Assembly: GCF_004341885.1 (NCBI RefSeq)
Contig: NZ_SLVX01000003.1
Span: forward strand, 372,001 to 436,000
Length of the DNA stretch: 64,000 nt
DNA from: Shinella granuli
GTDB lineage: Bacteria; Pseudomonadota; Alphaproteobacteria; Rhizobiales; Rhizobiaceae
Direction: 5' to 3'
Shown: positions 1-64,000 of the stretch, piece after piece
Layout of the letters: the number at the start of each line of letters is the position of its first letter
How positions within the stretch are numbered: position 1 is the first letter of the stretch
The notes under the pieces: model-generated
Seen by the model: the letters and a program-made list of their open reading frames with translations, nothing else
What the model was told of the DNA's origin: nothing
The model's database searches: none
Translations under genes and position numbers: made by a program

Positions 1-910
1 AGGGCGTTTCGTAGAGCTTGTGGGTGGCTTCCGGCGTTTCGCCCTTCAAGAGCTGGACGGCGACATTCGCCGCCGCGGCGGCCACGATCTCGGACGGCTT
101 GGAGATCGTGTTGTACTGGTCGCCCGAGATGATGAGCTGCAGTGCCGCGATGGTCGCGTCGTTGCCGGTCACCGGCGGCATTTCCTTGACGCCGGCCGCC
201 TTGAGCGCCGCGATCGCGCCGCCGCCCGTGCCGTCGTTCGCCGCGACGATGCCCTTGATCTCGTCGCCGAAGCGGGTGATCTGGCCGGCCGCCCATTCCT
301 GCGCCTTCGGCGGCGCCCAGTCCGGGGTGTCGAATTCGGCGAGCGTCTTGTAGGGCGAGGCGTCGAGCGCGGAATCGATGCCGTCGCGGATCAGGCCTGC
401 GGCCGCGTCGGTCGGCGAGCCGTTGATCTGCAGCACGCCGGCACCGTCCGGAACGCCCTTGGCCTTCAGGTGGTCGACGAGCGACTGCGCGATGGCCTGG
501 CCGATGCCCTGGTTGTCGAAGGAGACGTAGTAGTCGGCCGGCTTGTCCGGGATCGGGCGGTCATAGGCGATGACCTTGACGTCCTGCGACTGGGCGATCT
601 CGACGAGCGCCGCAGCGGCCGCGGAATCGACCGGATCGAGCACGACGACCTTGGCGCCCTGGGCGATCACCGAATTGAACTGCTGCTGCTGGAGCGCGAC
701 GTCGGCATTGGCGTTCTGGTAGATCACCGTGCAGCTCGGGCACAGTTTCTCCATCTCGGCCTTGAAGCCGGGATAATCATGCTGCTCGTAACGGGTCGAG
801 GCCTGGTCGGGCATCAGGAAGGCGACGGTCGCCCCTTCCTGGGCAAAGGCGGCGCTGCCGAGCGACAGGACGAGGCCGGTCGAGGCGAGCAGATGGGTAA
901 GCGTCTTCAT
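1..910 (-). CDS. Sugar ABC transporter periplasmic binding protein (3' end cut by window edge)
   Basis: The reverse strand reads open from an ATG at 908-910 to the left edge, giving 303 residues with no stop, so the C-terminus lies outside the window. The N-terminus is a typical Sec signal peptide (MKTLTHLLASTGLVLSLGSAAFAQ). The mature part follows the type I (ribose/xylose-like) periplasmic sugar-binding fold: a VAFLMPDQAST start, a KLCPSC pair of cysteines, VVVLDPVDSAAAAALVE, and later a GIVAANDGTGGGAIAALKAAG segment typical of XylF-like proteins. A GGAGG ribosome binding site precedes the start. The gene diverges from the LacI regulator at 1194, which probably controls it. The substrate is presumably a monosaccharide, but cannot be named from what is visible. 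Confidence 0.85.
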   Translation of the reverse strand, partial: MKTLTHLLASTGLVLSLGSAAFAQEGATVAFLMPDQASTRYEQHDYPGFKAEMEKLCPSCTVIYQNANADVALQQQQFNSVIAQGAKVVVLDPVDSAAAAALVEIAQSQDVKVIAYDRPIPDKPADYYVSFDNQGIGQAIAQSLVDHLKAKGVPDGAGVLQINGSPTDAAAGLIRDGIDSALDASPYKTLAEFDTPDWAPPKAQEWAAGQITRFGDEIKGIVAANDGTGGGAIAALKAAGVKEMPPVTGNDATIAALQLIISGDQYNTISKPSEIVAAAAANVAVQLLKGETPEATHKLYETP

Positions 911-1099
911 TGGGTTCCTCCACGGTTGATTTTTCGCCAGTTCCCTCAAGCCTTCCAGGGCAACAGGACCGACGGCCGCCGACTGCCTCCGCGCCCCGAA
1001 AGGGCGCAGATCATCGTTCGCCGCGGCCTCGCCGCAACGTCCGGTTTGTCGATGCTCCGTCTGACTCCTCCCTTGGGGTCAGCCTTGCTGTTCAGGCAA

Positions 1100-1135
1100 C
1101 TTCATCGATGGAGCATGCTTGCTCAATCGATGAAG
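1100..1135. promoter_or_regulatory. Palindromic operator, probable LacI-family site pair
   Basis: CTTCATCGAT (1100-1109) and ATCGATGAAG (1126-1135) are exact inverted copies. Inside them GAGCA and TGCTC form a second inverted pair, so almost the whole 36 bp is palindromic. Each outer arm also contains an ATCGAT core with a central CG, the usual form of LacI-family half-operators, so it can be read as two operators about 26 bp apart. It lies between the divergent sugar-binding protein gene and the LacI regulator. That the regulator at 1194 binds here is inference. Confidence 0.6.
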
Positions 1136-1141
1136 CAAGAA

Positions 1142-1167
1142 TTGCCACCAATCGCCATTGGTGTCAA
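1142..1167. promoter_or_regulatory. 26-bp imperfect palindrome upstream of the LacI gene
   Basis: CACCAAT (1146-1152) and ATTGGTG (1157-1163) are exact inverted repeats around CGCC. The symmetry extends to TTG (1142-1144) and CAA (1165-1167) with one mismatch. It ends 26 bp before the GTG start of the LacI-type gene, so it could be an autoregulatory operator or a site for another factor. Its sequence is unrelated to the 1100-1135 palindrome. Confidence 0.45.
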
Positions 1168-1193
1168 GGTGGCTCGTGAAATGGAGATGACAT

Positions 1194-2213
1194 GTGAACA
1201 GGACGACGCAGACGAAAAGGACGACGATCTACGATCTGGCAGAGCTGGCGGGCACCTCGGCCAGCGCCGTCAGCGCTGTTTTGAACGGCAACTGGAAGAA
1301 GCGGCGCATCAGCGCGAAGCTTGCCGACAAGATCACCAAGCTCGCCGAGGAACAGGGCTACGCGCTCAACATGCAGGCCAGCGTCCTGCGCCGCGAGCGC
1401 TCCAAGATCATCGGCATGATCGTGCCGAAATACGACAACCGCTATTTCGGCTCGATCGTCGAGCAGTTCGAGACGCTGGCGCGCGAACGCGGCCTCTTCC
1501 CGATCATCACCTGCACGCGGCGCGACCCGGCGCTGGAGGTGGAGGCGGCCCGCGCCATGCTCTCCTACCAGGTCGATTGCCTGATCGCGACGGGCGCGAC
1601 CGACCCGGACCGCATCGTCGATCTTTGCGCCGCCGCCGGCGTGCGCACCATCAATCTCGACCTGCCCGGTGCACGCGCGCCCTCGGTCATCTCCGACAAC
1701 TATGGCGGCGCGCTGGAGCTGACGCGCCGCGTGCTCGCCAACTGCGAGAAGGAATATGGCGAGAAGACGCCGCTGCTCTTCGTCGGCGGCCGCGGCACGG
1801 ACCACAACACGATGGAGCGCGTGCGGGGCTTTCGCGATGCCCATGCCGAGGCCGGCGTCACGGTCGACGAAACGCTGATGCTGACCTGCGGCTATGCGCC
1901 CGAAAAAGCGGAGAGCGCCATGCAGCAGCTTGCCGAGCGGCTCAGCCCGCTGCCGCGCGGCATGTTCGTCAACTCCACCATCTCGCTGGAAGGCGTCATG
2001 CGCTGGATCCGCCGCTCCGGCCACTATGCCGACCGGGTGCCGCAGCTCGGCTGCTTCGACTGGGACCCCTTCGTCGCCATGCTGGGCGACCATATCGAGA
2101 TGGTCCGCCAGGACGTGCCGAAAATGCTGGAGGCCGTGTTCGGCATCATCGATTCCGGCGCGACGGACATCACCGTCGTGCAGGTCCCTCCCATCGTCGA
2201 GAAGATCGGCTGA
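1194..2213 (+). CDS. LacI-family transcriptional regulator
   Basis: This 339-residue protein has the LacI family layout. An N-terminal helix-turn-helix (TIYDLAELAGTSASAVSAVL, about residues 11-30) is followed by a hinge helix, then a periplasmic-binding-protein-like effector domain beginning near IIGMIVPKYDNRYFGSIVEQ. The segment NGNWKKRRIS is slightly longer and more basic than in typical LacI members. The start is GTG at 1194, preceded by GGAG; the ATG two bases upstream is followed at once by a stop. The gene diverges from the truncated sugar-binding protein gene, with two palindromes between them, so it is probably the local repressor of that transporter. The effector sugar is unknown. 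Confidence 0.9.
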   Translation: MNRTTQTKRTTIYDLAELAGTSASAVSAVLNGNWKKRRISAKLADKITKLAEEQGYALNMQASVLRRERSKIIGMIVPKYDNRYFGSIVEQFETLARERGLFPIITCTRRDPALEVEAARAMLSYQVDCLIATGATDPDRIVDLCAAAGVRTINLDLPGARAPSVISDNYGGALELTRRVLANCEKEYGEKTPLLFVGGRGTDHNTMERVRGFRDAHAEAGVTVDETLMLTCGYAPEKAESAMQQLAERLSPLPRGMFVNSTISLEGVMRWIRRSGHYADRVPQLGCFDWDPFVAMLGDHIEMVRQDVPKMLEAVFGIIDSGATDITVVQVPPIVEKIG

Positions 2214-2359
2214 CGCGCGCGGAAAACCCAATCGGCCTCGACGACGCGCTGGCCCCGCTTCTTCTCAATTCTTTTTCGAACGGGAGGGAATAATCCGGCC
2301 GGCACCGGTGTCTTGGCAGGGGCGGCTCGGGAAAGTCGCCGTAACGATGGGAGACGACC

Positions 2360-2734
2360 ATGAAGTTCCTAGTCCTCGTGCCATTCGCCGTCGCGGCCCT
2401 TGCCGGTACGGCCTTTGCCGCCGAACCGTTCACGACCGTCACGACCGACAAGGGCGAGGTGCTTGCCGGCGAGAACGGCATGACCCTCTACACCTTCAAG
2501 AACGACGAGCCCGGCACCTCCAACTGCTACGACAAATGCGCGACGAACTGGCCGCCGGCCATCGCCGCTTCCGATGCGGCGGCCGAGGGTGCATATTCCC
2601 TCGTCACCCGCAAGGACGGGGCCAAACAATGGGCCAAGGACGGCATGCCGCTCTACTACTGGATCAACGACAAGAAGGAAGGCGATACGACCGGCGACGG
2701 CGTGAACGGCGTCTGGGATGTCGCAAAGCCCTGA
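2360..2734 (+). CDS. Small secreted protein, COG4315-like repeat family
   Basis: This 124-residue protein has a clear signal peptide (KFLVLVPFAVAALAGTAFAA), so it is probably periplasmic. The mature part contains the pattern of the COG4315/secreted-repeat family: GMTLYTFKNDEPGTSNCYDKC followed by a W-P-P segment, and a second copy-like stretch GMPLYYWINDKKEGDTTGDG. Two cysteines (SNCYDKC) are present, and there is no lipobox. The molecular function of this family is not established. The last 17 bases overlap the start of the ECF sigma gene, so the three genes 2360-4060 look like one translationally coupled operon. The secreted protein may be a target or partner of the sigma/anti-sigma pair (inference). 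Confidence 0.85.
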   Translation: MKFLVLVPFAVAALAGTAFAAEPFTTVTTDKGEVLAGENGMTLYTFKNDEPGTSNCYDKCATNWPPAIAASDAAAEGAYSLVTRKDGAKQWAKDGMPLYYWINDKKEGDTTGDGVNGVWDVAKP

Positions 2735-3284
2735 CCCGCACGGCACCGAGGCGGGCAGCGGGCGGGAGGGCGCACCCTCCCCGCCCTTTTCCTTCGATGC
2801 CGAGATCCTTGCCCTCCTGCCGCAACTCCGGCGCTATTCCCGCAGCCTGACGCGATCGGATGCGGAAAGCGAGGACCTGTTGCAGGATTGCGTCGAAAAG
2901 GCCTTGAGCCACCGGAGGCAATGGCGCGGCGCGAACATTCGCGCCTGGGCCTACCGGATCATGACCAACCTGCACCTCAACGCCCGCCGCGCTGTTGCCC
3001 GCCGCCCGTCCGTCGGCATCGAGGAGGCGGAGAACCTTGTCGAAAGCGCCCCGCCTTCCGACCCGCTGGCGAGGAACCAGCTGGTGCAGGCGCTGAACAC
3101 CCTGCCGAAGGAGGCACGGGCCGTGCTGATGCTGGTTGCCGTCGAAGGCCACACCTATCAGGAAGTCGCCGAAATCCTGGATGTCCCGATCGGCACCGTC
3201 ATGTCGCGCCTTTCCCGCGCCCGGCAGTTGCTGCGCGAGAAACTGGCAGCGGAGAACGTCATTCACCTGCGGAGCCCCCGATGA
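2718..3284 (+). CDS. ECF-type RNA polymerase sigma factor
   Basis: This is a 188-residue group 4 (ECF) sigma factor. Region 2 is visible as SLTRSDAESEDLLQDCVEKA and IRAWAYRIMTNLHLNARR (about residues 44-90). Region 4 is ALNTLPKEARAVLMLVAVEG followed by the helix-turn-helix HTYQEVAEILDVPIGTVMSR (about residues 118-158). The start overlaps the upstream secreted-protein gene by 17 nt and the stop overlaps the anti-sigma start as ATGA, implying coupled translation. It should direct transcription of a small stress regulon, possibly including its own operon. The inducing signal is unknown. Confidence 0.93.
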   Translation: MSQSPDPHGTEAGSGREGAPSPPFSFDAEILALLPQLRRYSRSLTRSDAESEDLLQDCVEKALSHRRQWRGANIRAWAYRIMTNLHLNARRAVARRPSVGIEEAENLVESAPPSDPLARNQLVQALNTLPKEARAVLMLVAVEGHTYQEVAEILDVPIGTVMSRLSRARQLLREKLAAENVIHLRSPR

Positions 3285-4060
3285 GCGAGAGCCGCCCCGT
3301 GACCGAAACGGACCTGCACGCCTATGCCGACGGCTTTCTGGACGCTGCCGGGCGCGAGCGCGTGGAAGCCCATCTTGCCCGCCACCCCGACGCCGCCCGC
3401 CAGGTCGCCGACTGGCAGGCGCAGAACGACGGCCTGAGGGACGCCTTCGCCCCCTATGCCGCCGCCCGCCCCTCCGATCTCCAGCTCGTCGCGGGCCGCC
3501 GGGCCAACGGGAAACCCGCAATGCCGCGCTTCGCCGTGGCGGCCGCGGCAGCGCTCGTCTTCCTGCTCGGTGGCCTTGCCGGCCATTTCGGCCCGATGCT
3601 CTTTGAAAAGCCGCCGACGGTAACGGCCATGGACGCCCTGCCGCACGAGGCGCGCAACGCCTATCTCATCTATGCGAGCGAGGTGCGCCATCCCGTCGAG
3701 GTCTTTGCCGACCAGGAGGCGCATCTGGCTCGCTGGCTGGGAAAACGCCTTGCCATCGACGACCTGAAGGTCCCGGACCTCACGACGATCGGCTTCAAGC
3801 TGGTGGGCGGGCGCCTCCTGCCCGTCACCGACAGGCCCGGCGCCCTGTTCATGTACGAGGACGAGACCGGCCGGCGCGTCACGGTCCTCGTCGCCCGCAA
3901 CGAGGAGAACCGCACGACGAGCTTCCGCTTCGCCGCCGCCAACGGCGTGGAGACCTTCTACTGGATCGACGGTGACCTCGGCTATGCGGTGACCGGCGAT
4001 ATTTCCCGCGAACGGCTCCAGCAGATCGCGGAGGAATGTTACCGGCAATTCCCGACGTGA
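3281..4060 (+). CDS. Membrane anti-sigma factor for the ECF sigma factor
   Basis: This 259-residue protein starts with a short zinc-finger-like anti-sigma region (DLHAYADGFLDAAGRERVEAHLARHPDAARQVADW). It then has one transmembrane helix (FAVAAAAALVFLLGGLAGHF, about residues 83-102) and a periplasmic domain of about 150 residues. The helix topology and ATGA overlap with the sigma gene fit a membrane-bound anti-sigma factor that holds the sigma factor until a periplasmic signal arrives. The periplasmic part resembles those found in RsbW-independent FecR-like/ChrR-like anti-sigma proteins only in general layout. The canonical HxxxCxxC zinc motif is not present; the finger region here lacks cysteines, so it is a non-zinc variant. 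Confidence 0.88.
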   Translation: MSESRPVTETDLHAYADGFLDAAGRERVEAHLARHPDAARQVADWQAQNDGLRDAFAPYAAARPSDLQLVAGRRANGKPAMPRFAVAAAAALVFLLGGLAGHFGPMLFEKPPTVTAMDALPHEARNAYLIYASEVRHPVEVFADQEAHLARWLGKRLAIDDLKVPDLTTIGFKLVGGRLLPVTDRPGALFMYEDETGRRVTVLVARNEENRTTSFRFAAANGVETFYWIDGDLGYAVTGDISRERLQQIAEECYRQFPT

Positions 4061-4190
4061 GGTGACCGCAGGCTCCCGTCCGCCGGCCGGGAGAGCATCG
4101 CTGCCATGTGCAGGCCGGCGCGGATCATCGAAGACAGTCGTCGCCACCGGCCGTCGGAGCGATCGACGCGCCCCTCCGCGCCGCCTCTCG

Positions 4191-5891
4191 TCACAGCCGG
4201 TCCGCGATCGTCCTTGCGATCAGGGCCAGCGAGACAGCGCCGGCATCGGGGTGGCCGATGCTGCGCTCGGCGAGCGGGCGCGCCCGGCCGAGCCGCGGCG
4301 AGAGCGGCGCGGTTGCCGCGGCCGCCGCCTCGCAGGTGACGCTGGCCTTCCGCCAGGCCTCCTTCAGGGAAAGGCCATCGGCGCTGGCCGTCTCGAGCGC
4401 CGCGACGAAGGGCACGAAGGCATCGACAAGGGTCTTGTCGCCTGGCTTCGCCCCACCGAGGCGCATCACATCGTCCAGCGCCAGGCGGGCGCCACGCACG
4501 ATATCGGTATCCTGCAAGGCCTCTTCGTCGGAAAAGGCGGAACTCCACGAGCGCAGCAGCAGCCCCCAGATGGCGCCGGAGGTTCCGCCGGCCCGATCCG
4601 CCCAGGCATCACCCGCGGCGGCGAGCGCGCTTTTCGCACCCGCCCCGCCCGCCACGGCCTGATGGATGGCATCGCGGGCGGCGGTCGCGCCGCGACGCAT
4701 GCCCTGGCCATGGTCACCATCGCCGGCAAAGGCGTCGATGCGGCCAAGCTCGGCCTCCGCCTCTCCCAAGACCGACACCATGGCGTCGAGAAGACCGGCA
4801 AGACAGCGGGCGCTCTCGTGCGCGGCGCCGGAGGCCGGCCCGAAAGTCGGCACCGCATCCTCGGCGTTTTCCGCAAGAACGGCCGGTTGCGTCTTAAATC
4901 CCGCGCCGCGACGGAAAACCGGCGTATCGCAGGGGGCGAGCCAGAACCGCTCCAGCTCCTCGTCGAGCCACATCACCGTCAGCGAGCATCCCTGCATGTC
5001 GAGGCTGGTGACATATTCGCCGACCTCCGGCGCGACGAGGTCGATGCCTTCCGCGCGGAGCTTGCTCTCCACCGCGCCCCAGAGCACGAACAGCTCCTCG
5101 TATTTGGTCGCGCCGAGACCGTTGAGCAGAACGGCGGCACGGTGCGCGCCGGCCGGGCGCTCGGCGAGCACCGTCTCCACCAAGAGCGTTGCCAGATCGC
5201 TCGCCGGCACGATTTTCGTATCGCGAATACCGGGCTCGCCATGAATGCCGAGGCCGAGCGCCATCATGCCCCTGGGCACGGTGAAGAGCGGCTCCGTCGC
5301 GCCCGGCAGGGTGCAACCGCCAAAGGCGACGCCGAAGGAGAAGGTGCGGGCGTTGGCGAGCCGCGTCACGCGCTCGACCTCATCGATCGAAAGCCCCGCC
5401 TCCGCGGCCGCACCCGCCACCTTGAAGACGACGAAATCGCCGGCGATGCCGCGCCGTTGCAGATGGCGGTCCGCCGGCGCGCTCGCCACATCGTCCGTCA
5501 CGGTGACGATGCGAACATCGATGCCTTCCGCCCTCAACCGCTCCGCCGCCACGCCGAAATTCAGGACGTCGCCGGCATAGTTGCCGAAGCCGAGGAGAAT
5601 GCCGCCGCCATGGTTCGCATTGCGGCAGAGGCGGGCGACAGCCGCCGTCGAGGGCGAAGCGAAGATTTCGCCGGCCACCGCCGCATCCGCCATGCCCGGC
5701 CCGACATAACCGGCAAAGGCCGGATAATGCCCGGAGCCGCCGCCGACGATGACGGAAACCTTTCCGCGCGGCACCGCCGTGGAGCGAACCACGCCGCCCT
5801 TCACCAGCCGGACATATCGTCCATAGACCCTTGAAAAGCCCGCCAGCGCCGCCGAGGCGAAGGTTTCCGGATCATCGACAATCTTCGTCAT
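4191..5891 (-). CDS. DhaK-DhaL fused dihydroxyacetone kinase family protein (possible erythrulose kinase)
   Basis: This 566-residue protein joins a DhaK domain (about residues 1-325) to a DhaL domain (about 355-560), the ATP-dependent DAK arrangement. DhaK shows the substrate-binding glycine loop VIVGGGSGHYPAFAGY and GLGIHGEPGI, whose histidine forms the covalent hemiaminal with the ketose. DhaL shows the ADP-Mg aspartates in DAFAGDGDHGQGMRRGA. It lies last in the leftward ery-region operon, behind a DeoR gene. Known relatives in tetritol pathways phosphorylate L- or D-erythrulose to the 1-phosphate, which would enter this locus at the EryC or EryH step. That substrate is inferred from context; dihydroxyacetone or glyceraldehyde kinase remains possible. 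The start at 5891 follows an AGGA-type site and ignores a seven-codon in-frame extension. Confidence 0.85.
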   Translation of the reverse strand: MTKIVDDPETFASAALAGFSRVYGRYVRLVKGGVVRSTAVPRGKVSVIVGGGSGHYPAFAGYVGPGMADAAVAGEIFASPSTAAVARLCRNANHGGGILLGFGNYAGDVLNFGVAAERLRAEGIDVRIVTVTDDVASAPADRHLQRRGIAGDFVVFKVAGAAAEAGLSIDEVERVTRLANARTFSFGVAFGGCTLPGATEPLFTVPRGMMALGLGIHGEPGIRDTKIVPASDLATLLVETVLAERPAGAHRAAVLLNGLGATKYEELFVLWGAVESKLRAEGIDLVAPEVGEYVTSLDMQGCSLTVMWLDEELERFWLAPCDTPVFRRGAGFKTQPAVLAENAEDAVPTFGPASGAAHESARCLAGLLDAMVSVLGEAEAELGRIDAFAGDGDHGQGMRRGATAARDAIHQAVAGGAGAKSALAAAGDAWADRAGGTSGAIWGLLLRSWSSAFSDEEALQDTDIVRGARLALDDVMRLGGAKPGDKTLVDAFVPFVAALETASADGLSLKEAWRKASVTCEAAAAATAPLSPRLGRARPLAERSIGHPDAGAVSLALIARTIADRL

Positions 5892-5962
5892 GCTGGTCCT
5901 CCCGGCAGGCAATCACGCCGCAAAGATGCAACATCGGCCAGGGAGAGGAAAGGGCAAAGGCT

Positions 5963-6802
5963 TCAGGCGGAGCGCTCGGCATCAGCGACGATGACATTGA
6001 TGCCCGCCGAGCGCATGCGCGACAGATGCGAGATCGGAATGTCCTCATCGACAACAACGGCGTCGAACTCCTGGAGCGTCGCGAAATGATGCAGCGCACG
6101 CCGCTCGAACTTGGTGTGGTCGGCGAGGAGCACGCGCTTGGCGGAGCTTTCGAACATCGCCCGCTTGGTCTCCACCGTCTCCGGCGACTGGTGATAGACC
6201 GCATCGCCGACGATGGCGGAGAGCGACATGAAGACGGTGTCGGCCCGAAGGCGGCGGATCTCATTGGTGGTGATATGCCCCATGAAGGCGTTGCACCAGT
6301 TGTAGAACTGGCCGCCGAGACAGATGAGGTTGACGTCGTTGACGTCCTTCAACTCATTGATCAGCACGAGCGAATTGGTGATGATCGTCAGCGGCACCTT
6401 GGCCGGCAGGAAGGCGGTCATTTCGTGCACGGTGGTGGCGTCGTCGAGGAAGATCGCCTGGCCCGGCTCGACGAAGCGCATCGCCGCCTTGGCGATCGCC
6501 TTCTTCTCCTTGGCCTGTTTCGTCGCACGGTAGACGTCGGAGGATTCGATGAGGCTGGTGGGCGCGGCGGAGACGATGCCGCGCGTCTTGCGGAAGAGAC
6601 CGCGGCTGACGAGTTCGTCGACGTCGCGGTGCGCCGTCATCAGGCTGATGCCGAAGCGCTCGGTCAGATCCTCGATGCGGATGGAGCCTTCGGCGATGAC
6701 CGTCTCGGCGATCATCTGGCGGCGCACGAGCTGGCGCGCATGCCGGCTGTCGCTCGGCAGCTCTTCCGAAAGCAAATCCCTGACGTCGACTTTCTTGTTC
6801 AC
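5963..6802 (-). CDS. DeoR-family transcriptional regulator
   Basis: With the GTG start at 6802 the product is 279 residues. A DeoR helix-turn-helix (SIRIEDLTERFGISLMTAHRDVDELVSRG) is followed by the sugar-phosphate sensor domain, recognisable from FLDDATTVHEMTAFLP, ITNSLVLINEL, CLGGQFYNWCNAFMG and KRVLLADHTKFERRAL. An upstream TTG at 6871 would add 23 residues, but the family usually begins close to the HTH. It sits between the transporter binding-protein gene and the DhaK-DhaL kinase gene in the same direction, so it probably controls the kinase or the whole leftward operon. DeoR proteins usually respond to a phosphorylated sugar; here a tetrose or triose phosphate is likely. Confidence 0.87.
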   Translation of the reverse strand: MNKKVDVRDLLSEELPSDSRHARQLVRRQMIAETVIAEGSIRIEDLTERFGISLMTAHRDVDELVSRGLFRKTRGIVSAAPTSLIESSDVYRATKQAKEKKAIAKAAMRFVEPGQAIFLDDATTVHEMTAFLPAKVPLTIITNSLVLINELKDVNDVNLICLGGQFYNWCNAFMGHITTNEIRRLRADTVFMSLSAIVGDAVYHQSPETVETKRAMFESSAKRVLLADHTKFERRALHHFATLQEFDAVVVDEDIPISHLSRMRSAGINVIVADAERSA

Positions 6803-6900
6803 GGGGCGGACCCTGCCATGCTTCGAGGATAGCGTTTGATATCTCGTATCGGGCGGCGAGGGAAATGCCAAGCGGACCCGGGCTTGCCCGGAATGCGAAA

Positions 6901-6926
6901 GGGAGCGCCCCGAAGGAGGCGCTCCC
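6901..6926 (-). terminator. Stem-loop after the sugar-binding protein gene
   Basis: GGGAGCGCC (6901-6909) and GGCGCTCCC (6918-6926) form a perfect 9-bp stem with an 8-nt loop, starting 10 bp past the stop codon of the binding-protein gene. On the reverse strand the stem is followed by only three Ts, so it may be a weak terminator or a processing/stabilising hairpin that raises binding-protein mRNA relative to the downstream regulator and kinase genes. Confidence 0.55.
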
Positions 6927-6935
6927 CCTTCTCGA

Positions 6936-7883
6936 TTATTCGCTCAGAACGAACGGAGCGGTGTACTTGTCGACATTGTCCTTGGTGATCAGCAGGCAAT
7001 CGAAGAGCTGCTTTTCGGTGTCGACGCCGGTCGAACCGGTCTTGATCACGTTGTCGGCCTGCTTGACGGCGGCTTCCGAGAAGACGGCGACCGGCTGAAG
7101 GACGGTGTACTGCAGCTCGCCCGCCTTGATGGCGGCGACGGCATCCGGCGAACCGTCGAAGCCGCCGACCTTGACCTGTTCCAGCTTGCCGGCTTCCTTG
7201 AGGGCCGCGATGGCACCGAGCGCCATTTCGTCATTGCCGCTGATCACGCCGGTAATGTCCGGGTTCGCCTGAAGCAGGGACTGCATCTTGGCGTGGCCCT
7301 TGGTGCGATCCCAGTCGGCCACTTCACGGCCGACCTTCTCCAGGTCCGGGTACTGGGTCAGCACGGTTTCATAGCCGTTCGAACGCGTCGCGGCGTTGTT
7401 GTCCGAGGGAGCGCCGAAGAGCTCGACATATTTGCCCGTGTCGCCGACCGCTTCGACCCACTGCTGCGCGCCGAGAGCTGCGCCCTGGGCGTTGTTCGAA
7501 ACGAGCTGTGCCTTGGCGAGACCTTCCTGGTTGATCTCGGCATTGACGAGAATGACCGGGATGCCGGCCGCAACGGCCTTCTTGACCGCGCCGACGGAGC
7601 CGTCAGCGTTTGCCGGGTCGAGGATGATGGCGACCGACTTGTTGGTGATGGCCGTGTCGATCAGGTTGCTTTCGGTGTTGGTGTCGCCCTTGTGCGCGCC
7701 GACATTGGCCGTGTAGCCAAGGCTTTCCGCCGTCTTCTTGGCGACCTCGCCTTCCGTGAACCAGTAGGGGTTCGACGGATCGTTGACGATGACGGTGATC
7801 AGGCCTTCGGCCCAGGCCGTGCTGAACAGCAGCGGCAGCGCGGCGGTCGCAGCGAAAAGTACACGCATTCCTTTTTTAAACAT
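6936..7883 (-). CDS. eryG: Erythritol ABC transporter periplasmic binding protein
   Basis: This 315-residue protein has a signal peptide (RVLFAATAALPLLFSTAWAE) followed by a type I periplasmic sugar-binding domain. Visible family features include VIVNDPSNPYWFTEGEVAKK at the start of the mature protein, AIILDPANADGSVGAVKKAV, and GVISGNDEMALGAIAALKEA. A GGGAG site precedes the ATG at 7883. It lies directly downstream of a permease and ATPase gene of the same transporter class and close to eryABCD, which is the arrangement of the EryEFG erythritol importer in rhizobia and Brucella. Substrate assignment rests on that context. Confidence 0.85.
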   Translation of the reverse strand: MFKKGMRVLFAATAALPLLFSTAWAEGLITVIVNDPSNPYWFTEGEVAKKTAESLGYTANVGAHKGDTNTESNLIDTAITNKSVAIILDPANADGSVGAVKKAVAAGIPVILVNAEINQEGLAKAQLVSNNAQGAALGAQQWVEAVGDTGKYVELFGAPSDNNAATRSNGYETVLTQYPDLEKVGREVADWDRTKGHAKMQSLLQANPDITGVISGNDEMALGAIAALKEAGKLEQVKVGGFDGSPDAVAAIKAGELQYTVLQPVAVFSEAAVKQADNVIKTGSTGVDTEKQLFDCLLITKDNVDKYTAPFVLSE

Positions 7884-7999
7884 GGTCTCACTCCCTTGTT
7901 GAGTCCGGTTGCGCCGATTTTCGGCAATACTTTCCACTGCCGGGGCTTCGATGGTCCGCCTCCCCCAGCCGCAGTCAGTTCCTCTCAGTCGCCGCTTGC

Positions 8000-9040
8000 C
8001 TAGCGGCGACCGTATTTGATGCTGTTCAACAGAACGGCGGTGACGATCACGGCGCCGGTGAAAACCGTCTGCCAGTAGGCCGAGACGCCGATGATCACGA
8101 GACCGTCGGACAGGAAGCCGATGACGAAAGCGCCGAGCATGGTGCCGATGACCGTGCCGCGCCCACCCGTCAGGGCCGCCCCGCCGATCACGACGGCGGC
8201 GATCGCCGTCAGTTCGTAGGTCGTGCCGGCCGTCGGGCCTGCGGAGGTGAGCTGCGAGGAGAGCACCAGGCCGGCGACGGCGGCGCAGATGCCCGACAGC
8301 ACATAGACGGTGATCTTCACGCGCTTGACCGGCACGCCGGAGAGCTCCGCCGCACGCTCGTTGCCGCCCGAGGAATAGAGCCAGCGGCCGAAGGCCGTGC
8401 GGGCCAGCAGGATGTGGCAGGCGACGGCGAAGACGAGAAGGACGAGGACGCCGATCGGCACGCCGGCGAGACGGTTGAAGCCGAGCCAGTCGAAACCGGT
8501 ATTGCCGAGCTCCGGGCGGCCGCCGAGATTGTTGTAGGTGAGGCCGTTGGTCATCAGAAGCGCGATGCCGCGGGCCACATAGAGCACGCCGAGCGTCGCG
8601 ACGAAGGCGGGCACGCGCAGATAGGCGATCAGCACACCGTTGACCGCGCCGACGATCCCGCCGAGCAGGCAGGTCAGAACCACCACGACCCAGACCGAAG
8701 GATAGAGGATGACGCCGAACTGCGGCAGCGTCACGCCCTGCATGAGAAAGCCCGCCACGACGCCGGCAAGCCCGAGCGTCGAGCCGACCGAGAGGTCGAT
8801 GCCGCCATTGAGGATGACGAGCAGCATGCCGATGGCGAGCAGGCCGAAGATCGCGACATGCGAGGCCATGATCAGGAAGTTGTTGACCGTGAAATAGTTC
8901 GGCGACATCAGGGAGAAGACGACGACGATGGCGATCAGCGCGAAGAAGGCGCGGCCCTCGAACAGGAGCTCGATGAAGCTCTTCTTACGCTTGCTGCCGC
9001 TTGCCGCCGCCTTCGTCTGGATTGCAGGTGTGACTGACAT
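8000..9040 (-). CDS. eryF: Erythritol ABC transporter permease (RbsC-type)
   Basis: This 346-residue protein has about eight to ten hydrophobic segments and the family signature of ribose-type permeases, NGGIDLSVGSTLGLAG and VIGGAALTGGRGTVIGTMLG. The second motif is the cytoplasmic loop contacting the ATPase. The start at 9040 is preceded by AGGAG. The longer in-frame ATG at 9064 would overlap the ATPase gene and is less likely. It forms the membrane channel of the EryEFG-type importer together with the ATPase at 9054 and the binding protein at 6936. Confidence 0.88.
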   Translation of the reverse strand: MSVTPAIQTKAAASGSKRKKSFIELLFEGRAFFALIAIVVVFSLMSPNYFTVNNFLIMASHVAIFGLLAIGMLLVILNGGIDLSVGSTLGLAGVVAGFLMQGVTLPQFGVILYPSVWVVVVLTCLLGGIVGAVNGVLIAYLRVPAFVATLGVLYVARGIALLMTNGLTYNNLGGRPELGNTGFDWLGFNRLAGVPIGVLVLLVFAVACHILLARTAFGRWLYSSGGNERAAELSGVPVKRVKITVYVLSGICAAVAGLVLSSQLTSAGPTAGTTYELTAIAAVVIGGAALTGGRGTVIGTMLGAFVIGFLSDGLVIIGVSAYWQTVFTGAVIVTAVLLNSIKYGRR

Positions 9041-9053
9041 TGCTTCAGCGCTC

Positions 9054-10591
<1,538 letters not shown>

Positions 10592-10595
<4 letters not shown>

Positions 10596-11242
10596 TGGAC
10601 GTCGAGCCTCACCGGGGTGACGATCCAGCTCTTCGGGTTGACCAGCTTGATGACGCCGATCACCGAAACAGTCTTGCCGTCGAGCGCTGCCGGATCGATA
10701 CCGCCGAGCACGACCTTCTTGACCTCGTTGTTGATGGCCGAACCGGCGTCCTGATATTCGATCTGGTTCTTGAACTGGCCGAATTCGATCTGGCCGGTGG
10801 CGTCGCGCAGGTCCGTGCCGTTGAGCGCCGGGCCGGTCTGCACGCGCACGGTCAGCTCGGCCGGCAGCCCTTCGACGGCGACGACGTTGTAGTTCGCCTT
10901 GCGCTCGCCGACGACGCCCGTGAACTTGACCGGGATCACCGGGCCGGCCGAGGTGGCGATACCGTATTTCTCGCCGGCCGCCTTCTTGTCGGCGGCAATC
11001 GCCTGCGACAGCTCGACCGCATCGACGGCGCGCGTCTCGACGCTCTGCTTGATCAGCGGGAACTGCTCCGCGCCATAGGCTTCCGGCGAAAACTTCTGGA
11101 CCTGGACGTCGGCCTCAGAGCCGATGCGCACGATCGTCGTGTCGAAGACCATGGCGCCGACGAGCACGACGGCGGCAGCGATGCCGATCCAGCGGTAGTT
11201 TTTCGCAGACTGGGGCGATTTTGCGAGCGTGGCGTCAGTCAT
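10592..11242 (-). CDS. DUF2291 family membrane-anchored protein, first gene of the ery transporter operon
   Basis: This 216-residue protein has a single N-terminal membrane segment (YRWIGIAAAVVLVGAMVF, about residues 15-33) and an extracytoplasmic domain. The sequence pattern (VVRIGSEADVQVQKF-like beginning, PVKFTGVVGERKANYNV, then VNPKSWIVTPVRLDVQ at the end) matches DUF2291, a family of unknown function often encoded beside sugar ABC transporters. Here it is the first gene of the leftward operon and overlaps the ATPase gene by ATGA. It may be an accessory periplasmic component of the importer, but no biochemical role is known. The start at 11242 avoids an unlikely Cys/Arg-rich 28-residue extension. 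Confidence 0.85.
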
Positions 11243-11439
11243 GTCTGTTGGCCTTGCGGTTGAACGGGGGAAGCTTCGAGCGGACACGCCAATGCAGCGC
11301 CGACACCGGGGGCAAGCCCTGAGCATTGCGGCCGCGCGTCGATCTCTTTCGAACAGAACATGTCACGATGTCCTCCCCATGAACGGCGCCGGCCCGGTCT
11401 CCTCACCTGCCTTGCGCTGCAGCGCACACATTTTCGCAC

Positions 11440-11488
11440 TTGCGATATGTGCGTGTTATATGTCGCAATATATATGTTAAATTAACAT
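11440..11488. promoter_or_regulatory. Cluster of inverted repeats and TGTTA boxes (transporter-operon side)
   Basis: Three features overlap. TTGCGA (11440-11445) and TCGCAA (11463-11468) form an inverted pair. TGTTATA occurs at 11454-11460. ATGTTAA-A-TTAACAT (11474-11488) is a perfect 15-bp palindrome containing a second TGTTA exactly 21 bp after the first. The 21-bp spacing is two helical turns. Likely binders are EryD or one of the two DeoR regulators; which one is not known. Confidence 0.5.
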
Positions 11489-11830
11489 GGGCTGTCAATC
11501 GGCCTTTTTTAACAAGATCGTGTATGCCGACGATACTGATCAACAAATCGGCAAGCAGAGAGAGGGCATCGACATCCTCCATTCGCTCAAGCCATCATAG
11601 ATCATCGACACCGCCCCCATCAGCCAAGATCCAGGTCAAAATACTGATATAATTTAAAAAATCAGCAAATTCACACATCAACCGGAGACTGCGGCGGCCG
11701 CTTCCGGACAACAGGGGCACATAGAAACACCCTGCCACCCCATGAAAGGCGACCTCCTCCCGGCTTCAGCATTGCCATCCATCATAGCTGAAAAAAAATT
11801 CGTCGTGCGAAAAATTTTACGAGACACATG

Positions 11831-11846
11831 ATAACTTTGTGTTATA
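11831..11846. promoter_or_regulatory. Inverted repeat with TGTTATA box in front of eryA
   Basis: ATAAC (11831-11835) and GTTAT (11841-11845) are inverted around TTTGT, and TGTTATA runs 11840-11846. The same heptamer is found at 11454 and 17128. It sits about 165 bp before eryA in the A+T-rich block, a plausible place for an EryD or EryR operator overlapping the eryA promoter. Confidence 0.45.
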
Positions 11847-12009
11847 TTCCTGTGTGAAGTCGGGAGGTTCGTGGTAGGTTCTGAGGCAGGTCGAAAAATC
11901 GATCCGAGAATCCACGCACATTTCCAGGGAGACCGTCGGGAGGATCGAATGCTCTGTATCGGGTCGGGCGAAACGGTGCTGGCTGCCGCAGACGCTATGG
12001 GCGCTCATC

Positions 12010-13560
12010 ATGGCTGAGACAGCGGATCTGATCATCGGCGTCGACGCCGGCACATCCGTCATGAAGGCCGTCGCCTTCACGCTTTCCGGCCGCCAGATCG
12101 CCAGCGCTTCCGTGCGCAACACCTACACGACCGCCGACGACGGCGCCGTCACCCAGTCGCTCGACCAGACCTGGCGCGACTGCACCCGCGCGCTGCGCGA
12201 CCTCGCCGGGAAGGTCGAAAACCTCGCCGATCGCACCGCCGCCATCGCCGTCACAGGCCAGGGCGACGGCACCTGGCTCGTCGGCGCGGGCAACCGTCCT
12301 ACCGGCGACGCCTGGCTGTGGCTCGACGCCCGCGCCGCGCCGACCGTCGAGCGCCTCGCCGCCTCCGACGCCGACCGGGCGCGTTTCGCAGCCACGGGCA
12401 CCGGTCTCAACACCTGCCAGCAGGGCGCGCAGCTCGCCCATATGGACCGCTATTTCCCGGACCTGCTCGCGAACGCCGAGACGGCGATGCACTGCAAGGA
12501 CTGGCTCTACCTGAACCTGACGGGCGTGCGCGCCACCGACCCGTCGGAAGTGAGCTTCACCTTCGGCAATTTCCGCACGCGCGCCTATGACGGCGACGTG
12601 CTCGCCGCCCTCGGCCTCACCCATCGCCGCAATCTGCTGCCCGAGGTGATCGAGGGCACGGAGACCATTCACCCGCTGACGGCGGACGCCGCTGCCGCAT
12701 CCGGCTTGAAACCCGGCACGCCGGTCTGCCTCGGCTATGTCGACATGTGCATGACGGCGCTCGGCGCGGGCGTGCGCAGCGAAGGGCGCAACGCCGCCTG
12801 CTCGGCCATCGGCTCCACCGGCGTGCACCTTCTCGCGAAATCCGTTTCCGACGTCGTGCTCAACGCCGAGCGCACCGGCTATGTCATCGCCCTGCCGATC
12901 CCCGGCGTCGTGACGCAAGTGCAGACCAACATGGGCGCGACGATCAACCTCGACTGGCTGCTTCAGCTCGGCGCGGATCTCCTCGGCGAATTCGGTATCA
13001 CCGTCGGCCTCAACGACATGATCGGCCGCGTCGACCAATGGTTCGCGGCGAGCAGGCCCGGCAACATCCTCTATCATCCCTACATTTCCGAGGCCGGCGA
13101 GCGCGGCCCCTTCGTCAACGCCCGCGCCCGCGCCAATTTCACCGGCCTTTCGAGCCGCCACCGCTATCCGGACCTCGTGCGCGCCGTCGTCGAGGGGCTC
13201 GGCATGGCGACGCGCGATTGTTACGCCGCCATGGGCGCCCTCCCCTCGGAGCTGCGCGTCAGCGGCGGCGCGGCCCGCTCAGCCTCGCTGCGCGGCACGC
13301 TCGGCGCGGCGCTCGGCGTGCCGGTGCGGGTCTCGACGCGCGAGGAAGCGGGCGCCGCCGGCGCCTCCATGATGGCTGCCGTCGCGATCGGTGCCTACCG
13401 CACGATGGACGATTGCATCGCCGACTGGGTGACGCCGGAGCTTGGCGCGGCCGAGCCGCCGAAGCCGGAGGAAACCGAACGCATGACGCGCCTCTTCACC
13501 GCCTATTCGGACGTGCGCCGGGGCATCGCGCCCGCCTGGGACATCCTGGCCGCGCGCTGA
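12010..13560 (+). CDS. eryA: Erythritol kinase (FGGY family)
   Basis: This 516-residue carbohydrate kinase is close in length to Brucella EryA. The N-terminal actin-like fold begins with the phosphate-binding loop LIIGVDAGTSVMKAVAF. The second domain has the ATP-site motif CSAIGSTGVHLL and a late ELRVSGGAARSASLRG segment typical of FGGY kinases. The family member EryA phosphorylates erythritol to D-erythritol 1-phosphate, the first step of erythritol catabolism. It is the first gene of the eryABCD operon, 46 bp upstream of eryB. The ribosome binding site is weak. The assignment over xylulokinase or glycerol kinase rests mainly on the complete ery gene set downstream. Confidence 0.93.
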   Translation: MAETADLIIGVDAGTSVMKAVAFTLSGRQIASASVRNTYTTADDGAVTQSLDQTWRDCTRALRDLAGKVENLADRTAAIAVTGQGDGTWLVGAGNRPTGDAWLWLDARAAPTVERLAASDADRARFAATGTGLNTCQQGAQLAHMDRYFPDLLANAETAMHCKDWLYLNLTGVRATDPSEVSFTFGNFRTRAYDGDVLAALGLTHRRNLLPEVIEGTETIHPLTADAAAASGLKPGTPVCLGYVDMCMTALGAGVRSEGRNAACSAIGSTGVHLLAKSVSDVVLNAERTGYVIALPIPGVVTQVQTNMGATINLDWLLQLGADLLGEFGITVGLNDMIGRVDQWFAASRPGNILYHPYISEAGERGPFVNARARANFTGLSSRHRYPDLVRAVVEGLGMATRDCYAAMGALPSELRVSGGAARSASLRGTLGAALGVPVRVSTREEAGAAGASMMAAVAIGAYRTMDDCIADWVTPELGAAEPPKPEETERMTRLFTAYSDVRRGIAPAWDILAAR

Positions 13561-13606
13561 GGGAAACGATTGCGCCGCCTCACGGCTGGCGTCGAAGGAG
13601 ATTGAG

Positions 13607-15118
13607 ATGAACGAGCCCGAACCCATTGACCTCTTCGTGATCGGCGGCGGCATCAACGGCGCGGGCATCGCGCGCGATGCGGCGGGCCGCGGGCTGAAGG
13701 TCGTGCTCTGCGAAAAGGACGACCTCGCCGAAGGCACCTCCTCGCGCTCGGGCAAGCTGGTGCACGGCGGTCTGCGCTATCTCGAATATTACGAATTCCG
13801 CCTGGTGCGCGAGGCGCTGATCGAGCGTGAGGTACTGCTCAACGCCGCCCCGCACATCATCTGGCCGATGCGCTTCGTGTTGCCGCACAGCCCGGAGGAT
13901 CGCCCCGCCTGGCTCGTGCGACTCGGCCTCTTCCTCTACGATCATCTCGGCGGTCGCAAGAAACTGCCCGGCACGCGCACGCTGGACCTGAAACGCGATC
14001 CCGAGGGCACGCCGATCCTCGACCAGTACACCCGCGGCTTCGAATATTCCGACTGCTGGGTGGACGACGCCCGCCTCGTGACGCTCAACGCGATCGGCGC
14101 TGCGGAAAAGGGCGCGCTGGTGCTGACCCGCTCGCCGGCCGTCTCCGCCCGCCGCGAAAACGGCGCGTGGACCGTGACGACAAGGAGCAACGTGACCGGC
14201 GAAAGCCGCACCTTCCGCGCCAAATGCCTCGTCAACTGCGCCGGTCCCTGGGTCTCCGACGTCATCAACCGCGTCGCCGGCTCCAACTCGACGCGCAATG
14301 TGCGCCTCGTCAAGGGCAGCCATATCATCGTGCCGAAATTCTGGGCGGGTTCGAACGCCTATCTCGTGCAGAACCACGACAAGCGCGTCATCTTCATCAA
14401 CCCCTATGAGGGCGACAAGGCCCTGATCGGCACCACCGACATCGCCTATGACGGCCGCGCCGAAGACGTTTCCGCCGACGAGGGCGAGATCGACTACCTG
14501 CTGACCGCCGTGAACCGCTATTTCAAGGAAAAGCTGCGCCGGCAGGATGTGCTGCACTCCTTCTCCGGCGTGCGCCCGCTCTTCGACGACGGCAAGGGCA
14601 ACCCCTCCGCCGTCACGCGCGATTATGTCTTCGATCTCGACGAGACCGGCGGCACGCCGCTGCTCAATGTCTTCGGCGGCAAGATCACCACCTTCCGCGA
14701 ACTCGCCGAACGCGGCATGCAGCGCCTCAAGCACATCTTCCCGAACATGGGCGGCGACTGGACGGAAAAGGCACCGCTGCCCGGCGGCGACATGCCGAAT
14801 GCCGACTACGAAACCTTCGCAAACAGCCTGCGCGACGCCTATCCGTGGATGCCGCGCAAGCTGGTGCATCACTATGGCCGCCTCTACGGTACGCGCACGA
14901 AAAATGTCGTCGCGGGCGCGAGCAACCTGGAAAGCCTCGGACGGCATTTCGGCGGGCAGTTCTATGAGGCGGAGGCCCGCTATCTCGTCGCCAGCGAATG
15001 GGCCGAGACGCCGGAAGACATCCTCTATCGCCGCACCAAACACTACCTGCACCTGACCGAGGCCGAGCGCGCGGCCTTCGCCGACTGGTTCCATTCCGCG
15101 CGCCTCGCCGCCGCCTGA
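13607..15118 (+). CDS. eryB: D-erythritol 1-phosphate dehydrogenase (GlpD-like flavoprotein)
   Basis: This 503-residue protein is a GlpD/DAO family FAD enzyme. The dinucleotide fold is visible at residues 6-25 (DLFVIGGGINGAGIARDAAG), followed by the GlpD signature SSRSGKLVHGGLRYLEYYEF. It oxidises the EryA product to D-erythrulose 1-phosphate and passes electrons to the quinone pool, so it is probably membrane-associated. An AAGGAG site precedes the ATG. It is followed 8 bp later by eryC. By sequence alone it could be called a glycerol-3-phosphate dehydrogenase; the operon decides for EryB. Confidence 0.92.
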   Translation: MNEPEPIDLFVIGGGINGAGIARDAAGRGLKVVLCEKDDLAEGTSSRSGKLVHGGLRYLEYYEFRLVREALIEREVLLNAAPHIIWPMRFVLPHSPEDRPAWLVRLGLFLYDHLGGRKKLPGTRTLDLKRDPEGTPILDQYTRGFEYSDCWVDDARLVTLNAIGAAEKGALVLTRSPAVSARRENGAWTVTTRSNVTGESRTFRAKCLVNCAGPWVSDVINRVAGSNSTRNVRLVKGSHIIVPKFWAGSNAYLVQNHDKRVIFINPYEGDKALIGTTDIAYDGRAEDVSADEGEIDYLLTAVNRYFKEKLRRQDVLHSFSGVRPLFDDGKGNPSAVTRDYVFDLDETGGTPLLNVFGGKITTFRELAERGMQRLKHIFPNMGGDWTEKAPLPGGDMPNADYETFANSLRDAYPWMPRKLVHHYGRLYGTRTKNVVAGASNLESLGRHFGGQFYEAEARYLVASEWAETPEDILYRRTKHYLHLTEAERAAFADWFHSARLAAA

Positions 15119-15126
15119 GGATACCC

Positions 15127-16062
15127 ATGCCGCTGACGCTGTCGCTCAACACCAATCCGCTGGTCAACCGCTTTGCCGATCCCGACGACCTGATCGAGAC
15201 CGTCGCGCGCGACCTTCGTCTGCGTGACCTCCAGCTTACGCACGAATTCATCAATCCGAGCTGGGGCGCCGCGACGATCCGCCGGCTGACGCGGCAGATG
15301 GACAGGGCGCTCCAGCGCACCGGCGTGCGCGTGACTTCGGGCATGACCGGTCCCTATGGCCGCCTCAATCATTTCGGCCATCCGGATGCGGATGTGCGCC
15401 GCTACTATGTCGAATGGTTCAAGACCTTCGCCGACATCATCGGCGATCTCGGCGGCACCTCCGTCGGCACCCAGTTCGCCATCTTCACCTACAAGGATTA
15501 TGACGATCCCGCCCGCCGCGAAGAGCTGATCCGGATCGCCATCGACTGTTGGGCCGAGGTCGCCGCGCACGCCCGGGATGCGGGCCTTTCCTATGTCTTC
15601 TGGGAGCCGATGAGCATCGGCCGCGAATTCGGCGAGACGATCGAGGCATGCCTGTCGCTGCAGGACCGGCTCACCGCGGCAAACATGGCCGTCCCCATGT
15701 GGATGATGGCCGATATCGACCACGGCGATGTGACCTCCGAAAACCCCGACGATTTCGACCCCTACGCCTGGGCGCGTGCCGTGCCGAAGGTCTCGCCGAT
15801 CATCCACATCAAGCAGAGCCTGATGGACAAGGGTGGCCACCGTCCCTTCACCGCCGCGTTCAACGCAAAGGGACGTATTCAGCCGGAGCCGCTGCTGAAA
15901 GCCTTCGCCGAGGGTGGCGCTGCCGACAACGAGATCTGCCTCGAACTCTCCTTCAAGGAGCGCGAGCCGAACGACCGCGAGGTCATTCCGCAGATCGCCG
16001 AAAGCATCGCCTTCTGGGCGCCGTTCATAGACACCGGCGCGTCGGACCTGAAGCTGGGCTGA
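15127..16062 (+). CDS. eryC: D-erythrulose 1-phosphate 3-epimerase (AP-endonuclease-2 / sugar isomerase fold)
   Basis: This 311-residue TIM-barrel protein belongs to the xylose-isomerase-like/AP endonuclease 2 family. Metal-binding acidic and histidine residues are seen in SYVFWEPMSIGREFGETIE, MADIDHGDVTSE, and IIHIKQSLMDKGGHRPF. EryC of Brucella converts D-erythrulose 1-phosphate to L-erythrulose 1-phosphate. The start at 15127 lies 8 bp after the eryB stop; a 43-residue upstream extension in the same frame overlaps eryB and has no coding sense. Confidence 0.92.
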   Translation: MPLTLSLNTNPLVNRFADPDDLIETVARDLRLRDLQLTHEFINPSWGAATIRRLTRQMDRALQRTGVRVTSGMTGPYGRLNHFGHPDADVRRYYVEWFKTFADIIGDLGGTSVGTQFAIFTYKDYDDPARREELIRIAIDCWAEVAAHARDAGLSYVFWEPMSIGREFGETIEACLSLQDRLTAANMAVPMWMMADIDHGDVTSENPDDFDPYAWARAVPKVSPIIHIKQSLMDKGGHRPFTAAFNAKGRIQPEPLLKAFAEGGAADNEICLELSFKEREPNDREVIPQIAESIAFWAPFIDTGASDLKLG

Positions 16063-16135
16063 CCGTCGCATTGCCGCTTGCTAAGATTGGGGCTGAAGAC
16101 CGCTTCCGGTTGCAAGGCAGGACAGGACATCGCTG

Positions 16136-17080
16136 ATGACCGACAATGAAGACTCCCTCGCCGTCCGCGCCGCCTGGCTGCATTATGTCGGCGGGTTCAC
16201 CCAGTCCGCCGTGGCGAAGCGGCTCGGCGTTCCCTCGGTAAAGGCACACCGGCTGATCGCACGCGCGGTCGCCGAGGGCGTGGTGAAGGTCAGCATCGAC
16301 GGCGAGATCGCCGAATGCGTGCAGCTCGAGGTCGACCTTTCCACCCGCTACGGGCTCGACTATTGCGAGGTCGCGCCCGATGTCGACGACGATCCGCTGG
16401 CGCTGACGACGCTCGGCCATATCGGCGCGGATTTCCTTCGGCGCGAAATCGAACGCGGCGAAGCCGCGGTCATCGGCTTCGGTCATGGCCGCACGCTTTC
16501 CGCGGCCGTCCATCATCTGCCGCGCATCAGCGCCAGCGGCACGCGCTTCGTCTCCCTGCTCGGCGGCCTCACCCGCAACTACGCGGCCAACCCCTACGAT
16601 GTCATGCATCGCCTGGCGGCCAAGACCGGCACGCAGGCCTATGTGATGCCCGTGCCCTTCTTCGCCAACACCGAAGAGGACCGCGAGGTGCTGCTCTCGC
16701 AGCGCGGCGTCAGCGAGGTGTTCAATCTCGCCCGCAGCGCCGACCTCAAGATCGTCGGCATCGGCACTGTCGACAACCAGGCCCACCTCGTCACCTCGGG
16801 CATGTTGCAGCCCGACGAACTGGAGGAGATCGCGACACTCGGCGGCGTCGGCGAGCTGCTGGGTCATTTCTTCGACAGCAAGGGCCGCATTCTCGAGACG
16901 TCGGTGACAGCGCGCACCCTCGCCGCCTCGTTTTCGGAGGATGGTGGAGACCGCATCGTCGCCATCGCCGGCGGCCCGGCGAAAACCGAGGCGATCCGTG
17001 CCGTGCTGCACAGCCACAAGCTCCATGGCCTGATCACGGATGAAAGGACCGCGCGAGGGCTTCTGCGGAACTCAACATGA
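16136..17080 (+). CDS. eryD: EryD, SorC-family repressor of the ery operon
   Basis: This 314-residue protein has an N-terminal helix-turn-helix (GGFTQSAVAKRLGVPSVKAHRLIARAVAEG) and a SorC/DeoR-C sugar-phosphate-binding domain, including ERGEAAVIGFGHGRTLSAAV and FVSLLGGLTRNYAANPYDVMH. EryD in Brucella and rhizobia represses the ery genes and is relieved by erythritol. It is the fourth gene of the operon, 73 bp after eryC. Candidate target sites are the TGTTATA-type boxes around 11454, 11840 and 17128. Confidence 0.9.
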   Translation: MTDNEDSLAVRAAWLHYVGGFTQSAVAKRLGVPSVKAHRLIARAVAEGVVKVSIDGEIAECVQLEVDLSTRYGLDYCEVAPDVDDDPLALTTLGHIGADFLRREIERGEAAVIGFGHGRTLSAAVHHLPRISASGTRFVSLLGGLTRNYAANPYDVMHRLAAKTGTQAYVMPVPFFANTEEDREVLLSQRGVSEVFNLARSADLKIVGIGTVDNQAHLVTSGMLQPDELEEIATLGGVGELLGHFFDSKGRILETSVTARTLAASFSEDGGDRIVAIAGGPAKTEAIRAVLHSHKLHGLITDERTARGLLRNST

Positions 17081-17105
17081 TGAAGTCTCAAAATCACAGT
17101 TTTTA

Positions 17106-17134
17106 TGTTACTATCCATCGAAAATGATGTTATA
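17106..17134. promoter_or_regulatory. TGTTA direct-repeat pair upstream of the eryR-eryH-eryI unit
   Basis: TGTTACTA starts at 17106 and TGTTATA at 17128, so the boxes are 22 bp apart. The pair is in the 80-bp gap between eryD and the DeoR gene, which is also locally A+T rich. The spacing matches the pair at 11454/11475 to within 1 bp, suggesting the same regulator acts at both promoters. Confidence 0.45.
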
Positions 17135-17160
17135 AGGCTCGCCGCAACGAGGCGGAGGAT

Positions 17161-17934
17161 GTGGTGAAACGGGAAGAGCGCAGGCAGGAGATCATCAATC
17201 TTCTCGTCGAAAGCCGGGCCGTCGAACTCGACGACATCGCGGCGCGCTTCGGCGTCTCGAAGATGACCATCCACCGCGACCTCGACGACCTCGAACGGGC
17301 TGGCGTGCTCAGAAAAGTGCGCGGCGGCGCGACGATCGATGCCGGGACGCAGTTCGAGAGCGATTTCCGGTTTCGCGAACTGCAGGAGGCCGACGTCAAG
17401 CGGGCGCTGGCCGAGGCCGCCGCGGACCTGGTCGAACCGGGCATGACGGTGATGATCAACGACGGCTCGATGGCCTCGGTGCTCGGCGACGTGCTCTGCG
17501 GCAAGAAGCCGATCACCATCATCACCAACAACGCGGCGATCATGGAGCGCGCGAAGGGTATTTCCGGCGTGACGCTGATCGGCCTCGGCGGCGTCTACTC
17601 GGCAAAGTTCAACGCCTATTTCGGCATCGTGACGGAAGAGGCGCTGTCGCGGCTGCGCGCCGACATCGCCTTCGTCTCGGCCCCGGCCGCTTCGGGGCGC
17701 CTCTCCTATCACATGGACGAGGCCGTGGTGCGCACCAAGCGGGCGATGATGGCAGCAAGCCGCCAGAAATGCCTGATGATCAACAGCCGCCGCTTCGGCC
17801 ACACGGCGCTGCACGTGCTGGCCGACCTTGCCGAATTCGACACGGTCATTTCAGACAAACCCCTGCCGCACGACACCGCCGCGGAACTTGGCGGCCGGAC
17901 GACGGTCAGGATCGCAAAGGAGACGACGTCATGA
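17161..17934 (+). CDS. eryR: DeoR-family regulator of the ery locus
   Basis: This 257-residue DeoR-type repressor has its helix-turn-helix at residues 6-40 (RRQEIINLLVESRAVELDDI, then FGVSKMTIHRDLDDLERAG) and a sensor domain with TVMINDGSMASVLGDVL, IITNNAAIMERA and LIGLGGVYSAKFNAYFG. A GGCGGAGG site precedes two adjacent GTG codons (17161, 17164); either could be the start. Its stop overlaps the eryH start as ATGA. The same regulator-isomerase-isomerase order follows eryD in rhizobia and Brucella, where it is called EryR. Confidence 0.87.
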   Translation: MVKREERRQEIINLLVESRAVELDDIAARFGVSKMTIHRDLDDLERAGVLRKVRGGATIDAGTQFESDFRFRELQEADVKRALAEAAADLVEPGMTVMINDGSMASVLGDVLCGKKPITIITNNAAIMERAKGISGVTLIGLGGVYSAKFNAYFGIVTEEALSRLRADIAFVSAPAASGRLSYHMDEAVVRTKRAMMAASRQKCLMINSRRFGHTALHVLADLAEFDTVISDKPLPHDTAAELGGRTTVRIAKETTS

Positions 17935-18695
17935 GCCGCACATTCTGGGTCGGCACGAGCTGGAAGATGAACAAGACGCTGGCCGAGGCGAAGCTTTTCG
18001 CCGAGGGCCTGAAAGCCGCCGACGGTGGCCGCGATGCCCGCATCCAGCGTTTCGTCATCCCGCCCTTCACCGCCGTGCGCGAAGTGAAGGCTCTGCTCGC
18101 CGAGACCTCCGTCAAGGTCGGTGCGCAGAACATGCACTGGGCAAACGAAGGCGCGTGGACCGGCGAAATCTCGCCCGTCATGCTGAAGGACTGCAACCTC
18201 GACATTGTCGAACTCGGCCACTCCGAGCGCCGCGAGCATTTCGGCGAGACAGACGAGACGGTCGGCCTCAAGACGGAAGCCGCCGTGCGCCACGGCCTCG
18301 TGCCGCTGATCTGCATCGGCGAGACGCTCGCCGACCGGGAAGGCGGCCATGCGACCGAGGTGCTGGCGCAGCAGGTGCGCGGCGCGCTCTCGCGGCTCGA
18401 TGCCGCCCAGAAGCAGGCCGAAATCCTGCTCGCCTACGAACCCGTCTGGGCGATCGGCGAAAAGGGCATTCCGGCGACCGCGGATTACGCCAATGCACGT
18501 CATGCGGAAATTGCCGACGTCGCGGAAAAGCTCCTCGGCCGCCGCATCCCCTGCCTCTATGGCGGCTCGGTCAACCCGCAGAATTGCGAGGAACTGATCG
18601 CCTGCCCTGACATCGACGGGCTTTTCATCGGCCGCTCAGCCTGGAAGGTTGAAGGCTATCTCGACATCCTGGCGCGCTGCGCCGCCACGATCTGA
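17931..18695 (+). CDS. eryH: L-erythrulose 1-phosphate isomerase (TpiA-like)
   Basis: This 254-residue protein is a triose-phosphate-isomerase homologue with the catalytic residues in place: lysine in WKMNKT (about residue 11), histidine in [13 protein letters not shown], and glutamate in [12 protein letters not shown]. The usual GNWKMN start is altered to GTSWKMN, losing the conserved asparagine, which fits the EryH group rather than housekeeping TpiA. EryH converts L-erythrulose 1-phosphate to D-erythrulose 4-phosphate. The start is fixed by the ATGA overlap with eryR; a longer frame upstream lies inside eryR. Confidence 0.92.
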
Positions 18696-18708
18696 AAGGA
18701 GATTTCCC

Positions 18709-19167
18709 ATGAAACTCGCAATTGCCGGTGACAGTGCGGGCGAAGGCCTCGCAAAGGTTCTCGCCGATCACCTGAAGGACCGCCACGAGGTGCACGAAGT
18801 CTCGCGCACCGATGCCGGCCCGGACGCCTTCTACGCCAACCTCTCCGATCGCGTCGCTTCCGCCGTCATCACCGGCGAATATGACCGTGCCATCCTCGTC
18901 TGCGGCACCGGCATCGGCGTCTGCATCTCGGCCAACAAGGTGCCCGGCATCCGCGCCGCGCTGACGCACGACACCTATTCGGCCGAGCGCGCCGCGCTCT
19001 CCAACAATGCCCAGATCATCACCATGGGCGCGCGCGTCATCGGCTCGGAACTGGCGAAAGCCATCGCCGATGCCTTCCTCGCCCAGACGTTCGACGAAAA
19101 CGGCCGCTCGGCCGGCAATGTCCAGGCGATCAACGAGGTCGACGCCAAGTACAACGCGGGCAAGTAA
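18709..19167 (+). CDS. eryI: D-erythrulose 4-phosphate isomerase (RpiB-like)
   Basis: This 152-residue RpiB/LacAB family isomerase has the expected length. The nucleophilic cysteine lies in [20 protein letters not shown] (about residues 60-79). EryI converts D-erythrulose 4-phosphate to D-erythrose 4-phosphate, which joins the pentose phosphate pathway. An AAGGAG site precedes the ATG at 18709, 13 bp after eryH. Ribose-5-phosphate isomerase B activity is possible as a side function. It is the last gene of the operon and is followed by a strong terminator. Confidence 0.92.
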
Positions 19168-19180
19168 GCCCGTTCAGAAA

Positions 19181-19215
19181 AGCGGAATGCGGCGCGGCCG
19201 CGTTCCGCTGTTTTT
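19181..19215 (+). terminator. Rho-independent terminator of the ery operon
   Basis: A 13-bp stem (19181-19193 with 19197-19209, one G-U pair) closes a GCG loop and is followed by five Ts at 19211-19215. It stands between the convergent eryI and racemase genes. Confidence 0.9.
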
Positions 19216-19226
19216 GTAAGTCAAAT

Positions 19227-19940
19227 CTAACCGAGAACGGCTTCAAGCTTGTTCGCCGGCGGCGGCGCATAACCGCCGAGGCGGGACGTGCGCATATTAA
19301 GGCCGGCCATGGCCTCGGCGAGCTTGACGGCGCAGGTGACGCCGTCGAGCACCGGCAGGCCGTGTTCCCCCGCAAGGTCGTTCGCCAGGCTCGCCATGCC
19401 GGCACAGCCGAGCACGATCGCCTCCGCACGATCCTCGCTGACAGCGAGGCCGATTTCGGCGCTGATCTTCTGTCGTGCGTTGGAGCCAGGCTGCTCCAGT
19501 TCCAGCACCGCCACCTCCGATGAGCGCACACGGGCACAGCGGGCCGAGAGGCCGTAGCGCGAGAGATTGTGCTCCAGCGCCGGCACCGAGCGGGCAAGCG
19601 TCGTGACCACCGAGAACTTGTTCGAGATCATCGAGGCGAAGTGATAGGCCGCCTCGCCGATGCCGATGACAGGCTTGTCCGTGAGGCAGCGCGCCGCGTC
19701 CAGCCCGGTATCGTCGAAACAGGCGATGACGACGGCGTCGCAATCCGGGTTGTCCTTGATGACGCCGAGCAGGCCGGCAAGGCTCATCGCCTCGTCGAAA
19801 TAGCCTTCGATCGAGACCGGACCCTTCACCGGGTTGACGGCGACGATCTCGGTTCCGGCAGAGGCGGCGCTGCGCGCCGCCTTGCCGATATGCTCCGTCA
19901 TCGATGCGGTCGTATTGGGGTTGATGACGAGGATTTTCAT
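19227..19940 (-). CDS. Asp/Glu/hydantoin racemase family protein
   Basis: This 237-residue protein belongs to the HyuE/Asp-Glu racemase family. The N-terminus MKILVINPNTTASMTEHIG is the family hallmark. The two catalytic cysteines are at about residue 74 (AVVIACFDDTG) and 179 (AIVLGCAGMASL). It would interconvert enantiomers of a hydantoin, allantoin or amino acid. It is the last gene of the operon that begins with the branched-chain-type binding protein, one base after the LivF-like gene, so its substrate is probably what the transporter imports. Which hydantoin or amino acid is unknown; no hydantoinase or carbamoylase gene is present nearby. Confidence 0.85.
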   Translation of the reverse strand: MKILVINPNTTASMTEHIGKAARSAASAGTEIVAVNPVKGPVSIEGYFDEAMSLAGLLGVIKDNPDCDAVVIACFDDTGLDAARCLTDKPVIGIGEAAYHFASMISNKFSVVTTLARSVPALEHNLSRYGLSARCARVRSSEVAVLELEQPGSNARQKISAEIGLAVSEDRAEAIVLGCAGMASLANDLAGEHGLPVLDGVTCAVKLAEAMAGLNMRTSRLGGYAPPPANKLEAVLG

Positions 19941-19941
19941 G

Positions 19942-20664
19942 TCAGAGTTCGCCTCCGAGGTAGGCAGCCTTGATGCGGTCGTCGTTCATCAGGTCCCTGG
20001 AATTGCCTGACAGCGCGATCGACCCGGTGGAAAGCGCATAGGCGCGGTTGGAGATGGACAGCGCCATGCGGCTGTTCTGCTCGACGAGGAGGATGGAAAC
20101 CTTCTCGTCGCGGCTGATGGCGACGATGGCGCGGGCGATGTCCTGCACCAGTTTCGGCGCGATGCCGAGCGACGGCTCGTCCAGCAGCAGCAGTTTCGGG
20201 CGGGCCATCAGCGCGCGGCCGATCACCATCATCTGCTGCTCGCCGCCCGACATGGTGTTCGCCTGCTGATGGTAGCGTTCGCGCAGGCGCGGGAAGCGCG
20301 TCAGCACGTTCTCCAGCGTCTGTTCGATCTCCGCCTTGTCTGTGCGGGTAAAAGCCCCCATCAGGAGGTTGTCCTTCACCGACATCAGCGGGAAGGCCCG
20401 CCGCCCCTCGGGCACCATGGAGATGCCCTTGCGCACCACATCGGACGCGGAGGTGCCGTCGAGGCGCTGGCCCTGGTAGAAGATCTGGCCGGACTTGACC
20501 GGCCGGAGCCCCGTGATCGCCCGAAGGATCGAGGATTTGCCCGCCCCGTTCGCGCCGATCAGCGCGACGGTTTCGCCCTCGTCCACATCGATGGAAACGC
20601 CCTTCAGCGCATAGATGTGGTCGTAGTAGAGTTCGATATTCTCAACACTCAATATCTTCGTCAT
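19942..20664 (-). CDS. Branched-chain-type ABC transporter ATPase, LivF-like
   Basis: This 240-residue ATPase shows Walker A (LIGANGAGKSSIL), signature MSGGEQQMMVIGRALM, and Walker B (LLLLDEPSLGIAPKLV). The short length and the LSVENIELYYDHIYALKG opening are typical of LivF. It follows the LivG-like gene by 3 bp in a five-gene transporter operon. Confidence 0.9.
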   Translation of the reverse strand: MTKILSVENIELYYDHIYALKGVSIDVDEGETVALIGANGAGKSSILRAITGLRPVKSGQIFYQGQRLDGTSASDVVRKGISMVPEGRRAFPLMSVKDNLLMGAFTRTDKAEIEQTLENVLTRFPRLRERYHQQANTMSGGEQQMMVIGRALMARPKLLLLDEPSLGIAPKLVQDIARAIVAISRDEKVSILLVEQNSRMALSISNRAYALSTGSIALSGNSRDLMNDDRIKAAYLGGEL

Positions 20665-20667
20665 GGC

Positions 20668-21450
20668 TTACATCCCGATCGCCGCATCTTCGGAGCCGAG
20701 ATAGGCTTCGATCACCTTCTCGTTCTCGCGGATTTCCTGGGGGGTGCCCTCGGCCAGCTTCTGGCCGAAGTTGATGCACACGATGCGGTCGCTGATCTTC
20801 ATGACAGCGGGCATGTCGTGCTCGACGAGGAGCACGGTGACGCCGCGCTCGTCGCGCAGGCGCCGCACGAGGCCGACCATCTTCATCGTCTCGTCATGGT
20901 TCATGCCGGCGAAGGGCTCGTCGAGCAGGATGACCTTCGGATCGGTGGCAAGGCCGATGGCCATGCCGAGCGCGCGCAGATGCCCCTGCGGCAGGTTGGA
21001 GGCAAGCTCGTTGCGGATGGCCTGGAGGCCGAGGAAGTCGACGATATCGTCCGCCGAGGCCGCAAACGCCGCCTCGTCCTCCTTCGCCTGTTTCGTGCCG
21101 AGGAAGAAGCCGAAGAGGCTCGCCTTCGAGCGCAGGTGATGGGAGACGATGATGTTCTCGCGCACCGTCATGGAGCGGAAGATCGTCGTTTCCTGGAAGG
21201 TGCGCACGACGCCCATGCGGGCCACCTTGTGCGGAGCGAGGCTGGAGATGCGCTCCCCGTTGAACAGCACCTCCCCGCTGGTCGCCGGCACGAAGGAGGA
21301 GATCAGCTTGAACAGCGTCGATTTTCCCGCGCCGTTCGGGCCGATCACCGAGAGGATCTCGCCCTTGTTGACGTCGAAGGAGACGTCGTTGACCGCCGTC
21401 AGGCCGCCATAGCGCTTGGTGATGTTCTTGATCTGCAGGATGGTGCTCAT
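20668..21450 (-). CDS. Branched-chain-type ABC transporter ATPase, LivG-like
   Basis: This 260-residue ATPase has Walker A VIGPNGAGKSTLFKLI, the LivG-type loop RMGVVRTFQETTIFRSMTV, the family's LPQGHLRALGMAIGLA in place of the signature, and Walker B KVILLDEPFAGMN. The start codon overlaps the stop of the LivM-like gene as ATGA (21447-21450), so translation is coupled. A much longer in-frame extension lies inside the LivM gene and is rejected. Confidence 0.9.
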   Translation of the reverse strand: MSTILQIKNITKRYGGLTAVNDVSFDVNKGEILSVIGPNGAGKSTLFKLISSFVPATSGEVLFNGERISSLAPHKVARMGVVRTFQETTIFRSMTVRENIIVSHHLRSKASLFGFFLGTKQAKEDEAAFAASADDIVDFLGLQAIRNELASNLPQGHLRALGMAIGLATDPKVILLDEPFAGMNHDETMKMVGLVRRLRDERGVTVLLVEHDMPAVMKISDRIVCINFGQKLAEGTPQEIRENEKVIEAYLGSEDAAIGM

Positions 21451-22418
21451 GCGCGGCCCTCCTTCTTGTCGAGAAGGCTCAAAACCCCGTTCGGCAGGAC
21501 GAGCATGAGCAGGATCATGACGCCGGAATAGATGAGGAGCTGGTATTGCTTGGCGATCGACAGGAGGTCCCAGCCGAAATAGAGCAGCAGCGTGCCGAGC
21601 ATCGGGCCGAAGACATAGCCGAGGCCGCCGAGGAAGCAGTAGAGCATGAAGTTCACGCTGTCGGCGACCACGAAGGAGGACGGATAGATCGACTGGGCGA
21701 TGGAGGCGAACATGGCGCCCGCAATACCGCCGAAGAACGAGGAGATCGCATAGGCGAGCACCCTGAGATAGGCGGTGTTGACGCCGATCGAGGCCGAAAG
21801 TTCCTCGTTCTGCTGGAGGCTGCGGCACAGATGCCCGAGCCGCGAGTTCACGATGCGCCACAGCACCAGATAGGTGACGACCATCAGCACGACGGCCATC
21901 ATGTAGAAGCCGATGCGCGGATTGGAGAGCGAGCCGAAGGCCGGGATGATCGTCAGGCCGAAGAGGGAAAGCTCGCCTGGCAGCGGGATCGAGGTGATGC
22001 CCTTGGCGCCGTTGGTGACCGGCAGGGCGAGCGCGGAAAGGCGCGCGACCTCCGTCAGCACCAGCGTCACCATGGCGAAGTAGACGCCGCGAAGACGCAG
22101 GATCGGCAGGCCGATCACCACGGAGATGGCGGCGCAGAAGAGGCCGGCCAGCGGCAGCGTCAGCCAGAAGGGGACGCCGGCTTGCGTCACCAGGATGGCC
22201 GACACATAGCCGCCGACCAGCGCATAGGCGCCCTGGCCGATATTGATGCGGCCGATATAGAAGGTGAGCCAGACGCCGGCCGCTCCAACGGAGAGCAAAG
22301 CGACCGAGGTCAGCGTGTAGAAGAAATCGACGCGACCGGTGGCGCCGATGAACAGCGGCACGAGCACGAAGACGGCGAGAAGGAAGACGGCGAAGCCGAG
22401 CAGTTTTTTAGTGTTCAT
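21447..22418 (-). CDS. Branched-chain-type ABC transporter permease, LivM-like
   Basis: This 323-residue membrane protein has about nine hydrophobic segments and LivM-type motifs, including FYIGRINIGQGAYALVGGYV and LGHLCRSLQQNEELSASIGV, the cytoplasmic coupling loop. It pairs with the LivH-like permease encoded just upstream. Confidence 0.9.
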   Translation of the reverse strand: MNTKKLLGFAVFLLAVFVLVPLFIGATGRVDFFYTLTSVALLSVGAAGVWLTFYIGRINIGQGAYALVGGYVSAILVTQAGVPFWLTLPLAGLFCAAISVVIGLPILRLRGVYFAMVTLVLTEVARLSALALPVTNGAKGITSIPLPGELSLFGLTIIPAFGSLSNPRIGFYMMAVVLMVVTYLVLWRIVNSRLGHLCRSLQQNEELSASIGVNTAYLRVLAYAISSFFGGIAGAMFASIAQSIYPSSFVVADSVNFMLYCFLGGLGYVFGPMLGTLLLYFGWDLLSIAKQYQLLIYSGVMILLMLVLPNGVLSLLDKKEGRA

Positions 22419-22422
22419 GATC

Positions 22423-23292
22423 TCAACCCCACGGCTTGCCCATCAGCCCCTGCGGGCGGACGGCCAGGAACACCATCAGCGAGGCGAAGATCACGAGATA
22501 GGTGATGTCGCCATAGGCCGAGAGCACGGTGAGACCGACGCTCTCCATCATGCCGAGGATGAAACCGCCGGCGATCGCCCCGGATATCACGCCCGCGCCG
22601 CCGATCATGATCATCAGGAAGGCCTTGATCGAGGTCGGCCCGCCCATGCCGAGATTGACGCCGGTGATGGTGACGAGCAGGCCGCCGACGAGGCCGGCCA
22701 GCATCGCGCCGAGCGCAAAGCCGATCATCGAATAGCGGGCGACGTTCACGCCCATCAGCTGGGCAGCCATCTTGTCCTGCGCGAGCGCACGCATGGCGCG
22801 CCCGGTCTTGGAGTAGTTCATGAAGGCGATGAAGACCACGATGAGCAGGATGGCGAGCACGCCGATCAGGATGCGGTCATAGGGCATGATGATGCGCATG
22901 TCCCAGTTGAAGACGCCGTTGACGATCTTCGGCACGCCGCGCTGCTTTTCCCCGAAGAACAAGAGGATGACGGCATCGAGGAAGAAGGCGACGCCCGCGG
23001 CGAGCAGCATGGTCGATTCATCGCGCTTGGAGCGGCGAACGACCGGCGCGAAGAGGAATTTCTCGATCGCCGCGCCCATGACCGCAAGGACCACCGCCGA
23101 GGCAAAGAGGCCGACGATGAAGGGCAGGCCGAGCTGGACGACGACGGTGTAGGTGACGAAGCCGCCGAAGACGTACATCTGCCCGTGGGCGAAGTTGAGC
23201 ACGTTCATCAGCGAGAAGATCAGCGTCAGCCCGAGGGCGATCAACGCATATTGCGCACCAAGGTAGAGACCGTTGGCGATTATCTGTTCCAT
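22423..23292 (-). CDS. Branched-chain-type ABC transporter permease, LivH-like
   Basis: This 289-residue permease begins with MEQIIANGLYLGAQYALIA and continues LIFSLMNVLNFAHGQMYVFG, which is characteristic of LivH. The coupling loop is ALAQDKMAAQLMGVNV. The ATG at 23292 is preceded by GGAGG; 20 in-frame upstream codons are not used. It is four bases upstream of the LivM-like gene. Confidence 0.9.
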   Translation of the reverse strand: MEQIIANGLYLGAQYALIALGLTLIFSLMNVLNFAHGQMYVFGGFVTYTVVVQLGLPFIVGLFASAVVLAVMGAAIEKFLFAPVVRRSKRDESTMLLAAGVAFFLDAVILLFFGEKQRGVPKIVNGVFNWDMRIIMPYDRILIGVLAILLIVVFIAFMNYSKTGRAMRALAQDKMAAQLMGVNVARYSMIGFALGAMLAGLVGGLLVTITGVNLGMGGPTSIKAFLMIMIGGAGVISGAIAGGFILGMMESVGLTVLSAYGDITYLVIFASLMVFLAVRPQGLMGKPWG

Positions 23293-23390
23293 CGTGAGCC
23301 TCCAATGGAAAGAAGGTTCAGGCAAGGGAGACCCGGCCGGACGACGTGGCACCGCCCGGATCCCCTGTTTGGAAAATGCCTAGGCTCCGA

Positions 23391-24578
23391 TCAGTCGACC
23401 TGGCCGACGAACAGCGTCTCGAACTTGCCGCCCTTGTACTCGTTCACGACGAGCGGGACCGAGACCTGGCGCTTCTGGCCGAAGGAGGTCGTGCCGACAT
23501 ATTTCAGCTTGGCGTCGCCCTTCATGAAGGGGTTGGCGGCCTCGAACGTGTCCATGGTCTTCTTGTACTCGTCGACATTGTCGATCGCCGCCGGGTTCGC
23601 CTTCAGCGTCTCGATGATATATTCGAGCGCATAGACCTTGGTGTTTGACTCGTCGTTGTATTCACCGAACATCTTCGTGTAGCGCTCGACGAATTCGTTC
23701 ATCGCATCGCTGGCAAGTTCCGGCGTCGATGCGCCGCCGACCGAGATGAAGCCTTCGGCGAGCTCGCCTGCGCCTTCCTGCAGCACCGTCGCATCCTGCG
23801 CCGTCTCCGTGGAGATGAGGCCGGTATAGCCGAGTTCGCGCGCCGAGCGGATGAGCTGCGGCGCGTTGGCCGGCGAGACACCCGAGAGGACGAGCAGATC
23901 GGGCGAAGCCTGGATGACCGGCAGCAGCACCGGCGTGAAATCGGTCGTATCCACCTGGTAGGTCACGTTTCCGGAAACCACTTCGAGGCCGAGCGCCTGC
24001 GCGGCGGCAATGCCGGATTCACGCTGGCTGAGCGGGTCGGATTCGTTGGCGGCGACGAAGGCAACCTTCTTCACACCCTTGTTTTCCATGAGATATTTGT
24101 AGATGGCCGGGCCCGACTGGTAGTTCGCCACCATGCCGAGGATCGCATTGGAGGCCGGCGGCGTGTAGAGCTCCTTCGGGAAGGCGTAGGGGAAATACAT
24201 GATGCCGTTCTGCTCGGCGACCGGGCGGACCGCCGCCGCGCCGTCGTCGACATTCGGGCCGACGACGTAATGCACGCCGTCCTGTGCCATCTTCTCCATG
24301 CCGGCGATGGCGCGCTTGGGGTCCTTCTGGTCATCGAAGGGCACGATCTCGATATTGTAGGTCTTGTCGCCGATCGTCACGCCGCCGAGCTCATTCAGCC
24401 AGGCCGCGCGCGCCTCCATCGAGCGCTGGTTGGAAATGCCCCAGGCCGCCGCCGGGCCGGAAGTGACGCCGACGAAGCCGATCTTCAGCGTGGCGTTCTG
24501 CGCATGGGCCATCAGCGGCAACGACAGCATGGTCGCTGCGGCAAGAGCGGAAACTTTCAGGAATGTGCGCTTGTGCAT
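23391..24578 (-). CDS. Branched-chain-type ABC transporter periplasmic binding protein
   Basis: This 395-residue protein has a signal peptide (KRTFLKVSALAAATMLSLPLMAHAQ) and the type I Leu/Ile/Val-like binding fold, beginning LKIGFVGVTSGPAAAWG. It contains YVVGPNVDDGAAAVRPVAEQ and DLLVLSGVSPANAPQLIRSA. It is the first gene of the operon and probably the most highly expressed. The ligand is unknown; the family includes binders of amino acids, amides, urea and aromatic acids. The racemase at the operon end hints at an amino acid or hydantoin-type ligand. Confidence 0.88.
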   Translation of the reverse strand: MHKRTFLKVSALAAATMLSLPLMAHAQNATLKIGFVGVTSGPAAAWGISNQRSMEARAAWLNELGGVTIGDKTYNIEIVPFDDQKDPKRAIAGMEKMAQDGVHYVVGPNVDDGAAAVRPVAEQNGIMYFPYAFPKELYTPPASNAILGMVANYQSGPAIYKYLMENKGVKKVAFVAANESDPLSQRESGIAAAQALGLEVVSGNVTYQVDTTDFTPVLLPVIQASPDLLVLSGVSPANAPQLIRSARELGYTGLISTETAQDATVLQEGAGELAEGFISVGGASTPELASDAMNEFVERYTKMFGEYNDESNTKVYALEYIIETLKANPAAIDNVDEYKKTMDTFEAANPFMKGDAKLKYVGTTSFGQKRQVSVPLVVNEYKGGKFETLFVGQVD

Positions 24579-24740
24579 GATTGTTCTTCCTCTGGGCCAT
24601 TGATCTGTTTTTGATAGGCGCATGGGTCGCAAGGTGCGGCCCCAATCGGCCTTGGCCAGAGCATTGAGCGCATTGTTAACGATCTTGTCAAGTGGTTGTG
24701 AACAAGACATGCTGCTCCATGTCGACGAAATCGGTGCTTG

Positions 24741-24752
24741 TTGGTCAACCAA
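24741..24752. promoter_or_regulatory. FadR-type operator between the transporter operon and its GntR regulator
   Basis: TTGGTCAACCAA has inverted arms TTGGT and ACCAA around CA. GntR regulators of the FCD (FadR) group typically bind TGGT-Nx-ACCA sites. It stands between the divergent binding-protein gene (start 24578) and the GntR gene, so autoregulation and transporter control are likely. Confidence 0.5.
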
Positions 24753-24805
24753 ATCAGCCTTATTTAGGGGCTGTGCAACAGACTGCGCATGTCAGGGTGA
24801 GTTCG

Positions 24806-25513
24806 GTGGTTGATGTAGGCAGGGAAAATCTGGTGGAAGCGGAGGAGATCGACGAGAGCGATATCGTCGATCGCATTTTCGAAGCGGTCATCGAACAGAG
24901 ATTGCCGCCGGGCACGAAGCTGTCCGAATCGGCGCTATGCGAAGCCTTCGGCGTCGGGCGCATGCGCATTCGCCGCAGCCTGCTGCTGCTGGCGAGCCGC
25001 GAGGTCGTGGAGTTGCATGCCAATCGCGGCGCCTTCGTCGCCTCGCCGACGCCCGAGCAGGCCCGCGAGGTCTTCGAAGCCCGCCTCGCGCTGGAGCCGA
25101 ACATCGCCCGCCTTGCCGTCCAGCGTGCGCGCGAAGAAGACATCGCGGCGCTGACCCGTCATCTGGAAATGGAATATGTGGCGCACAAGGAGCGCCATCG
25201 CCACGACGCGATCCGCCTGTCCGGCCAGTTTCACACCTTGCTGGCGCAGATCGCCGGCAATGCCATCCTCATCCGCACGATGAAGGAGCTGGTGACCCGC
25301 ACCTCGCTGATCATCGGCCTTTTCGGCGCGCCCGGCGTCAGCAACTGTCGTGATGATGACCATGCCGCCATCGTCGGCGCCTTTCACACGCGGGATGCGG
25401 AAAAGGCGGCCTGGATGATGACGCTGCATCTTCGCCACATCCAGGAACATCTGGAAGCTGGCGCCAAGACCTCCGACAGCGTCGATCTCATGGCCCTGTT
25501 CGGCAAGGCGTGA
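24806..25513 (+). CDS. GntR-family regulator with FCD domain
   Basis: From GTG 24806 the protein has 235 residues. A winged helix (IFEAVIEQRLPPGTKLSESA to ASREVVELHANRGAFVA, about residues 20-75) is followed by an all-helical FCD ligand domain with its metal-binding histidines in FHTLLAQIAG, DDHAAIVGAFHTRD and LHLRHIQEHL. The GTG at 24806 is preceded by AGGGTGAG, but GTG 24773, 24797 or 24833 are also possible. It diverges from the transporter-racemase operon and has a FadR-like site in between, so it is probably the local repressor. Confidence 0.87.
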   Translation: MVDVGRENLVEAEEIDESDIVDRIFEAVIEQRLPPGTKLSESALCEAFGVGRMRIRRSLLLLASREVVELHANRGAFVASPTPEQAREVFEARLALEPNIARLAVQRAREEDIAALTRHLEMEYVAHKERHRHDAIRLSGQFHTLLAQIAGNAILIRTMKELVTRTSLIIGLFGAPGVSNCRDDDHAAIVGAFHTRDAEKAAWMMTLHLRHIQEHLEAGAKTSDSVDLMALFGKA

Positions 25514-25545
25514 TCCGGAGCGATTCCGGCAGGAGGACGCCGCGA

Positions 25546-25980
25546 TCAGCTCCGCTCGATATCCCGCCGGAGCACGATGGAGGTCGTGAGGTCCTCGACA
25601 TTGTCCATGGTCGAGACCTCGTTGCGCAATTCGTTGAGCGCATTGATCGAGCCGACCTCCACCTCCACCACGAGATCGAGCTGGCCGCTGACCGAGGAGA
25701 CCTTGCGCACCGCGGAAAAGCCGGCGAGGCGATCAAGCACGCCGATCGAGGGCGTGCGCTTGAGGGTGACGAGCAGGAAGGCCTGGATCTGTCCGTCGTC
25801 GAGCTGGCCGATATCCGCCCGGTAGCCACGGATGATGCCGGCCTTTTCCAGCCGGCTGACACGCTCGGTGGTGGCGCTGCGTGAAAGGCCGATCCGTCCC
25901 GCCAGCGACTTCATGGGAATGCGCGCCTCACGGGAGAGAATGCTGAGGATCGTGCGATCGATGGCGTCCGTATCCTGCAT
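25546..25980 (-). CDS. Lrp/AsnC-family transcriptional regulator
   Basis: This 144-residue protein has the Lrp layout: helix-turn-helix (AIDRTILSILSREARIPMKS, then GLSRSATTERVSRLEKAGII) followed by an RAM/AsnC ligand-binding domain (IQAFLLVTLKRTPSIGVLDR to SGQLDLVVEVEVGSINALNE). The ATG at 25980 follows GGAGGGG. It diverges from the large kinase/aminotransferase fusion at 26106, so it is probably its regulator, responding to the amino acid that the fusion protein degrades. Confidence 0.9.
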   Translation of the reverse strand: MQDTDAIDRTILSILSREARIPMKSLAGRIGLSRSATTERVSRLEKAGIIRGYRADIGQLDDGQIQAFLLVTLKRTPSIGVLDRLAGFSAVRKVSSVSGQLDLVVEVEVGSINALNELRNEVSTMDNVEDLTTSIVLRRDIERS

Positions 25981-26015
25981 GGCCCCTCCCGAAAACGCGC
26001 CGACAAGATGACGGT

Positions 26016-26055
26016 TATTATAAACAGAGTGCCGGCACAACCGGCATAATGCCGG
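26016..26055. promoter_or_regulatory. Promoter-like TATTATAA with three CCGGCA/TGCCGG repeats
   Basis: TATTATAA (26016-26023) looks like a -10 element for the rightward gene. Just after it come TGCCGG (26030-26035), CCGGCA (26041-26046) and TGCCGG (26050-26055), which pair as two nested perfect inverted repeats with 5-nt and 3-nt centres. This is a likely operator for the divergent Lrp-type regulator or a leader hairpin. Confidence 0.45.
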
Positions 26056-26105
26056 ATGCGCCGCCGCGCCGTCCATGCAACTCTTCGGCAGGAACGAGGA
26101 TGACC

Positions 26106-29100
26106 ATGAACGACATGCTGAAGACGACCCCGGATTTCTCCATCGACGCCGCCGCCGCGCTGCTTGCCGAGCATTACGGCCTTTCCGGCACGCTTTCGCC
26201 GCTGGCCAGCGAACGGGACCAGAATTTCAAGGTGGAGACGGCGGAGGGAACCTTCATCCTGAAGATCGTCAACGCCGCGGAGCCGGAGGTCGAGAGCGAC
26301 TTCCAGACGGCGCTGCTCGCCCATCTCGGCGCCCATGCCGGCGACCTGCCGGTGCCGCATATCCGCCCGGCGCTGTCCGGCGCGAGCCTTGCCTCCATCA
26401 TCGGGCCGCATGGCGCGCGCCATCGCATCCGGCTGGTCAGCTGGGTCGAGGGCAGGCCGCTCGCCGAGACGGAACGCAGCGATGCCGCGCTCCACGGCCT
26501 CGGCCGCATGCTCGGCCGTTTCGATGCGGCGCTGAAGGGCTTCATGCATCCGGGTGCGCTACGTGATCTCGACTGGGACATCCGCCATGCCGGCCGCTCC
26601 GCCGGGCGCCTGCAGCATGTCGCCGCCACCGAGGACCGGGCGCTGCTCGAACGCTTCCTCACGCGTTTCGCCGCCATCGCCCCGCGCCTTGCGATGCTGC
26701 GCGCCGCGGTGATCCACAACGACGCCAACGACTGGAACGTGCTCGTCGACAATGGCGATGCCGACCGGATCTCCGGCCTGATCGATTTCGGCGATGCGCT
26801 GCACGCGCCCATCATCGCCGAAGTCGCCATCGCCGCCGCCTATGCCGGCCTCGACCATGCCGACCCGATCGGCGCGGCCGCCGCCATTGCCAGCGGTTTT
26901 CATGCCGAATATCCGCTGCAGGAAGAGGAAATCGATCTCCTCTACGACCTCATCGCCATCCGCCTCGTCACGTCCGTGACGATCTCCGCCTCGCGCCGCA
27001 GCCACACGCAGGACAACCCGTATCTCGCCATCAGCGAGCGCCCGGCCTGGACGCTGCTGCGCAAGCTCGACCGCATGAACCCGCGTTTCGCCACCGCCAT
27101 CCTGCGCAAGGCCTGCGGCTTCGAGGCCGCGCCGGGCGCCCGCACCGTCGCCGGCTGGATCGCGAGGAACCGCAAGGCGCTCGCCCCCCTGCTGGAGCGC
27201 CCGGCCGCGACCTATCCGGCAGCCCTTGTCCCCTACGGTGACCCGGCCCACCCGATGACCGTCACGTCCGCCGCCGAGCAACCGGACGCGGCGCAGGCGA
27301 TCTGGGAGGCCCATTGCCGCGAGAACGGCATCGAACTCGGCATCGGTCCCTTCGGCGAGGAGCGCACCGTCTATGCCGGCGAGATGTTCGTCTCGCGCTT
27401 CATCGAGAAGACGCGCCGCACCCGCCATCTCGGCCTCGACCTCTTCATGGCCGCCGGCACGAAGGTCTTCACGCCGCTGCCGGCGACCGTCGTCAGCGTC
27501 GAGATCGAGAAGGACCCGCTCGGCTACGGCTGCCTGATCGCGCTGCGCCACGAGCCGGAAGGCTGCCCGCCCTTCGTCAGCCTCTGGGGCCATCTCGCCC
27601 ACGAGGCGACGGGCCGCCTGAAGGCCGGCGAACGGCTGGAAGCCGGCGCGCTCGTCGGCGAGATGGGCCTACCCACGGAAAACGGCGGCTGGGCGCCGCA
27701 TCTCCATCTCCAGCTCTCCACCGACACCAATCTCTCCGCCACCGAGATCCTCGGCGTCGGCGAGGCCCGCTATCTCGACGTCTGGGCGGAGCTTTTCCCC
27801 GATGCCAGCACCTTTGCCGGCATCGCCGGGGAGTTCTACGAACGCCACGGCCGCTCGCACGAGGAGATCGTCAAGCTCAGGCGCGAGCTGCTCCTGCCGA
27901 ACCTTTCCATCTCCTACGACAAGCCGATCAAGTTCGTGCGCGGCGAAGGCGTCTTCCTGATCGACGACAGCGGCCGGGCCTATCTCGACTGCTTCAACAA
28001 TGTCTGCCACATCGGCCATGCCCATCCGGTCGTGGTGGAGGCGATGGCGAAGCAGGCGGAAACGCTCAACACCAACACCCGCTACCTGCACGACAACATC
28101 GTCGCTTATGCCGAGCGCCTGACGGCGACGCTGCCGAAGGAGCTGACGGTCGCCGGCTTCGTCAACAGCGGATCGGAGGCCAACAGCCTGGCGCTCAGGC
28201 TGATGCGGGCGCATACCGGCCGCGAGAACGCCATCACGCTCGACTGGTCCTATCACGGCACGACGCAGGAGCTGATCGACATCAGCCCCTACAAGTTCCG
28301 CCGCAAGGGCGGCAAGGGGCCGAAGCCCCATGTCCATGTCGCGGCCGTTCCGGACAGCTACCGCGCACCCGACGACTGGCCGGTCGAGGAGCACGGCAAG
28401 CGCTTTGCCGAAAGCGTCGCGGAGCTGATCGCCGGCATGCAGGCCAGGGGCGAAGGCCCCGGCTTCTTCATCGCCGAATCCATTCCGAGCGTCGCCGGCC
28501 AGGTCTTCCTGCCGGAAGATTATCTCAAGGAGGTCTACCGGCTGGTGCGCGCGGCGGGCGGCGTGTGCATCGCCGACGAGGTGCAGGTCGGCTTCGGCCG
28601 CGTCGGCAGCCATTGGTGGGCCTTCGAGACGCAGGGCGTCGTGCCCGATATCGTCACCATGGGCAAGCCGATCGGCGACGGCCATCCCATGGCCGCGGTG
28701 GTGACGACCCGTACGGTGACCGACAGCTTCAACAATGGCATGGAATATTTCAACACCTTCGGCGGAAACCCGGTTTCCTGCGCCGTCGGCCTTGCCGTGC
28801 TCGATGTCATCGAAGGCCAGGACCTGCGCGGCAATGCGCTGGCCATCGGCAACCACCTGATGGACGCCTTCCGCGCCATGCAGGCGCGGTACGATGTGAT
28901 CGGCGACGTGCGCGGCCTCGGCCTCTTCCTCGGCATCGAGCTCGTCACCGACCGCAGGACGAAGGCGCCCGCCACCGAGTTCGCCCGCGCCGTCTCCAAC
29001 GGTGCCCGCCGCCGCGGCGTGCTGATGGGAACGGAAGGGCCGCATGACAACGTCCTGAAGATGCGCCCGCCGATGATCTTCTCGAAGCGGGACGCCGACC

Positions 29101-29156
29101 ACCTGATCGCCGTGCTCGAGGAAACCTTCGCCGACGTCACCAAGACGCTCGGCTGA
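26106..29156 (+). CDS. Three-domain fusion: amino-alcohol kinase, M23-like domain and class III aminotransferase-fold phospho-lyase
   Basis: This 1016-residue protein combines three folds. Residues 1-about 340 form an APH-type kinase with the catalytic loop HNDANDWNVLVDNG (His204-Asp206) and metal motif IDFGD (226-230). Residues about 410-560 form a LytM/M23-like domain with HLGLD (His441, Asp445) and HLHLQ (His532, His534). Residues about 580-1016 form a class III PLP enzyme with SGSEANSLALRLMRAH and the PLP lysine in TMGKPIGDG (Lys854). Human AGPHD1 (hydroxylysine kinase) and AGXT2L1/2 (phosphoethanolamine or phosphohydroxylysine phospho-lyases) correspond to the two ends, so the likely job is phosphorylation then elimination on an amino alcohol such as 5-hydroxylysine or ethanolamine. 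Neither substrate nor the role of the M23 part is proven. The ATG at 26106 has GAGG at a proper distance. Confidence 0.88.
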   Translation: MNDMLKTTPDFSIDAAAALLAEHYGLSGTLSPLASERDQNFKVETAEGTFILKIVNAAEPEVESDFQTALLAHLGAHAGDLPVPHIRPALSGASLASIIGPHGARHRIRLVSWVEGRPLAETERSDAALHGLGRMLGRFDAALKGFMHPGALRDLDWDIRHAGRSAGRLQHVAATEDRALLERFLTRFAAIAPRLAMLRAAVIHNDANDWNVLVDNGDADRISGLIDFGDALHAPIIAEVAIAAAYAGLDHADPIGAAAAIASGFHAEYPLQEEEIDLLYDLIAIRLVTSVTISASRRSHTQDNPYLAISERPAWTLLRKLDRMNPRFATAILRKACGFEAAPGARTVAGWIARNRKALAPLLERPAATYPAALVPYGDPAHPMTVTSAAEQPDAAQAIWEAHCRENGIELGIGPFGEERTVYAGEMFVSRFIEKTRRTRHLGLDLFMAAGTKVFTPLPATVVSVEIEKDPLGYGCLIALRHEPEGCPPFVSLWGHLAHEATGRLKAGERLEAGALVGEMGLPTENGGWAPHLHLQLSTDTNLSATEILGVGEARYLDVWAELFPDASTFAGIAGEFYERHGRSHEEIVKLRRELLLPNLSISYDKPIKFVRGEGVFLIDDSGRAYLDCFNNVCHIGHAHPVVVEAMAKQAETLNTNTRYLHDNIVAYAERLTATLPKELTVAGFVNSGSEANSLALRLMRAHTGRENAITLDWSYHGTTQELIDISPYKFRRKGGKGPKPHVHVAAVPDSYRAPDDWPVEEHGKRFAESVAELIAGMQARGEGPGFFIAESIPSVAGQVFLPEDYLKEVYRLVRAAGGVCIADEVQVGFGRVGSHWWAFETQGVVPDIVTMGKPIGDGHPMAAVVTTRTVTDSFNNGMEYFNTFGGNPVSCAVGLAVLDVIEGQDLRGNALAIGNHLMDAFRAMQARYDVIGDVRGLGLFLGIELVTDRRTKAPATEFARAVSNGARRRGVLMGTEGPHDNVLKMRPPMIFSKRDADHLIAVLEETFADVTKTLG

Positions 29157-29188
29157 GGCGAACGCCACCACCACGCAACACCATGCCA

Positions 29189-29210
29189 CCGGGAAGCATC
29201 TTCTTCCCGG
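29189..29210 (+). other. Intercistronic stem-loop before the binding-protein gene
   Basis: CCGGGAAG (29189-29196) and CTTCCCGG (29203-29210) form a perfect 8-bp stem with a 6-nt loop in the 95-bp gap between the fusion gene and the binding-protein gene. There is no T run, so it is more likely an mRNA-processing or stabilising hairpin than a terminator. Confidence 0.5.
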
Positions 29211-29251
29211 CCGGGATGACGCATGCCCAGAACCAACAAGGAGGAGAACCC

Positions 29252-30262
29252 ATGAAGATTGCAACATTGGCCCTGGCAGCCGCCACGCTCGCCGCCGGCA
29301 CGGCCGCCCATGCCGGCACGCTCGACATCGTCAAGCAGCGCGGCGAGGTGCGCTGCGGCGTCAGCCAGGGCGTGCTCGGCTTTTCCGTGCCGGACAAGAA
29401 CGGCGTGTGGGGCGGCTTCGATGTCGATTTCTGCCGCGCCGTCGCTGCCGCCACGCTCGGCGATCCGGACAAGGTGGCCTATGTGCCGCTCTCCACGAAG
29501 GACCGTTTCACGGCGCTGCAATCGGGCGAGGTGGACCTGCTCTCGCGCCAGACGACTTGGACGCTGTCGCGCGACACCGATCTCGGCATGAGCTTCGTCG
29601 GCGTCAACTACTATGACGGCCAGGCCTTCATGGTCAGCAAGGAGATCGGCGTGAAGAGCGTCAAGGAGATCTCCGGCGCCTCCGTCTGCACGGAAACCGG
29701 CACGACGACCGAGCAGAACATGGCCGACTACTTCAGCGCCAACCAGATCGAATACCAGGTCATCGCCTTCGAAAAGCCCGACCAGACGGTGCAAGCCTTC
29801 AACACCGGCCGCTGCGACGTCTATTCGACCGACGCCTCGGCGCTCTACGCCCAGCGCCTGACGCTCAACGACCCCGAGCGCTTCGAGGTGCTGCCGGAGG
29901 TCATCTCCAAGGAGCCGCTCGGCCCGGCCGTGCGCCAGGGCGACGACCAATGGTTCAAGATCGTGCGCTGGACGCTGTTCGCGCTGATCGAGGCGGAGGA
30001 GATGGGCATCGGCAAGGACAATGCGGCAAAGCTCGTCGAAAGCGGCACCGTCGCGCAGAAGCGCTTCCTCGGCATCGACAGCGAGGCCGGCAAGGCGATG
30101 GGCCTTGATCCGAATTGGGCCTACCAGGCCGTCTCGGCTGTCGGCAATTATGGCGAGATCTTCGAGCGCCACCTCGGCAAGGACAGTCCGCTGAAGATCG
30201 ACCGCGGCCTCAACCGGCTGTGGAGCGACGGCGGCCTGATGTACGCCCCGCCCGCCCGCTGA
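29252..30262 (+). CDS. General L-amino-acid-type periplasmic binding protein (AapJ-like), without its own permease
   Basis: This 336-residue protein has a signal peptide (MKIATLALAAATLAAGTAAHA) and the family 3 amino-acid-binding fold of AapJ/BztA. Its N-terminal motifs include VKQRGEVRCGVSQGVLGFSV and GGFDVDFCRAVAAATLGDPD, and it has two cysteine pairs. A strong GGAGGAG site precedes the ATG at 29252. No permease or ATPase gene is next to it, so it must work with a transporter encoded elsewhere, perhaps the general amino acid permease. It probably brings in the substrate of the upstream kinase/phospho-lyase fusion (inference). Confidence 0.88.
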   Translation: MKIATLALAAATLAAGTAAHAGTLDIVKQRGEVRCGVSQGVLGFSVPDKNGVWGGFDVDFCRAVAAATLGDPDKVAYVPLSTKDRFTALQSGEVDLLSRQTTWTLSRDTDLGMSFVGVNYYDGQAFMVSKEIGVKSVKEISGASVCTETGTTTEQNMADYFSANQIEYQVIAFEKPDQTVQAFNTGRCDVYSTDASALYAQRLTLNDPERFEVLPEVISKEPLGPAVRQGDDQWFKIVRWTLFALIEAEEMGIGKDNAAKLVESGTVAQKRFLGIDSEAGKAMGLDPNWAYQAVSAVGNYGEIFERHLGKDSPLKIDRGLNRLWSDGGLMYAPPAR

Positions 30263-30272
30263 AAATCGGGGA

Positions 30273-30303
30273 AACGCCGCAGGAACGATCCTGCGGCGTT
30301 TTT
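30273..30303. terminator. Bidirectional terminator between the binding-protein gene and nnrR
   Basis: AACGCCGCAGG (30273-30283) and CCTGCGGCGTT (30290-30300) form a perfect 11-bp stem with a 6-nt loop. It is flanked by T-rich sequence on the right and A-rich sequence on the left, between two convergent genes. Confidence 0.9.
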
Positions 30304-30308
30304 GCATT

Positions 30309-31010
30309 TTATTCGCGCGTGCCCTCGGCGAGCGCCGAAAGCCCCGCCATGTCGCGGATCAGCAATTTCTGCCGCCCCCCCTCGACGAGGCCGCGCGCTT
30401 CCCAGGCGCTGAGGATGCGCGAGATCGTGTGCAGCGTCGTGCCGGTCATCTCGGCGATATCCTGCCGCGAGATCGGGAAGTCGATGCGGATACCGGCCTC
30501 TTCCTTCCGCCCGGCCTGCTGGGACAAACGAAGCACGGCATGCGCCACCCGGCGCTCCACCTCCTGCGTCGACATCTCGCGGATACGGGTATGGGCCTCT
30601 TCCAGCCGCTGGCCGATCGTCTGCATGGCCGTGACGGCAAGGCGGGGATTCTGCTCGACGAAATGCGGCCAGAGATCCGTCGGCCAGCCGAGGATGACGC
30701 TTTCCGTCGCCGCCCGCGCGGTGCCCGGATAGTCCGTGCGCTGCAGCGCCTTGGCAAAGCCGAAGAGGTCGCCGGGATGCACGACGCGCACGATGATCTG
30801 CTGGCCGTCCTCCGTCACCTGCGTCACCTTCAGCCGGCCGTGCAGCAGGAGGAAGAAGCTCGCCGCCTGCTGGCCCTGTTCGAAGACGGCGTCGCCCTGC
30901 GCCACGCGGCGCGCCGTCGCATGGGTCAGCAGCCTGTCGAGGTCCTCGTCGCTCATCCTGTCGAACAGGGCAAGCGAGCGGACGACGGTCCGGTCGATCT
31001 TCACAGCCAA
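30309..31010 (-). CDS. nnrR: NnrR-type Crp/Fnr-family regulator of denitrification
   Basis: This 233-residue protein has a cyclic-nucleotide-binding-like N-terminal domain (FEQGQQAASFFLLLHGRLKV, then VRVVHPGDLFGFAKAL) and a Crp-type helix-turn-helix (ISRQDIAEMTGTTLHTISRI, about residues 178-197). It contains no cysteine, so it cannot carry an Fnr-type iron-sulfur cluster. That, and its position beside nirV-nirK, fits the NnrR/DNR group that senses nitric oxide. Seven TTG-N8-CAA boxes in the next 17 kb are its probable targets. No such box is seen in front of nnrR itself. It may be cotranscribed behind nirK-nirV (70-bp gap). Confidence 0.85.
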   Translation of the reverse strand: MAVKIDRTVVRSLALFDRMSDEDLDRLLTHATARRVAQGDAVFEQGQQAASFFLLLHGRLKVTQVTEDGQQIIVRVVHPGDLFGFAKALQRTDYPGTARAATESVILGWPTDLWPHFVEQNPRLAVTAMQTIGQRLEEAHTRIREMSTQEVERRVAHAVLRLSQQAGRKEEAGIRIDFPISRQDIAEMTGTTLHTISRILSAWEARGLVEGGRQKLLIRDMAGLSALAEGTRE

Positions 31011-31079
31011 ATCCCTCTCGCGTGAAAGCTACCGGCTTCTATCACGCCATCCCGCCGCCTGAAAGTTTGAACATCCCCG

Positions 31080-31994
31080 TCAGAAAGAAAACCCCTTCTC
31101 CTTCAAGGCGGCGAGCAGGGGCGCATACCAGCGCGTGTCCTTGACGAGGCGGAAGCCGACATTGTCCGGCGGCACGCCGACGGCGCAGCCGCCGCCCTTC
31201 GGGTTGCGCACGAACGAGCTCATCGCCGCCCGGTGCTTGCCGCTGGCAATGTAGATGCCGCACGACGACACGTCGTTCACCACCCTGCCCGCCTTATCGA
31301 GATTGACGCGCCGATGGCAGGTCGCCGTCCATTCCCAGACATTGCCGGCGAAATCGGCAAGGCCGAACTCGTTTTCGCCGAAGCGGCCGAGCGGCTGGGG
31401 AACGGGATCGCGCGAGGCCTTGCGCGCCGCCTCGCGGCGATAGTCCGCAAGCCAGCGCTCGGCCGGATTGGTGCTGTTGATGTCGACGCCGAGCGCATCG
31501 TCGGGAAAGCGCGTGCCGGCGGCGAAGGCAAGATCCTCGTCACGCGGCAGGGTCCAGATCTCGCCGGTGCGGGCGCTCAGCCAGCCGGCATAGGCCATCG
31601 CATCGTCATAGCTGACGCCCGTCGCCGGCGCCGTGGCCGCTTCCGCCGGCACGAAGCCGGGTTCGGCCGGCGCGCAGGCGCCGTCCGCGACGCAGCGCCG
31701 ATAGTCGGCCGCGCTCACCTGGTATTTCATGATGGTGAGCGGGCGCCGCATGGTGACCGTCTTGATCGGCCCGTCGACGGCAAAGCCGTTGCGGAAGAAT
31801 TCGCCGCTCTCGCGGTATTCGAAACGGCGCGGCGCGATCTCCACCGTCATCGGCTCGTCCAGCACGGGACCGGCGGGCGTAGCGCCGATAAGATCCGTCT
31901 TCACCGCGATCCCGCCGGCAAGCGCGGCGAGGAGCAGCGCGGGAAGGGCGAGCGATGTCCAGGTAGTGACGGGTTTCGAAGTCAGTGCAGCCAT
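31080..31994 (-). CDS. nirV: NirV, formylglycine-generating-enzyme-like protein
   Basis: This 304-residue protein has an N-terminal membrane/signal segment (WTSLALPALLLAALAGGIAV) and a SUMF1/FGE-sulfatase domain, visible in YDDAMAYAGWLSARTGEIWT, FGLADFAGNVWEWTATC and VGFRLVKDTRWYAPLL. NirV genes commonly follow nirK in denitrifiers, but their exact role is unknown; a part in nitrite reductase maturation is suspected. An AAGGAGG sequence sits just before the ATG at 31994, deciding against the ATG 18 bases upstream. It lies 133 bp after nirK in the same direction. Confidence 0.88.
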   Translation of the reverse strand: MAALTSKPVTTWTSLALPALLLAALAGGIAVKTDLIGATPAGPVLDEPMTVEIAPRRFEYRESGEFFRNGFAVDGPIKTVTMRRPLTIMKYQVSAADYRRCVADGACAPAEPGFVPAEAATAPATGVSYDDAMAYAGWLSARTGEIWTLPRDEDLAFAAGTRFPDDALGVDINSTNPAERWLADYRREAARKASRDPVPQPLGRFGENEFGLADFAGNVWEWTATCHRRVNLDKAGRVVNDVSSCGIYIASGKHRAAMSSFVRNPKGGGCAVGVPPDNVGFRLVKDTRWYAPLLAALKEKGFSF

Positions 31995-32127
31995 GACGGC
32001 CTCCTTGCGCATCGCCCGGACGATCGTTCGGCATCCGGGACGGGCGCCGCTTTCGGACCGGGCCGCCGGCGGCGGCCCGCATTGGCACGCCCGCCCTCAC
32101 GGGCGGGCATGCCGGCAGCACGGGGCG

Positions 32128-33270
32128 TCAGGCGCCGCTCGGCGGCGTGACCGAGGTCATCAGGTCGTCGTTCCACTCGCCGGTGACCGTGAAGTGGGCG
32201 GCAGCGCCCAGCTCGAAGGCCTCGATCAGGTTGTGGTTGACATAGGCGTAGATGCCGGGCTGCTCGAAGGTGTAGAAGGCAGCGCCCGCCGTACCGCCCG
32301 GGATGAACCAGGTCTCCTGGTCGACGTCAGGCACGTTGCGGAACTTGCCGGTCGCCCAGACATAGTCGCCATGTCCGCCGATCAGGTGCGGCCTGGTATC
32401 GCGGTTGGCCTGCGAATGCACGATCAGCACCTTCTCGCCCACCTTGGCCTGCAGGGCATTGTCGCCGGTCAGCGCCCCGACGGCGCCGTTGAAGACGATG
32501 TGGCTCGGGGTCAGCGTGCGCATGACTTCGAGCGTATCGGCATACGATTCGCCGACGCTCGGATACCTCTTGTAGTTCCCTTCGGCATCGCGCGGCACGT
32601 AGAAATCCTGCTCGCCGACATAGTAGACCCGGTCATAGGTCAGCTCCTTGCCGTGCCCGTCCGTCAGGCCTTCGCGCGGCAGCACCATGATGGCACCGTT
32701 CATGCCCGAGGTGACGTGCCAGGGCACCATTCCGGGAGGTGCGCAGTGGTAGACGAAGACGCCGGCCTTGGTGGCCTTGAAGCGCAGCACCGTGCGTTCA
32801 CCGGGGTTGACCACGGTCAGCGCGCCGCCGCCGAGCGCACCCGTTGCCGAGTGGAAGTCGATATTGTGCTGCAATTCGTTGGTGTCGGGGTTGATCAGCG
32901 TCAGCTCGACATAGTCGTTCTGGTGCACGACCATCAGCGGGCCGGGAACCGAGCCGTTGAAGGTCATCGCATGGACCTCGGTGCCCTTGTCGTCGAGGAT
33001 CATCTTCTTTTCCTCGATCGTCATGGTGAATTCGTAGACTTTCGGTCCGCCTTCGGCCTTCTGTGTGTGGGCGTGAACGAAGGGCGGCTTGACCAGCTCG
33101 ACCTTCACGCGTTCCAGCTTGGCGATGTCGGCCGCCGTTGCGGCTGCATTTGTCTCGATGGCGCCGCCTTCCGCTCGCGCCATCGACGCCGCAATGATCG
33201 GCGTCAGGACGCCGGCAAAGGCGGCTCCGCCCAGGATGGTGCGGCGTGTCATCTGAAACTGCTCGGTCAT
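32128..33270 (-). CDS. nirK: Copper-containing nitrite reductase
   Basis: This 380-residue protein reduces nitrite to nitric oxide in the periplasm. A twin-arginine signal ([16 protein letters not shown]) is followed by two cupredoxin domains. Copper ligands are all present: His135 and His140 ([11 protein letters not shown]), His175-Cys176 ([13 protein letters not shown]), His185 and Met190 in the first domain, and His295 (RPHLIGGH) and His346 (VNHNLIEAF) in the second. The start at 33270 avoids a 75-codon extension without coding sense. A TTG-N8-CAA box with a TAGAAC hexamer stands 77 bp upstream. Confidence 0.97.
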
Positions 33271-33320
33271 TGTTTCTCTCCTTTTGAAAGGACGGAGCGG
33301 TGTATCGCCCGGTCCTCTCT

Positions 33321-33361
33321 GTTCTAGGAGCATTCGCGCCGGCCTCTTTGTGATGGGACAA
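33321..33361 (-). promoter_or_regulatory. NnrR-type box and -10 element of nirK
   Basis: TTGTGATGGGACAA (33348-33361) matches TTG-N8-CAA. On the reverse strand a TAGAAC hexamer (33326-33321) follows after 21 bp. Activator-site and -10 spacing fit a class II Crp/Fnr promoter with a transcript start near 33313, giving a leader of about 43 nt. Confidence 0.75.
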
Positions 33362-33410
33362 ACAGGTCCTTCCGGCCGCTGCGGCATTTTGGCAGATGCT
33401 GATTTGCTCT

Positions 33411-33452
33411 TTGCCATCTCGCAAAGAAGCGCCACCGCGGCTGCCCTAGAAA
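33411..33452 (+). promoter_or_regulatory. NnrR-type box and -10 element of nnrS
   Basis: TTGCCATCTCGCAA (33411-33424) is followed after 22 bp by TAGAAA (33447-33452). The predicted transcript start is near 33459, 22 nt before nnrS. It is separate from the nirK box in the same 210-bp intergenic region. Confidence 0.75.
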
Positions 33453-33480
33453 GAGCTGACAAATGCAAAGGAACACGAAC

Positions 33481-34695
33481 ATGAGTGCAAGCCAAACCAC
33501 CGCGCGCGTCAGCCGCGCCGTTCCCCGCGGCCTTTCCCGCACCGGCCCGGTGCTGTTCTCCTATGGCTTCCGGCCGTTCTTCCTCGGCGCCGGCCTGTGG
33601 GCGGTTGCCGCCATGGCCTTATGGATCGCAGCGATCACCGGGCATATCGAGCTTGGGGGCGATTACGGCGCGTCCAACTGGCACGCCCATGAGATGCTGT
33701 TCGGCTTTGCCTCCGCCGTGCTCGCCGGTTTCCTGCTGACGGCGGTGCCGAACTGGACGGGGCGCCTGCCCGTCTCCGGCTGGCCGCTCTTCGCACTGTT
33801 TACACTGTGGTGTGCCGGACGCCTCGCGCTGCTCGTGCCGGACACGATCGGCGTGATCGCGGCGGCCGTCATCGACGGGCTCTTCCTGCCGGCGCTGCTT
33901 GCCATCTGCACGCGCGAGGTCGTGGCGGGGCGCAAGTGGAAGGACCTCAAGGTGCTCGGCGGCCTCCTCGCCTTGTCGGTCGCCAACGGCATCTTCCATG
34001 TGGCGGCCATCGACGGCGAGCATGACCACATGGCGATCCGCCTTGCCGTCGCCGCCTATGTCGTGCTGGTGATGATCGTCGGCGGCCGCATCCTGCCGAG
34101 CTTCACCCGCAACTGGCTCAACAAGTCCGGCCGCACGGATTTCCCCGTGCCCTACAACCGCTTCGACATGGTCGCCATCCTTGCCGGCGTCGGCGCGCTC
34201 ACCGCCTGGACGCTCGCGCCCGACCGCCCCGGCACCGCCGGCCTCGGCCTGGTCGCTGCCCTCCTGCATTGCATCCGCCTCCACCGCTGGCGGGGCTGGA
34301 CGACGCGGCCGGAAAAGCTGCTCGTCATCCTGCATGTCGCCTATGCCTTCGTGCCGCTCGGCCTCGCGTCCATCGCCCTCAGCGCGCTCGGTTTTCTGGA
34401 GGAGCGCTCCGTGCTGCATCTCCTCTCGGTCGGCGCCATCGCCTGCATGATGCTGGCCGTCATGACACGGGCGAGCCTCGGCCATACCGGCCGCCCATTG
34501 CAGGCCTCGCGCCTCACCGTCGCCGCCTATGGCGCGCTGATCCTCTGCGCACTCATCCGCCCGCTCGGCGAGGTCTTTCCCGAGGCGAGCCACCTCGTCT
34601 ACGCCGCCTCCGGGCTGCTCTGGATCGTGGCCTTCGGGCTCTTCTGCCTGGAATATGCGCCGATCCTCGCACGCAAGCGCCGCACACCGCTCTGA
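33481..34695 (+). CDS. nnrS: NnrS family haem-containing membrane protein
   Basis: This 404-residue polytopic protein has about twelve hydrophobic segments and the NnrS motifs [20 protein letters not shown] and [20 protein letters not shown]. NnrS proteins bind haem and copper and protect against nitric oxide by limiting metal-nitrosyl complexes. The ATG at 33481 is preceded by AAAGGA; six upstream in-frame codons are probably not used. It diverges from nirK and has its own NnrR-type box. Confidence 0.93.
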
Positions 34696-34700
34696 ATGCG

Positions 34701-34731
34701 AAACGGCCCGGAAGCAGCTCCGGGCCGTTTT
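34701..34731. terminator. Terminator between nnrS and the convergent MIP18-like operon
   Basis: AAACGGCCCGG (34701-34711) and CCGGGCCGTTT (34720-34730) form a perfect 11-bp stem with an 8-nt loop, flanked by T and A runs, so it can act in both directions. Confidence 0.9.
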
Positions 34732-34735
34732 CTGC

Positions 34736-35035
34736 CTAGCCTTCCGCCGCCATCATCTCCGGCGTCCAGGGCGGCTCGTAGGTCAGCCGCACCTCGGCAT
34801 ATTCGACGCCCGGCACGTACCAGACACAATTGGCCACCGCATCCTTGAGGTAAGCGCTCGCCGGGCAGCCCCGCGTCGTCGTCGTCATGGCGATGCGCGC
34901 GATGCCGCCCTCCTCCACCGCGATCTCGTAGATCAGGCCGAGATCGACGATGTTGCGGCCGATTTCCGGGTCGATGATCATGCGCAGGGCATTGCGGATG
35001 GCCTCGGTCAGTGCAGCCTTCTCGTCCTCGTCCAT
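34736..35035 (-). CDS. MIP18/DUF59 family protein (iron-sulfur assembly factor-like)
   Basis: This 99-residue protein fits the MIP18/SufT/PaaD-like fold: IRNALRMIIDPEIGRNIVDL, then MTTTTRGCPASAYLKDAV with the conserved cysteine, and EVRLTYEPPWTPEMM at the end. Relatives assist assembly or insertion of iron-sulfur clusters. It is the last gene of a four-gene operon transcribed from the box at 37341, so it is probably made under denitrifying conditions, perhaps to repair iron-sulfur centres damaged by nitric oxide (inference). Confidence 0.85.
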   Translation of the reverse strand: MDEDEKAALTEAIRNALRMIIDPEIGRNIVDLGLIYEIAVEEGGIARIAMTTTTRGCPASAYLKDAVANCVWYVPGVEYAEVRLTYEPPWTPEMMAAEG

Positions 35036-35039
35036 CGGA

Positions 35040-35573
35040 TCACGCCTTCGCCCGGCCGGCCCGCACCAGGATGCGATAGGCCGAACCCGTCTCGTCGAAA
35101 TTGCCGGCCCACTGGTGGCCGCGCTTCGTCAATTCGGGGAACAGGAACAGTGGCTCGCGGGACAGGAGCGCGAAGAGGACCTCGCCCGGCTCCAGCGTCT
35201 CGGCCGCCGCAAGGATGCGGACCATCGGCTCGGGCGGATCGAGGTCGCTGAGGTCGAGATGAAGCGAGGGATCCGGCCAGGTCTCCGGGCGGTCCGCATT
35301 GTCGGAGGTCTCGACCGGCGCGGCCGCCTGCTGCGGCGTGAAGAGGACCTCCCAATCACCGCCCTCGATCTCATGGGCCTCATGGTCGAAGCCGCGGCTC
35401 GCCATGACGCGGAACAGCGGCTGGGGACGGAAGGTGGCGAAGAGCCGGAGCCCCTGCCCGGGGCCGAGCGACTGCACCGCCTCCATGATCGCCTGGAACG
35501 GCTCGCCGCCGCTTTCCAAGATCGGCCGCACGTCGAGGGTCTTGGGGGCGATGGCGTTTGAGACGTCGGACAT
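35040..35573 (-). CDS. Protein with two DUF2249 domains
   Basis: This 177-residue protein contains two copies of the DUF2249 pattern. The first is TLDVRPILESGGEPFQAIME to FRPQPLFRVMASRGFDHEAH, the second is HLDLSDLDPPEPMVRILAAA to SREPLFLFPELTKRGHQWAG. DUF2249 is related to the TusA-like fold and is often encoded beside hemerythrin and denitrification genes, with no defined reaction. It is 4 bp upstream of the MIP18-like gene and 3 bp downstream of the membrane protein gene. Confidence 0.87.
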   Translation of the reverse strand: MSDVSNAIAPKTLDVRPILESGGEPFQAIMEAVQSLGPGQGLRLFATFRPQPLFRVMASRGFDHEAHEIEGGDWEVLFTPQQAAAPVETSDNADRPETWPDPSLHLDLSDLDPPEPMVRILAAAETLEPGEVLFALLSREPLFLFPELTKRGHQWAGNFDETGSAYRILVRAGRAKA

Positions 35574-35576
35574 CGG

Positions 35577-36929
35577 TTATCTCCTTGAAACAAATGTAGG
35601 CAGGAAGAGATGGGGGCGCACCGTGCCGACCGGCGCCCGCAGCGCTTTCGGCACGATGCAAAGCCGGCGCGCGCGGATGAATTCTCCTATCAACCCCAGC
35701 GTCGCGGCCAGTTGCACGAGGACCGCCGCGCGAAAAACGCCGGAAGCCTCCGCGAAAAGCGCGAGCGTGGCCGCCGCCACCGCGCCGTAGTAGAACCAGA
35801 ACAGGACGCGACCACGCCCTTCATCGACCAGATCCTGCACGCGCGGCACCGGCGCGCGGCCGAGCACCGGCCCATAGGCCTCCAACCATGTCAGGAAGGC
35901 GACGATCTTGTAAAGCTGGGCAAGCCCCAGCCCCGTCAGCCAGCCGAAGACGAAAAGGTAGACGACCGCCGCAAGCCCCTCGCCCGCCCGGATGCCGGGC
36001 AGGTTGAGCAGGGCAACGGACAGCACAAGTGCGCCAAAGGCGGCGAACGTCGCCCGGATGTTCAGTTCCGCCTGCTTGCGCTTGCGCGCCCGGTAGAGAT
36101 GCACGACGTCGCCGCCGTAGAGCAGCGCCGCGGCAAGCGTCAGAAGGAGGGCGGCGGCAAACAGCGCCGTCACGCCGGAGGCAGCGAGAAGGACGACCGG
36201 AATGCAGGCGGCGACAAGCCCGATGGCAAGGCTTGCCGCCCACCAGACGATGCGGCTCGTCGGCCGCTCCGTCTCGGGCGCCAGCAGGAACATGGCGAGC
36301 AGCCGGTAGCTGACGCCGACCGCGGTGACGCTCAGCCAGCCGCCAAGGCCCAGCGCCGCATGCAAATCCACGCCGTCGGTGACGAGCCGGACAAGCAACA
36401 GGCTGTCGCTGGTGCCGGAAAGGGCAAGCGTGAAAGCGAAACCGGCAAGGGCCGCGCCGACGAGCGCCGACAGCCCGACGGCGACGAAGCGCGCCGGCAG
36501 CGGCAGGGGCCGCGCCGCAAGAAGCGTGGCGGCAAGGATGGCGGCGAGGAGGACGAAACCGGCCAGCAGCAATCCGCCCCCCACCGGCAGGAGCGCGAGC
36601 GGCAGGTCGATGGCGCCGGACAGCGCCACGAAGCCCCCGACCAGCACGCAGAGCCCGGCAACGATCAGAAGCAAGGCAGGCGCCGCAAACCGCCCGCCGA
36701 CCAGCGGGCGGGCGATCAGCACCGGCACGAACTGCAGGAGCGCCCCCGCCATCAGGAGGCTCAGCCACCCGATCGCGAGGACATGGACGAGCACCAGGGT
36801 TTCCGGCGCGCTGACGGCGACGGCCGGATAGCCGTAGCCCGCCAGCATCAGGCCCTGACCTGCGACGAGCATCAGACAGGCCAGGGCGAAATAGGACATG
36901 GTCCAGCGGGAGAGCGTCGCGCCCTGCAT
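35577..36929 (-). CDS. Polytopic membrane protein of the denitrification cluster, function unknown
   Basis: This 450-residue protein has about twelve hydrophobic helices, very rich in Ala and Leu. Histidines inside helices (VLVHVLAIGWLSLLMAGALL; GVDLHAALGLGGWLSVTAVG) recall NnrS and haem-copper oxidase-like folds, so haem or copper binding is possible. I do not recognise a named family with confidence. It lies between the single-domain and double-domain DUF2249 genes in the operon that starts at 37241. A role in nitric oxide or haem handling is inferred from neighbours only. Confidence 0.8.
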   Translation of the reverse strand: MQGATLSRWTMSYFALACLMLVAGQGLMLAGYGYPAVAVSAPETLVLVHVLAIGWLSLLMAGALLQFVPVLIARPLVGGRFAAPALLLIVAGLCVLVGGFVALSGAIDLPLALLPVGGGLLLAGFVLLAAILAATLLAARPLPLPARFVAVGLSALVGAALAGFAFTLALSGTSDSLLLVRLVTDGVDLHAALGLGGWLSVTAVGVSYRLLAMFLLAPETERPTSRIVWWAASLAIGLVAACIPVVLLAASGVTALFAAALLLTLAAALLYGGDVVHLYRARKRKQAELNIRATFAAFGALVLSVALLNLPGIRAGEGLAAVVYLFVFGWLTGLGLAQLYKIVAFLTWLEAYGPVLGRAPVPRVQDLVDEGRGRVLFWFYYGAVAAATLALFAEASGVFRAAVLVQLAATLGLIGEFIRARRLCIVPKALRAPVGTVRPHLFLPTFVSRR

Positions 36930-36962
36930 AAGGTTTCCCCTTCGCCGTGTGCCGTCTGCTGC

Positions 36963-37241
36963 CTAGTGGTCCGAGCCGCAGCAGCAATCGCAGCCGCGGT
37001 CCTCGATCCGGTCGATTTCGACGCGCCAGACCTCCGGTCCCTGTTCGAGATAGTCCCAGCCGAACTGGCCCGGGAAATTCGTCTCCAACTGATAGTGCAG
37101 CGGCCGCGGGTCGTGGTCGCTGGTGATCAGCATCGATTTACCGGGAAGCAGCGCGCCGAGCATGCCGAAGATGCGCGGATGACGCTCGCGCGGGGCAATG
37201 GTGCGGACATCGATGGAAGGCTTGGCCTGGTCGTCTGACAT
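36963..37241 (-). CDS. Small DUF2249 protein with cysteine-rich tail
   Basis: This 92-residue protein is a single DUF2249 domain (SIDVRTIAPRERHPRIFGML, then DHDPRPLHYQLETNFPGQFG and YLEQGPEVWRVEI) ending in an unusual CDCCCGSDH tail that could bind a metal. The start at 37241 is the first ATG with sense; an 88-codon upstream extension crosses the promoter box. It is the first gene of the four-gene operon and has an NnrR-type box 99 bp upstream. Confidence 0.87.
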   Translation of the reverse strand: MSDDQAKPSIDVRTIAPRERHPRIFGMLGALLPGKSMLITSDHDPRPLHYQLETNFPGQFGWDYLEQGPEVWRVEIDRIEDRGCDCCCGSDH

Positions 37242-37312
37242 GGTTTTCTGTTCCGTCCCGGCCGCTCCGATCCCGTTCCGGAAGGCACGGCCCGACCGAC
37301 CGGAACCAGCCG

Positions 37313-37354
37313 ACGCTAACCCCGCGACCTGCCCGCCACTTTGACGTTGCGCAA
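37313..37354 (-). promoter_or_regulatory. NnrR-type box and -10 element of the DUF2249 operon
   Basis: TTGACGTTGCGCAA (37341-37354) is followed on the reverse strand after 22 bp by TAGCGT (37318-37313). The predicted transcript start near 37306 leaves a leader of about 65 nt. Confidence 0.7.
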
Positions 37355-37391
37355 ACAATTCCGGAAATGCGCGGCCGCGACGTCCCGCTGC

Positions 37392-37433
37392 TTGGCTTTT
37401 CGCAAAGAAGCACTCCGGCCCGGCCCCTAGGCT
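37392..37433 (+). promoter_or_regulatory. NnrR-type box and -10 element of hemN
   Basis: TTGGCTTTTCGCAA (37392-37405) is followed after 22 bp by TAGGCT (37428-37433). The predicted transcript start is near 37440, 29 nt before hemN. Confidence 0.72.
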
Positions 37434-37468
37434 CCTCCCATTCATCCACCCGGACAAAGGAATGCGCC

Positions 37469-38821
37469 ATGCAACAGGCCCTGATCGAAAAATACGGCGA
37501 GGCACGGCTGCCGCGGTATACGAGCTATCCGACGGCGCCGGGCTTTTCGCCGACCGTCGGCACCGGCACCTATGGCGACTGGCTTGCCGCCATCCGGCCC
37601 GGCACCGATGCCTCGCTCTACCTGCACATCCCCTTCTGCCGCTCCATGTGCTGGTACTGCGGCTGTCACACGACGATCACCCAGCGCGACGAGCCGATCC
37701 TCGACTATATCGACATGCTCCGAAAAGAGATCGACCTCGTCTCCAGGACGGTCGGCGGCCGGCCGACCATCCGCCATGTGCATTTCGGCGGCGGCACGCC
37801 CACCATCATGCAGCCGGAGGAGTTCCGCGACCTGATCGGCCTCTTGCGCGCCCGCTTCGCCTTTGCCGGCGGCGCGGAGATCGCCGTCGAGATCGACCCG
37901 CGCACCCTCTCCGCCGAGATGGCGACGGCGCTCGGCGCGGCAGGCGTCACGCGCGCGAGCCTCGGCGTACAGAGCTTCGACCCCGTCGTGCAGAAGGCGA
38001 TCAACCGCATCCAGAGCGAGGCGCAGACGGCCGAGGCCGCCGCGCGGCTGCGCAAGGCCGGGGTCAGCGGCATCAATTTCGACCTCATCTACGGCCTGCC
38101 GCACCAGACGGTCGCCTCCTGCATCGCGACCGCGCAGGCGGCGATCCGCATGCGGCCGGAACGTTTCGCCGTCTTCGGCTATGCCCACATCCCGTCCTTC
38201 AAGAAGCACCAGCGGCTGATCGACGAGCGCGCGCTGCCCGACGCGGCCCTTCGCAGCGCGCAGGCCGAGGCGATCGCCGAAACGCTTGGCGGCGCCGGCT
38301 ATGTGCGCATCGGCCTCGATCACTATGCCCTGCCGGAAGACAGCCTCGCCCTCGCCGCCAAGCGCGGCCGGCTGCGCCGCAACTTCCAGGGCTATACGAC
38401 GGATGCCTGCACCACGCTGATCGGCTTCGGCGCCTCGTCGATCGGCCGCACGGCGGAAGGCTACGTGCAGAACGAGGTGCCGCCCGGCCTCTATGCCCAG
38501 CGCATCGCCTCCGGCCGCCTCGCCACCGCCAAGGGCTACCGGCTGACGGCGGAGGACCGGCTGCGCGCCGAGATCATCGAGCGCCTGATGTGCGATTTCC
38601 GCGTCGACGTGACGGGCATCGCCGCGCGGCACGGCTTCGATGCGGCCCCGCTTCTCGACGGCAATGCCAAGCTGGCGGCGCTTGCGGAGGATGGCGCGAT
38701 CGACATCCGCGGCGGCACCGTCACGGTGCGGCAGGACCACCGCTTCATCATCCGCGCGGTCGCCGCCGCCTTCGACGCCTATATCGACCGGTCGGCCCGC
38801 ACGCACAGCAAGGCGGCCTGA
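37469..38821 (+). CDS. hemN: Oxygen-independent coproporphyrinogen III oxidase (radical SAM)
   Basis: This 450-residue radical SAM enzyme decarboxylates coproporphyrinogen III to protoporphyrinogen IX without oxygen, supplying haem for anaerobic cytochromes. The cluster motif is HIPFCRSMCWYCGC (Cys57, Cys61, Cys64), and the start ARLPRYTSYPTAPGF and the later FGGGTPTIM are typical of HemN. The ATG at 37469 follows AAAGGA; the upstream 34-codon extension is not used. It diverges from the DUF2249 operon and has its own NnrR-type box. Confidence 0.95.
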   Translation: MQQALIEKYGEARLPRYTSYPTAPGFSPTVGTGTYGDWLAAIRPGTDASLYLHIPFCRSMCWYCGCHTTITQRDEPILDYIDMLRKEIDLVSRTVGGRPTIRHVHFGGGTPTIMQPEEFRDLIGLLRARFAFAGGAEIAVEIDPRTLSAEMATALGAAGVTRASLGVQSFDPVVQKAINRIQSEAQTAEAAARLRKAGVSGINFDLIYGLPHQTVASCIATAQAAIRMRPERFAVFGYAHIPSFKKHQRLIDERALPDAALRSAQAEAIAETLGGAGYVRIGLDHYALPEDSLALAAKRGRLRRNFQGYTTDACTTLIGFGASSIGRTAEGYVQNEVPPGLYAQRIASGRLATAKGYRLTAEDRLRAEIIERLMCDFRVDVTGIAARHGFDAAPLLDGNAKLAALAEDGAIDIRGGTVTVRQDHRFIIRAVAAAFDAYIDRSARTHSKAA

Positions 38822-38835
38822 AACCCAAACGAAAA

Positions 38836-38869
38836 AAGGGCCCGGCATGGTGCGGCATGCCGGGCCCTT
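38836..38869. terminator. Terminator between hemN and norD
   Basis: A perfect 14-bp stem (38836-38849 with 38856-38869) encloses a 6-nt loop. A run of As precedes it, which reads as Ts on the reverse strand, so it can terminate norD transcripts and, less clearly, hemN. Confidence 0.88.
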
Positions 38870-38888
38870 CCTCGCAGATCTTGCGCCT

Positions 38889-40787
38889 CTATCCGACAAG
38901 ACCGCGATAGATCGCCGGCAGCGCCGCAGGCAGCCGAGCGATATTGCTGACGATGGCATAGCCGTTGCGGCCGAAGATGGCCGGCACATAGACCTGCGCC
39001 TCCCGGTCGACCGTCACCCCGAACACGCTGACACCGGTGCGCCGCGACTCGTTCACCGCCCGACGGCTGTCCTCCAGCGCGAAGCGGCCCTCATAGTGGT
39101 CGACGTCGTTCGGCTTGCCGTCGGTGAGCAGCAGGAGGAGCTTTCGCCGGTTCGGCTGCTCGCGCAGCTTCGCCGCCGCATGGCGGATCGCCGGGCCGAT
39201 GCGGGTGTAGAAACCCGGCTTCAGCGCCGCGATGCGCGCTTCCACGGCATGGTTCATCGTCTCGCCGAAATCCTTGACCGTCTCGACCCGCACCCAGGAG
39301 CGCCGCCGCGAGGTGAAGGTGAGGATCGAGTGGCTGTCGCCGCAGGCGGCAAGACCGTGCGCCAGCACCAGCAGCGCCTCCTTCTCCACGTCGAGCACCC
39401 GGCGGTTGTCGAACCAGGCGTCCGTCGAAAGCGACACGTCGACGAGGATGGTGACGGCAAGGTCATGCGCCTGCGGCCGGCTCATCAGGTGGATGCGGTC
39501 GCTGCCCTGCCCGCCGGCGGCAAGGTCGCTGCGGGCGCGCACCACGGCATCGAGGTCCAGCTCCGCCCCGTCGAGCTGCGCGCGCAGCATTTCATGGCGC
39601 GGCCGCAGCACCTCGAACTGCCGGCGTACGCGGCGGATCAGGCTCTTCGTGTCGGCATCGGCCTCGGGCACGGCAGCCATGTCCGGTGCGGGAGAAGCAA
39701 GCACCCGGCAATGGTCGGGCAGGTAGGTGCCGGTACGGAAATCCCATTCGGGATAGGTGTGCTCGCCGGTCAGCCGCGTGCGGTCGAGCGCTTCCGGCGG
39801 CAGGTCGAGATCGAAATGGAAGCGGGCGGACGGGCGGCCCTTGCGCTCGCCGAGCGTCATGTCGTCCAGTTCGTCGGCGGCGCTCGAATCGTGGTCGTCG
39901 CTGTCGTCGCCGGGGCGGTCGACATTGACCATCTCCGCCATGGCGAGGATCTTCTCGAAGCGGTTGAGGATGAAGGGGCTGCGCTCGTTCTTGCGGTTCT
40001 CGGCCTTCTCGCGCAGCGCGACATGGCGGCCGGTCTCCGGGGTCTCGGGCGTGCCGCCCGTTGCAGGCTGGTCCTCTTCGCCGCGCCCCTCGCCCTCCTC
40101 GCGCAGGAGCGCATCCGGCCATAGCGGCACAGGCAGCATCGGCAGGTATCCGGCCGGCGCCCGGTGCGGGAAGATGACCGGCAGCGCATCGTCCGCAAGG
40201 CCGGCGCCCTTCCTCAGGAGGCTGAGGATGCGGTTCTCCACATGCCGCTCGACGGAGGGAAGCGGCCGGCTGCGGCGCGCCGAAAGCGTGGCGGCCGAAA
40301 GCCGCCGGTAGCGCCGCGCAAGCCCCGGAAAGGCCGAAAGCACCGCCTTCACCGTCGCCTCCGCCCGCTGGAGGATGGCAAGGTCGCGCTGCAGAGGATC
40401 GCTCTCGACAACCGGATCGAGCGGCATCACCGCCATCGTCGCCGCGAGCCAGACATAAAGGTCCCGGTTGAGGCCGCGATCGGCGAAGAGGTCGATCGCG
40501 CCGGGCAGCATCAGCGTCGCATGGTCGCGGCCGGGCTGCACCAGCTTCTCCTCGCCGAGCCCCATGCGCTGGCGTAGCCTCAGGCGATGCGCCGAGGTGC
40601 GCCCGCGGGCGGGCGCGATCTGCACCGCGCCTTCGCCGCCGAAGCCGCGGAAGCAGACGGCGAGCACCGGCCGGACATCCTCCAGCCGCACGGCATGCTC
40701 CGGATGACGCGGCCAGGTGCCGGTATTGCCAACGAGCCGGTGCCAGGCCCGGCCGACCGTTTCCTCAAGCTCCAGGAAATCCAGCAT
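38889..40787 (-). CDS. norD: NorD, von Willebrand factor A domain protein for NO reductase activation
   Basis: This 632-residue protein ends in a VWA domain (about residues 435-632) with the metal-ion site LAVTILVDVSLSTDAWFD and KLLLLLTDGKPNDVDHYEG. The N-terminal 430 residues are typical of NorD. Together with the AAA+ ATPase NorQ it activates or matures the NorCB nitric oxide reductase, probably by helping insert the non-haem iron. It is the last gene of the nor operon, 9 bp after norQ. Confidence 0.93.
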   Translation of the reverse strand: MLDFLELEETVGRAWHRLVGNTGTWPRHPEHAVRLEDVRPVLAVCFRGFGGEGAVQIAPARGRTSAHRLRLRQRMGLGEEKLVQPGRDHATLMLPGAIDLFADRGLNRDLYVWLAATMAVMPLDPVVESDPLQRDLAILQRAEATVKAVLSAFPGLARRYRRLSAATLSARRSRPLPSVERHVENRILSLLRKGAGLADDALPVIFPHRAPAGYLPMLPVPLWPDALLREEGEGRGEEDQPATGGTPETPETGRHVALREKAENRKNERSPFILNRFEKILAMAEMVNVDRPGDDSDDHDSSAADELDDMTLGERKGRPSARFHFDLDLPPEALDRTRLTGEHTYPEWDFRTGTYLPDHCRVLASPAPDMAAVPEADADTKSLIRRVRRQFEVLRPRHEMLRAQLDGAELDLDAVVRARSDLAAGGQGSDRIHLMSRPQAHDLAVTILVDVSLSTDAWFDNRRVLDVEKEALLVLAHGLAACGDSHSILTFTSRRRSWVRVETVKDFGETMNHAVEARIAALKPGFYTRIGPAIRHAAAKLREQPNRRKLLLLLTDGKPNDVDHYEGRFALEDSRRAVNESRRTGVSVFGVTVDREAQVYVPAIFGRNGYAIVSNIARLPAALPAIYRGLVG

Positions 40788-40796
40788 GGCGGTTCC

Positions 40797-41609
40797 TCAG
40801 CGGATCATCGCGTCGGCGATTTCGAGAAGGGCGGCCCGGACATCCGGCTCGTCGGTCAGCGGCTCGATCATCGCCGCCCGCACCGCCTCGCGCATGGTCA
40901 TGCCGCTGTCGATGAGGCAGGCGCAGTAGACGAGGAGGCGGGTGGAGACCCCCTCTTCCAGGTCGTGCCCCTTGAGCGCCCTCAACCGATGTGCCAGCGC
41001 GACGAGCGGCGCGACCTGCGCTTCGTCCAGCCCGCTTTCCGCGGCGACGACGGCGATTTCCTGGGGCTTCGGCAGGAAGTCGAACTCGATGGCGACGAAG
41101 CGCTGGCGGGTGGAGGGCTTCAGCGCCTTCAGGAGGTTCTGGTAGCCGGGATTGTAGGAGACGACGAGCATGAAGCCGGGCGGCGCTTCCAGCACCTCGC
41201 CGGTGCGCTCCAGCGGCAGGATGCGCCGGTCGTCGGTGAGCGGATGCAGCACGACGGCGACGTCCTTGCGCGCCTCGACGATCTCGTCGAGATAACACAC
41301 GCCGCCCTGGCGCACCGCGCGGGTCAGGGGACCGTCTACCCAGACTGTATCACCGCCCTTCAGGAGGTAACGGCCGGTGAGGTCGGCGGCCGAAAGATCG
41401 TCATGGCAGGAGACGGTGGAGAGCGGCAGGCCGAGCCTTGCCGCCATGTGGCTGACGAAACGGGTCTTGCCGCAGCCGGTCGGCCCCTTCAGGAGCAGCG
41501 GAAGCTGGCGCGTCCAGGCCGTCTCGAACAGGGCGCATTCGTTGCCGGAGGGGCTGTAGGCCGGGATATCCGGAACGGGACGGGGCGTATCCTTGAGGAG
41601 GACGTTCAT
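40797..41609 (-). CDS. norQ: NorQ, MoxR-type AAA+ ATPase for NO reductase activation
   Basis: This 270-residue MoxR/CbbQ-family ATPase has Walker A KGPTGCGKTR (residues 41-50), Walker B GVCYLDEIVEARKDV and sensor region LVVSYNPGYQN. It works with NorD on NorCB. The start at 41609 follows GGAGAT in the 65-bp gap after norB. A longer in-frame ORF upstream overlaps norB antisense to nothing real and is not coding. Confidence 0.94.
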   Translation of the reverse strand: MNVLLKDTPRPVPDIPAYSPSGNECALFETAWTRQLPLLLKGPTGCGKTRFVSHMAARLGLPLSTVSCHDDLSAADLTGRYLLKGGDTVWVDGPLTRAVRQGGVCYLDEIVEARKDVAVVLHPLTDDRRILPLERTGEVLEAPPGFMLVVSYNPGYQNLLKALKPSTRQRFVAIEFDFLPKPQEIAVVAAESGLDEAQVAPLVALAHRLRALKGHDLEEGVSTRLLVYCACLIDSGMTMREAVRAAMIEPLTDEPDVRAALLEIADAMIR

Positions 41610-41674
41610 TCTGATCTCCAAGAAACTGTCGAAAGAAGGTGCCGGCCCCGCGGGATGACGGGGCCGGCCAGCGC

Positions 41675-43021
41675 TCACTCGGCCGGCTGGACCATCCGGG
41701 TGAGGCTGTCGCTGCGCTCCCGACCGGGCACGAGCACCGCCCAGATGAACATCAGCGCCGAAACGAGCACGACGGCGCCCGAGCCGAGGCGGACCCAGTA
41801 GAACAGCGCGAGCTGGTCCTGGACGTCCATGAAGCCTTCGCCGAGCACACGCTGCAGGTGGACCTGCACGACGCCGGCGAAGGTGAGCGCGAAGGTCATG
41901 ACAGACATGGCCGTGCACATGATCCAGAAGCTGGCGATGGAAAGCCACTGGTTGAACGGCGCGCGGCCGCGGATTTCCGGGATCGCATAGGCCATCATGG
42001 CAAGGTTCAGCATCACATAGGCGCCGAAGAAGGCGAGGTGCCCATGCGCGGCGGTGACCTGCGTGCCGTGGGTGTAGTAGTTCACCGACGACAGCGTGTG
42101 CAGGAAGCCCCAGACGCCCGCGCCGAAGAAGGCCATGACCGAGCAGCCGATCGACCAGAGGAGAGCCGCCTTGTTTGGGTGGTTGCGGCCGGCCTTCCAG
42201 GTCATGACGAAGGTGAAGATGACCATGGTGAAGAAGGGCGCCACTTCCAGCGTCGAGAACAGCGAGCCGATCCACTGCCAGTAGCCCGGCGCGCCGATCC
42301 AGTAATAATGGTGGCCGGTGCCGAGGATGCCCGAGAAGAGCGCGAGGCCGACGATGACATAGAGCCACTTCTCCACGACCTCGCGGTCGATGCCGTTGAG
42401 CTTGATCATCAGGAAGGCGAGCACGGAAGCCATGATCAGCTCCCAGACACCTTCGACCCACAGGTGGATGACATACCACCAGTACATCTTGTCGAGCGCC
42501 AGGTTGACCGGGTTGTAGAAGGCGAAGAGGAAGAAGAGCGCGAGCCCCCACAGGCCGAAGAGCAGGATGTTGATAACCGTGGTCTTGCGACCCTTCAGCG
42601 CCGTCATGGTGATGTTGAAGAGGAACATCAGGACGACGACGACGATGCCGACCTTGGCGATGAAGGTCTGTTCCAAAAATTCGCGGCCCTCATGGATGCG
42701 GAACATGTAGCCGACCACCGTCAGGCCTGCCGCCACGAAGAACATCCAGAACTGCAGGACGGCGAGCTTCGGGCTGTAGAGCTCCGTCTCGGTCTCCTCC
42801 GGGATCATGTAGTAGGTGGCGCCCATGAAGCCCATGAGCAGCCAGACGACGAGCGCATTGGTGTGGATCATGCGCACGATGTTGAAGGGCAGCAGCTCGG
42901 AGAGCACATTCGGCAGCACGTAGATCGTGCCGGCGAGGACGCCGAAAGCCACCTGGGCGAGGAACAGGCCGAGCGCGCCGTAGAAATACAGCATGGCGAC
43001 CTTTTGCGTTTGATATTTCAT
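41675..43021 (-). CDS. norB: Nitric oxide reductase subunit B
   Basis: This 448-residue protein is the catalytic haem-copper-oxidase-like subunit of cytochrome c-dependent NO reductase, with about twelve membrane helices. Haem and iron ligands are seen in RMIHTNALVVWLL, VIHLWVEGVWELIMASVLA and LGTGHHYYWIGAPGYWQWIG, and in the final helices in AHGHLAFFGAYVM. The conserved glutamates of the NOR active site are in WVEGVWE. It reduces two NO to N2O. Length is that of short cNOR NorB, not the longer quinol-type qNor. It follows norC by 27 bp. Confidence 0.97.
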   Translation of the reverse strand: MKYQTQKVAMLYFYGALGLFLAQVAFGVLAGTIYVLPNVLSELLPFNIVRMIHTNALVVWLLMGFMGATYYMIPEETETELYSPKLAVLQFWMFFVAAGLTVVGYMFRIHEGREFLEQTFIAKVGIVVVVLMFLFNITMTALKGRKTTVINILLFGLWGLALFFLFAFYNPVNLALDKMYWWYVIHLWVEGVWELIMASVLAFLMIKLNGIDREVVEKWLYVIVGLALFSGILGTGHHYYWIGAPGYWQWIGSLFSTLEVAPFFTMVIFTFVMTWKAGRNHPNKAALLWSIGCSVMAFFGAGVWGFLHTLSSVNYYTHGTQVTAAHGHLAFFGAYVMLNLAMMAYAIPEIRGRAPFNQWLSIASFWIMCTAMSVMTFALTFAGVVQVHLQRVLGEGFMDVQDQLALFYWVRLGSGAVVLVSALMFIWAVLVPGRERSDSLTRMVQPAE

Positions 43022-43048
43022 CTCTTGTCTCCTGAACGCGCGTGTCGG

Positions 43049-43501
43049 TCAGCCGGCATCGTTCGGCGGCCAGTTCTGGGTGTTGATCTTGCTCGTCCAT
43101 TCAAGAAAGTCGGCGAGATCGTTGAGTTCCTGTTCGGTGAGGTGGAACTGCGGCATCTGCCGCCGGCCCTCCGCCCCGCTCGGCTGCGCCGCCATCCAGG
43201 CCTTGAAGGCCTCGCGTGCGCCTTCCGGATCGTCGGCACCGCCGTAGCGCTTCCACACATTGCCGAGCTCGGGCGCGAAATAGGCGCCTTCGCCGAGCAG
43301 CGTGTGGCAGTTGATACAGGCGTTCTTCTCCCAGACATGCTTGCCGCGCGCGACGTTGTCGGTCAGCGTCGTCTCGTCGGTGGCGGTCGTGCGCATGTAA
43401 TAATGGGAATGGGCGGTCAGCCCGACGAAGATCGTGAAGAAGAAGATGGACCCGCCATAGAAGACGTTGCGGGCCCCGGTCTTGGTAAGGCGCTCTGCCA
43501 T
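43049..43501 (-). CDS. norC: Nitric oxide reductase subunit C (membrane-anchored cytochrome c)
   Basis: This 150-residue protein has one N-terminal membrane helix (NVFYGGSIFFFTIFVGLTA, about residues 12-30) and one haem c site, CINCH (62-66), with a probable axial methionine in RRQMPQFHLT. It passes electrons from periplasmic cytochromes to NorB. The ATG at 43501 follows AAGGGAAAGGA; the 100-codon upstream extension is not coding. An NnrR-type box lies 127 bp upstream. Confidence 0.96.
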   Translation of the reverse strand: MAERLTKTGARNVFYGGSIFFFTIFVGLTAHSHYYMRTTATDETTLTDNVARGKHVWEKNACINCHTLLGEGAYFAPELGNVWKRYGGADDPEGAREAFKAWMAAQPSGAEGRRQMPQFHLTEQELNDLADFLEWTSKINTQNWPPNDAG

Positions 43502-43601
43502 CCCATGGTCCTTTCCCTTGCCGGAAACTCCATGGCTCCGGCGAAAAACCCCCGCCGACTTTCTGCCGGCGATCCCCTCGCCGGCATTGCGGGACGTCCT
43601 T

Positions 43602-43642
43602 GTTCTAGCGGGAGGGAAAAAGCCTTCTTTGCGCATTGGCAA
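43602..43642 (-). promoter_or_regulatory. NnrR-type box and -10 element of norCBQD
   Basis: TTGCGCATTGGCAA (43629-43642) is followed on the reverse strand after 21 bp by TAGAAC (43607-43602). The predicted transcript start near 43594 gives a leader of about 93 nt. It gives norCBQD its own promoter behind norEF. Confidence 0.75.
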
Positions 43643-43658
43643 AGAGCGGGGCGGTTCG

Positions 43659-43934
43659 TCAGCCGATGAGCGCGCCGAGGACCGAGCGGGCGAGCGCCAG
43701 CGACAGGAGCAGCGCCGGCCAGGCAAGCAGGGCCGGCCGCAGCGCGCTGCGGCTCGCGCGCAACTCCATGAAATCGAGGATGACGAAACGGCCCTTGGCA
43801 TAGGCCATGATCAGCACCGCGGTGATGGGCACCAGGAGCCCGCCGCTGAGCCCGCCGACGAGGGCGCCGCCGACGGCGAGCGTCAGCAGCATGGCGAGGG
43901 TGGCGATGAACTGTTCGCGGGCCTGTCGGGTCAT
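43659..43934 (-). CDS. norF: NorF small membrane protein
   Basis: This 91-residue protein has two or three hydrophobic helices (FIATLAMLLTLAVGGALVGG, LLVPITAVLIMAYAKGRFVI, ALLAWPALLLSLALARSVL) and the cytochrome oxidase subunit IV-like pattern KGRFVILDFMELR. NorF accompanies NorE in Paracoccus-type nor clusters and supports NO reductase activity. It starts 7 bp after norE. Confidence 0.87.
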   Translation of the reverse strand: MTRQAREQFIATLAMLLTLAVGGALVGGLSGGLLVPITAVLIMAYAKGRFVILDFMELRASRSALRPALLAWPALLLSLALARSVLGALIG

Positions 43935-43941
43935 GGCGGTC

Positions 43942-44502
43942 TCAGGTGAGGTAGACGATCGGGAACATCACGAGCCAGACGAGGTCGATCGCATGCCAGA
44001 GCGTCGCGATCATCACGACATTGCTCCGCGACGGGCGCCAGGCGACGAGAAAGAGGATGGCCGCGCCGAAGACGACGTGCAGCAGGTGGAAGCCGGTGAC
44101 GAGGAAATAGAGTTCGGCAAGCGTGCCCGCCCCGCCGATGCCGGAGCGGACCTCCATCCCATATTCGGCGAGTTTCACCGCCGCAAAGGCAAGGCCGAGA
44201 AGGCCCGCAAGGACGAGGGAGCGGCGAACGCCCGAAAGATCCGCCCCGCGGCGAACCGCCAGCGCCGCCTGCCAGCCGCTGAGGACGAGAAGGACCGTGT
44301 TGAGCGCGGCAAGGCCGGGATGGAGGTGCGCGCGCAGGAAGGACGCATTGGCGACGTCCACCAGCGTCATCACCATGAAGGCGACGAGCAGCGCGCCGAA
44401 GGCTGCAAGTTCGCTCCACACCAGGATCCAGAGAAGAAGGCAATCGCCCTCCCCGCTCTCCGCCTTCGCAACCGCCGTGCGCATATCGTCCATCGTCGCC
44501 AT
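43942..44502 (-). CDS. norE: NorE, cytochrome oxidase subunit III-like protein
   Basis: This 186-residue membrane protein is a COX3-family member with about five helices (DCLLLWILVWSELAAFGALL at the start, WHAIDLVWLVMFPIVYLT at the end). NorE is found with NorCB in many denitrifiers and improves NO reductase function. The predicted -10 element (44514-44509) would place transcription start at about 44502, at the first ATG. The true start may therefore be ATG 44493 or 44484, or the mRNA may be leaderless. Confidence 0.9.
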   Translation of the reverse strand: MATMDDMRTAVAKAESGEGDCLLLWILVWSELAAFGALLVAFMVMTLVDVANASFLRAHLHPGLAALNTVLLVLSGWQAALAVRRGADLSGVRRSLVLAGLLGLAFAAVKLAEYGMEVRSGIGGAGTLAELYFLVTGFHLLHVVFGAAILFLVAWRPSRSNVVMIATLWHAIDLVWLVMFPIVYLT

Positions 44503-44508
44503 GGCCCA

Positions 44509-44578
44509 GCCCTAGCGCAGGAAGCCGCGGGCTTCTTTGCGCCGGCGCAAAGAGCGGCAATGCCGGACGCGGCATGAT
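44509..44578. promoter_or_regulatory. Shared NnrR-type box between norE and the small membrane protein gene
   Basis: TTGCGCCGGCGCAA (44537-44550) is a perfect palindrome, the most symmetrical of the seven boxes. On the reverse strand TAGGGC (44514-44509) follows after 22 bp, towards norE. On the forward strand a weaker CATGAT (44573-44578) follows after 22 bp, towards the gene at 44603, so one site may serve both directions. Confidence 0.75.
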
Positions 44579-44602
44579 GGCGGCAACGGAAAGGACCTTC
44601 CC

Positions 44603-44758
44603 ATGACGGATGCACAGTTCGGTCTCCTCATCGCCGCTCCGGTCATCGCCGGCTTCGCCCTGATGCTCTACCGCATGGGCGTGCTGCAGGGCGCGGGAAC
44701 GCTGTCCGCCGTCAGCGCCTCTGTTGTCATCGCCGCCGTGCTCTTCTTCGGCCAGTAG
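44603..44758 (+). CDS. Tiny membrane protein, 51 residues, function unknown
   Basis: This 51-residue protein consists of two hydrophobic stretches (LLIAAPVIAGFALMLYRMGV and SAVSASVVIAAVLFFGQ). AAAGGA lies about 9 bp before the ATG. It is 9 bp upstream of the hemerythrin gene and shares the perfect NnrR-type box with norE, so it is probably cotranscribed with the hemerythrin during denitrification. I do not recognise the family; small subunit-like proteins of this sort occur in oxidase and reductase complexes. Confidence 0.7.
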   Translation: MTDAQFGLLIAAPVIAGFALMLYRMGVLQGAGTLSAVSASVVIAAVLFFGQ

Positions 44759-44767
44759 GAGGCGGCG

Positions 44768-45229
44768 ATGGACGACGCGAGCCTCAACGCCGCCGATATC
44801 GACCGGCTGGAAACGCTTCACCAGGCCCTGCTCGATCTCTGCCTGCATCTCGAAGAGATCGCAGGCGAACCGGGCACCGCCGGTGAGCTGCGTGCGCTCG
44901 CCGACGCCATTCCGCCCGCCCTCAGGGCCGTGCACGAGCTGGAGGAGCGCCTGCTCTTCCCGGATTTCGACCGGCATGCCGGCTCCTGCTTCGCCGCCCT
45001 GGCGATCGAGCGCCTGAAGGCGGAGCACCGCTGCGACCGGCTCGCCGCCGAGGAGCTCTCGCTGACGCTGAAGGCCGTCGCCGACGGTCGCTGCGGGCTT
45101 TCGCCCGAGACGGTGTCGCGCATGATAGGCGGCTTCCAGGAAAGCCTGCGCCGCCATGTCTTTTCCGAACAGATGATCCTGGAGACGCTCATCGCCGCCA
45201 AGGCGGAGGCGCGCGACGTCTTCGCCTGA
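44768..45229 (+). CDS. Hemerythrin HHE domain protein
   Basis: This 153-residue helical protein has the spaced histidine and carboxylate residues of the hemerythrin HHE fold: LETLHQALLDLCLHLEE, AVHELEERLLFPDFDRHA, LKAEHRCDRLAAEELS and LRRHVFSEQMILETLI. Such di-iron proteins bind oxygen or nitric oxide, or supply iron for repair, as in the RIC/YtfE group. Without a long DUF542 region it is not classical YtfE. It follows the 51-residue membrane protein by 9 bp and ends 6 bp from convergent ubiV. Confidence 0.85.
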   Translation: MDDASLNAADIDRLETLHQALLDLCLHLEEIAGEPGTAGELRALADAIPPALRAVHELEERLLFPDFDRHAGSCFAALAIERLKAEHRCDRLAAEELSLTLKAVADGRCGLSPETVSRMIGGFQESLRRHVFSEQMILETLIAAKAEARDVFA

Positions 45230-45235
45230 CCGCCC

Positions 45236-46171
45236 TCAGTCCCGTCCCATCGCCGCGTTTCGCCCGCGCGACACCCAGGCCGCGCCCTCCTGCCGGTGCA
45301 GGAAACCGTTCGAGAAGCGCACGCCGGGATAGACCTTCGCCAGGTCCGCGATCGCCTCCTCGCCATCGATCCTGCCGTCGAGCACCCTGCGGTAGAGGCT
45401 TGCCACCTTCACCATGTCGCAATCCTGCGGCGAGAGCCGCACGCGCGACAGGCCCGCTTCGACGAGCGGTGCAAGGTCATCGACGAGCACGACGCAACTG
45501 TTCGACATCGTCTGCACGCCGTTCAGCACGAGGAAGGACTGGCGGTCGAGCGTACGCAGCGGCAGGCCATCGGGCTCCTCGCCGCAGACGAACTGGCAAT
45601 TGTCCTTCGTCAGCCCCTTGGAACGCGCATGGGCGCAGCGCGCAGAAATGGCGAGCGGCATGCGGCCGAAGGCGAAGACTTCGAAGGAGAAATCCGGCAT
45701 GGCCTCCAGCATCTGCCGGATGGAGCCAGCCGGCAGCTCCGGCGGCAGACAGATGTTCTCGGCACCGCGGGCGGCAAGCGTGCGGGCCGTCGCCGCATTG
45801 TAGACATTGACCAGCGGGCCGATCGAATGCGGACGGCCCTTGAGGAGGCCGAGCGCGGAGAGGTCGTTCGCCTCCACCGGATGCAGGCTGTCGGCGATCA
45901 GGTCACGCACATGCCGGCTTTCGCGCGGCAGCGTGACCATGGCGAGCGTGGAGAGCGTCACGCGCTTGCCCGCCGCCTCCAGCCGCTCGACGACCTCGGC
46001 GACATGCGGCTCGCTGAAATGCTGGCGCTTGGAACAGACCGTTTCCCCGAGCGTGACATGCTCGACCGCCGCCTCGTCGGCAATGCGGAAGTAGAAGTCC
46101 CGCCATTTCGGCCCATCCCAGAGGAAGTAGACCGGGCCGAGGCTCAGCGCCGGTTTGCCTGTCGTCGCCAT
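45236..46171 (-). CDS. ubiV: UbiV, U32-family protein of oxygen-independent ubiquinone synthesis
   Basis: This 311-residue U32 peptidase-family protein carries the four cluster cysteines in the UbiV pattern: about residue 46 (GETVCSKRQHF), 179 (ISARCAHARSKG), 192 and 196 (DNCQFVCGEE). UbiV forms a complex with UbiU that hydroxylates ubiquinone precursors without oxygen. AGGAG stands before ATG 46171, one codon inside a GTG-started frame. It is the last gene of ubiTUV, 9 bp after ubiU. Confidence 0.92.
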   Translation of the reverse strand: MATTGKPALSLGPVYFLWDGPKWRDFYFRIADEAAVEHVTLGETVCSKRQHFSEPHVAEVVERLEAAGKRVTLSTLAMVTLPRESRHVRDLIADSLHPVEANDLSALGLLKGRPHSIGPLVNVYNAATARTLAARGAENICLPPELPAGSIRQMLEAMPDFSFEVFAFGRMPLAISARCAHARSKGLTKDNCQFVCGEEPDGLPLRTLDRQSFLVLNGVQTMSNSCVVLVDDLAPLVEAGLSRVRLSPQDCDMVKVASLYRRVLDGRIDGEEAIADLAKVYPGVRFSNGFLHRQEGAAWVSRGRNAAMGRD

Positions 46172-46180
46172 CACCGTCTC

Positions 46181-47158
46181 CTATCGCCAGCGTTTGTCAT
46201 AGGCGCCCGTCGTCGTGCGCTGGCCCTCGCTCATCGCGCGGAGCCGGGCGACGAGTGCCGCGCGCTCGCCGGGCGAGGCACCAAGCGCCTTCTTGAGCGA
46301 CGACACCACCTCGGCGACATAGGCCTTGCCGCGCTGGCGCCCCTCGATCTTCAGCGCCGAGACGCCGGCCGCGCGCAGCGCGTCGATCTCGTCGATGACG
46401 TCGAGCGAGACGGGGTCCTCGAAGGCGTAGCCCTCGACGTCGCCGATCTCGAAGCGCCCCTTGCAGAGCGTCGGATAGCCGGAGGCCTCGCCGGGGCCGA
46501 AGCGGTTGATCGTGTAGGCGCCGAGCTCGGAGACAAGGTCCGCACCGTCCTGCCGGTAGCGGACATGGCTCGCCGGCGAGCAGACGCCGTTCATGTTGGG
46601 CGACTTGCCCGTTGCATAGGAGGAAAGCGAGCAGCGCCCCTCCGCCATGACGCAGAGCCCGCCGAAGGCGAAGACCTCGACCTCGCAGTCGATCTGCCGC
46701 GTCAGCCGGGCGATATCCTGCACGGTCAGAACGCGGGGCAGCACGACGCGCTTTGCCCCGAAGGCTTCGACGAGGAAACGGATCGCCTCCGGGTTCGAGG
46801 CGGAGGCCTGGACGGAGACGTGCAGCCGCTGCTGCGGATACTTTTCAGCGACATAGGCCATCAGGCCGAAATCGGCGAGGATCAGCGCATCGGCACCCAT
46901 CGCCACCGCATCGTCGGCGGCCGAATACCAGAGCGCCTCGTCGCCCGCCCGCATGAAGGTGTTGAGCGCGACGAAGGTCTGCACCTTCTTGCGACGGGCA
47001 AGCGCGATCGACTGGCGCAGCTCCTCGCGACTGAAATTGAGGCCCGGGAAGTTGCGGGCATTGGTCTCGTCGCGAAAGCCGCAATAGACGGCATCGGCAC
47101 CGGCCTCCACCGCCTCGCGGAAGGCGGCGGGCGTGCCGGCGGGGCAGATCAGTTCCAT
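46181..47158 (-). CDS. ubiU: UbiU, U32-family protein of oxygen-independent ubiquinone synthesis
   Basis: This 325-residue U32-family protein starts MELICPAGTPAAFREAVEAG and has cysteines at 169, 176, 193 and 232, the same positions as the [4Fe-4S] ligands of E. coli UbiU. With UbiV it performs the ring hydroxylations of ubiquinone in anaerobic cells. Its start overlaps the end of ubiT by 10 nt. The denitrification chain needs ubiquinone under anoxia, which explains the location. Confidence 0.94.
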   Translation of the reverse strand: MELICPAGTPAAFREAVEAGADAVYCGFRDETNARNFPGLNFSREELRQSIALARRKKVQTFVALNTFMRAGDEALWYSAADDAVAMGADALILADFGLMAYVAEKYPQQRLHVSVQASASNPEAIRFLVEAFGAKRVVLPRVLTVQDIARLTRQIDCEVEVFAFGGLCVMAEGRCSLSSYATGKSPNMNGVCSPASHVRYRQDGADLVSELGAYTINRFGPGEASGYPTLCKGRFEIGDVEGYAFEDPVSLDVIDEIDALRAAGVSALKIEGRQRGKAYVAEVVSSLKKALGASPGERAALVARLRAMSEGQRTTTGAYDKRWR

Positions 47159-47655
47159 GTCGCGTCCCTTCCTTCGAGCGCCTTGCCGCGGATATAGCGC
47201 GCCGTGCCGGCGACGAGCGGCGAGAACGGCCCGGCCAGCGCGCCGAGTTCGCGCGGCAGGTCGATGGCGCTGTCGTCGAGCGCGTTGCGCAGCGCCAGCA
47301 TCGCCTCCATGTCGCCGGTGACCGAAAGGTCGCGCGAGAAGAACAGCGCATCCGCATCGCAGCGCCCTTCGAGCAGGCCGAGAAGCAGCACCAGCGGCCC
47401 CTCAATGCGCGCATCGACGAGCGGCGGAGCGCCGCGCGAGACGGCGAGCGTCTTCATGGCCGGCACGACGGTGAAATGCAGCGGCAGATCGACGGGCGAG
47501 AAGCCGTAACAGGTCTCACGATAGGCGCCGAGCCGTTCGAAGAGATCGGGATGGGCCTTCAGCACGCCGGAAAACAGGTGGCGCGCCACCCGTTCCACCA
47601 GCCAGAGAGGCGCAAGATCGACCGGTTTGACGAGAAGAGGCGGAAGCGATGGCAT
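47149..47655 (-). CDS. ubiT: UbiT, SCP2-domain protein of oxygen-independent ubiquinone synthesis
   Basis: This 168-residue protein has an SCP2 sterol-carrier fold (YGFSPVDLPLHFTVVPAMKT, then LVLLLGLLEGRCDADALFFS and DLSVTGDMEAMLALRNALDD). UbiT is thought to bind the lipid precursors for UbiUV, replacing UbiJ of the aerobic pathway. It is the first gene of the ubiTUV operon. An NnrR-type box with TAGGGT stands 56 bp upstream. Confidence 0.92.
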   Translation of the reverse strand: MPSLPPLLVKPVDLAPLWLVERVARHLFSGVLKAHPDLFERLGAYRETCYGFSPVDLPLHFTVVPAMKTLAVSRGAPPLVDARIEGPLVLLLGLLEGRCDADALFFSRDLSVTGDMEAMLALRNALDDSAIDLPRELGALAGPFSPLVAGTARYIRGKALEGRDATWN

Positions 47656-47683
47656 GCGGGACTTTCCAGAAACGAACGTCTGG

Positions 47684-47725
47684 ACCCTAGGCAGCGTCGG
47701 GCGCCAAGAGTTTGCGCCAGCACAA
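47684..47725 (-). promoter_or_regulatory. NnrR-type box and -10 element of ubiTUV
   Basis: TTGCGCCAGCACAA (47712-47725) is followed on the reverse strand after 22 bp by TAGGGT (47689-47684). The predicted transcript start is near 47677, 22 nt before ubiT. In the other direction the box ends 34 bp before ubiD, but no -10-like hexamer is found at the matching distance. Confidence 0.75.
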
Positions 47726-47759
47726 AGACCGTGACGTTTTTCCCCGGCAAGGGAGCGTC

Positions 47760-49271
47760 ATGAAAGCCGATGCCCCCGTTCCGCGCCGTTTCGACGGCCT
47801 TCAGGATTTCGTCGCCCTCCTGGAGCGGCGGGCGCGGCTGACGCGCATTTGCGAGCCGGTCTCGCTCGTCCACGAGGTGACGGAAATCCATCGCCGCGTG
47901 CTGGCCGAGGGCGGGCCGGCGCTGCTCTTCGAACGGCCGGTGGATGCCGCGGGCCGCATTCAGCCCATCCCGCTTCTTGCCAATCTCTTCGGCACGCGCG
48001 AGCGCATCGAATGGGGCTTGGGCCTTGAGGCCGGCGGCCTGCCGCACCTTGCCGCCTTCCTCGCGGACCTGCGCGATCCGCAGCCGCCACGCTCCCTGCG
48101 CGATGCCTGGCAGAAGCTGCCCCACCTGAAGGCCGCCCTGTCGATGAACCCGCGCACGGTCCGCCGCGCCCCTTGCCAGGCGATCGTCTGGCAGGGCGAG
48201 GAGGCCGATCTCGACCGCCTGCCGATCCAGACCTGCTGGCCGGGTGAGCCCGCCCCGCTCGTCACCTGGCCGCTCGTCATCACCCAGGCGCCGGACAACC
48301 CTGCGGACATCAATGTCGGCATCTACCGCATGCAGAAGCTCGGCAAGGACCGGCTCATCATGCGCTGGCTCGCCCATCGCGGCGGGGCGCGCCACCATCG
48401 CCTCTGGCAGGCGTCCGGGCGCGACATGCCTGTCGCGGTCGTCATCGGTGCCGATCCCACGACGATCCTTGCCGCCGTCATGCCGCTGCCCGACGGCTTG
48501 AGCGAACTCGGCTTTGCCGGTGTGCTGAACGGCCGGCGACAGGAGACGGCCTGTGGCCTCACCGTGCCGCTGCCCATCCCCGCCAGTGCGGAAATCGTGC
48601 TGGAAGGCACGGTCTCGGCCAGCGAGACGACGGACGAAGGCCCCTATGGCGACCATACCGGCTATTACAATGCCGTCGAGCCCTTCCCGGTCATGACGCT
48701 CTCGGCGATCACCCTGCGGAAGAACCCGCTCTACCTCTCCACCTATACCGGCCGGCCGCCGGACGAGCCGTCGAGGCTGGGCGAGGCGATGAACGAACTC
48801 TTCGTGCCGCTGGTGAAGCGCCAGTTCCCGGAGATCCTTGACCTCTGGCTGCCGCCCGAGGCCTGCTCCTACCGTGCCATGGTGGTTTCCATCGACAAGC
48901 GCTATCCCGGCCAGGCACGGCGGGTGATGATGGGCCTGTGGTCCATGCTGCCGCAGTTCAGCTACACCAAGCTGATCATCGCCGTCGACGGCGACATCGA
49001 CGTGAAAAGCTGGCCGGACGTGATCTGGGCGCTCTCCACCCGCTTCGATGCCGGCCGCGACCTGATGCTCGTGGAAAACACGCCGATCGACTATCTCGAC
49101 TTCGCGTCCCCGAAATCCGGCCTCGGCGGCAAGCTCGGGCTGGATGCGACGCGGAAGATCGGCACGGAGAGCGAGCGGGAATGGGGCCGGGTCCTCGCCA
49201 TGACGCCCGACGTGGTCGCCAGGGTGGACGGCCTGTGGGCATCCCTAGGCCTTCCGGAGCCGTTCGCATGA
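47760..49271 (+). CDS. ubiD: UbiD family prenylated-FMN decarboxylase
   Basis: This 503-residue protein has UbiD features: DINVGIYRMQKLGKDRLIMR (prenyl-FMN and metal region), SETTDEGPYGDHTGYYN with the conserved acidic residues, and LGLDATRKIG near the end. UbiD decarboxylates 4-hydroxy-3-polyprenylbenzoate in ubiquinone synthesis. The ATG at 47760 follows AAGGGAG, and its stop overlaps ubiX as ATGA. Facing ubiTUV across a Crp/Fnr-type box, it is probably the anaerobic ubiquinone decarboxylase, though other UbiD-type substrates cannot be excluded. Confidence 0.92.
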   Translation: MKADAPVPRRFDGLQDFVALLERRARLTRICEPVSLVHEVTEIHRRVLAEGGPALLFERPVDAAGRIQPIPLLANLFGTRERIEWGLGLEAGGLPHLAAFLADLRDPQPPRSLRDAWQKLPHLKAALSMNPRTVRRAPCQAIVWQGEEADLDRLPIQTCWPGEPAPLVTWPLVITQAPDNPADINVGIYRMQKLGKDRLIMRWLAHRGGARHHRLWQASGRDMPVAVVIGADPTTILAAVMPLPDGLSELGFAGVLNGRRQETACGLTVPLPIPASAEIVLEGTVSASETTDEGPYGDHTGYYNAVEPFPVMTLSAITLRKNPLYLSTYTGRPPDEPSRLGEAMNELFVPLVKRQFPEILDLWLPPEACSYRAMVVSIDKRYPGQARRVMMGLWSMLPQFSYTKLIIAVDGDIDVKSWPDVIWALSTRFDAGRDLMLVENTPIDYLDFASPKSGLGGKLGLDATRKIGTESEREWGRVLAMTPDVVARVDGLWASLGLPEPFA

Positions 49272-49846
49272 AGACCGAACGGGTGGTCGTCGGCATCACG
49301 GGCGCTTCCGGCGCGGCACTGGCCGTGCGTATCGTCGAGCGGCTGGCCACGCTCGGCGGCGTCGAAACCCATCTCGTGGTCTCCGATGCCGCGCGCCGCA
49401 CGCTGGACCTCGAATGCGGCACGGACGCGCTGGAACGCCTGTTGCCGCTCGTCCATCGCCATCATCCGACAGGCGATATCGGCGCATCGATCGCCAGCGG
49501 CTCGTTTCCCGTCCGCGGCATGATTGTCGCCCCCTGCTCCATGCAGACGCTTTCGGCCGTCGCTACCGGCCGTACCGACACGCTGATCGGTCGCGCCGCC
49601 GATGTACAACTGAAGGAGCGCCGCCGGCTCGTCCTTCTGGCGCGCGAGACACCGCTGCATCTCGGCCATCTGCGCAACATGTGCGCCGTGACGGAGATGG
49701 GCGCGATCGTCATGCCCCCGGTGCCGGCCTTCTACCATCGCCCGCAATCCGTGGCCGACATCGTCGACCACCTCGCCGCCCGCGCCATTGATCTCCTGGC
49801 AATGCCGCACCCGTCCCTTGCGAAGCCCTGGGAGGGTGCCGGATAG
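49268..49846 (+). CDS. ubiX: UbiX flavin prenyltransferase
   Basis: This 192-residue flavoprotein makes the prenylated FMN cofactor for UbiD. The FMN site VVVGITGASGAALAVRIVER starts the protein, and FPVRGMIVAPCSMQTLSAVA and LVLLARETPLHLGHLRNM are standard UbiX motifs. Its start overlaps the ubiD stop as ATGA, so enzyme and cofactor maker are coupled. Confidence 0.96.
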   Translation: MKTERVVVGITGASGAALAVRIVERLATLGGVETHLVVSDAARRTLDLECGTDALERLLPLVHRHHPTGDIGASIASGSFPVRGMIVAPCSMQTLSAVATGRTDTLIGRAADVQLKERRRLVLLARETPLHLGHLRNMCAVTEMGAIVMPPVPAFYHRPQSVADIVDHLAARAIDLLAMPHPSLAKPWEGAG

Positions 49847-49857
49847 TCGGAAAACGA

Positions 49858-49891
49858 AACCGGGCCGCTCGAAGGAGCGGCCCGGTTTTTT
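49858..49891. terminator. Terminator between ubiX and putA
   Basis: AACCGGGCCGCTC (49858-49870) pairs with 49875-49887 as a perfect 13-bp stem with a GAAG loop and six Ts at 49886-49891. It serves the two convergent genes. Confidence 0.93.
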
Positions 49892-49899
49892 ATCATGCC

Positions 49900-52800
49900 T
49901 TAGCCGATGCTCATCAGGCTGGCATTGCCGCCGGCGGCCGCCGTGTTGATGGAGGTCGAGACCTCTTCGAGCAGCCAGTTGAGGCAATAGGCATCCGCAC
50001 CCGCCCGGATTTCCGCCGTGGTGGCGGCCTGCGTCAGGACGAGCGGACCGGGCAGCGCGGCGATGTGGCGGGCGGCCTCGACCACCCTGTCCCCGTCCCC
50101 TTCGACGAGCGCACCCGCATAGGGACCATCCGCCGCCCAGTCGGACGACCAGGAGATCAGCGCCGCAAGGCTCGCCGGAAGGCCGGCAAGGGCAGGCTGG
50201 AGACCGGAGGCGGCGTCGATCACCGCCCTGTTGCCCGTGGCGAATACCGCGCCGAGCTGGGCGAGCAACCCCTCCTCCGTCGCCGGCGCGAGGAGGATCC
50301 GGCCGCGCGGATGGAGCGCATAGAGGTTCTTCTCGCCGACCGGGCCGGGAAGCTCGAGGTCCAGCCCGAGCGCCGAATTGCTGCCGAGATCGCGGACCTG
50401 ATCGGAAAGCTCGGCCTTACCCTTACCGCGCAACCACTGGGCGAAATCGAGCACCGCCGGCTGGATATGCACGGAGCTGTGCTGCGGGGGAACCGGCGGA
50501 ACCTGCACGAGGCGACCGATATAGAGCGGGCCGCCCGCCTTGGGCCCGGTGCCCGAAAGCCCCCGGCCGCCGAACGGCTGCACGCCGACGATGGCGCCGA
50601 TGATGTTGCGGTTGACGTAGATATTGCCCGCCTTCACGCGGCTGGTGACATGGGCGATCGTCTCGTCGAGGCGCGTATGCAGGCCGAAGGTCAGGCCATA
50701 GCCCGTCGCATTGATATCGTCGATCAGGCGGTCGACATCCTCGCGCTTGTAGCGGATGACATGCAGGACCGGGCCGAACACTTCACGCTCCAGATCGGCA
50801 AGCGACTGCAGCTCGATGATGGTGGGCGAAACGAAGGTGCCGCGATCAGCTTCCGCGGGCAGCGCCACCTGCTCGATCTTGCGGCCACGCGCGCGCATCT
50901 TCTCGATATGCGCCTCGATCGTCTGCTTGGCCTCCGCGGTGATGACCGGGCCGGTATCCACACTCAGCTTGTCGGTGCGGCCGATCGTGAGTTCGGCGAG
51001 CGCCCCTTTCAGCATGGTGAGCGTACGGTCAGCGACGTCCTCCTGCAGGCACAGCACGCGCAGCGCCGAGCAGCGCTGGCCGGCGCTGTCGAAGGCCGAG
51101 GCGATGACATCGAACACCACCTGTTCGGCAAGCGCCGAGGAATCGACGATCATCGCATTCTGCCCGCCGGTCTCGGCGATCAGCGGGATCGGCTTGCCGG
51201 CGGGCGAGAGGCGGCCGGAGAGTTCCTTCTGGATGAGGCGGGCGACTTCCGTAGAACCGGTGAACATGACGCCCGCCGTTTCCGGCGCACCGACAAGGGC
51301 AGCGCCGACGCGGCCATCGCCGGGCAGCAGTTGCAGCGCGCCCGAGGGAATGCCGGCCTCATGCAGGATCCGCACCGCCTCGGCGGCGATCAGCGGCGTT
51401 TCCTCGGCCGGCTTTGCCAGCACCGGGTTGCCGGCGACGAGCGCGGCCGCGATCTGGCCGGTGAAGATCGCCAGCGGGAAGTTCCACGGGCTGATGCAGA
51501 CGATCGGGCCGAGCGGCGCATGGCCGGCACCGAGCGTACGCCGCGCCTGTTCGGCATAATAGCGCAGGAAGTCGATCGCCTCGCGCACCTCGGCAATGGC
51601 ATTGGCGGCGGATTTGCCCGCCTCGCGGATGGCAAGGCCGATCAGCGTCGCGATCCCCGCCTGCATCAGGTCGGCGGCACGATCGAGCCGGTCGCCCCGC
51701 TCGCGCGGCGGCACGGTAGCCCAGGCCGGGGCCGCTTCGAGCGCCAGCCTGGCGGCCTTCGCCACGCCCGCATCCGTCGTCTCGACGACGGTGCCGACCA
51801 AGTCCCTGTGATCGGCCGGATTGAGCACCGGCCGCCGCTCGCCCTCGCTGGAACCGTCGGCGATGACAGGCGCGGCCTGCCATTCGACAGCCGCGGTCTT
51901 CGCAAGGTCCTGCGCCAGCTTCGCCAGCACCGCCTCATTGGAAAGGTCGAGACCGGCGGAGTTCAGGCGGCCCTTGCCGTAGAGTTCCGCGGGAAGCGCG
52001 ATCTTGTCATGCTTGCCGCCCGGCACCGGCATGGCGCGCACGACGGCAGCCGGATCGGCAATGAGCTCGTCGACCGAGACGGCGGGATCGGCGATGCGGT
52101 TGACGAAGGAGGAGTTCGCGCCGTTTTCCAGCAGGCGGCGGACGAGATAGGCCAGCAGTGTCTCGTGCGTGCCGACCGGCGCATAGATGCGGCACGGGCG
52201 GTTCAGCTTCTCCTCGCCGACGACCTCGTCGTAGAGCGGTTCGCCCATGCCGTGCAGGCACTGGAACTCGTAGTCGCCGACGCGGAAATCCGGGCCTGCG
52301 AGCTGGTAGATCGTGGCGAGCGACTGAGCATTGTGCGTGGCGAACTGCGGGAAGACCACATCCTTCGCCGCCAACAGTTTCCGGGCGCAGGCTATGTAGG
52401 AGACGTCCGTGTGGATCTTGCGCGTGAAGACGGGGAACTCCTCCAGCCCGTCGAGCTGCGCGCGCTTGATCTCGGCATCCCAATAGGCGCCCTTGACGAG
52501 GCGCACCATGATGCGCCGGTTGGCGCGGCGGGCGAGATCGATGATGAAATCGAGCACGAAGGGGCAGCGCTTGCCATAGGCCTGCACCACGAAGCCGACG
52601 CCGTCCCAGCCCGCAAGGGCCGGATCGTGGCAAAGCTCTTCCAGAAGGTCGAGCGAGAGTTCCAGCCGGTCGGCCTCCTCCGCATCGATGTTGAGGCCAA
52701 TATTGTAGGACTTCGCGATGGCGGCCAGCGCCTTCACTTTGGGTAGCAGCTCGCCCATCACCCGTTCGGCCTGGGCGCGCACGTAGCGCGGATGCAGCGC

Positions 52801-53598
52801 CGAGAGCTTGATCGAGATGCCGGGACCTTCATAGATGCCGCGGCCGGCCGAGGCCTTGCCGATGGCGTGGATGGCGTTCTCGTAATCGCGATAGTAGCGC
52901 TCCGCGTCCGCGGCCGTCGTCGCCGCCTCGCCGAGCATGTCGTAGGAATAGCGGAAGCCCTTGCGCTCCAGGGCGCGCGAATTGCGCAGCGCCTCGTCGA
53001 TGGTCTCGCCGGTGACGAACTGCTCGCCCATCATGCGCATGGCCATGTCGACGCCGCGGCGGATGACCGGCTCGCCGCAACGAGCGATGAGGCGCGTGAG
53101 GGCAGCGGAAAGGCCGCGGTCGTTGACGGTGGAGGTCAGCTTGCCCGTGACCACGAGGCCCCAGGTGGCGGCATTGACGAAGAGCGAGCGGCCGCCCCCC
53201 ATATGCGACTTCCAGTCGCCTTCCGAGATCTTGTCGCGGATCAGCGCGTCGCGCGTGGCGTTGTCGGGAATGCGCAGCAGCGCCTCGGCAAGGCACATCA
53301 GCGCGACGCCCTCCTGGCTGGAGAGCGAATATTCGTGCACCAGTCCCTCGACGCCCGAGCCCTTGTGCTTGGCACGCAGCGCGACGATCAGCGTGCGCGC
53401 GGTCTCGCGGATGCGCGCGGCGACATCGGCCGGCAGGGCGGCCTTTTCGAGCAGCGGCCGGACCGCGTCCTCTTCCGGCGTGCGGTAGGCGGCGGTGATG
53501 CGCTGGCGCAGCTCGCCCTGCGGCCGGATCGGCGGCGCGAAGTCAGCGAAAGCGGAGATTTGTTGTTCGTTTGCAGACTGGACCATTTCCATCACCAT
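49900..53598 (-). CDS. putA: PutA: bifunctional proline dehydrogenase / L-glutamate gamma-semialdehyde dehydrogenase
   Basis: From ATG 53598 the protein has 1232 residues. The FAD-dependent proline dehydrogenase barrel covers about residues 190-490 (GPGISIKLSALHPRYVRAQA, RRIMVRLVKGAYWDAEIKRA). The aldehyde dehydrogenase covers about 560-1030, with Glu809 in IAETGGQNA and catalytic Cys843 in GQRCSALR. It converts proline to glutamate, feeding quinones and NADH. There is no ribbon-helix-helix domain at the N-terminus, so it does not regulate its own gene; the divergent Lrp-type regulator does. Starts at 53592 or 53586 are equally possible; a 68-codon longer frame crosses the promoter region. 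Confidence 0.95.
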   Translation of the reverse strand: MVMEMVQSANEQQISAFADFAPPIRPQGELRQRITAAYRTPEEDAVRPLLEKAALPADVAARIRETARTLIVALRAKHKGSGVEGLVHEYSLSSQEGVALMCLAEALLRIPDNATRDALIRDKISEGDWKSHMGGGRSLFVNAATWGLVVTGKLTSTVNDRGLSAALTRLIARCGEPVIRRGVDMAMRMMGEQFVTGETIDEALRNSRALERKGFRYSYDMLGEAATTAADAERYYRDYENAIHAIGKASAGRGIYEGPGISIKLSALHPRYVRAQAERVMGELLPKVKALAAIAKSYNIGLNIDAEEADRLELSLDLLEELCHDPALAGWDGVGFVVQAYGKRCPFVLDFIIDLARRANRRIMVRLVKGAYWDAEIKRAQLDGLEEFPVFTRKIHTDVSYIACARKLLAAKDVVFPQFATHNAQSLATIYQLAGPDFRVGDYEFQCLHGMGEPLYDEVVGEEKLNRPCRIYAPVGTHETLLAYLVRRLLENGANSSFVNRIADPAVSVDELIADPAAVVRAMPVPGGKHDKIALPAELYGKGRLNSAGLDLSNEAVLAKLAQDLAKTAAVEWQAAPVIADGSSEGERRPVLNPADHRDLVGTVVETTDAGVAKAARLALEAAPAWATVPPRERGDRLDRAADLMQAGIATLIGLAIREAGKSAANAIAEVREAIDFLRYYAEQARRTLGAGHAPLGPIVCISPWNFPLAIFTGQIAAALVAGNPVLAKPAEETPLIAAEAVRILHEAGIPSGALQLLPGDGRVGAALVGAPETAGVMFTGSTEVARLIQKELSGRLSPAGKPIPLIAETGGQNAMIVDSSALAEQVVFDVIASAFDSAGQRCSALRVLCLQEDVADRTLTMLKGALAELTIGRTDKLSVDTGPVITAEAKQTIEAHIEKMRARGRKIEQVALPAEADRGTFVSPTIIELQSLADLEREVFGPVLHVIRYKREDVDRLIDDINATGYGLTFGLHTRLDETIAHVTSRVKAGNIYVNRNIIGAIVGVQPFGGRGLSGTGPKAGGPLYIGRLVQVPPVPPQHSSVHIQPAVLDFAQWLRGKGKAELSDQVRDLGSNSALGLDLELPGPVGEKNLYALHPRGRILLAPATEEGLLAQLGAVFATGNRAVIDAASGLQPALAGLPASLAALISWSSDWAADGPYAGALVEGDGDRVVEAARHIAALPGPLVLTQAATTAEIRAGADAYCLNWLLEEVSTSINTAAAGGNASLMSIG

Positions 53599-53691
53599 CT
53601 CGGGTTCGGCCACTGGATGCGAGGAGAGGATACACCGCTTGCCGATGCATTCCAGCCTCATGGCGCTGGCGCGGAACATAGTCGATTGCCG

Positions 53692-53752
53692 TGCGACTTT
53701 CTCACCATTATATGCGTATAGACAGGAGCTATCTCCATATATTGGCGCTTTA
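53692..53752. promoter_or_regulatory. A+T-rich putA/putR divergent control region
   Basis: The gap between putA and putR contains short A+T-rich near-repeats (CATTATATG about 53703, CATATATTG about 53735) and GGAGCTATCTCC between them. Lrp-type regulators bind such loosely symmetrical A+T sites, so this is the likely PutR target. The symmetry is imperfect, so exact sites cannot be drawn. Confidence 0.35.
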
Positions 53753-53762
53753 GGTGAGACAA

Positions 53763-54236
53763 ATGTCCAAGATAAAGCCATTTCCTGGCGAAATCGACGC
53801 AATCGACCGCAAGATCCTCGACCTTCTCGTTGAAAATGCTCGGATTTCCATTACCGAAATGTCCGAAATCGTCGGGCTTTCGAAGACGCCCTGCACGCTG
53901 CGCCTGCAGCGCCTGATCAATGACGGTTATATCGACGGCTTCCGCGCCGTGCTCAACCCGAAGAAGCTCGGGCTCGACCATGTCGCCTTCGCCGAGGTGA
54001 AGCTTTCGGACACCAAGGAAGCGGCGCTCAACGCCTTCAACAGCGCGGTGCGCAAGATCAAGGAGGTCGAGGAGTGCCACATGATCGCCGGCCGCTTCGA
54101 CTACCTGATCAAGATCCGCACCGCCGATATCCGCCGCTACCGGGAGGTGCTGGGCGAGAAGATCTCGAGCCTGCCGAATGTCGCCAGCACCTCGACCTCC
54201 GTCGCCATGGAATCCATCAAGGAAGGCGGGCGCTGA
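53763..54236 (+). CDS. putR: PutR, Lrp/AsnC-family activator of putA
   Basis: This 157-residue Lrp-type protein has its helix-turn-helix at about residues 10-52 (AIDRKILDLLVENARISITE, then VGLSKTPCTLRLQRLINDGY) and an AsnC ligand domain (VAFAEVKLSDTKEAALNAFN, CHMIAGRFDYLIKIRTADIR). AGGTGAG precedes ATG 53763; a GTG three codons earlier lies inside that site. Divergent Lrp-type PutR proteins activate putA in response to proline in alphaproteobacteria. Confidence 0.92.
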   Translation: MSKIKPFPGEIDAIDRKILDLLVENARISITEMSEIVGLSKTPCTLRLQRLINDGYIDGFRAVLNPKKLGLDHVAFAEVKLSDTKEAALNAFNSAVRKIKEVEECHMIAGRFDYLIKIRTADIRRYREVLGEKISSLPNVASTSTSVAMESIKEGGR

Positions 54237-54242
54237 ACCCGG

Positions 54243-54992
54243 TCAACCATTGCGGCGGAAGCCTTCGCTGGCCGTGAGCAGGCTGCGCGTATAGTCCTGC
54301 GTCACCCGGTGCGCCGCAAGGTCCGCGGAGGCGAGCTGTTCCACTGCCTGGCCGTGCTGCATGACCATCAGCCGGTCGCACATATGGGTGACGACGGCAA
54401 GGTCGTGGCTGACCATGACGAAAGTGAGCTTGCGCGCCGCGCGCACCTGTTCGAGCAGGTTCAGCACCTCGGCCTGCACCGAGGCATCGAGCGCGGAGGT
54501 CGGCTCGTCGAGCAGCAGGATGGAGGGTTCGAGGATCAGCGCCCGGGCGATCGCCACGCGCTGGCGCTGGCCGCCGGAGAGCTGGTGCGAATAGCGGAAG
54601 CGGAAGCTCGCGCCGAGCCCCACCTCATCCAGCGCCCGCACGATACGGCTTTCCGAATTGTCGAAGCCGTGGATGGCGAGCGGTTCCAGCAGCAGCCGGT
54701 CGACCGTCTGGCGCGGGTGCAGCGATCCATAGGGATCCTGGAACACCATCTGCACCTGTCGATAGAAGGCCTTGTCGCGCTTGTCGCCGAGCGGCTTGCC
54801 GTCAACCGTGATCGTGCCGTCGGAAACCGGCGCGAGCCCGGCGACCGCCCGCAGCAGCGTCGACTTGCCGGAGCCGGATTCCCCGACCAGCCCGAAGGAT
54901 TCGCCAGGCGCCACCGTGAGGCTGACATCCTGGAGGGCGACGAAATCGTCGAAGACGACGCTGAGGCCGTCGATGGCAAGAGCGGCGGTCAT
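54243..54992 (-). CDS. Peptide/nickel-type ABC transporter ATPase, OppF-like
   Basis: This 249-residue ATPase has Walker A LVGESGSGKSTLL, signature HQLSGGQRQRVAIARAL and Walker B LILEPSILLLDEPTSALDAS. The start at 54992 overlaps the stop of the OppD-like gene as ATGA. It is the last gene of a five-gene operon, 6 bp from convergent putR. Confidence 0.9.
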   Translation of the reverse strand: MTAALAIDGLSVVFDDFVALQDVSLTVAPGESFGLVGESGSGKSTLLRAVAGLAPVSDGTITVDGKPLGDKRDKAFYRQVQMVFQDPYGSLHPRQTVDRLLLEPLAIHGFDNSESRIVRALDEVGLGASFRFRYSHQLSGGQRQRVAIARALILEPSILLLDEPTSALDASVQAEVLNLLEQVRAARKLTFVMVSHDLAVVTHMCDRLMVMQHGQAVEQLASADLAAHRVTQDYTRSLLTASEGFRRNG

Positions 54993-55822
54993 AGCGCCCA
55001 CTCCGGCCTGCGGTCGAGAACCGGCAGGGGATGCCGGTCGACGCCGATCTTCGGCATGCAGTTGAGCAGGCCTCGCGTATAGGGATGCTCGGCCTCGGAA
55101 AGCCGGGAGGCCGGCAGCTCCTCGACGATGCGCCCGGCATACATGACGATGACCCGGTCGCAGAAGGACGACACGAGCCGGAGGTCGTGCGAGATGAAGA
55201 TCAGCCCCATGCCGCGATCGGCGACCAGCCGGTGAAGGATGCCGAGCACGTCGAGCTGCACGGTCACGTCGAGTGCCGAGGTCGGCTCGTCGGCGATCAG
55301 CAGCTCCGGGCCGGCCACCAGCATCATGGCGATCATGGCGCGCTGGCCCATGCCGCCCGAGACCTCGTGCGGATAGAGGCCGAAGACGCGCTCGGGATCG
55401 CGGATCTGCACGGCGGCCAGCATGTCGAGCGCCCGCCTGCGCGCCTCCGCCCTGCCGACCGGCTCATGCGTGCGCAACGTCTCGATGATCTGGCGGCCGA
55501 TGCTCATGACCGGGTTGAGCGAATATTTCGGGTCCTGCAGGATCATGGCGATGCGCTTGCCGCGCAACGCCCGCCGCTCGGCCTTCGACGCCCGGGTGAG
55601 GTCGATGCCGTTGAACTCCAGCTTCTCCGCCGAGATGCGGCCATGCTCCGGCGTCAGGCCCATGATGGCGCGGCCGGTCTGCGACTTGCCCGAGCCGCTC
55701 TCGCCGACAATGCCCAGCCGCTCGCGGCCGAGCGTGAAGGAAACGCCGCGCACCGCCTCCACCACGCCGGTGCGGGTGGGGAAGGAGACGCGCAGGTCCT
55801 TGACGTCGAGGAGCGTACTCAT
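54989..55822 (-). CDS. Peptide/nickel-type ABC transporter ATPase, OppD-like
   Basis: This 277-residue ATPase has Walker A IVGESGSGKSQTGRAI, signature HEVSGGMGQRAMIAMML, Walker B ELLIADEPTSALDVT and the C-terminal oligopeptide extension EHPYTRGLLNCMP. Both ends overlap neighbours as ATGA, so its start is fixed at 55822 rather than further upstream inside the permease gene. Confidence 0.9.
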   Translation of the reverse strand: MSTLLDVKDLRVSFPTRTGVVEAVRGVSFTLGRERLGIVGESGSGKSQTGRAIMGLTPEHGRISAEKLEFNGIDLTRASKAERRALRGKRIAMILQDPKYSLNPVMSIGRQIIETLRTHEPVGRAEARRRALDMLAAVQIRDPERVFGLYPHEVSGGMGQRAMIAMMLVAGPELLIADEPTSALDVTVQLDVLGILHRLVADRGMGLIFISHDLRLVSSFCDRVIVMYAGRIVEELPASRLSEAEHPYTRGLLNCMPKIGVDRHPLPVLDRRPEWAL

Positions 55823-56736
55823 TGGCTGCTCCCGCGCGGGTCCAGCGCATCGCGCAGGCCGTCGCCCAGCAGGTTGAAGCCGAGGCTGACGATGAGGATG
55901 GCGAAACCCGGCATGGCGGCCACCCACCACTGGTCGAGGATGAAGCGGCGGCCAGAGGCGATCATCGCGCCCCATTCCGGCAGCGGCGGCTGCGCGCCGA
56001 GGCCGAGGAAGCCGAGGCCGGCGGCCGTGAGGATGATGCCCGCCATGTCGAGCGTCACGCGCACGATGAGCGAGGAGATGCAGAGCGGCATGATATGGCG
56101 CAGCACGATGCGCCAGGGCGAGGCGCCCATCAGCCGCACGGCCGAGATATAATCGGAATTGCGCACCGTCAGCGTCTCGGCGCGGGCAATGCGCGCATAG
56201 GGCGGCCAGGAGGTGATGGCGATGGCGATGATGGCATTGCCGATGCCGGGCCCGAGCGCCGCGACGAAGGCGAGCGCCAGCACCAGCTTGGGAAAGGCGA
56301 GGAAGATGTCTGTGATGCGCATCAGCACCGCATCCACCCAGCCGCCGGCATAACCGGCGACCGTGCCGACCAGAAGGCCGAGCGGCGCGGCGATGATGGC
56401 GACCAGCACCACGACCTGGAGCGTCAGGCGCGAGCCATAGATGAGGCGCGAGAGGATGTCGCGGCCCTGGTCGTCCGTGCCGAGCCAATGGGCAGCGTCC
56501 GGCGGCAGCAGGCGGGATTTGGCGAGATCGCCGACATAGGGCGAGTACGGCGCCAGCAGCGGCGCGAAGATCGCGAGCACGATCAGCCCGAGGATGATCA
56601 GCATGCCGATGACGGCGAGCCGGTTGGCGGCAAACCGCCCCCAGGTGACATAGGCACGGCCGAGCCGGGCCTGCAGGCGCGATTGCGGCCGGTCGGTCAG
56701 AAGCCATTCGCGGCGGGTCATGGCGGTCTCGTTCAT
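55819..56736 (-). CDS. Peptide-type ABC transporter permease, OppC/DppC-like
   Basis: This 305-residue permease has an N-terminal cytoplasmic stretch, a first helix (FAANRLAVIGMLIILGLIVL), the DppC-type loop WLGTDDQGRDILSRLIYGSR and the coupling loop MGASPWRIVLRHIMP. It overlaps both neighbours as ATGA. Confidence 0.92.
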   Translation of the reverse strand: MNETAMTRREWLLTDRPQSRLQARLGRAYVTWGRFAANRLAVIGMLIILGLIVLAIFAPLLAPYSPYVGDLAKSRLLPPDAAHWLGTDDQGRDILSRLIYGSRLTLQVVVLVAIIAAPLGLLVGTVAGYAGGWVDAVLMRITDIFLAFPKLVLALAFVAALGPGIGNAIIAIAITSWPPYARIARAETLTVRNSDYISAVRLMGASPWRIVLRHIMPLCISSLIVRVTLDMAGIILTAAGLGFLGLGAQPPLPEWGAMIASGRRFILDQWWVAAMPGFAILIVSLGFNLLGDGLRDALDPRGSSQ

Positions 56737-57800
56737 CGTGTCCTCGTCCGCGGGTCGAGCATGCGGTAGAGCACGTCGGAAAGTAGATTGATGGCGATGA
56801 AGACGGAACCGATGACGATGGTGCCGCCGAGAACCGCGTTCATGTCGGCATTCTGCAGCGAATTGGTGATGTAGAGGCCGAGGCCCGGCCAGGCAAAGAC
56901 GGTCTCCGTCAGCACCGAGCCTTCCAGCAGGCCGGCATAGGAGAGCGCGATCACCGTGACGAGCGGAACGGCGGCATTGCGCAGCGCATGGCCCCAGATG
57001 ATGCGGGTTTCCGACAAGCCCTTGGCGCGCGCCGCGACGATATATTCCTGGCTGAGCTCGTTCAGCATGAAGGACCGCGTCATGCGGCTGATATAGGCGA
57101 GCGAGAAATAGCCGAGCAGCGAGCCCGGCAGCACGATATGCGAGACGATGTCGCGAAAAGCCGCCCAGTCACGATTGAGGATCGCGTCGAGCAGGAAAAA
57201 GCCGGTGATCGGCGTGAAGGTGTATTCGAACACCACGTCCATGCGGCCGGGGCCGGACGTCCAGCCGAGACGGGCATAGAACACGAGGAGGGCGAGGAGG
57301 CCGAGCCAGAAGATCGGCACCGAATAGCCGACGAGGCCGACGATGCGCACGATCTGGTCGGCAAGGCTGCCGCGCCGGACGGCCGCGAGCACGCCGAGCG
57401 GAATGCCGAAGGCGGCGCCGATGACCGTGCCGACGGTGGCAAGCTCCATGGTCGCCGGGAAGACACGGCGGATATCGGTCATCACCGGATTGGTGGTGAG
57501 CACCGAGGTGCCGAAGTCCCCCTGCAGCACGCCTTTCACATAGAGGAAGAACTGCTGGTAATAGGGCAGGTTGAAGCCCATTTCCTGCCGCACGCGCTCG
57601 ACGACATGGGACGGCGCCCGGTCGCCGACGATCGCCAGCACCGGGTCGATCGGCACGACGCGGCCGATGAAGAAGGTCACGGCGAGAAGACCGAGATAGG
57701 TGGTGGCGACGACCACGACGAAGCCGGCGATCGATTTGAGGGTCGCGAAGGCGCGCCTGTTGGCGCGCCTTGCCGGCATCCGTCTTTCAGCAGTGCTCAA
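56733..57800 (-). CDS. Peptide-type ABC transporter permease, OppB/DppB-like
   Basis: This 355-residue permease has six helices and DppB motifs (DPVLAIVGDRAPSHVVERVR, GDFGTSVLTTNPVMTDI, and the coupling region IVAARAKGLSETRIIWGHAL). The N-terminal 20 residues before the first helix are Arg-rich. It follows the binding-protein gene by 18 bp. Confidence 0.92.
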   Translation of the reverse strand: MSTAERRMPARRANRRAFATLKSIAGFVVVVATTYLGLLAVTFFIGRVVPIDPVLAIVGDRAPSHVVERVRQEMGFNLPYYQQFFLYVKGVLQGDFGTSVLTTNPVMTDIRRVFPATMELATVGTVIGAAFGIPLGVLAAVRRGSLADQIVRIVGLVGYSVPIFWLGLLALLVFYARLGWTSGPGRMDVVFEYTFTPITGFFLLDAILNRDWAAFRDIVSHIVLPGSLLGYFSLAYISRMTRSFMLNELSQEYIVAARAKGLSETRIIWGHALRNAAVPLVTVIALSYAGLLEGSVLTETVFAWPGLGLYITNSLQNADMNAVLGGTIVIGSVFIAINLLSDVLYRMLDPRTRTR

Positions 57801-57818
57801 GGGACCGGTCCTTCAGAC

Positions 57819-59468
57819 TTAGTCCTTGGTCACGGGCGCGAGGAAGTTCGTATCGAAGTTCGGCCCGAGCTTGTAGTTCTTGACGTTGCCGCGCATGCCG
57901 GCCACTTCGGTCTGCTGGAAGATCATGACAAAGGGGCTCGTGTCCAGCGCCTGCTGCTGCAGCTTCTCGTACATCTCGGCGCGCTTGTCGTTGTCACGCT
58001 CCAGAAGCGCCGCTTTCACCTCTTCCGTCAGCTCTGGGATGTCCCAGGCGTTGCGCCAGGCCAGGGTCTTGACCGAGGCCTCGTCGCCATTGTCGGGGTT
58101 CGATGTGAAGGCTTCCGCGTTCGAGTTCGGATCCCAGTAGTCCATGCCCCACTGGCCGATATACATGTCGTGGTTGCGGGCGCGGTATTTGGTCAGCGTC
58201 TGCTTACCATCACCGGGAATGATCTCGACCTTGACGCCGGCCTGGCCGGCGGTCTGCTGGAAGGATTCGGCAATCCCGGTCACGGGCTGCGTGTTGCGCA
58301 CGTCGAAGGTGACGGAGAAGCCGTCCTTCAGGCCCGCCTTTTCGAGAAGCTCCTTCGCCTTGGCGACGTCGAACGTGTAGGGGCTCGCATCGAGCGCGCC
58401 GAGCACGCCCTTGGCCTGGTAGGTCTGGCGGATCTCGCCGATGCCCTTGATCAGCGTGGCGCCGATCGCATCGTAGTCGACGAGATACTTGAACGCCTCG
58501 CGCACTTCCGGCTTGGAAAGGTTCTCGTTCTTCTGGTTGAGGCTGATGTAATAGACCGTACCCTTCGGCGCGCTGGTGGTGGCAAGGTCGGCATTCTTGG
58601 AAACCGCCTCGAGATCACCCGGCTCGAGATTGCGCGCGACGTCGATGTCGCCGGCCTCGAGCATCAGGCGCTGGGTCGCGCTTTCCTTGACATGGCGGTA
58701 GATGACGCGGGTGAGCGCCGGCTTCTCGCCATAATAGTTGTCGTTGCGCTCCATCACGAGGATTTCGTTGGCGCGCCAGTCGCGGATCTTGAACGGACCG
58801 GAGCCGGCATAGTTGGTCTTCAACCATGCATAGCCGAAATCCGTGTCGTACTTGTAGTCGTCGCTCGGCGTCCTGGCTTCGGCGTGCTCCATGACGAGCT
58901 TCTTGTCGAGCACGGCGCCCACCGTGGCGGTGAGGCAGTTGAGCACGAAGCTCGGCGCATAGGCCTTGTCGACGGTGAAGACGAACGTGCCCTCGTCCAC
59001 GGCCTTGGCCTTTTCGGTGACATTGTCGCCGTTAAGGCCGAACTGGGTGAGGATGAAGGCCGGGCTCTTGTCGAGCTTGACGACGCGCTCGAAGGACCAG
59101 GCGACGTCCTCGGCGGTGACCGGATTGCCGGAGGCGAACTTGATGCCCGGCTTCAGCTTGAACGTATAGGTCAGGCCGTCCTCGGACACCTCCCAGCTCT
59201 CGGCGATGCCGCCCTTGACCTTGGTCGTGTCGTCGATATCGAGACGCACCAGCATGTCATAGCCGTTGCCGAGGAATTCGGCGGGGCTCAGCTCGAAGGA
59301 TTCGGCCGGGTCGAGCGTGATCGTGTCGTCGATCGCCCAGGCCTGCACCAGCGTGTCGGCCGGCGTCTCGGCAAAGGCCGGCGCCATGCCGCCCGAAGCA
59401 AGCAACAACGAAAAGGCCACGCCGGCCAGCAGCGGACGAACGCGTACGGTGATGTTTTCCCTGTTCAT
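57819..59468 (-). CDS. Peptide-type ABC transporter binding protein (SBP family 5)
   Basis: This 549-residue periplasmic protein has a signal peptide (PLLAGVAFSLLLASGGMAPAFA) and family 5 features (AESWEVSEDGLTYTFKLKPG, GYAWLKTNYAGSGPFKIRDW). Ligands of the family include oligopeptides, opines and some sugars; nothing visible decides. The start at 59468 follows GGGGAACTGGA; the 26 upstream in-frame codons are not used. It is the first gene of the transporter operon. Confidence 0.92.
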   Translation of the reverse strand: MNRENITVRVRPLLAGVAFSLLLASGGMAPAFAETPADTLVQAWAIDDTITLDPAESFELSPAEFLGNGYDMLVRLDIDDTTKVKGGIAESWEVSEDGLTYTFKLKPGIKFASGNPVTAEDVAWSFERVVKLDKSPAFILTQFGLNGDNVTEKAKAVDEGTFVFTVDKAYAPSFVLNCLTATVGAVLDKKLVMEHAEARTPSDDYKYDTDFGYAWLKTNYAGSGPFKIRDWRANEILVMERNDNYYGEKPALTRVIYRHVKESATQRLMLEAGDIDVARNLEPGDLEAVSKNADLATTSAPKGTVYYISLNQKNENLSKPEVREAFKYLVDYDAIGATLIKGIGEIRQTYQAKGVLGALDASPYTFDVAKAKELLEKAGLKDGFSVTFDVRNTQPVTGIAESFQQTAGQAGVKVEIIPGDGKQTLTKYRARNHDMYIGQWGMDYWDPNSNAEAFTSNPDNGDEASVKTLAWRNAWDIPELTEEVKAALLERDNDKRAEMYEKLQQQALDTSPFVMIFQQTEVAGMRGNVKNYKLGPNFDTNFLAPVTKD

Positions 59469-59690
59469 TCCAGTTCCCCGTTTCACACGATTTTCCCTCG
59501 GCACTCCATGCACGCGCGTGCACCCGATGCCATTTTTAAAATTCAATCACGATATCGACGGCAAAGACAATCCCCCTTCGGGGCCATACAGGGTAAATCG
59601 GTTGGCAGCAGTGCCGCAGCCACGGCAAAACCGGCAATTGCCAAGCAATATGAAAGACTTTGCTAACGGAAGAACCGTCGCCAGACGGCA

Positions 59691-60656
59691 TTAGCCCGAG
59701 GAAAGGCGCAACCACTCCGCACAGCCCTGGAGCGCCGTCCGGTCGTCGAGGAGCAGGTGAACAGGGAAGCGCTCCATGAAGTCCGTCTGGCGGCCTTTCG
59801 CCCGGAACGCATCGAGGAACGTCGGGTCCTGCACCAGCGGTCCGGCAAAGGCACGCGAGACGCCACCGGAGAGATAGACGCCGGAAAAGGGCAGATAGGC
59901 GAGCGCAAGATCGCCGCAGACCCGCCCGAGCAGGCGCATGAACGTATGCCCGGCCTGTTCGCAATCCCTGTCCGCCCGGGCGACCGCAAGGCGCGACACC
60001 TCCGCAGCCGTCGCAACGCAGGGCGCACGGCCGGCCTCAGCACATTGCCATTGATAGATCTCAAAGAGGCCGCGGCCCGACAGGGCGCGTTCCACCGACG
60101 CCCGCCCGCGCCCGGCCGAAAGCGCGCCCTGCAGCGAGAACTCCGCCGCGCCGGCCAGCGGCAGCGTCATATGACCGCATTCCGCCGCCACGACATGCGG
60201 TGCCCCGCCGAAGCGGGAGGGACACCACGCCGAGGCATTGAAGCCCGTACCCGCGCCGAGCACCAGACGCGGCCCCGGCTGGCGGGGCGCCCTGCCCGGT
60301 GTCAGGCACTGCGTCTCGAGCTTCTCCACCTGCCCCATCGCATAACCGAGCGCCTCGAAATCGTTGATGAAATCGACCCGGTCGGCACCGCAGGTCTCCG
60401 CCACGCGATCACGCCTGATGGTCCAGTCCCGGTTCGTCAGCGTGGCCCCCTCAGCCGTCGCCACGGCCGCAAGCGCAATACAGACGCTGTCGACGCGATT
60501 CTCCCCGCGTCCGCGCAGGTACGTCGCGGCGACGGCATAGAAATCCTCGAAGTGGTCATTGGCATAGCTGCCCGCGCTCCCGGGCAACAGGATGCCGTCG
60601 CGGACAAGGCCGAGGCGGGTGTTGGTCCCGCCGATGTCGCAGGCAAGTGCAAGCAT
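59691..60656 (-). CDS. Glucokinase family sugar kinase
   Basis: This 321-residue protein belongs to the bacterial Glk family: ATP loop ALACDIGGTNTRLGLVRDG, sugar-site VDFINDFEALGYAMG, LVLGAGTGFNAS and AAECGHMTLPL. It would phosphorylate glucose or a related hexose with ATP. It starts 10 bp after the first Gfo/Idh gene, so it may act on the product of those oxidoreductases rather than being the housekeeping glucokinase. Confidence 0.85.
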   Translation of the reverse strand: MLALACDIGGTNTRLGLVRDGILLPGSAGSYANDHFEDFYAVAATYLRGRGENRVDSVCIALAAVATAEGATLTNRDWTIRRDRVAETCGADRVDFINDFEALGYAMGQVEKLETQCLTPGRAPRQPGPRLVLGAGTGFNASAWCPSRFGGAPHVVAAECGHMTLPLAGAAEFSLQGALSAGRGRASVERALSGRGLFEIYQWQCAEAGRAPCVATAAEVSRLAVARADRDCEQAGHTFMRLLGRVCGDLALAYLPFSGVYLSGGVSRAFAGPLVQDPTFLDAFRAKGRQTDFMERFPVHLLLDDRTALQGCAEWLRLSSG

Positions 60657-60666
60657 GGAGATCCGC

Positions 60667-61692
60667 CTATCGCGCAATCGGCTGCGCCGAACCGCTGGCG
60701 GCCGCCCGATAGGCGGCATCGATCATCGCGAAGGCTCTGCGGCCGTCCTCTATCGTGACCGGCATCGGGCCGCCGTTCTTCAGCGCATCGACGAAGGCCC
60801 AGGCGACATGTTCGTGGAACACGCCCGTCTTGAACGATGGCACGACCGGCAGGGCGGACCATCCCTCCGCCTCGCCGCGCCGGAAGACGCGCAGGAAATC
60901 CGCCTCGCGCGTCGGGCGTGAGGCGATGTCCACGCCGGAAAGCAGGATCGAGCCCTCCGTCCCGTAGATTTCGATCGAGGTATCCGCGCCGGCAAAACAC
61001 CAGCTCGTCGTCACCTCGGCGATCATGCCGTCCGCATAGCGGAAGGTGGCGACCGCCGTGTCCTCCACCGGCAGGCCGAGCGTGGAGGAAAGCGTGGCAT
61101 AGGCGGTTTCCGGCTCGCCGAACATCCAGCGCAGGAAATCGGCGGCATGCACGCCCTCGTCGAGCAGCGTGCCGCCGCCCGAGCGCGCCGGATCGACGAA
61201 CCAGGCGGAGCGAAAGGCCTCCGCCAGGCCGTGGCTGTGGCCATGCCGCACGCGACACAGCGTCACCCGGCCGAGCGCCTTCTCCTTGAGGAGGCGCGCG
61301 ATCTCGTGGTTGGCCGGGTCGAAACGCTTCGGGAAACTCTGCATGAAGCGGATGCCTTTGCGTGCCACCACGTCGGCGATGGCATCGCACTGGGCGCGGT
61401 CGATGCCGAGCGGCTTTTCGCAGAGCACCGGCCGGCCGGCGGCGGCCGCCGCCTCCACCAGTGCCAGGTGGTCGCTCGTCGCCGAGCAGATGGCGACCGC
61501 ATGGCTCTGGCGGATGAGGCCGGGAAGGTCCTGCGCCACATCGAGGCCATGGCGGGCGGCAAACTCCGCGGCCGCCGTTTCGGACGCATCCCAGACGCCG
61601 ACGACCTGTACCTCGGGCCGTTCCAGAAAGGCGCAGGCCCAGAAATTGGCGTGGTAGTGCGCAACGCCGAGTATCGCGATCTTCAGGCGCAT
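60667..61692 (-). CDS. Gfo/Idh/MocA family oxidoreductase (1)
   Basis: This 341-residue protein has the N-terminal Rossmann fold (LKIAILGVAHYHANFWACAF) and the Gfo/Idh catalytic region VLCEKPLGIDRAQ with the conserved lysine, then a dimerising C-terminal domain. The usual GxGxxG is replaced by GVAHYH, which is a variant seen in part of the family. It should oxidise or reduce a sugar or cyclitol with NAD(P). Its start overlaps the end of the second Gfo/Idh gene by 10 nt. Confidence 0.87.
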   Translation of the reverse strand: MRLKIAILGVAHYHANFWACAFLERPEVQVVGVWDASETAAAEFAARHGLDVAQDLPGLIRQSHAVAICSATSDHLALVEAAAAAGRPVLCEKPLGIDRAQCDAIADVVARKGIRFMQSFPKRFDPANHEIARLLKEKALGRVTLCRVRHGHSHGLAEAFRSAWFVDPARSGGGTLLDEGVHAADFLRWMFGEPETAYATLSSTLGLPVEDTAVATFRYADGMIAEVTTSWCFAGADTSIEIYGTEGSILLSGVDIASRPTREADFLRVFRRGEAEGWSALPVVPSFKTGVFHEHVAWAFVDALKNGGPMPVTIEDGRRAFAMIDAAYRAAASGSAQPIAR

Positions 61693-62750
61693 CCGGCCTT
61701 CTCCCCTTCCCCGCATACCGGCATCCGCGTGCCGGCCCGTGCTGCTGCATAGAGCGTTTCCGCCACCTCGACCGAGCGCAGCCCGGCGGCGGCCGTGTCG
61801 TCCGCTGGTGCTTCACCCCGCACGATGGACAGCCAGTGGCGGTGATGGGCCGCGCCGAGCGGCTCTTCCGGCAGGTCGGGCGCCACCCAACCCGCCGCGT
61901 CGGTGACGGACGGCGCGTGCATGGCCGCCGCGCCGCGCTCGGTGCGCAGCCAGACCGTGCCGCGTTCGGCATAAAGTTCCAGGCGAAAGCGGTCGCATCC
62001 GGCAAGCTCGGTATAGCTCATCTCGTGGCTCACCCGCGCGCCGCCGGCCAGCCGGTAGGTGGCGAGCACATTGTCCTCCAGCTCCGTGCGCACGATGCGG
62101 CCATCGGCAAGCCGGCGCTCCGGCCTCGCCGTCGTCATGTCGGCGGCAACGGTTTCAATCGGGCCGAGGAGATGCTGGACGAGATCGATGCCGTGCACGC
62201 CGAGCTGCATGACGACGCCGCCCGAAACGTTGCCGGGCTTGAAGAACCAGTCGTTCCAGTCCGCTCCGGGCGTGGCGTTGCGAAGGCGCACCGAATGGAT
62301 CGCGCCCAGCGCGCCGGCCGCGATCTGGCTGCGCAGCCAGCGCACCTCCGGGAAATGGCGGTGCATGAAGCTGACGGTGAGGCTCCGCCCCGCCCGTTCG
62401 TCCGCGGCGAGGATGGCGCGGCACTGGACGCTGTCGAGCGCCATGGGCTTTTGCAGCAGCACGGACTTGCCGGCCTCCAGCGCATCGATGGCGATGCGCT
62501 CATGCGTGTCGTCGGGCGTCGCGATCACCACGGCGTCGATGGCGCTGTCGTCGAGCACGCGGCGATAGTCGGTCTCGGCCCGGCCGATGCCGAGCGCTTC
62601 GGCCCTCGCCTGCGTCGCCTCCGCCCGCCGGCCGACGAGCGCGGCGACATCCGCTCCGCCGGCGGCGCGAAGGCCGTTGATGTGATAATCGGCGATGAAG
62701 CCCGCGCCGATGACGGCGACGGCGATCCGATCGGCAGCCGAACGGGACAT
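61683..62750 (-). CDS. Gfo/Idh/MocA family oxidoreductase (2)
   Basis: This 355-residue enzyme has a canonical nucleotide fold (AVAVIGAGFIADYHINGLRA) and catalytic region VLLQKPMALDSVQ with the conserved lysine. GVHGIDLVQHLLG contains the usual active-site H-x-x-D type motif. It shares little sequence with the neighbouring oxidoreductase, so the pair probably acts in sequence on one sugar. The start at 62750 avoids a Pro-rich extension. It follows the binding-protein gene by 59 bp. Confidence 0.88.
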   Translation of the reverse strand: MSRSAADRIAVAVIGAGFIADYHINGLRAAGGADVAALVGRRAEATQARAEALGIGRAETDYRRVLDDSAIDAVVIATPDDTHERIAIDALEAGKSVLLQKPMALDSVQCRAILAADERAGRSLTVSFMHRHFPEVRWLRSQIAAGALGAIHSVRLRNATPGADWNDWFFKPGNVSGGVVMQLGVHGIDLVQHLLGPIETVAADMTTARPERRLADGRIVRTELEDNVLATYRLAGGARVSHEMSYTELAGCDRFRLELYAERGTVWLRTERGAAAMHAPSVTDAAGWVAPDLPEEPLGAAHHRHWLSIVRGEAPADDTAAAGLRSVEVAETLYAAARAGTRMPVCGEGEKAGCA

Positions 62751-62809
62751 GGTGATCAATCCGCTTGGGTGGCAGGGGGGCGCCGGCCCATGGCAGGCGC
62801 CCGGTTTCT

Positions 62810-63853
62810 TCAGGGCGTCCACTGACCCTCGACCGACACGGCCGCGGCATTCACCGCCTTCAGCGGGGCGGTATAGGTATAGGTGAGCACGTCCTTCGCC
62901 TCGCCCGGAATGCGGTTCGTCGCCTTCAGGTAATCGACGATCGCCGCCATGTCCTCGACATAGGACGGATCGACATCCGGCGTGAAGGTGTAGTCGCCGA
63001 GGAGCGCGGCGTTCATCTCCACCGGCTGCTTCTGGAAATCGGAGAAGATCTTCAGGACCTCGTCCTTGTTGGCGGGGTCGGCCACATAGGCCTGCGCCTT
63101 GGCGAGCACCTTCACCAGCGCTTCCGTCGCGACGGGATGGGCGCGCACCCAGTCCTGCGAGGCGACCCAGACGGTGCGGTTGTTGGAAACGGCGACGTCC
63201 TCGCCGCTGTTCTTGGCGAAGAAGCTCTTCGTGCCCGTATGCACGATCTTCGCACCCTGCTCCTGCACCGCGCGATAGGGGAAGGGCTCCCAGAAGACGA
63301 TGCCCTGGATCTCGTTGTTGGCCATGGCGGCCATCGCCTCCGGCGGCGCAAGGTTCACCGTCTGGAGCTTCGTCTCGTCGAGGCCGTAGTGCTTGGCGAC
63401 ATTGGCAAGCAGGGCGCCTGACGTGGAGGAGACCAGAAGGCCGAGCTTCACCTTGGTGAGGTCTTCCGGGTTCTCGACGCCGGCATCCTGGCGCACCACG
63501 ATCTTCTCCAGCCCGTGGCTGACGGCATTGGTGCCGAGGACCACCACGGGCACGCCGTTATGCGCCATCGAGACCGGCGGCAGGTTGCCGGGCGTCCAGA
63601 GCTGGATCTCGTCGGCAAGCAGCGCCTCGCCGGCGAGATTGCCGGAGGCGAAGGTCTTGAACTCGACGTTCTTGAAGCCGGCCTCGTCGAACCAGCCCTT
63701 CTCCTTGGCGACGATATGGACGAGGAACGGCAGGCCCGGACCGATGCTGATGGACAGCGTGTCGGTTTCCACGTCCGCGGCGGCGGACGGGCCAGCCGCC
63801 AGGAGCATGCCGGCCATGGCGGCGGATATCAGGGATTTCAAGACGATGCGCAT
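62810..63853 (-). CDS. SsuA/TauA/NrtA-like ABC transporter periplasmic binding protein
   Basis: This 347-residue protein has a signal peptide (LKSLISAAMAGMLLAAGPSAAA) and the NMT1/SsuA-like fold: LPFLVHIVAKEKGWFDEAGF, then FASGNLAGEALLADEIQLWT and GIVFWEPFPYRAVQEQGAKI. Ligands of the family include sulfonates, taurine, nitrate and aromatic acids. It follows the permease gene at the right edge by 23 bp and precedes the two oxidoreductase genes. Confidence 0.88.
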   Translation of the reverse strand: MRIVLKSLISAAMAGMLLAAGPSAAADVETDTLSISIGPGLPFLVHIVAKEKGWFDEAGFKNVEFKTFASGNLAGEALLADEIQLWTPGNLPPVSMAHNGVPVVVLGTNAVSHGLEKIVVRQDAGVENPEDLTKVKLGLLVSSTSGALLANVAKHYGLDETKLQTVNLAPPEAMAAMANNEIQGIVFWEPFPYRAVQEQGAKIVHTGTKSFFAKNSGEDVAVSNNRTVWVASQDWVRAHPVATEALVKVLAKAQAYVADPANKDEVLKIFSDFQKQPVEMNAALLGDYTFTPDVDPSYVEDMAAIVDYLKATNRIPGEAKDVLTYTYTAPLKAVNAAAVSVEGQWTP

Positions 63854-63876
63854 GTGGTTCTCCCTCTCGTTATACG

Positions 63877-64000
63877 TCAGGCGCCGTGCCAGCGCCCGAT
63901 CCAGCGTTTGATCGCGGCGCCGATCGCCGCGTCGGTGATGAGGTTGAGCGCGCCGATGAGCAGGATGCCGACGACGATGACGCCGACGGAACCGCCGGTG
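63877..64000 (-). CDS. C-terminal end of an ABC transporter permease (cut by window edge)
   Basis: The reverse strand from the right edge reads about 40 residues to a TGA at 63877-63879: a hydrophobic GVIVVGILLIGALNLITDAA stretch followed by IKRWIGRWHGA. This is the usual last helix and basic tail of SsuC/TauC-type permeases, which end with a helix followed by R-W. The rest of the gene is outside the window. Confidence 0.75.
   Translation of the reverse strand, partial: TGGSVGVIVVGILLIGALNLITDAAIGAAIKRWIGRWHGA

Follow-up and report, generated by a model that had tools for sequence, protein, structure and literature searches.

The 64,000-nucleotide stretch of Shinella granuli DNA considered here (the window) carries genes for nitrite and nitric oxide reduction and raises the question of whether their promoters are read under one regulator of the Crp/Fnr family, NnrR. 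The earlier note had answered that seven TTG-N8-CAA boxes, each with a TAG hexamer at a fixed distance, define one NnrR regulon. Our analysis indicates that the finding is real and mostly of a known kind, with a few additions.

Seven promoters with a common layout

Seven TTG-N8-CAA boxes in the window, all with TAG 21 or 22 bp further on, face nirK, nnrS, the DUF2249 operon, hemN, norC, norE and ubiT (Table 1); the coordinates, directions, spacings and hexamers that had been listed all proved exact on direct reading of the sequence. The spacing is 21 bp at nirK and norC and 22 bp at the remaining five, and the boxes match the published NnrR motif ctTTGcgnnnncgCAAag. With a -10 hexamer 21-22 bp from the box and a box centre near -41, the seven promoters are, on their predicted starts, of the class II Crp/Fnr-activated type. 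The norC-norB-norQ-norD names were assigned by gene order and are presumptive, the order and common strand of the DUF2249 genes suggest one operon, and we take DUF2249 to be COG4309 and norE to be nnrU.

Table 1. Genes, boxes and other elements of the cluster, in window coordinates
Feature	Position	Strand	Details
nnrR, Crp/Fnr-family regulator NnrR	30309..31010	-	recognition helix TTLHTISR; 85% identical to S. meliloti pSymA protein
nirV-like gene	31080..32012	-	FGE-sulfatase domain; between nirK and nnrR, same strand
nirK, copper nitrite reductase	32128..33270	-	TIGR02376, 548 bits (cut-off 296)
NnrR-type box of nirK, TTGTCCCATCACAA	33348..33361	-	-10 TAGAAC 33321-33326; predicted start ~33314; ATG 33270
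Conserved element GCGGCATTTTGGC	33381..33393	+	between nirK and nnrS boxes; resembles RegR/ActR box
NnrR-type box of nnrS, TTGCCATCTCGCAA	33411..33424	+	-10 TAGAAA 33447-33452; predicted start ~33459; ATG 33481
nnrS	33481..34695	+	PF05940
DUF2249 operon (predicted)	35040..37241	-	DUF2249 protein, ATG 37241, then two more ORFs
DUF2249-TusA protein	35040-35573	-	domain match
450-aa protein of DUF2249 operon	35577-36929	-	without family match
NnrR-type box of DUF2249 operon	37341..37354	-	-10 TAGCGT 37313-37318; predicted start ~37306; ATG 37241
NnrR-type box of hemN	37392..37405	+	-10 TAGGCT 37428-37433; predicted start ~37440; ATG 37469
hemN, oxygen-independent coproporphyrinogen III oxidase	37469..38821	+	TIGR00538, 413 bits (cut-off 325)
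norC-norB-norQ-norD operon (predicted)	38889..43501	-	domain matches
NnrR-type box of norC	43629..43642	-	-10 TAGAAC 43602-43607; predicted start ~43595; ATG 43501
norE, cytochrome oxidase subunit III-like	43942..44502	-	profile match
Perfectly palindromic box TTGCGCCGGCGCAA	44537..44550		norE-side -10 TAGGGC 44509-44514; other-side candidate -10 CATGAT 44573-44578
Overlooked 51-codon ORF, small hydrophobic protein	44603..44758	+	conserved in relatives
Hemerythrin-domain gene	44768..45229	+	PF01814; downstream of 51-codon ORF
ubiT-ubiU-ubiV, oxygen-independent ubiquinone synthesis	45236..47655	-	NF047962, NF047963, NF047965, each above cut-off
NnrR-type box of ubiT(UV)	47712..47725	-	-10 TAGGGT 47684-47689; predicted start ~47677; ATG 47655

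Chance and conservation

The window contains 12 TTG-N8-CAA sites against 6.6 expected, and 6 of 100 shuffles reach 12. In the 6.59 Mb genome (97 contigs) there are 549 bare boxes against 557 in a backwards control; the count is at chance level, so the bare motif is worthless as a genome-wide scan, and this is what speaks for a loose motif that merely happened to meet TAG. The distance to TAG is another matter: TAG stands at 21 or 22 bp in 7 of the window's 24 site-orientations, against two other places over all gaps from 0 to 69 (gaps 13 and 46), and 300 dinucleotide shuffles of the window gave a mean of 0.08 such combinations and a maximum of 1 against the 7 observed. Genome-wide, box plus TAG at 21/22 bp occurs at 27 places, 7 of them inside the window (clustering P ~6e-9) and 24 outside genes, a rough figure from a crude gene finder. 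The backwards control gave 49 (25 and 24) against these 27 (12 and 15), and was set aside because it counts GAT instead, which we assumed to be the commoner word; other spacings were used in its place, gaps 8-36 summing to 137 in the genome, or ~8 expected per two gaps. Among the 20 places outside the window, 7 are FNR-type (TTGAY-N4-RTCAA) and the remaining 13 compare with ~8 expected (P 0.07). On whether the combination occurs at random frequency across the genome the answer is thus divided: it does not in the cluster, and elsewhere the excess is slight, box plus TAG alone being weakly informative away from the cluster. Scored with a matrix built from 235 sites of relatives, with the window left out, the seven boxes ranked first to seventh (27.6-36.0); apart from these boxes the highest score was 6.7, and the backwards control reached 10.4.

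In the 260 bp upstream of the orthologue a strict box is present in 80/80 sequences for norC, 52/52 for nirK, 45/45 for ubiT, 70/71 for DUF2249, 55/56 for hemN, 74/76 for norE and 42/53 for nnrS, which lacks it in 11; these counts include the window and any box of a divergent neighbour, and they leave out matches in which the N-terminus or the DNA upstream was lacking. Among the distinct promoters of these genes that bear a box in related loci, TA stands at 21/22 bp in 348 of 393 and is absent there in 45; pairs of spacings with no position in common with 21/22 give 3-31 of 393. The spacing is gene-specific among TAG sites (norC 59/59 at 21 bp, DUF2249 52/53 at 22 bp). Like the window, the nir-nor cluster of S. 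meliloti 1021 pSymA has the same seven promoters with box and TA at 21/22 bp; TAG is found in six of them, norE having TATTCC there and TAGGGC in the window. Because the geometry is conserved in relatives, the chance reading is already refuted and we give it practically no weight. The claim that constant geometry makes chance unlikely therefore stands, as does that of a coherent activator-type promoter set, predicted to start transcription about 41 bp away from the centre of each box.

The candidate binding protein

The local NnrR had no match above cut-off in an NCBIfam profile search; its 85% identical homologue on S. meliloti pSymA adjoins the nirK-nirV of that replicon. In its recognition helix, LHTISR, a His takes the place of the Glu of FNR- and FixK-like proteins, and this His is found in 32 of 33 NnrR orthologue rows, the window's included, one row being unreadable. 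The recognition-helix residue goes with the half-site bases (PMC1274295, PMC2908626). Position 4 of the half-sites in the window's seven boxes is C or T in 12/14, A in 1/14 and G in 1/14; in relatives 75 of 320 half-sites from distinct boxes have A, the FNR/FixK letter, so the discrimination is not strict. The window thus unites an NnrR orthologue, sites fitting the motif, a helix without Glu and nir, nor and nnrS targets, and NnrR is the best candidate binder, backed by the helix and by S. meliloti.

It is conceivable that oxygen-responsive proteins bind these boxes instead and that the cluster is mainly an oxygen regulon, since the genome encodes an FnrL-like (C1:616204) and a FixK-like protein (C58:6997), both matches below curated cut-offs. 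FixK2 of Bradyrhizobium accepts TTG(A/C)-N6-(T/G)CAA (PMC5582078), a consensus with which the boxes at 33411, 37341, 43629 and 44537, four of the seven, agree, and controls nirK there (PMC4064962); RSP0465-0466, genes for a U32 peptidase and a lipid carrier, are predicted DNR targets and the ubiquinone genes RSP0467-8 FnrL targets (PMC2908626). Both local proteins, however, have the recognition-helix Glu that goes with TTGA half-sites, and TTGA makes up 1 of the 14 half-sites here; strict TTGAY-N4-RTCAA is absent from the seven boxes and from all 12 of the window, whereas 14 places elsewhere in the genome combine a box of this kind with TA at 21/22 bp. We consider an oxygen regulon improbable and retain NnrR as the candidate. 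Exclusive control by NnrR, as implied earlier, is not upheld, given the four boxes that also fit FixK2 and the RegR-like element between the nirK and nnrS boxes. The latter, likened to what we take to be the RegR/ActR consensus, has a pattern of the GCGGCATTTTGGC type in 18/39 nirK-nnrS intergenic regions and in 11/49 DUF2249-hemN regions (the window's own excepted), and in 0/44 and 0/52 of the other two intergenic sets.

TAG as a preference

At the 348 TA-bearing promoters the third base gives TAG in 224, TAA in 51, TAT in 46 and TAC in 27, with nirK as an exception (TAG in 11/49). The TAG-type -10 of the earlier note is accordingly preferred without being constant. Nor does box plus TAG define one NnrR regulon, because FNR-type promoters of the same genome carry TAG too, in 7 of the 14 just mentioned. 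TAG could then be the local -10 flavour of Crp/Fnr-activated or sigma-70 promoters in this lineage, with no NnrR-specific meaning: its share at FNR-type boxes with TA at 21/22 bp is 47/146 in 13 genomes of the genus and 68/221 in 21 genomes (counts neither filtered for promoters nor independent), and alphaproteobacterial -10 elements are often without T at -7 (PMC8407463). Against this, NnrR-type promoters here have TAG in 7/7 against 7/14 for the FNR type (Fisher P 0.047), it is commoner at NnrR-type promoters when relatives are added (224/348), and over the window as a whole TAT (0.42%) outnumbers TAG (0.34%). We find the two sides evenly matched; a local flavour is in any case compatible with the NnrR reading.

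Proposed mechanism and known systems

From the sites, their geometry, conservation and clustering and the helix letters, all read directly, we infer NnrR binding, nitric oxide as signal, start points and operons. These are very probably activator-dependent class II sigma-70 promoters of an NnrR regulon. When nitric oxide is present, a dimer of NnrR (encoded behind nirK-nirV) would bind the 14-bp box. With its centre 40.5 or 41.5 bp upstream of the start, the box would replace the -35 element, and RNA polymerase would be held at the -10 hexamer, mostly TAGNNN, which follows the box after 21 or 22 bp. This would switch on the reduction of nitrite and NO (nirK, norCBQD, norE), together with genes connected with the handling of NO (nnrS, DUF2249 and probably hemerythrin), hemN for oxygen-independent haem synthesis and ubiTUV for oxygen-independent ubiquinone synthesis. 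N2O may be the end product, since the genome has no match above cut-off to the one NosZ model searched.

Most targets are already in print as NnrR targets or candidates. The alphaproteobacterial NnrR regulon of Rodionov et al. 2005 (PMC1274295) shares with the window its motif and nir, nor, nnrS, hemN and COG4309, the last probably co-transcribed with nor; its excerpted text is silent on the -10 spacing, TAG, ubiTUV and the 51-codon ORF, all described here. Reported NnrR targets in S. meliloti are nirK, norC, hemN, nnrU and nnrS (cited in PMC6710368). In B. diazoefficiens the NnrR table includes nirK, hemN1, hemN2 and an operon for a 'sterol-binding protein' and a U32 peptidase, bll7628-bll7627, with box TTGTTCCCGCTCAA and values of -10.3 and -15, taken as fold change in the nnrR mutant (PMC6710368); this pair seems to be ubiT-ubiU. 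There FixK2 stands above NnrR and nnrR is preceded by a box of its own, whereas in the window nnrR follows nirK-nirV without one. The FixK2 promoter of B. diazoefficiens nosR, where 40.5 bp separate the start from the axis of the box (PMC5582078), likewise has a class II box in place of -35 at a fixed distance to the start, with other box letters and another activator. What the cluster offers is a map of promoters and start sites, open to testing, for the reduction of nitrite and NO, and a tie between oxygen-independent ubiquinone synthesis and an NO regulator; no paper with both words NnrR and UbiU was found in the open literature searched, and the link seems to be present already, with the genes named differently, in the B. 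diazoefficiens mutant table (PMC6710368).

Other candidate sites

The extended pattern CTTTGYN7CAAASA finds no regulon by itself, giving with one mismatch 38 matches against 38 backwards. Its exact matches fall at seven distinct places. Four are in the window, one precedes an iron-sulfur-repair (RIC) gene on another contig, and two were not counted as targets: C28:18410, whose surroundings hold transposase-like ORFs, and C41:10094, inside an oxidoreductase-like ORF (both read by eye). The RIC box has no TAG. Six of 21 genomes, all of the genus, have the RIC gene, and all six have TTG-N8-CAA upstream (tested after the fact): in the two closest genomes it stands 110 bp from the start and a CAG or CAA hexamer follows it at 22 or 21 bp; in the remaining four it stands at 151-152 bp and no YAN-T hexamer follows. 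The upstream box is thus supported and class II geometry is not, the hexamer occurring in only two of the six.

Within the window TTG-N8-CAA is absent before nnrR, nirV, ubiU and ubiV. Relatives have a box upstream of nnrR in 9/32, with FNR-like letters in four of the 8 listed, so nnrR is probably transcribed as part of the nirK operon in the window. The site at 40972, inside norQ before norD, is not among the best 30 matrix matches, and napA was rejected as a target, its upstream box TTGATGTTGCGCAA being FixK-like with no TA at 21/22 bp. On the ubiD side of box 47712 the box is present in 44/44 sequences, TAG at 20-23 bp is found in 0/44, and CAA at 22 bp overlaps the likely ribosome site.

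A probable two-sided box and a small ORF

The norE-side predicted start of box 44537 coincides with the norE ATG at 44502, so that either the mRNA would be leaderless or translation would begin at a start codon further on. On its other side is a class II-like hexamer, CATGAT, with no TAG and a predicted start at ~44585; the hexamers of relatives at 22 bp there are CAG in 16, CAT in 15 and TAG in 15 of 59 distinct segments. The box scores 22.9 in the + direction and the reverse side of box 43629 scores 21.3; as palindromic boxes score both ways, the case for an eighth promoter comes from the relatives' hexamers and the ORF. Box 44537 probably also serves, as a candidate second direction, the 51-codon ORF and the hemerythrin gene. 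The list of seven targets, exact in itself, is then probably an undercount, both this side and the RIC box being without TAG. We suggest, tentatively and as a rather unlikely whole, that Rhizobiales NnrR promoters keep a selected weak TAGNNN -10 that is silent until NnrR binds, and that box 44537 drives norE and, oppositely via CA[GT]NNT or TAG, an undescribed 51-residue NO-induced membrane protein and hemerythrin.

The 51-codon ORF is present in 79 of 81 sequences searched, the window included. Copies aligned from the start are intact in 77/77, with mismatches by codon position of 958:498:1806, and it appears to be a conserved small protein missed by length cut-offs.

Boxes of the denitrification cluster

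An earlier note had proposed that seven Crp/Fnr-type boxes (TTG-N8-CAA), each with a TAG hexamer at 21 or 22 bp from the box end, define one NnrR regulon. Re-reading the window (66% G+C) of this genome of 6.59 Mb in 97 contigs, we found the direction, spacing and hexamers of all seven exactly as described, spread over a denitrification cluster in five promoter regions. The nirK, hemN, ubiT, ubiU and ubiV genes were named by curated models above cut-off and nnrS and DUF2249 by Pfam match; for norB, norC, norD, norE, norQ, nirV and nnrR we assume the familiar names from domain matches and gene order. NorB matches the S. yambaruensis protein at 100% identity, and Shinella are the nearest named relatives in a norB-anchored search. 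The genome also encodes NapA, and the box upstream of nap is FixK-like, without TA at 21/22 bp. The single NosZ model searched (TIGR04244) gave nothing above cut-off in the whole genome, so the end product of denitrification could be N2O.

Features of the cluster and related sites. Positions are those of the window, or of contigs C9, C10 and C17 of the genome (G000). Relatives: sequences with a box within 260 bp upstream, a count that includes the box of a divergent neighbour. Spacing: TAG sites at the distance shown.
Feature	Position	Strand	Genes or description	Relatives	Spacing
nnrR	30309-31010	-	Crp/Fnr regulator		
Region 1, nirK box	33348		nirK-nirV-nnrR	52/52	21 bp, 12/14
RegR-like element	33381-33393		between nirK and nnrS boxes		
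Region 1, nnrS box	33411		nnrS	42/53	22 bp, 18/19
Region 2, DUF2249 box	37341		DUF2249 operon	70/71	22 bp, 52/53
Region 2, hemN box	37392		hemN	55/56	22 bp, 23/28
Region 3, norC box	43629		norCBQD	80/80	21 bp, 59/59
norE ATG	44502				
Region 4, norE box	44537		norE / small ORF-hemerythrin	74/76	22 bp, 26/37
Candidate start	44585		side opposite norE		
51-codon ORF	44603-44758	+	hydrophobic protein, conserved, between norE and hemerythrin gene		
Region 5, ubiT box	47712		ubiTUV / ubiD-ubiX	45/45	22 bp, 36/38
T-rich block and CAA	47726-47759		between ubiT box and ubiD start		
napA	C9:14535-17021				
RIC box	C10:56816-56829 (locus L174, 4817-4830)		NnrR-type		
FNR-type box	C17:79454-79492		TAT at 22 bp		

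Box and hexamer against chance

In the window, TAG stands at 21/22 bp in 7 of 24 box orientations and just twice more elsewhere across gaps 0-69; dinucleotide shuffles of the window (n=300) gave a mean of 0.08 such combinations and never more than one, so that the seven found are beyond chance. A matrix trained on 235 sites of relatives, with the window excluded and close relatives included, ranked the seven boxes 1 to 7 in a window scan (scores 27.6-36.0), the runners-up being these boxes read in reverse (at most 22.9); the best score at any other place was 6.7, and the backwards control reached 10.4.

Random frequency elsewhere in the genome had been named as the finding that would tell against the regulon, and on this point the genome gives a divided result. 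The bare box does occur at chance level (549, against 557 in the backwards control), but with TAG at 21/22 bp it is overrepresented (27 sites, where other spacings predict about 8); seven of these lie inside the window, 1% of the genome, and the 20 outside are still above background. Leaving aside the window and seven FNR-type sites (TTGAY-N4-RTCAA), 13 are left, near background (P 0.07). Box and TAG together are therefore a good description of this cluster and a poor predictor on their own. Nor is the combination regulon-defining, since FNR-type promoters of this genome share the TAG (7 of the 14 with TA at 21/22 bp), including sites before the FnrL-like gene itself and, as read by eye, before apparent genes for 5-aminolevulinate synthase and for a universal stress protein.

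Conservation and promoter geometry

The comparison set comprised the window and 80 norB-anchored loci (the best 80 of 477), whose titles place nearly all of them in the Hyphomicrobiales, one MAG being titled Arenimonas; matches missing the first 40 residues or having less than 150 bp upstream were left out (nirK 3, nnrS 3, hemN 2, norE 4). TA was found at 21/22 bp in 348 of 393 distinct box-bearing promoters, which are related sequences and not independent events, against 3-31 of 393 at spacing pairs sharing no position with 21/22. The third base gives TAG in 224, TAA in 51, TAT in 46 and TAC in 27, nirK deviating with TAG in 11/49, and the spacing depends on the gene.

In class II promoters the activator occupies the place of the -35 element. 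A distance of 21 or 22 bp between box end and -10 hexamer puts the box centre 40.5 or 41.5 bp upstream of the start, which is the class II arrangement. All seven promoters would be of this class, with the box instead of a -35 element and its centre at one of these distances from the predicted start. The distance from box axis to start is 40.5 bp for a Bradyrhizobium FixK2 promoter (PMC5582078). A final T is present in three of the seven hexamers; more than 60% of -10 elements lack this base in the Alphaproteobacteria studied (PMC8407463). The norE ATG coincides with the predicted transcript start, and in 16 of the 22 norE sequences that allowed scoring an ATG lies 11 or 12 nt downstream of the first T of the hexamer; from this distance the message is predicted to be leaderless, or the start codon to lie a few residues further in.

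Candidate regulators

The Crp-type helix-turn-helix has 22 matches in the genome, 10 above cut-off, and recognition helices were read for eight of these ten. An FNR-like E-x-x-S-R helix occurs in three, the FnrL-like (contig C1, with cysteines), FixK-like (C58) and FtrB-like (C17) proteins, all below curated cut-offs, and H-x-x-S-R in the window's protein alone; among NnrR orthologues it is present in 32 of 33 rows, one being unreadable. This helix position has been tied to half-site bases (PMC1274295 and PMC2908626), and the half-sites here fit that link, position 4 in the seven boxes (n=14) being C in nine, T in three, G in one and A in one; when all distinct boxes of the comparison set are counted, A takes this position in 75 of 320 half-sites. 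From the sequence we infer that the local NnrR binds the seven boxes and senses NO. Control beyond NnrR is likely, because four of the seven boxes match the FixK2 consensus as well, and because a RegR-like element, GCGGCATTTTGGC, assigned by what we take to be the RegR/ActR consensus, is present here and in 18 of 39 relatives' nirK-nnrS regions.

The FtrB-like gene lies immediately downstream of an FNR-type box and close to apparent urease genes (read by eye).

Comparison with known systems

In S. meliloti 1021, whose NnrR is 85% identical to the window's protein, the same seven promoters carry a box with TA at 21/22 bp, six of them with TAG, and the NnrR targets reported are nirK, norC, hemN, nnrU and nnrS (Meilhoc 2010, as cited in PMC6710368). 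An NnrR motif with nir, nor, nnrS, hemN and a COG4309 gene is likewise already published (PMC1274295). For a B. diazoefficiens nnrR mutant, a table in PMC6710368 gives bll7628 'sterol-binding protein' -10.3 and bll7627 'U32 family peptidase' -15, in a column that we take as fold change, and the predicted DNR targets in PMC2908626 include a U32 peptidase gene and one for a lipid carrier at R. sphaeroides loci. We read both pairs, from names and order, as ubiTU; ubiT-ubiU under NnrR thus seems to be in print already under other names, and no paper in the open literature searched contains both 'NnrR' and 'ubiU'. The seven-box finding is real and correct in substance; it is mostly known, with a few additions.

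Further promoters

Besides the TAG at FNR-type promoters, the earlier note overlooked the other side of the norE box and a box at a RIC gene. The norE box is a perfect palindrome, with CATGAT 22 bp beyond it on the opposite side and, 18 nt past the predicted start there, the ATG of the 51-codon ORF, which is followed by the hemerythrin gene. This ORF was found in 79 of 81 sequences, and 77/77 copies whose alignment begins at the start are intact; its mismatches pile up at third codon positions (1806/3262). It had no match in Pfam or NCBIfam, and at a guess its product might be NorF-like. The hexamer facing it in relatives begins with CAG in 16, CAT in 15 and TAG in 15 of 59 distinct segments.

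The RIC box lies upstream of a gene for iron-sulfur repair of the RIC/YtfE type (TIGR03652, 209 bits against a cut-off of 205), with CAGGGT at 22 bp, thus CAG and not TAG. The gene occurs in six of 21 genomes and has a box in all six, the spacing being kept in two and not in four; dnrN-type genes are placed among the core members of NO regulons in PMC1274295.

The T-rich block and CAA beside the ubiT box are partly conserved.
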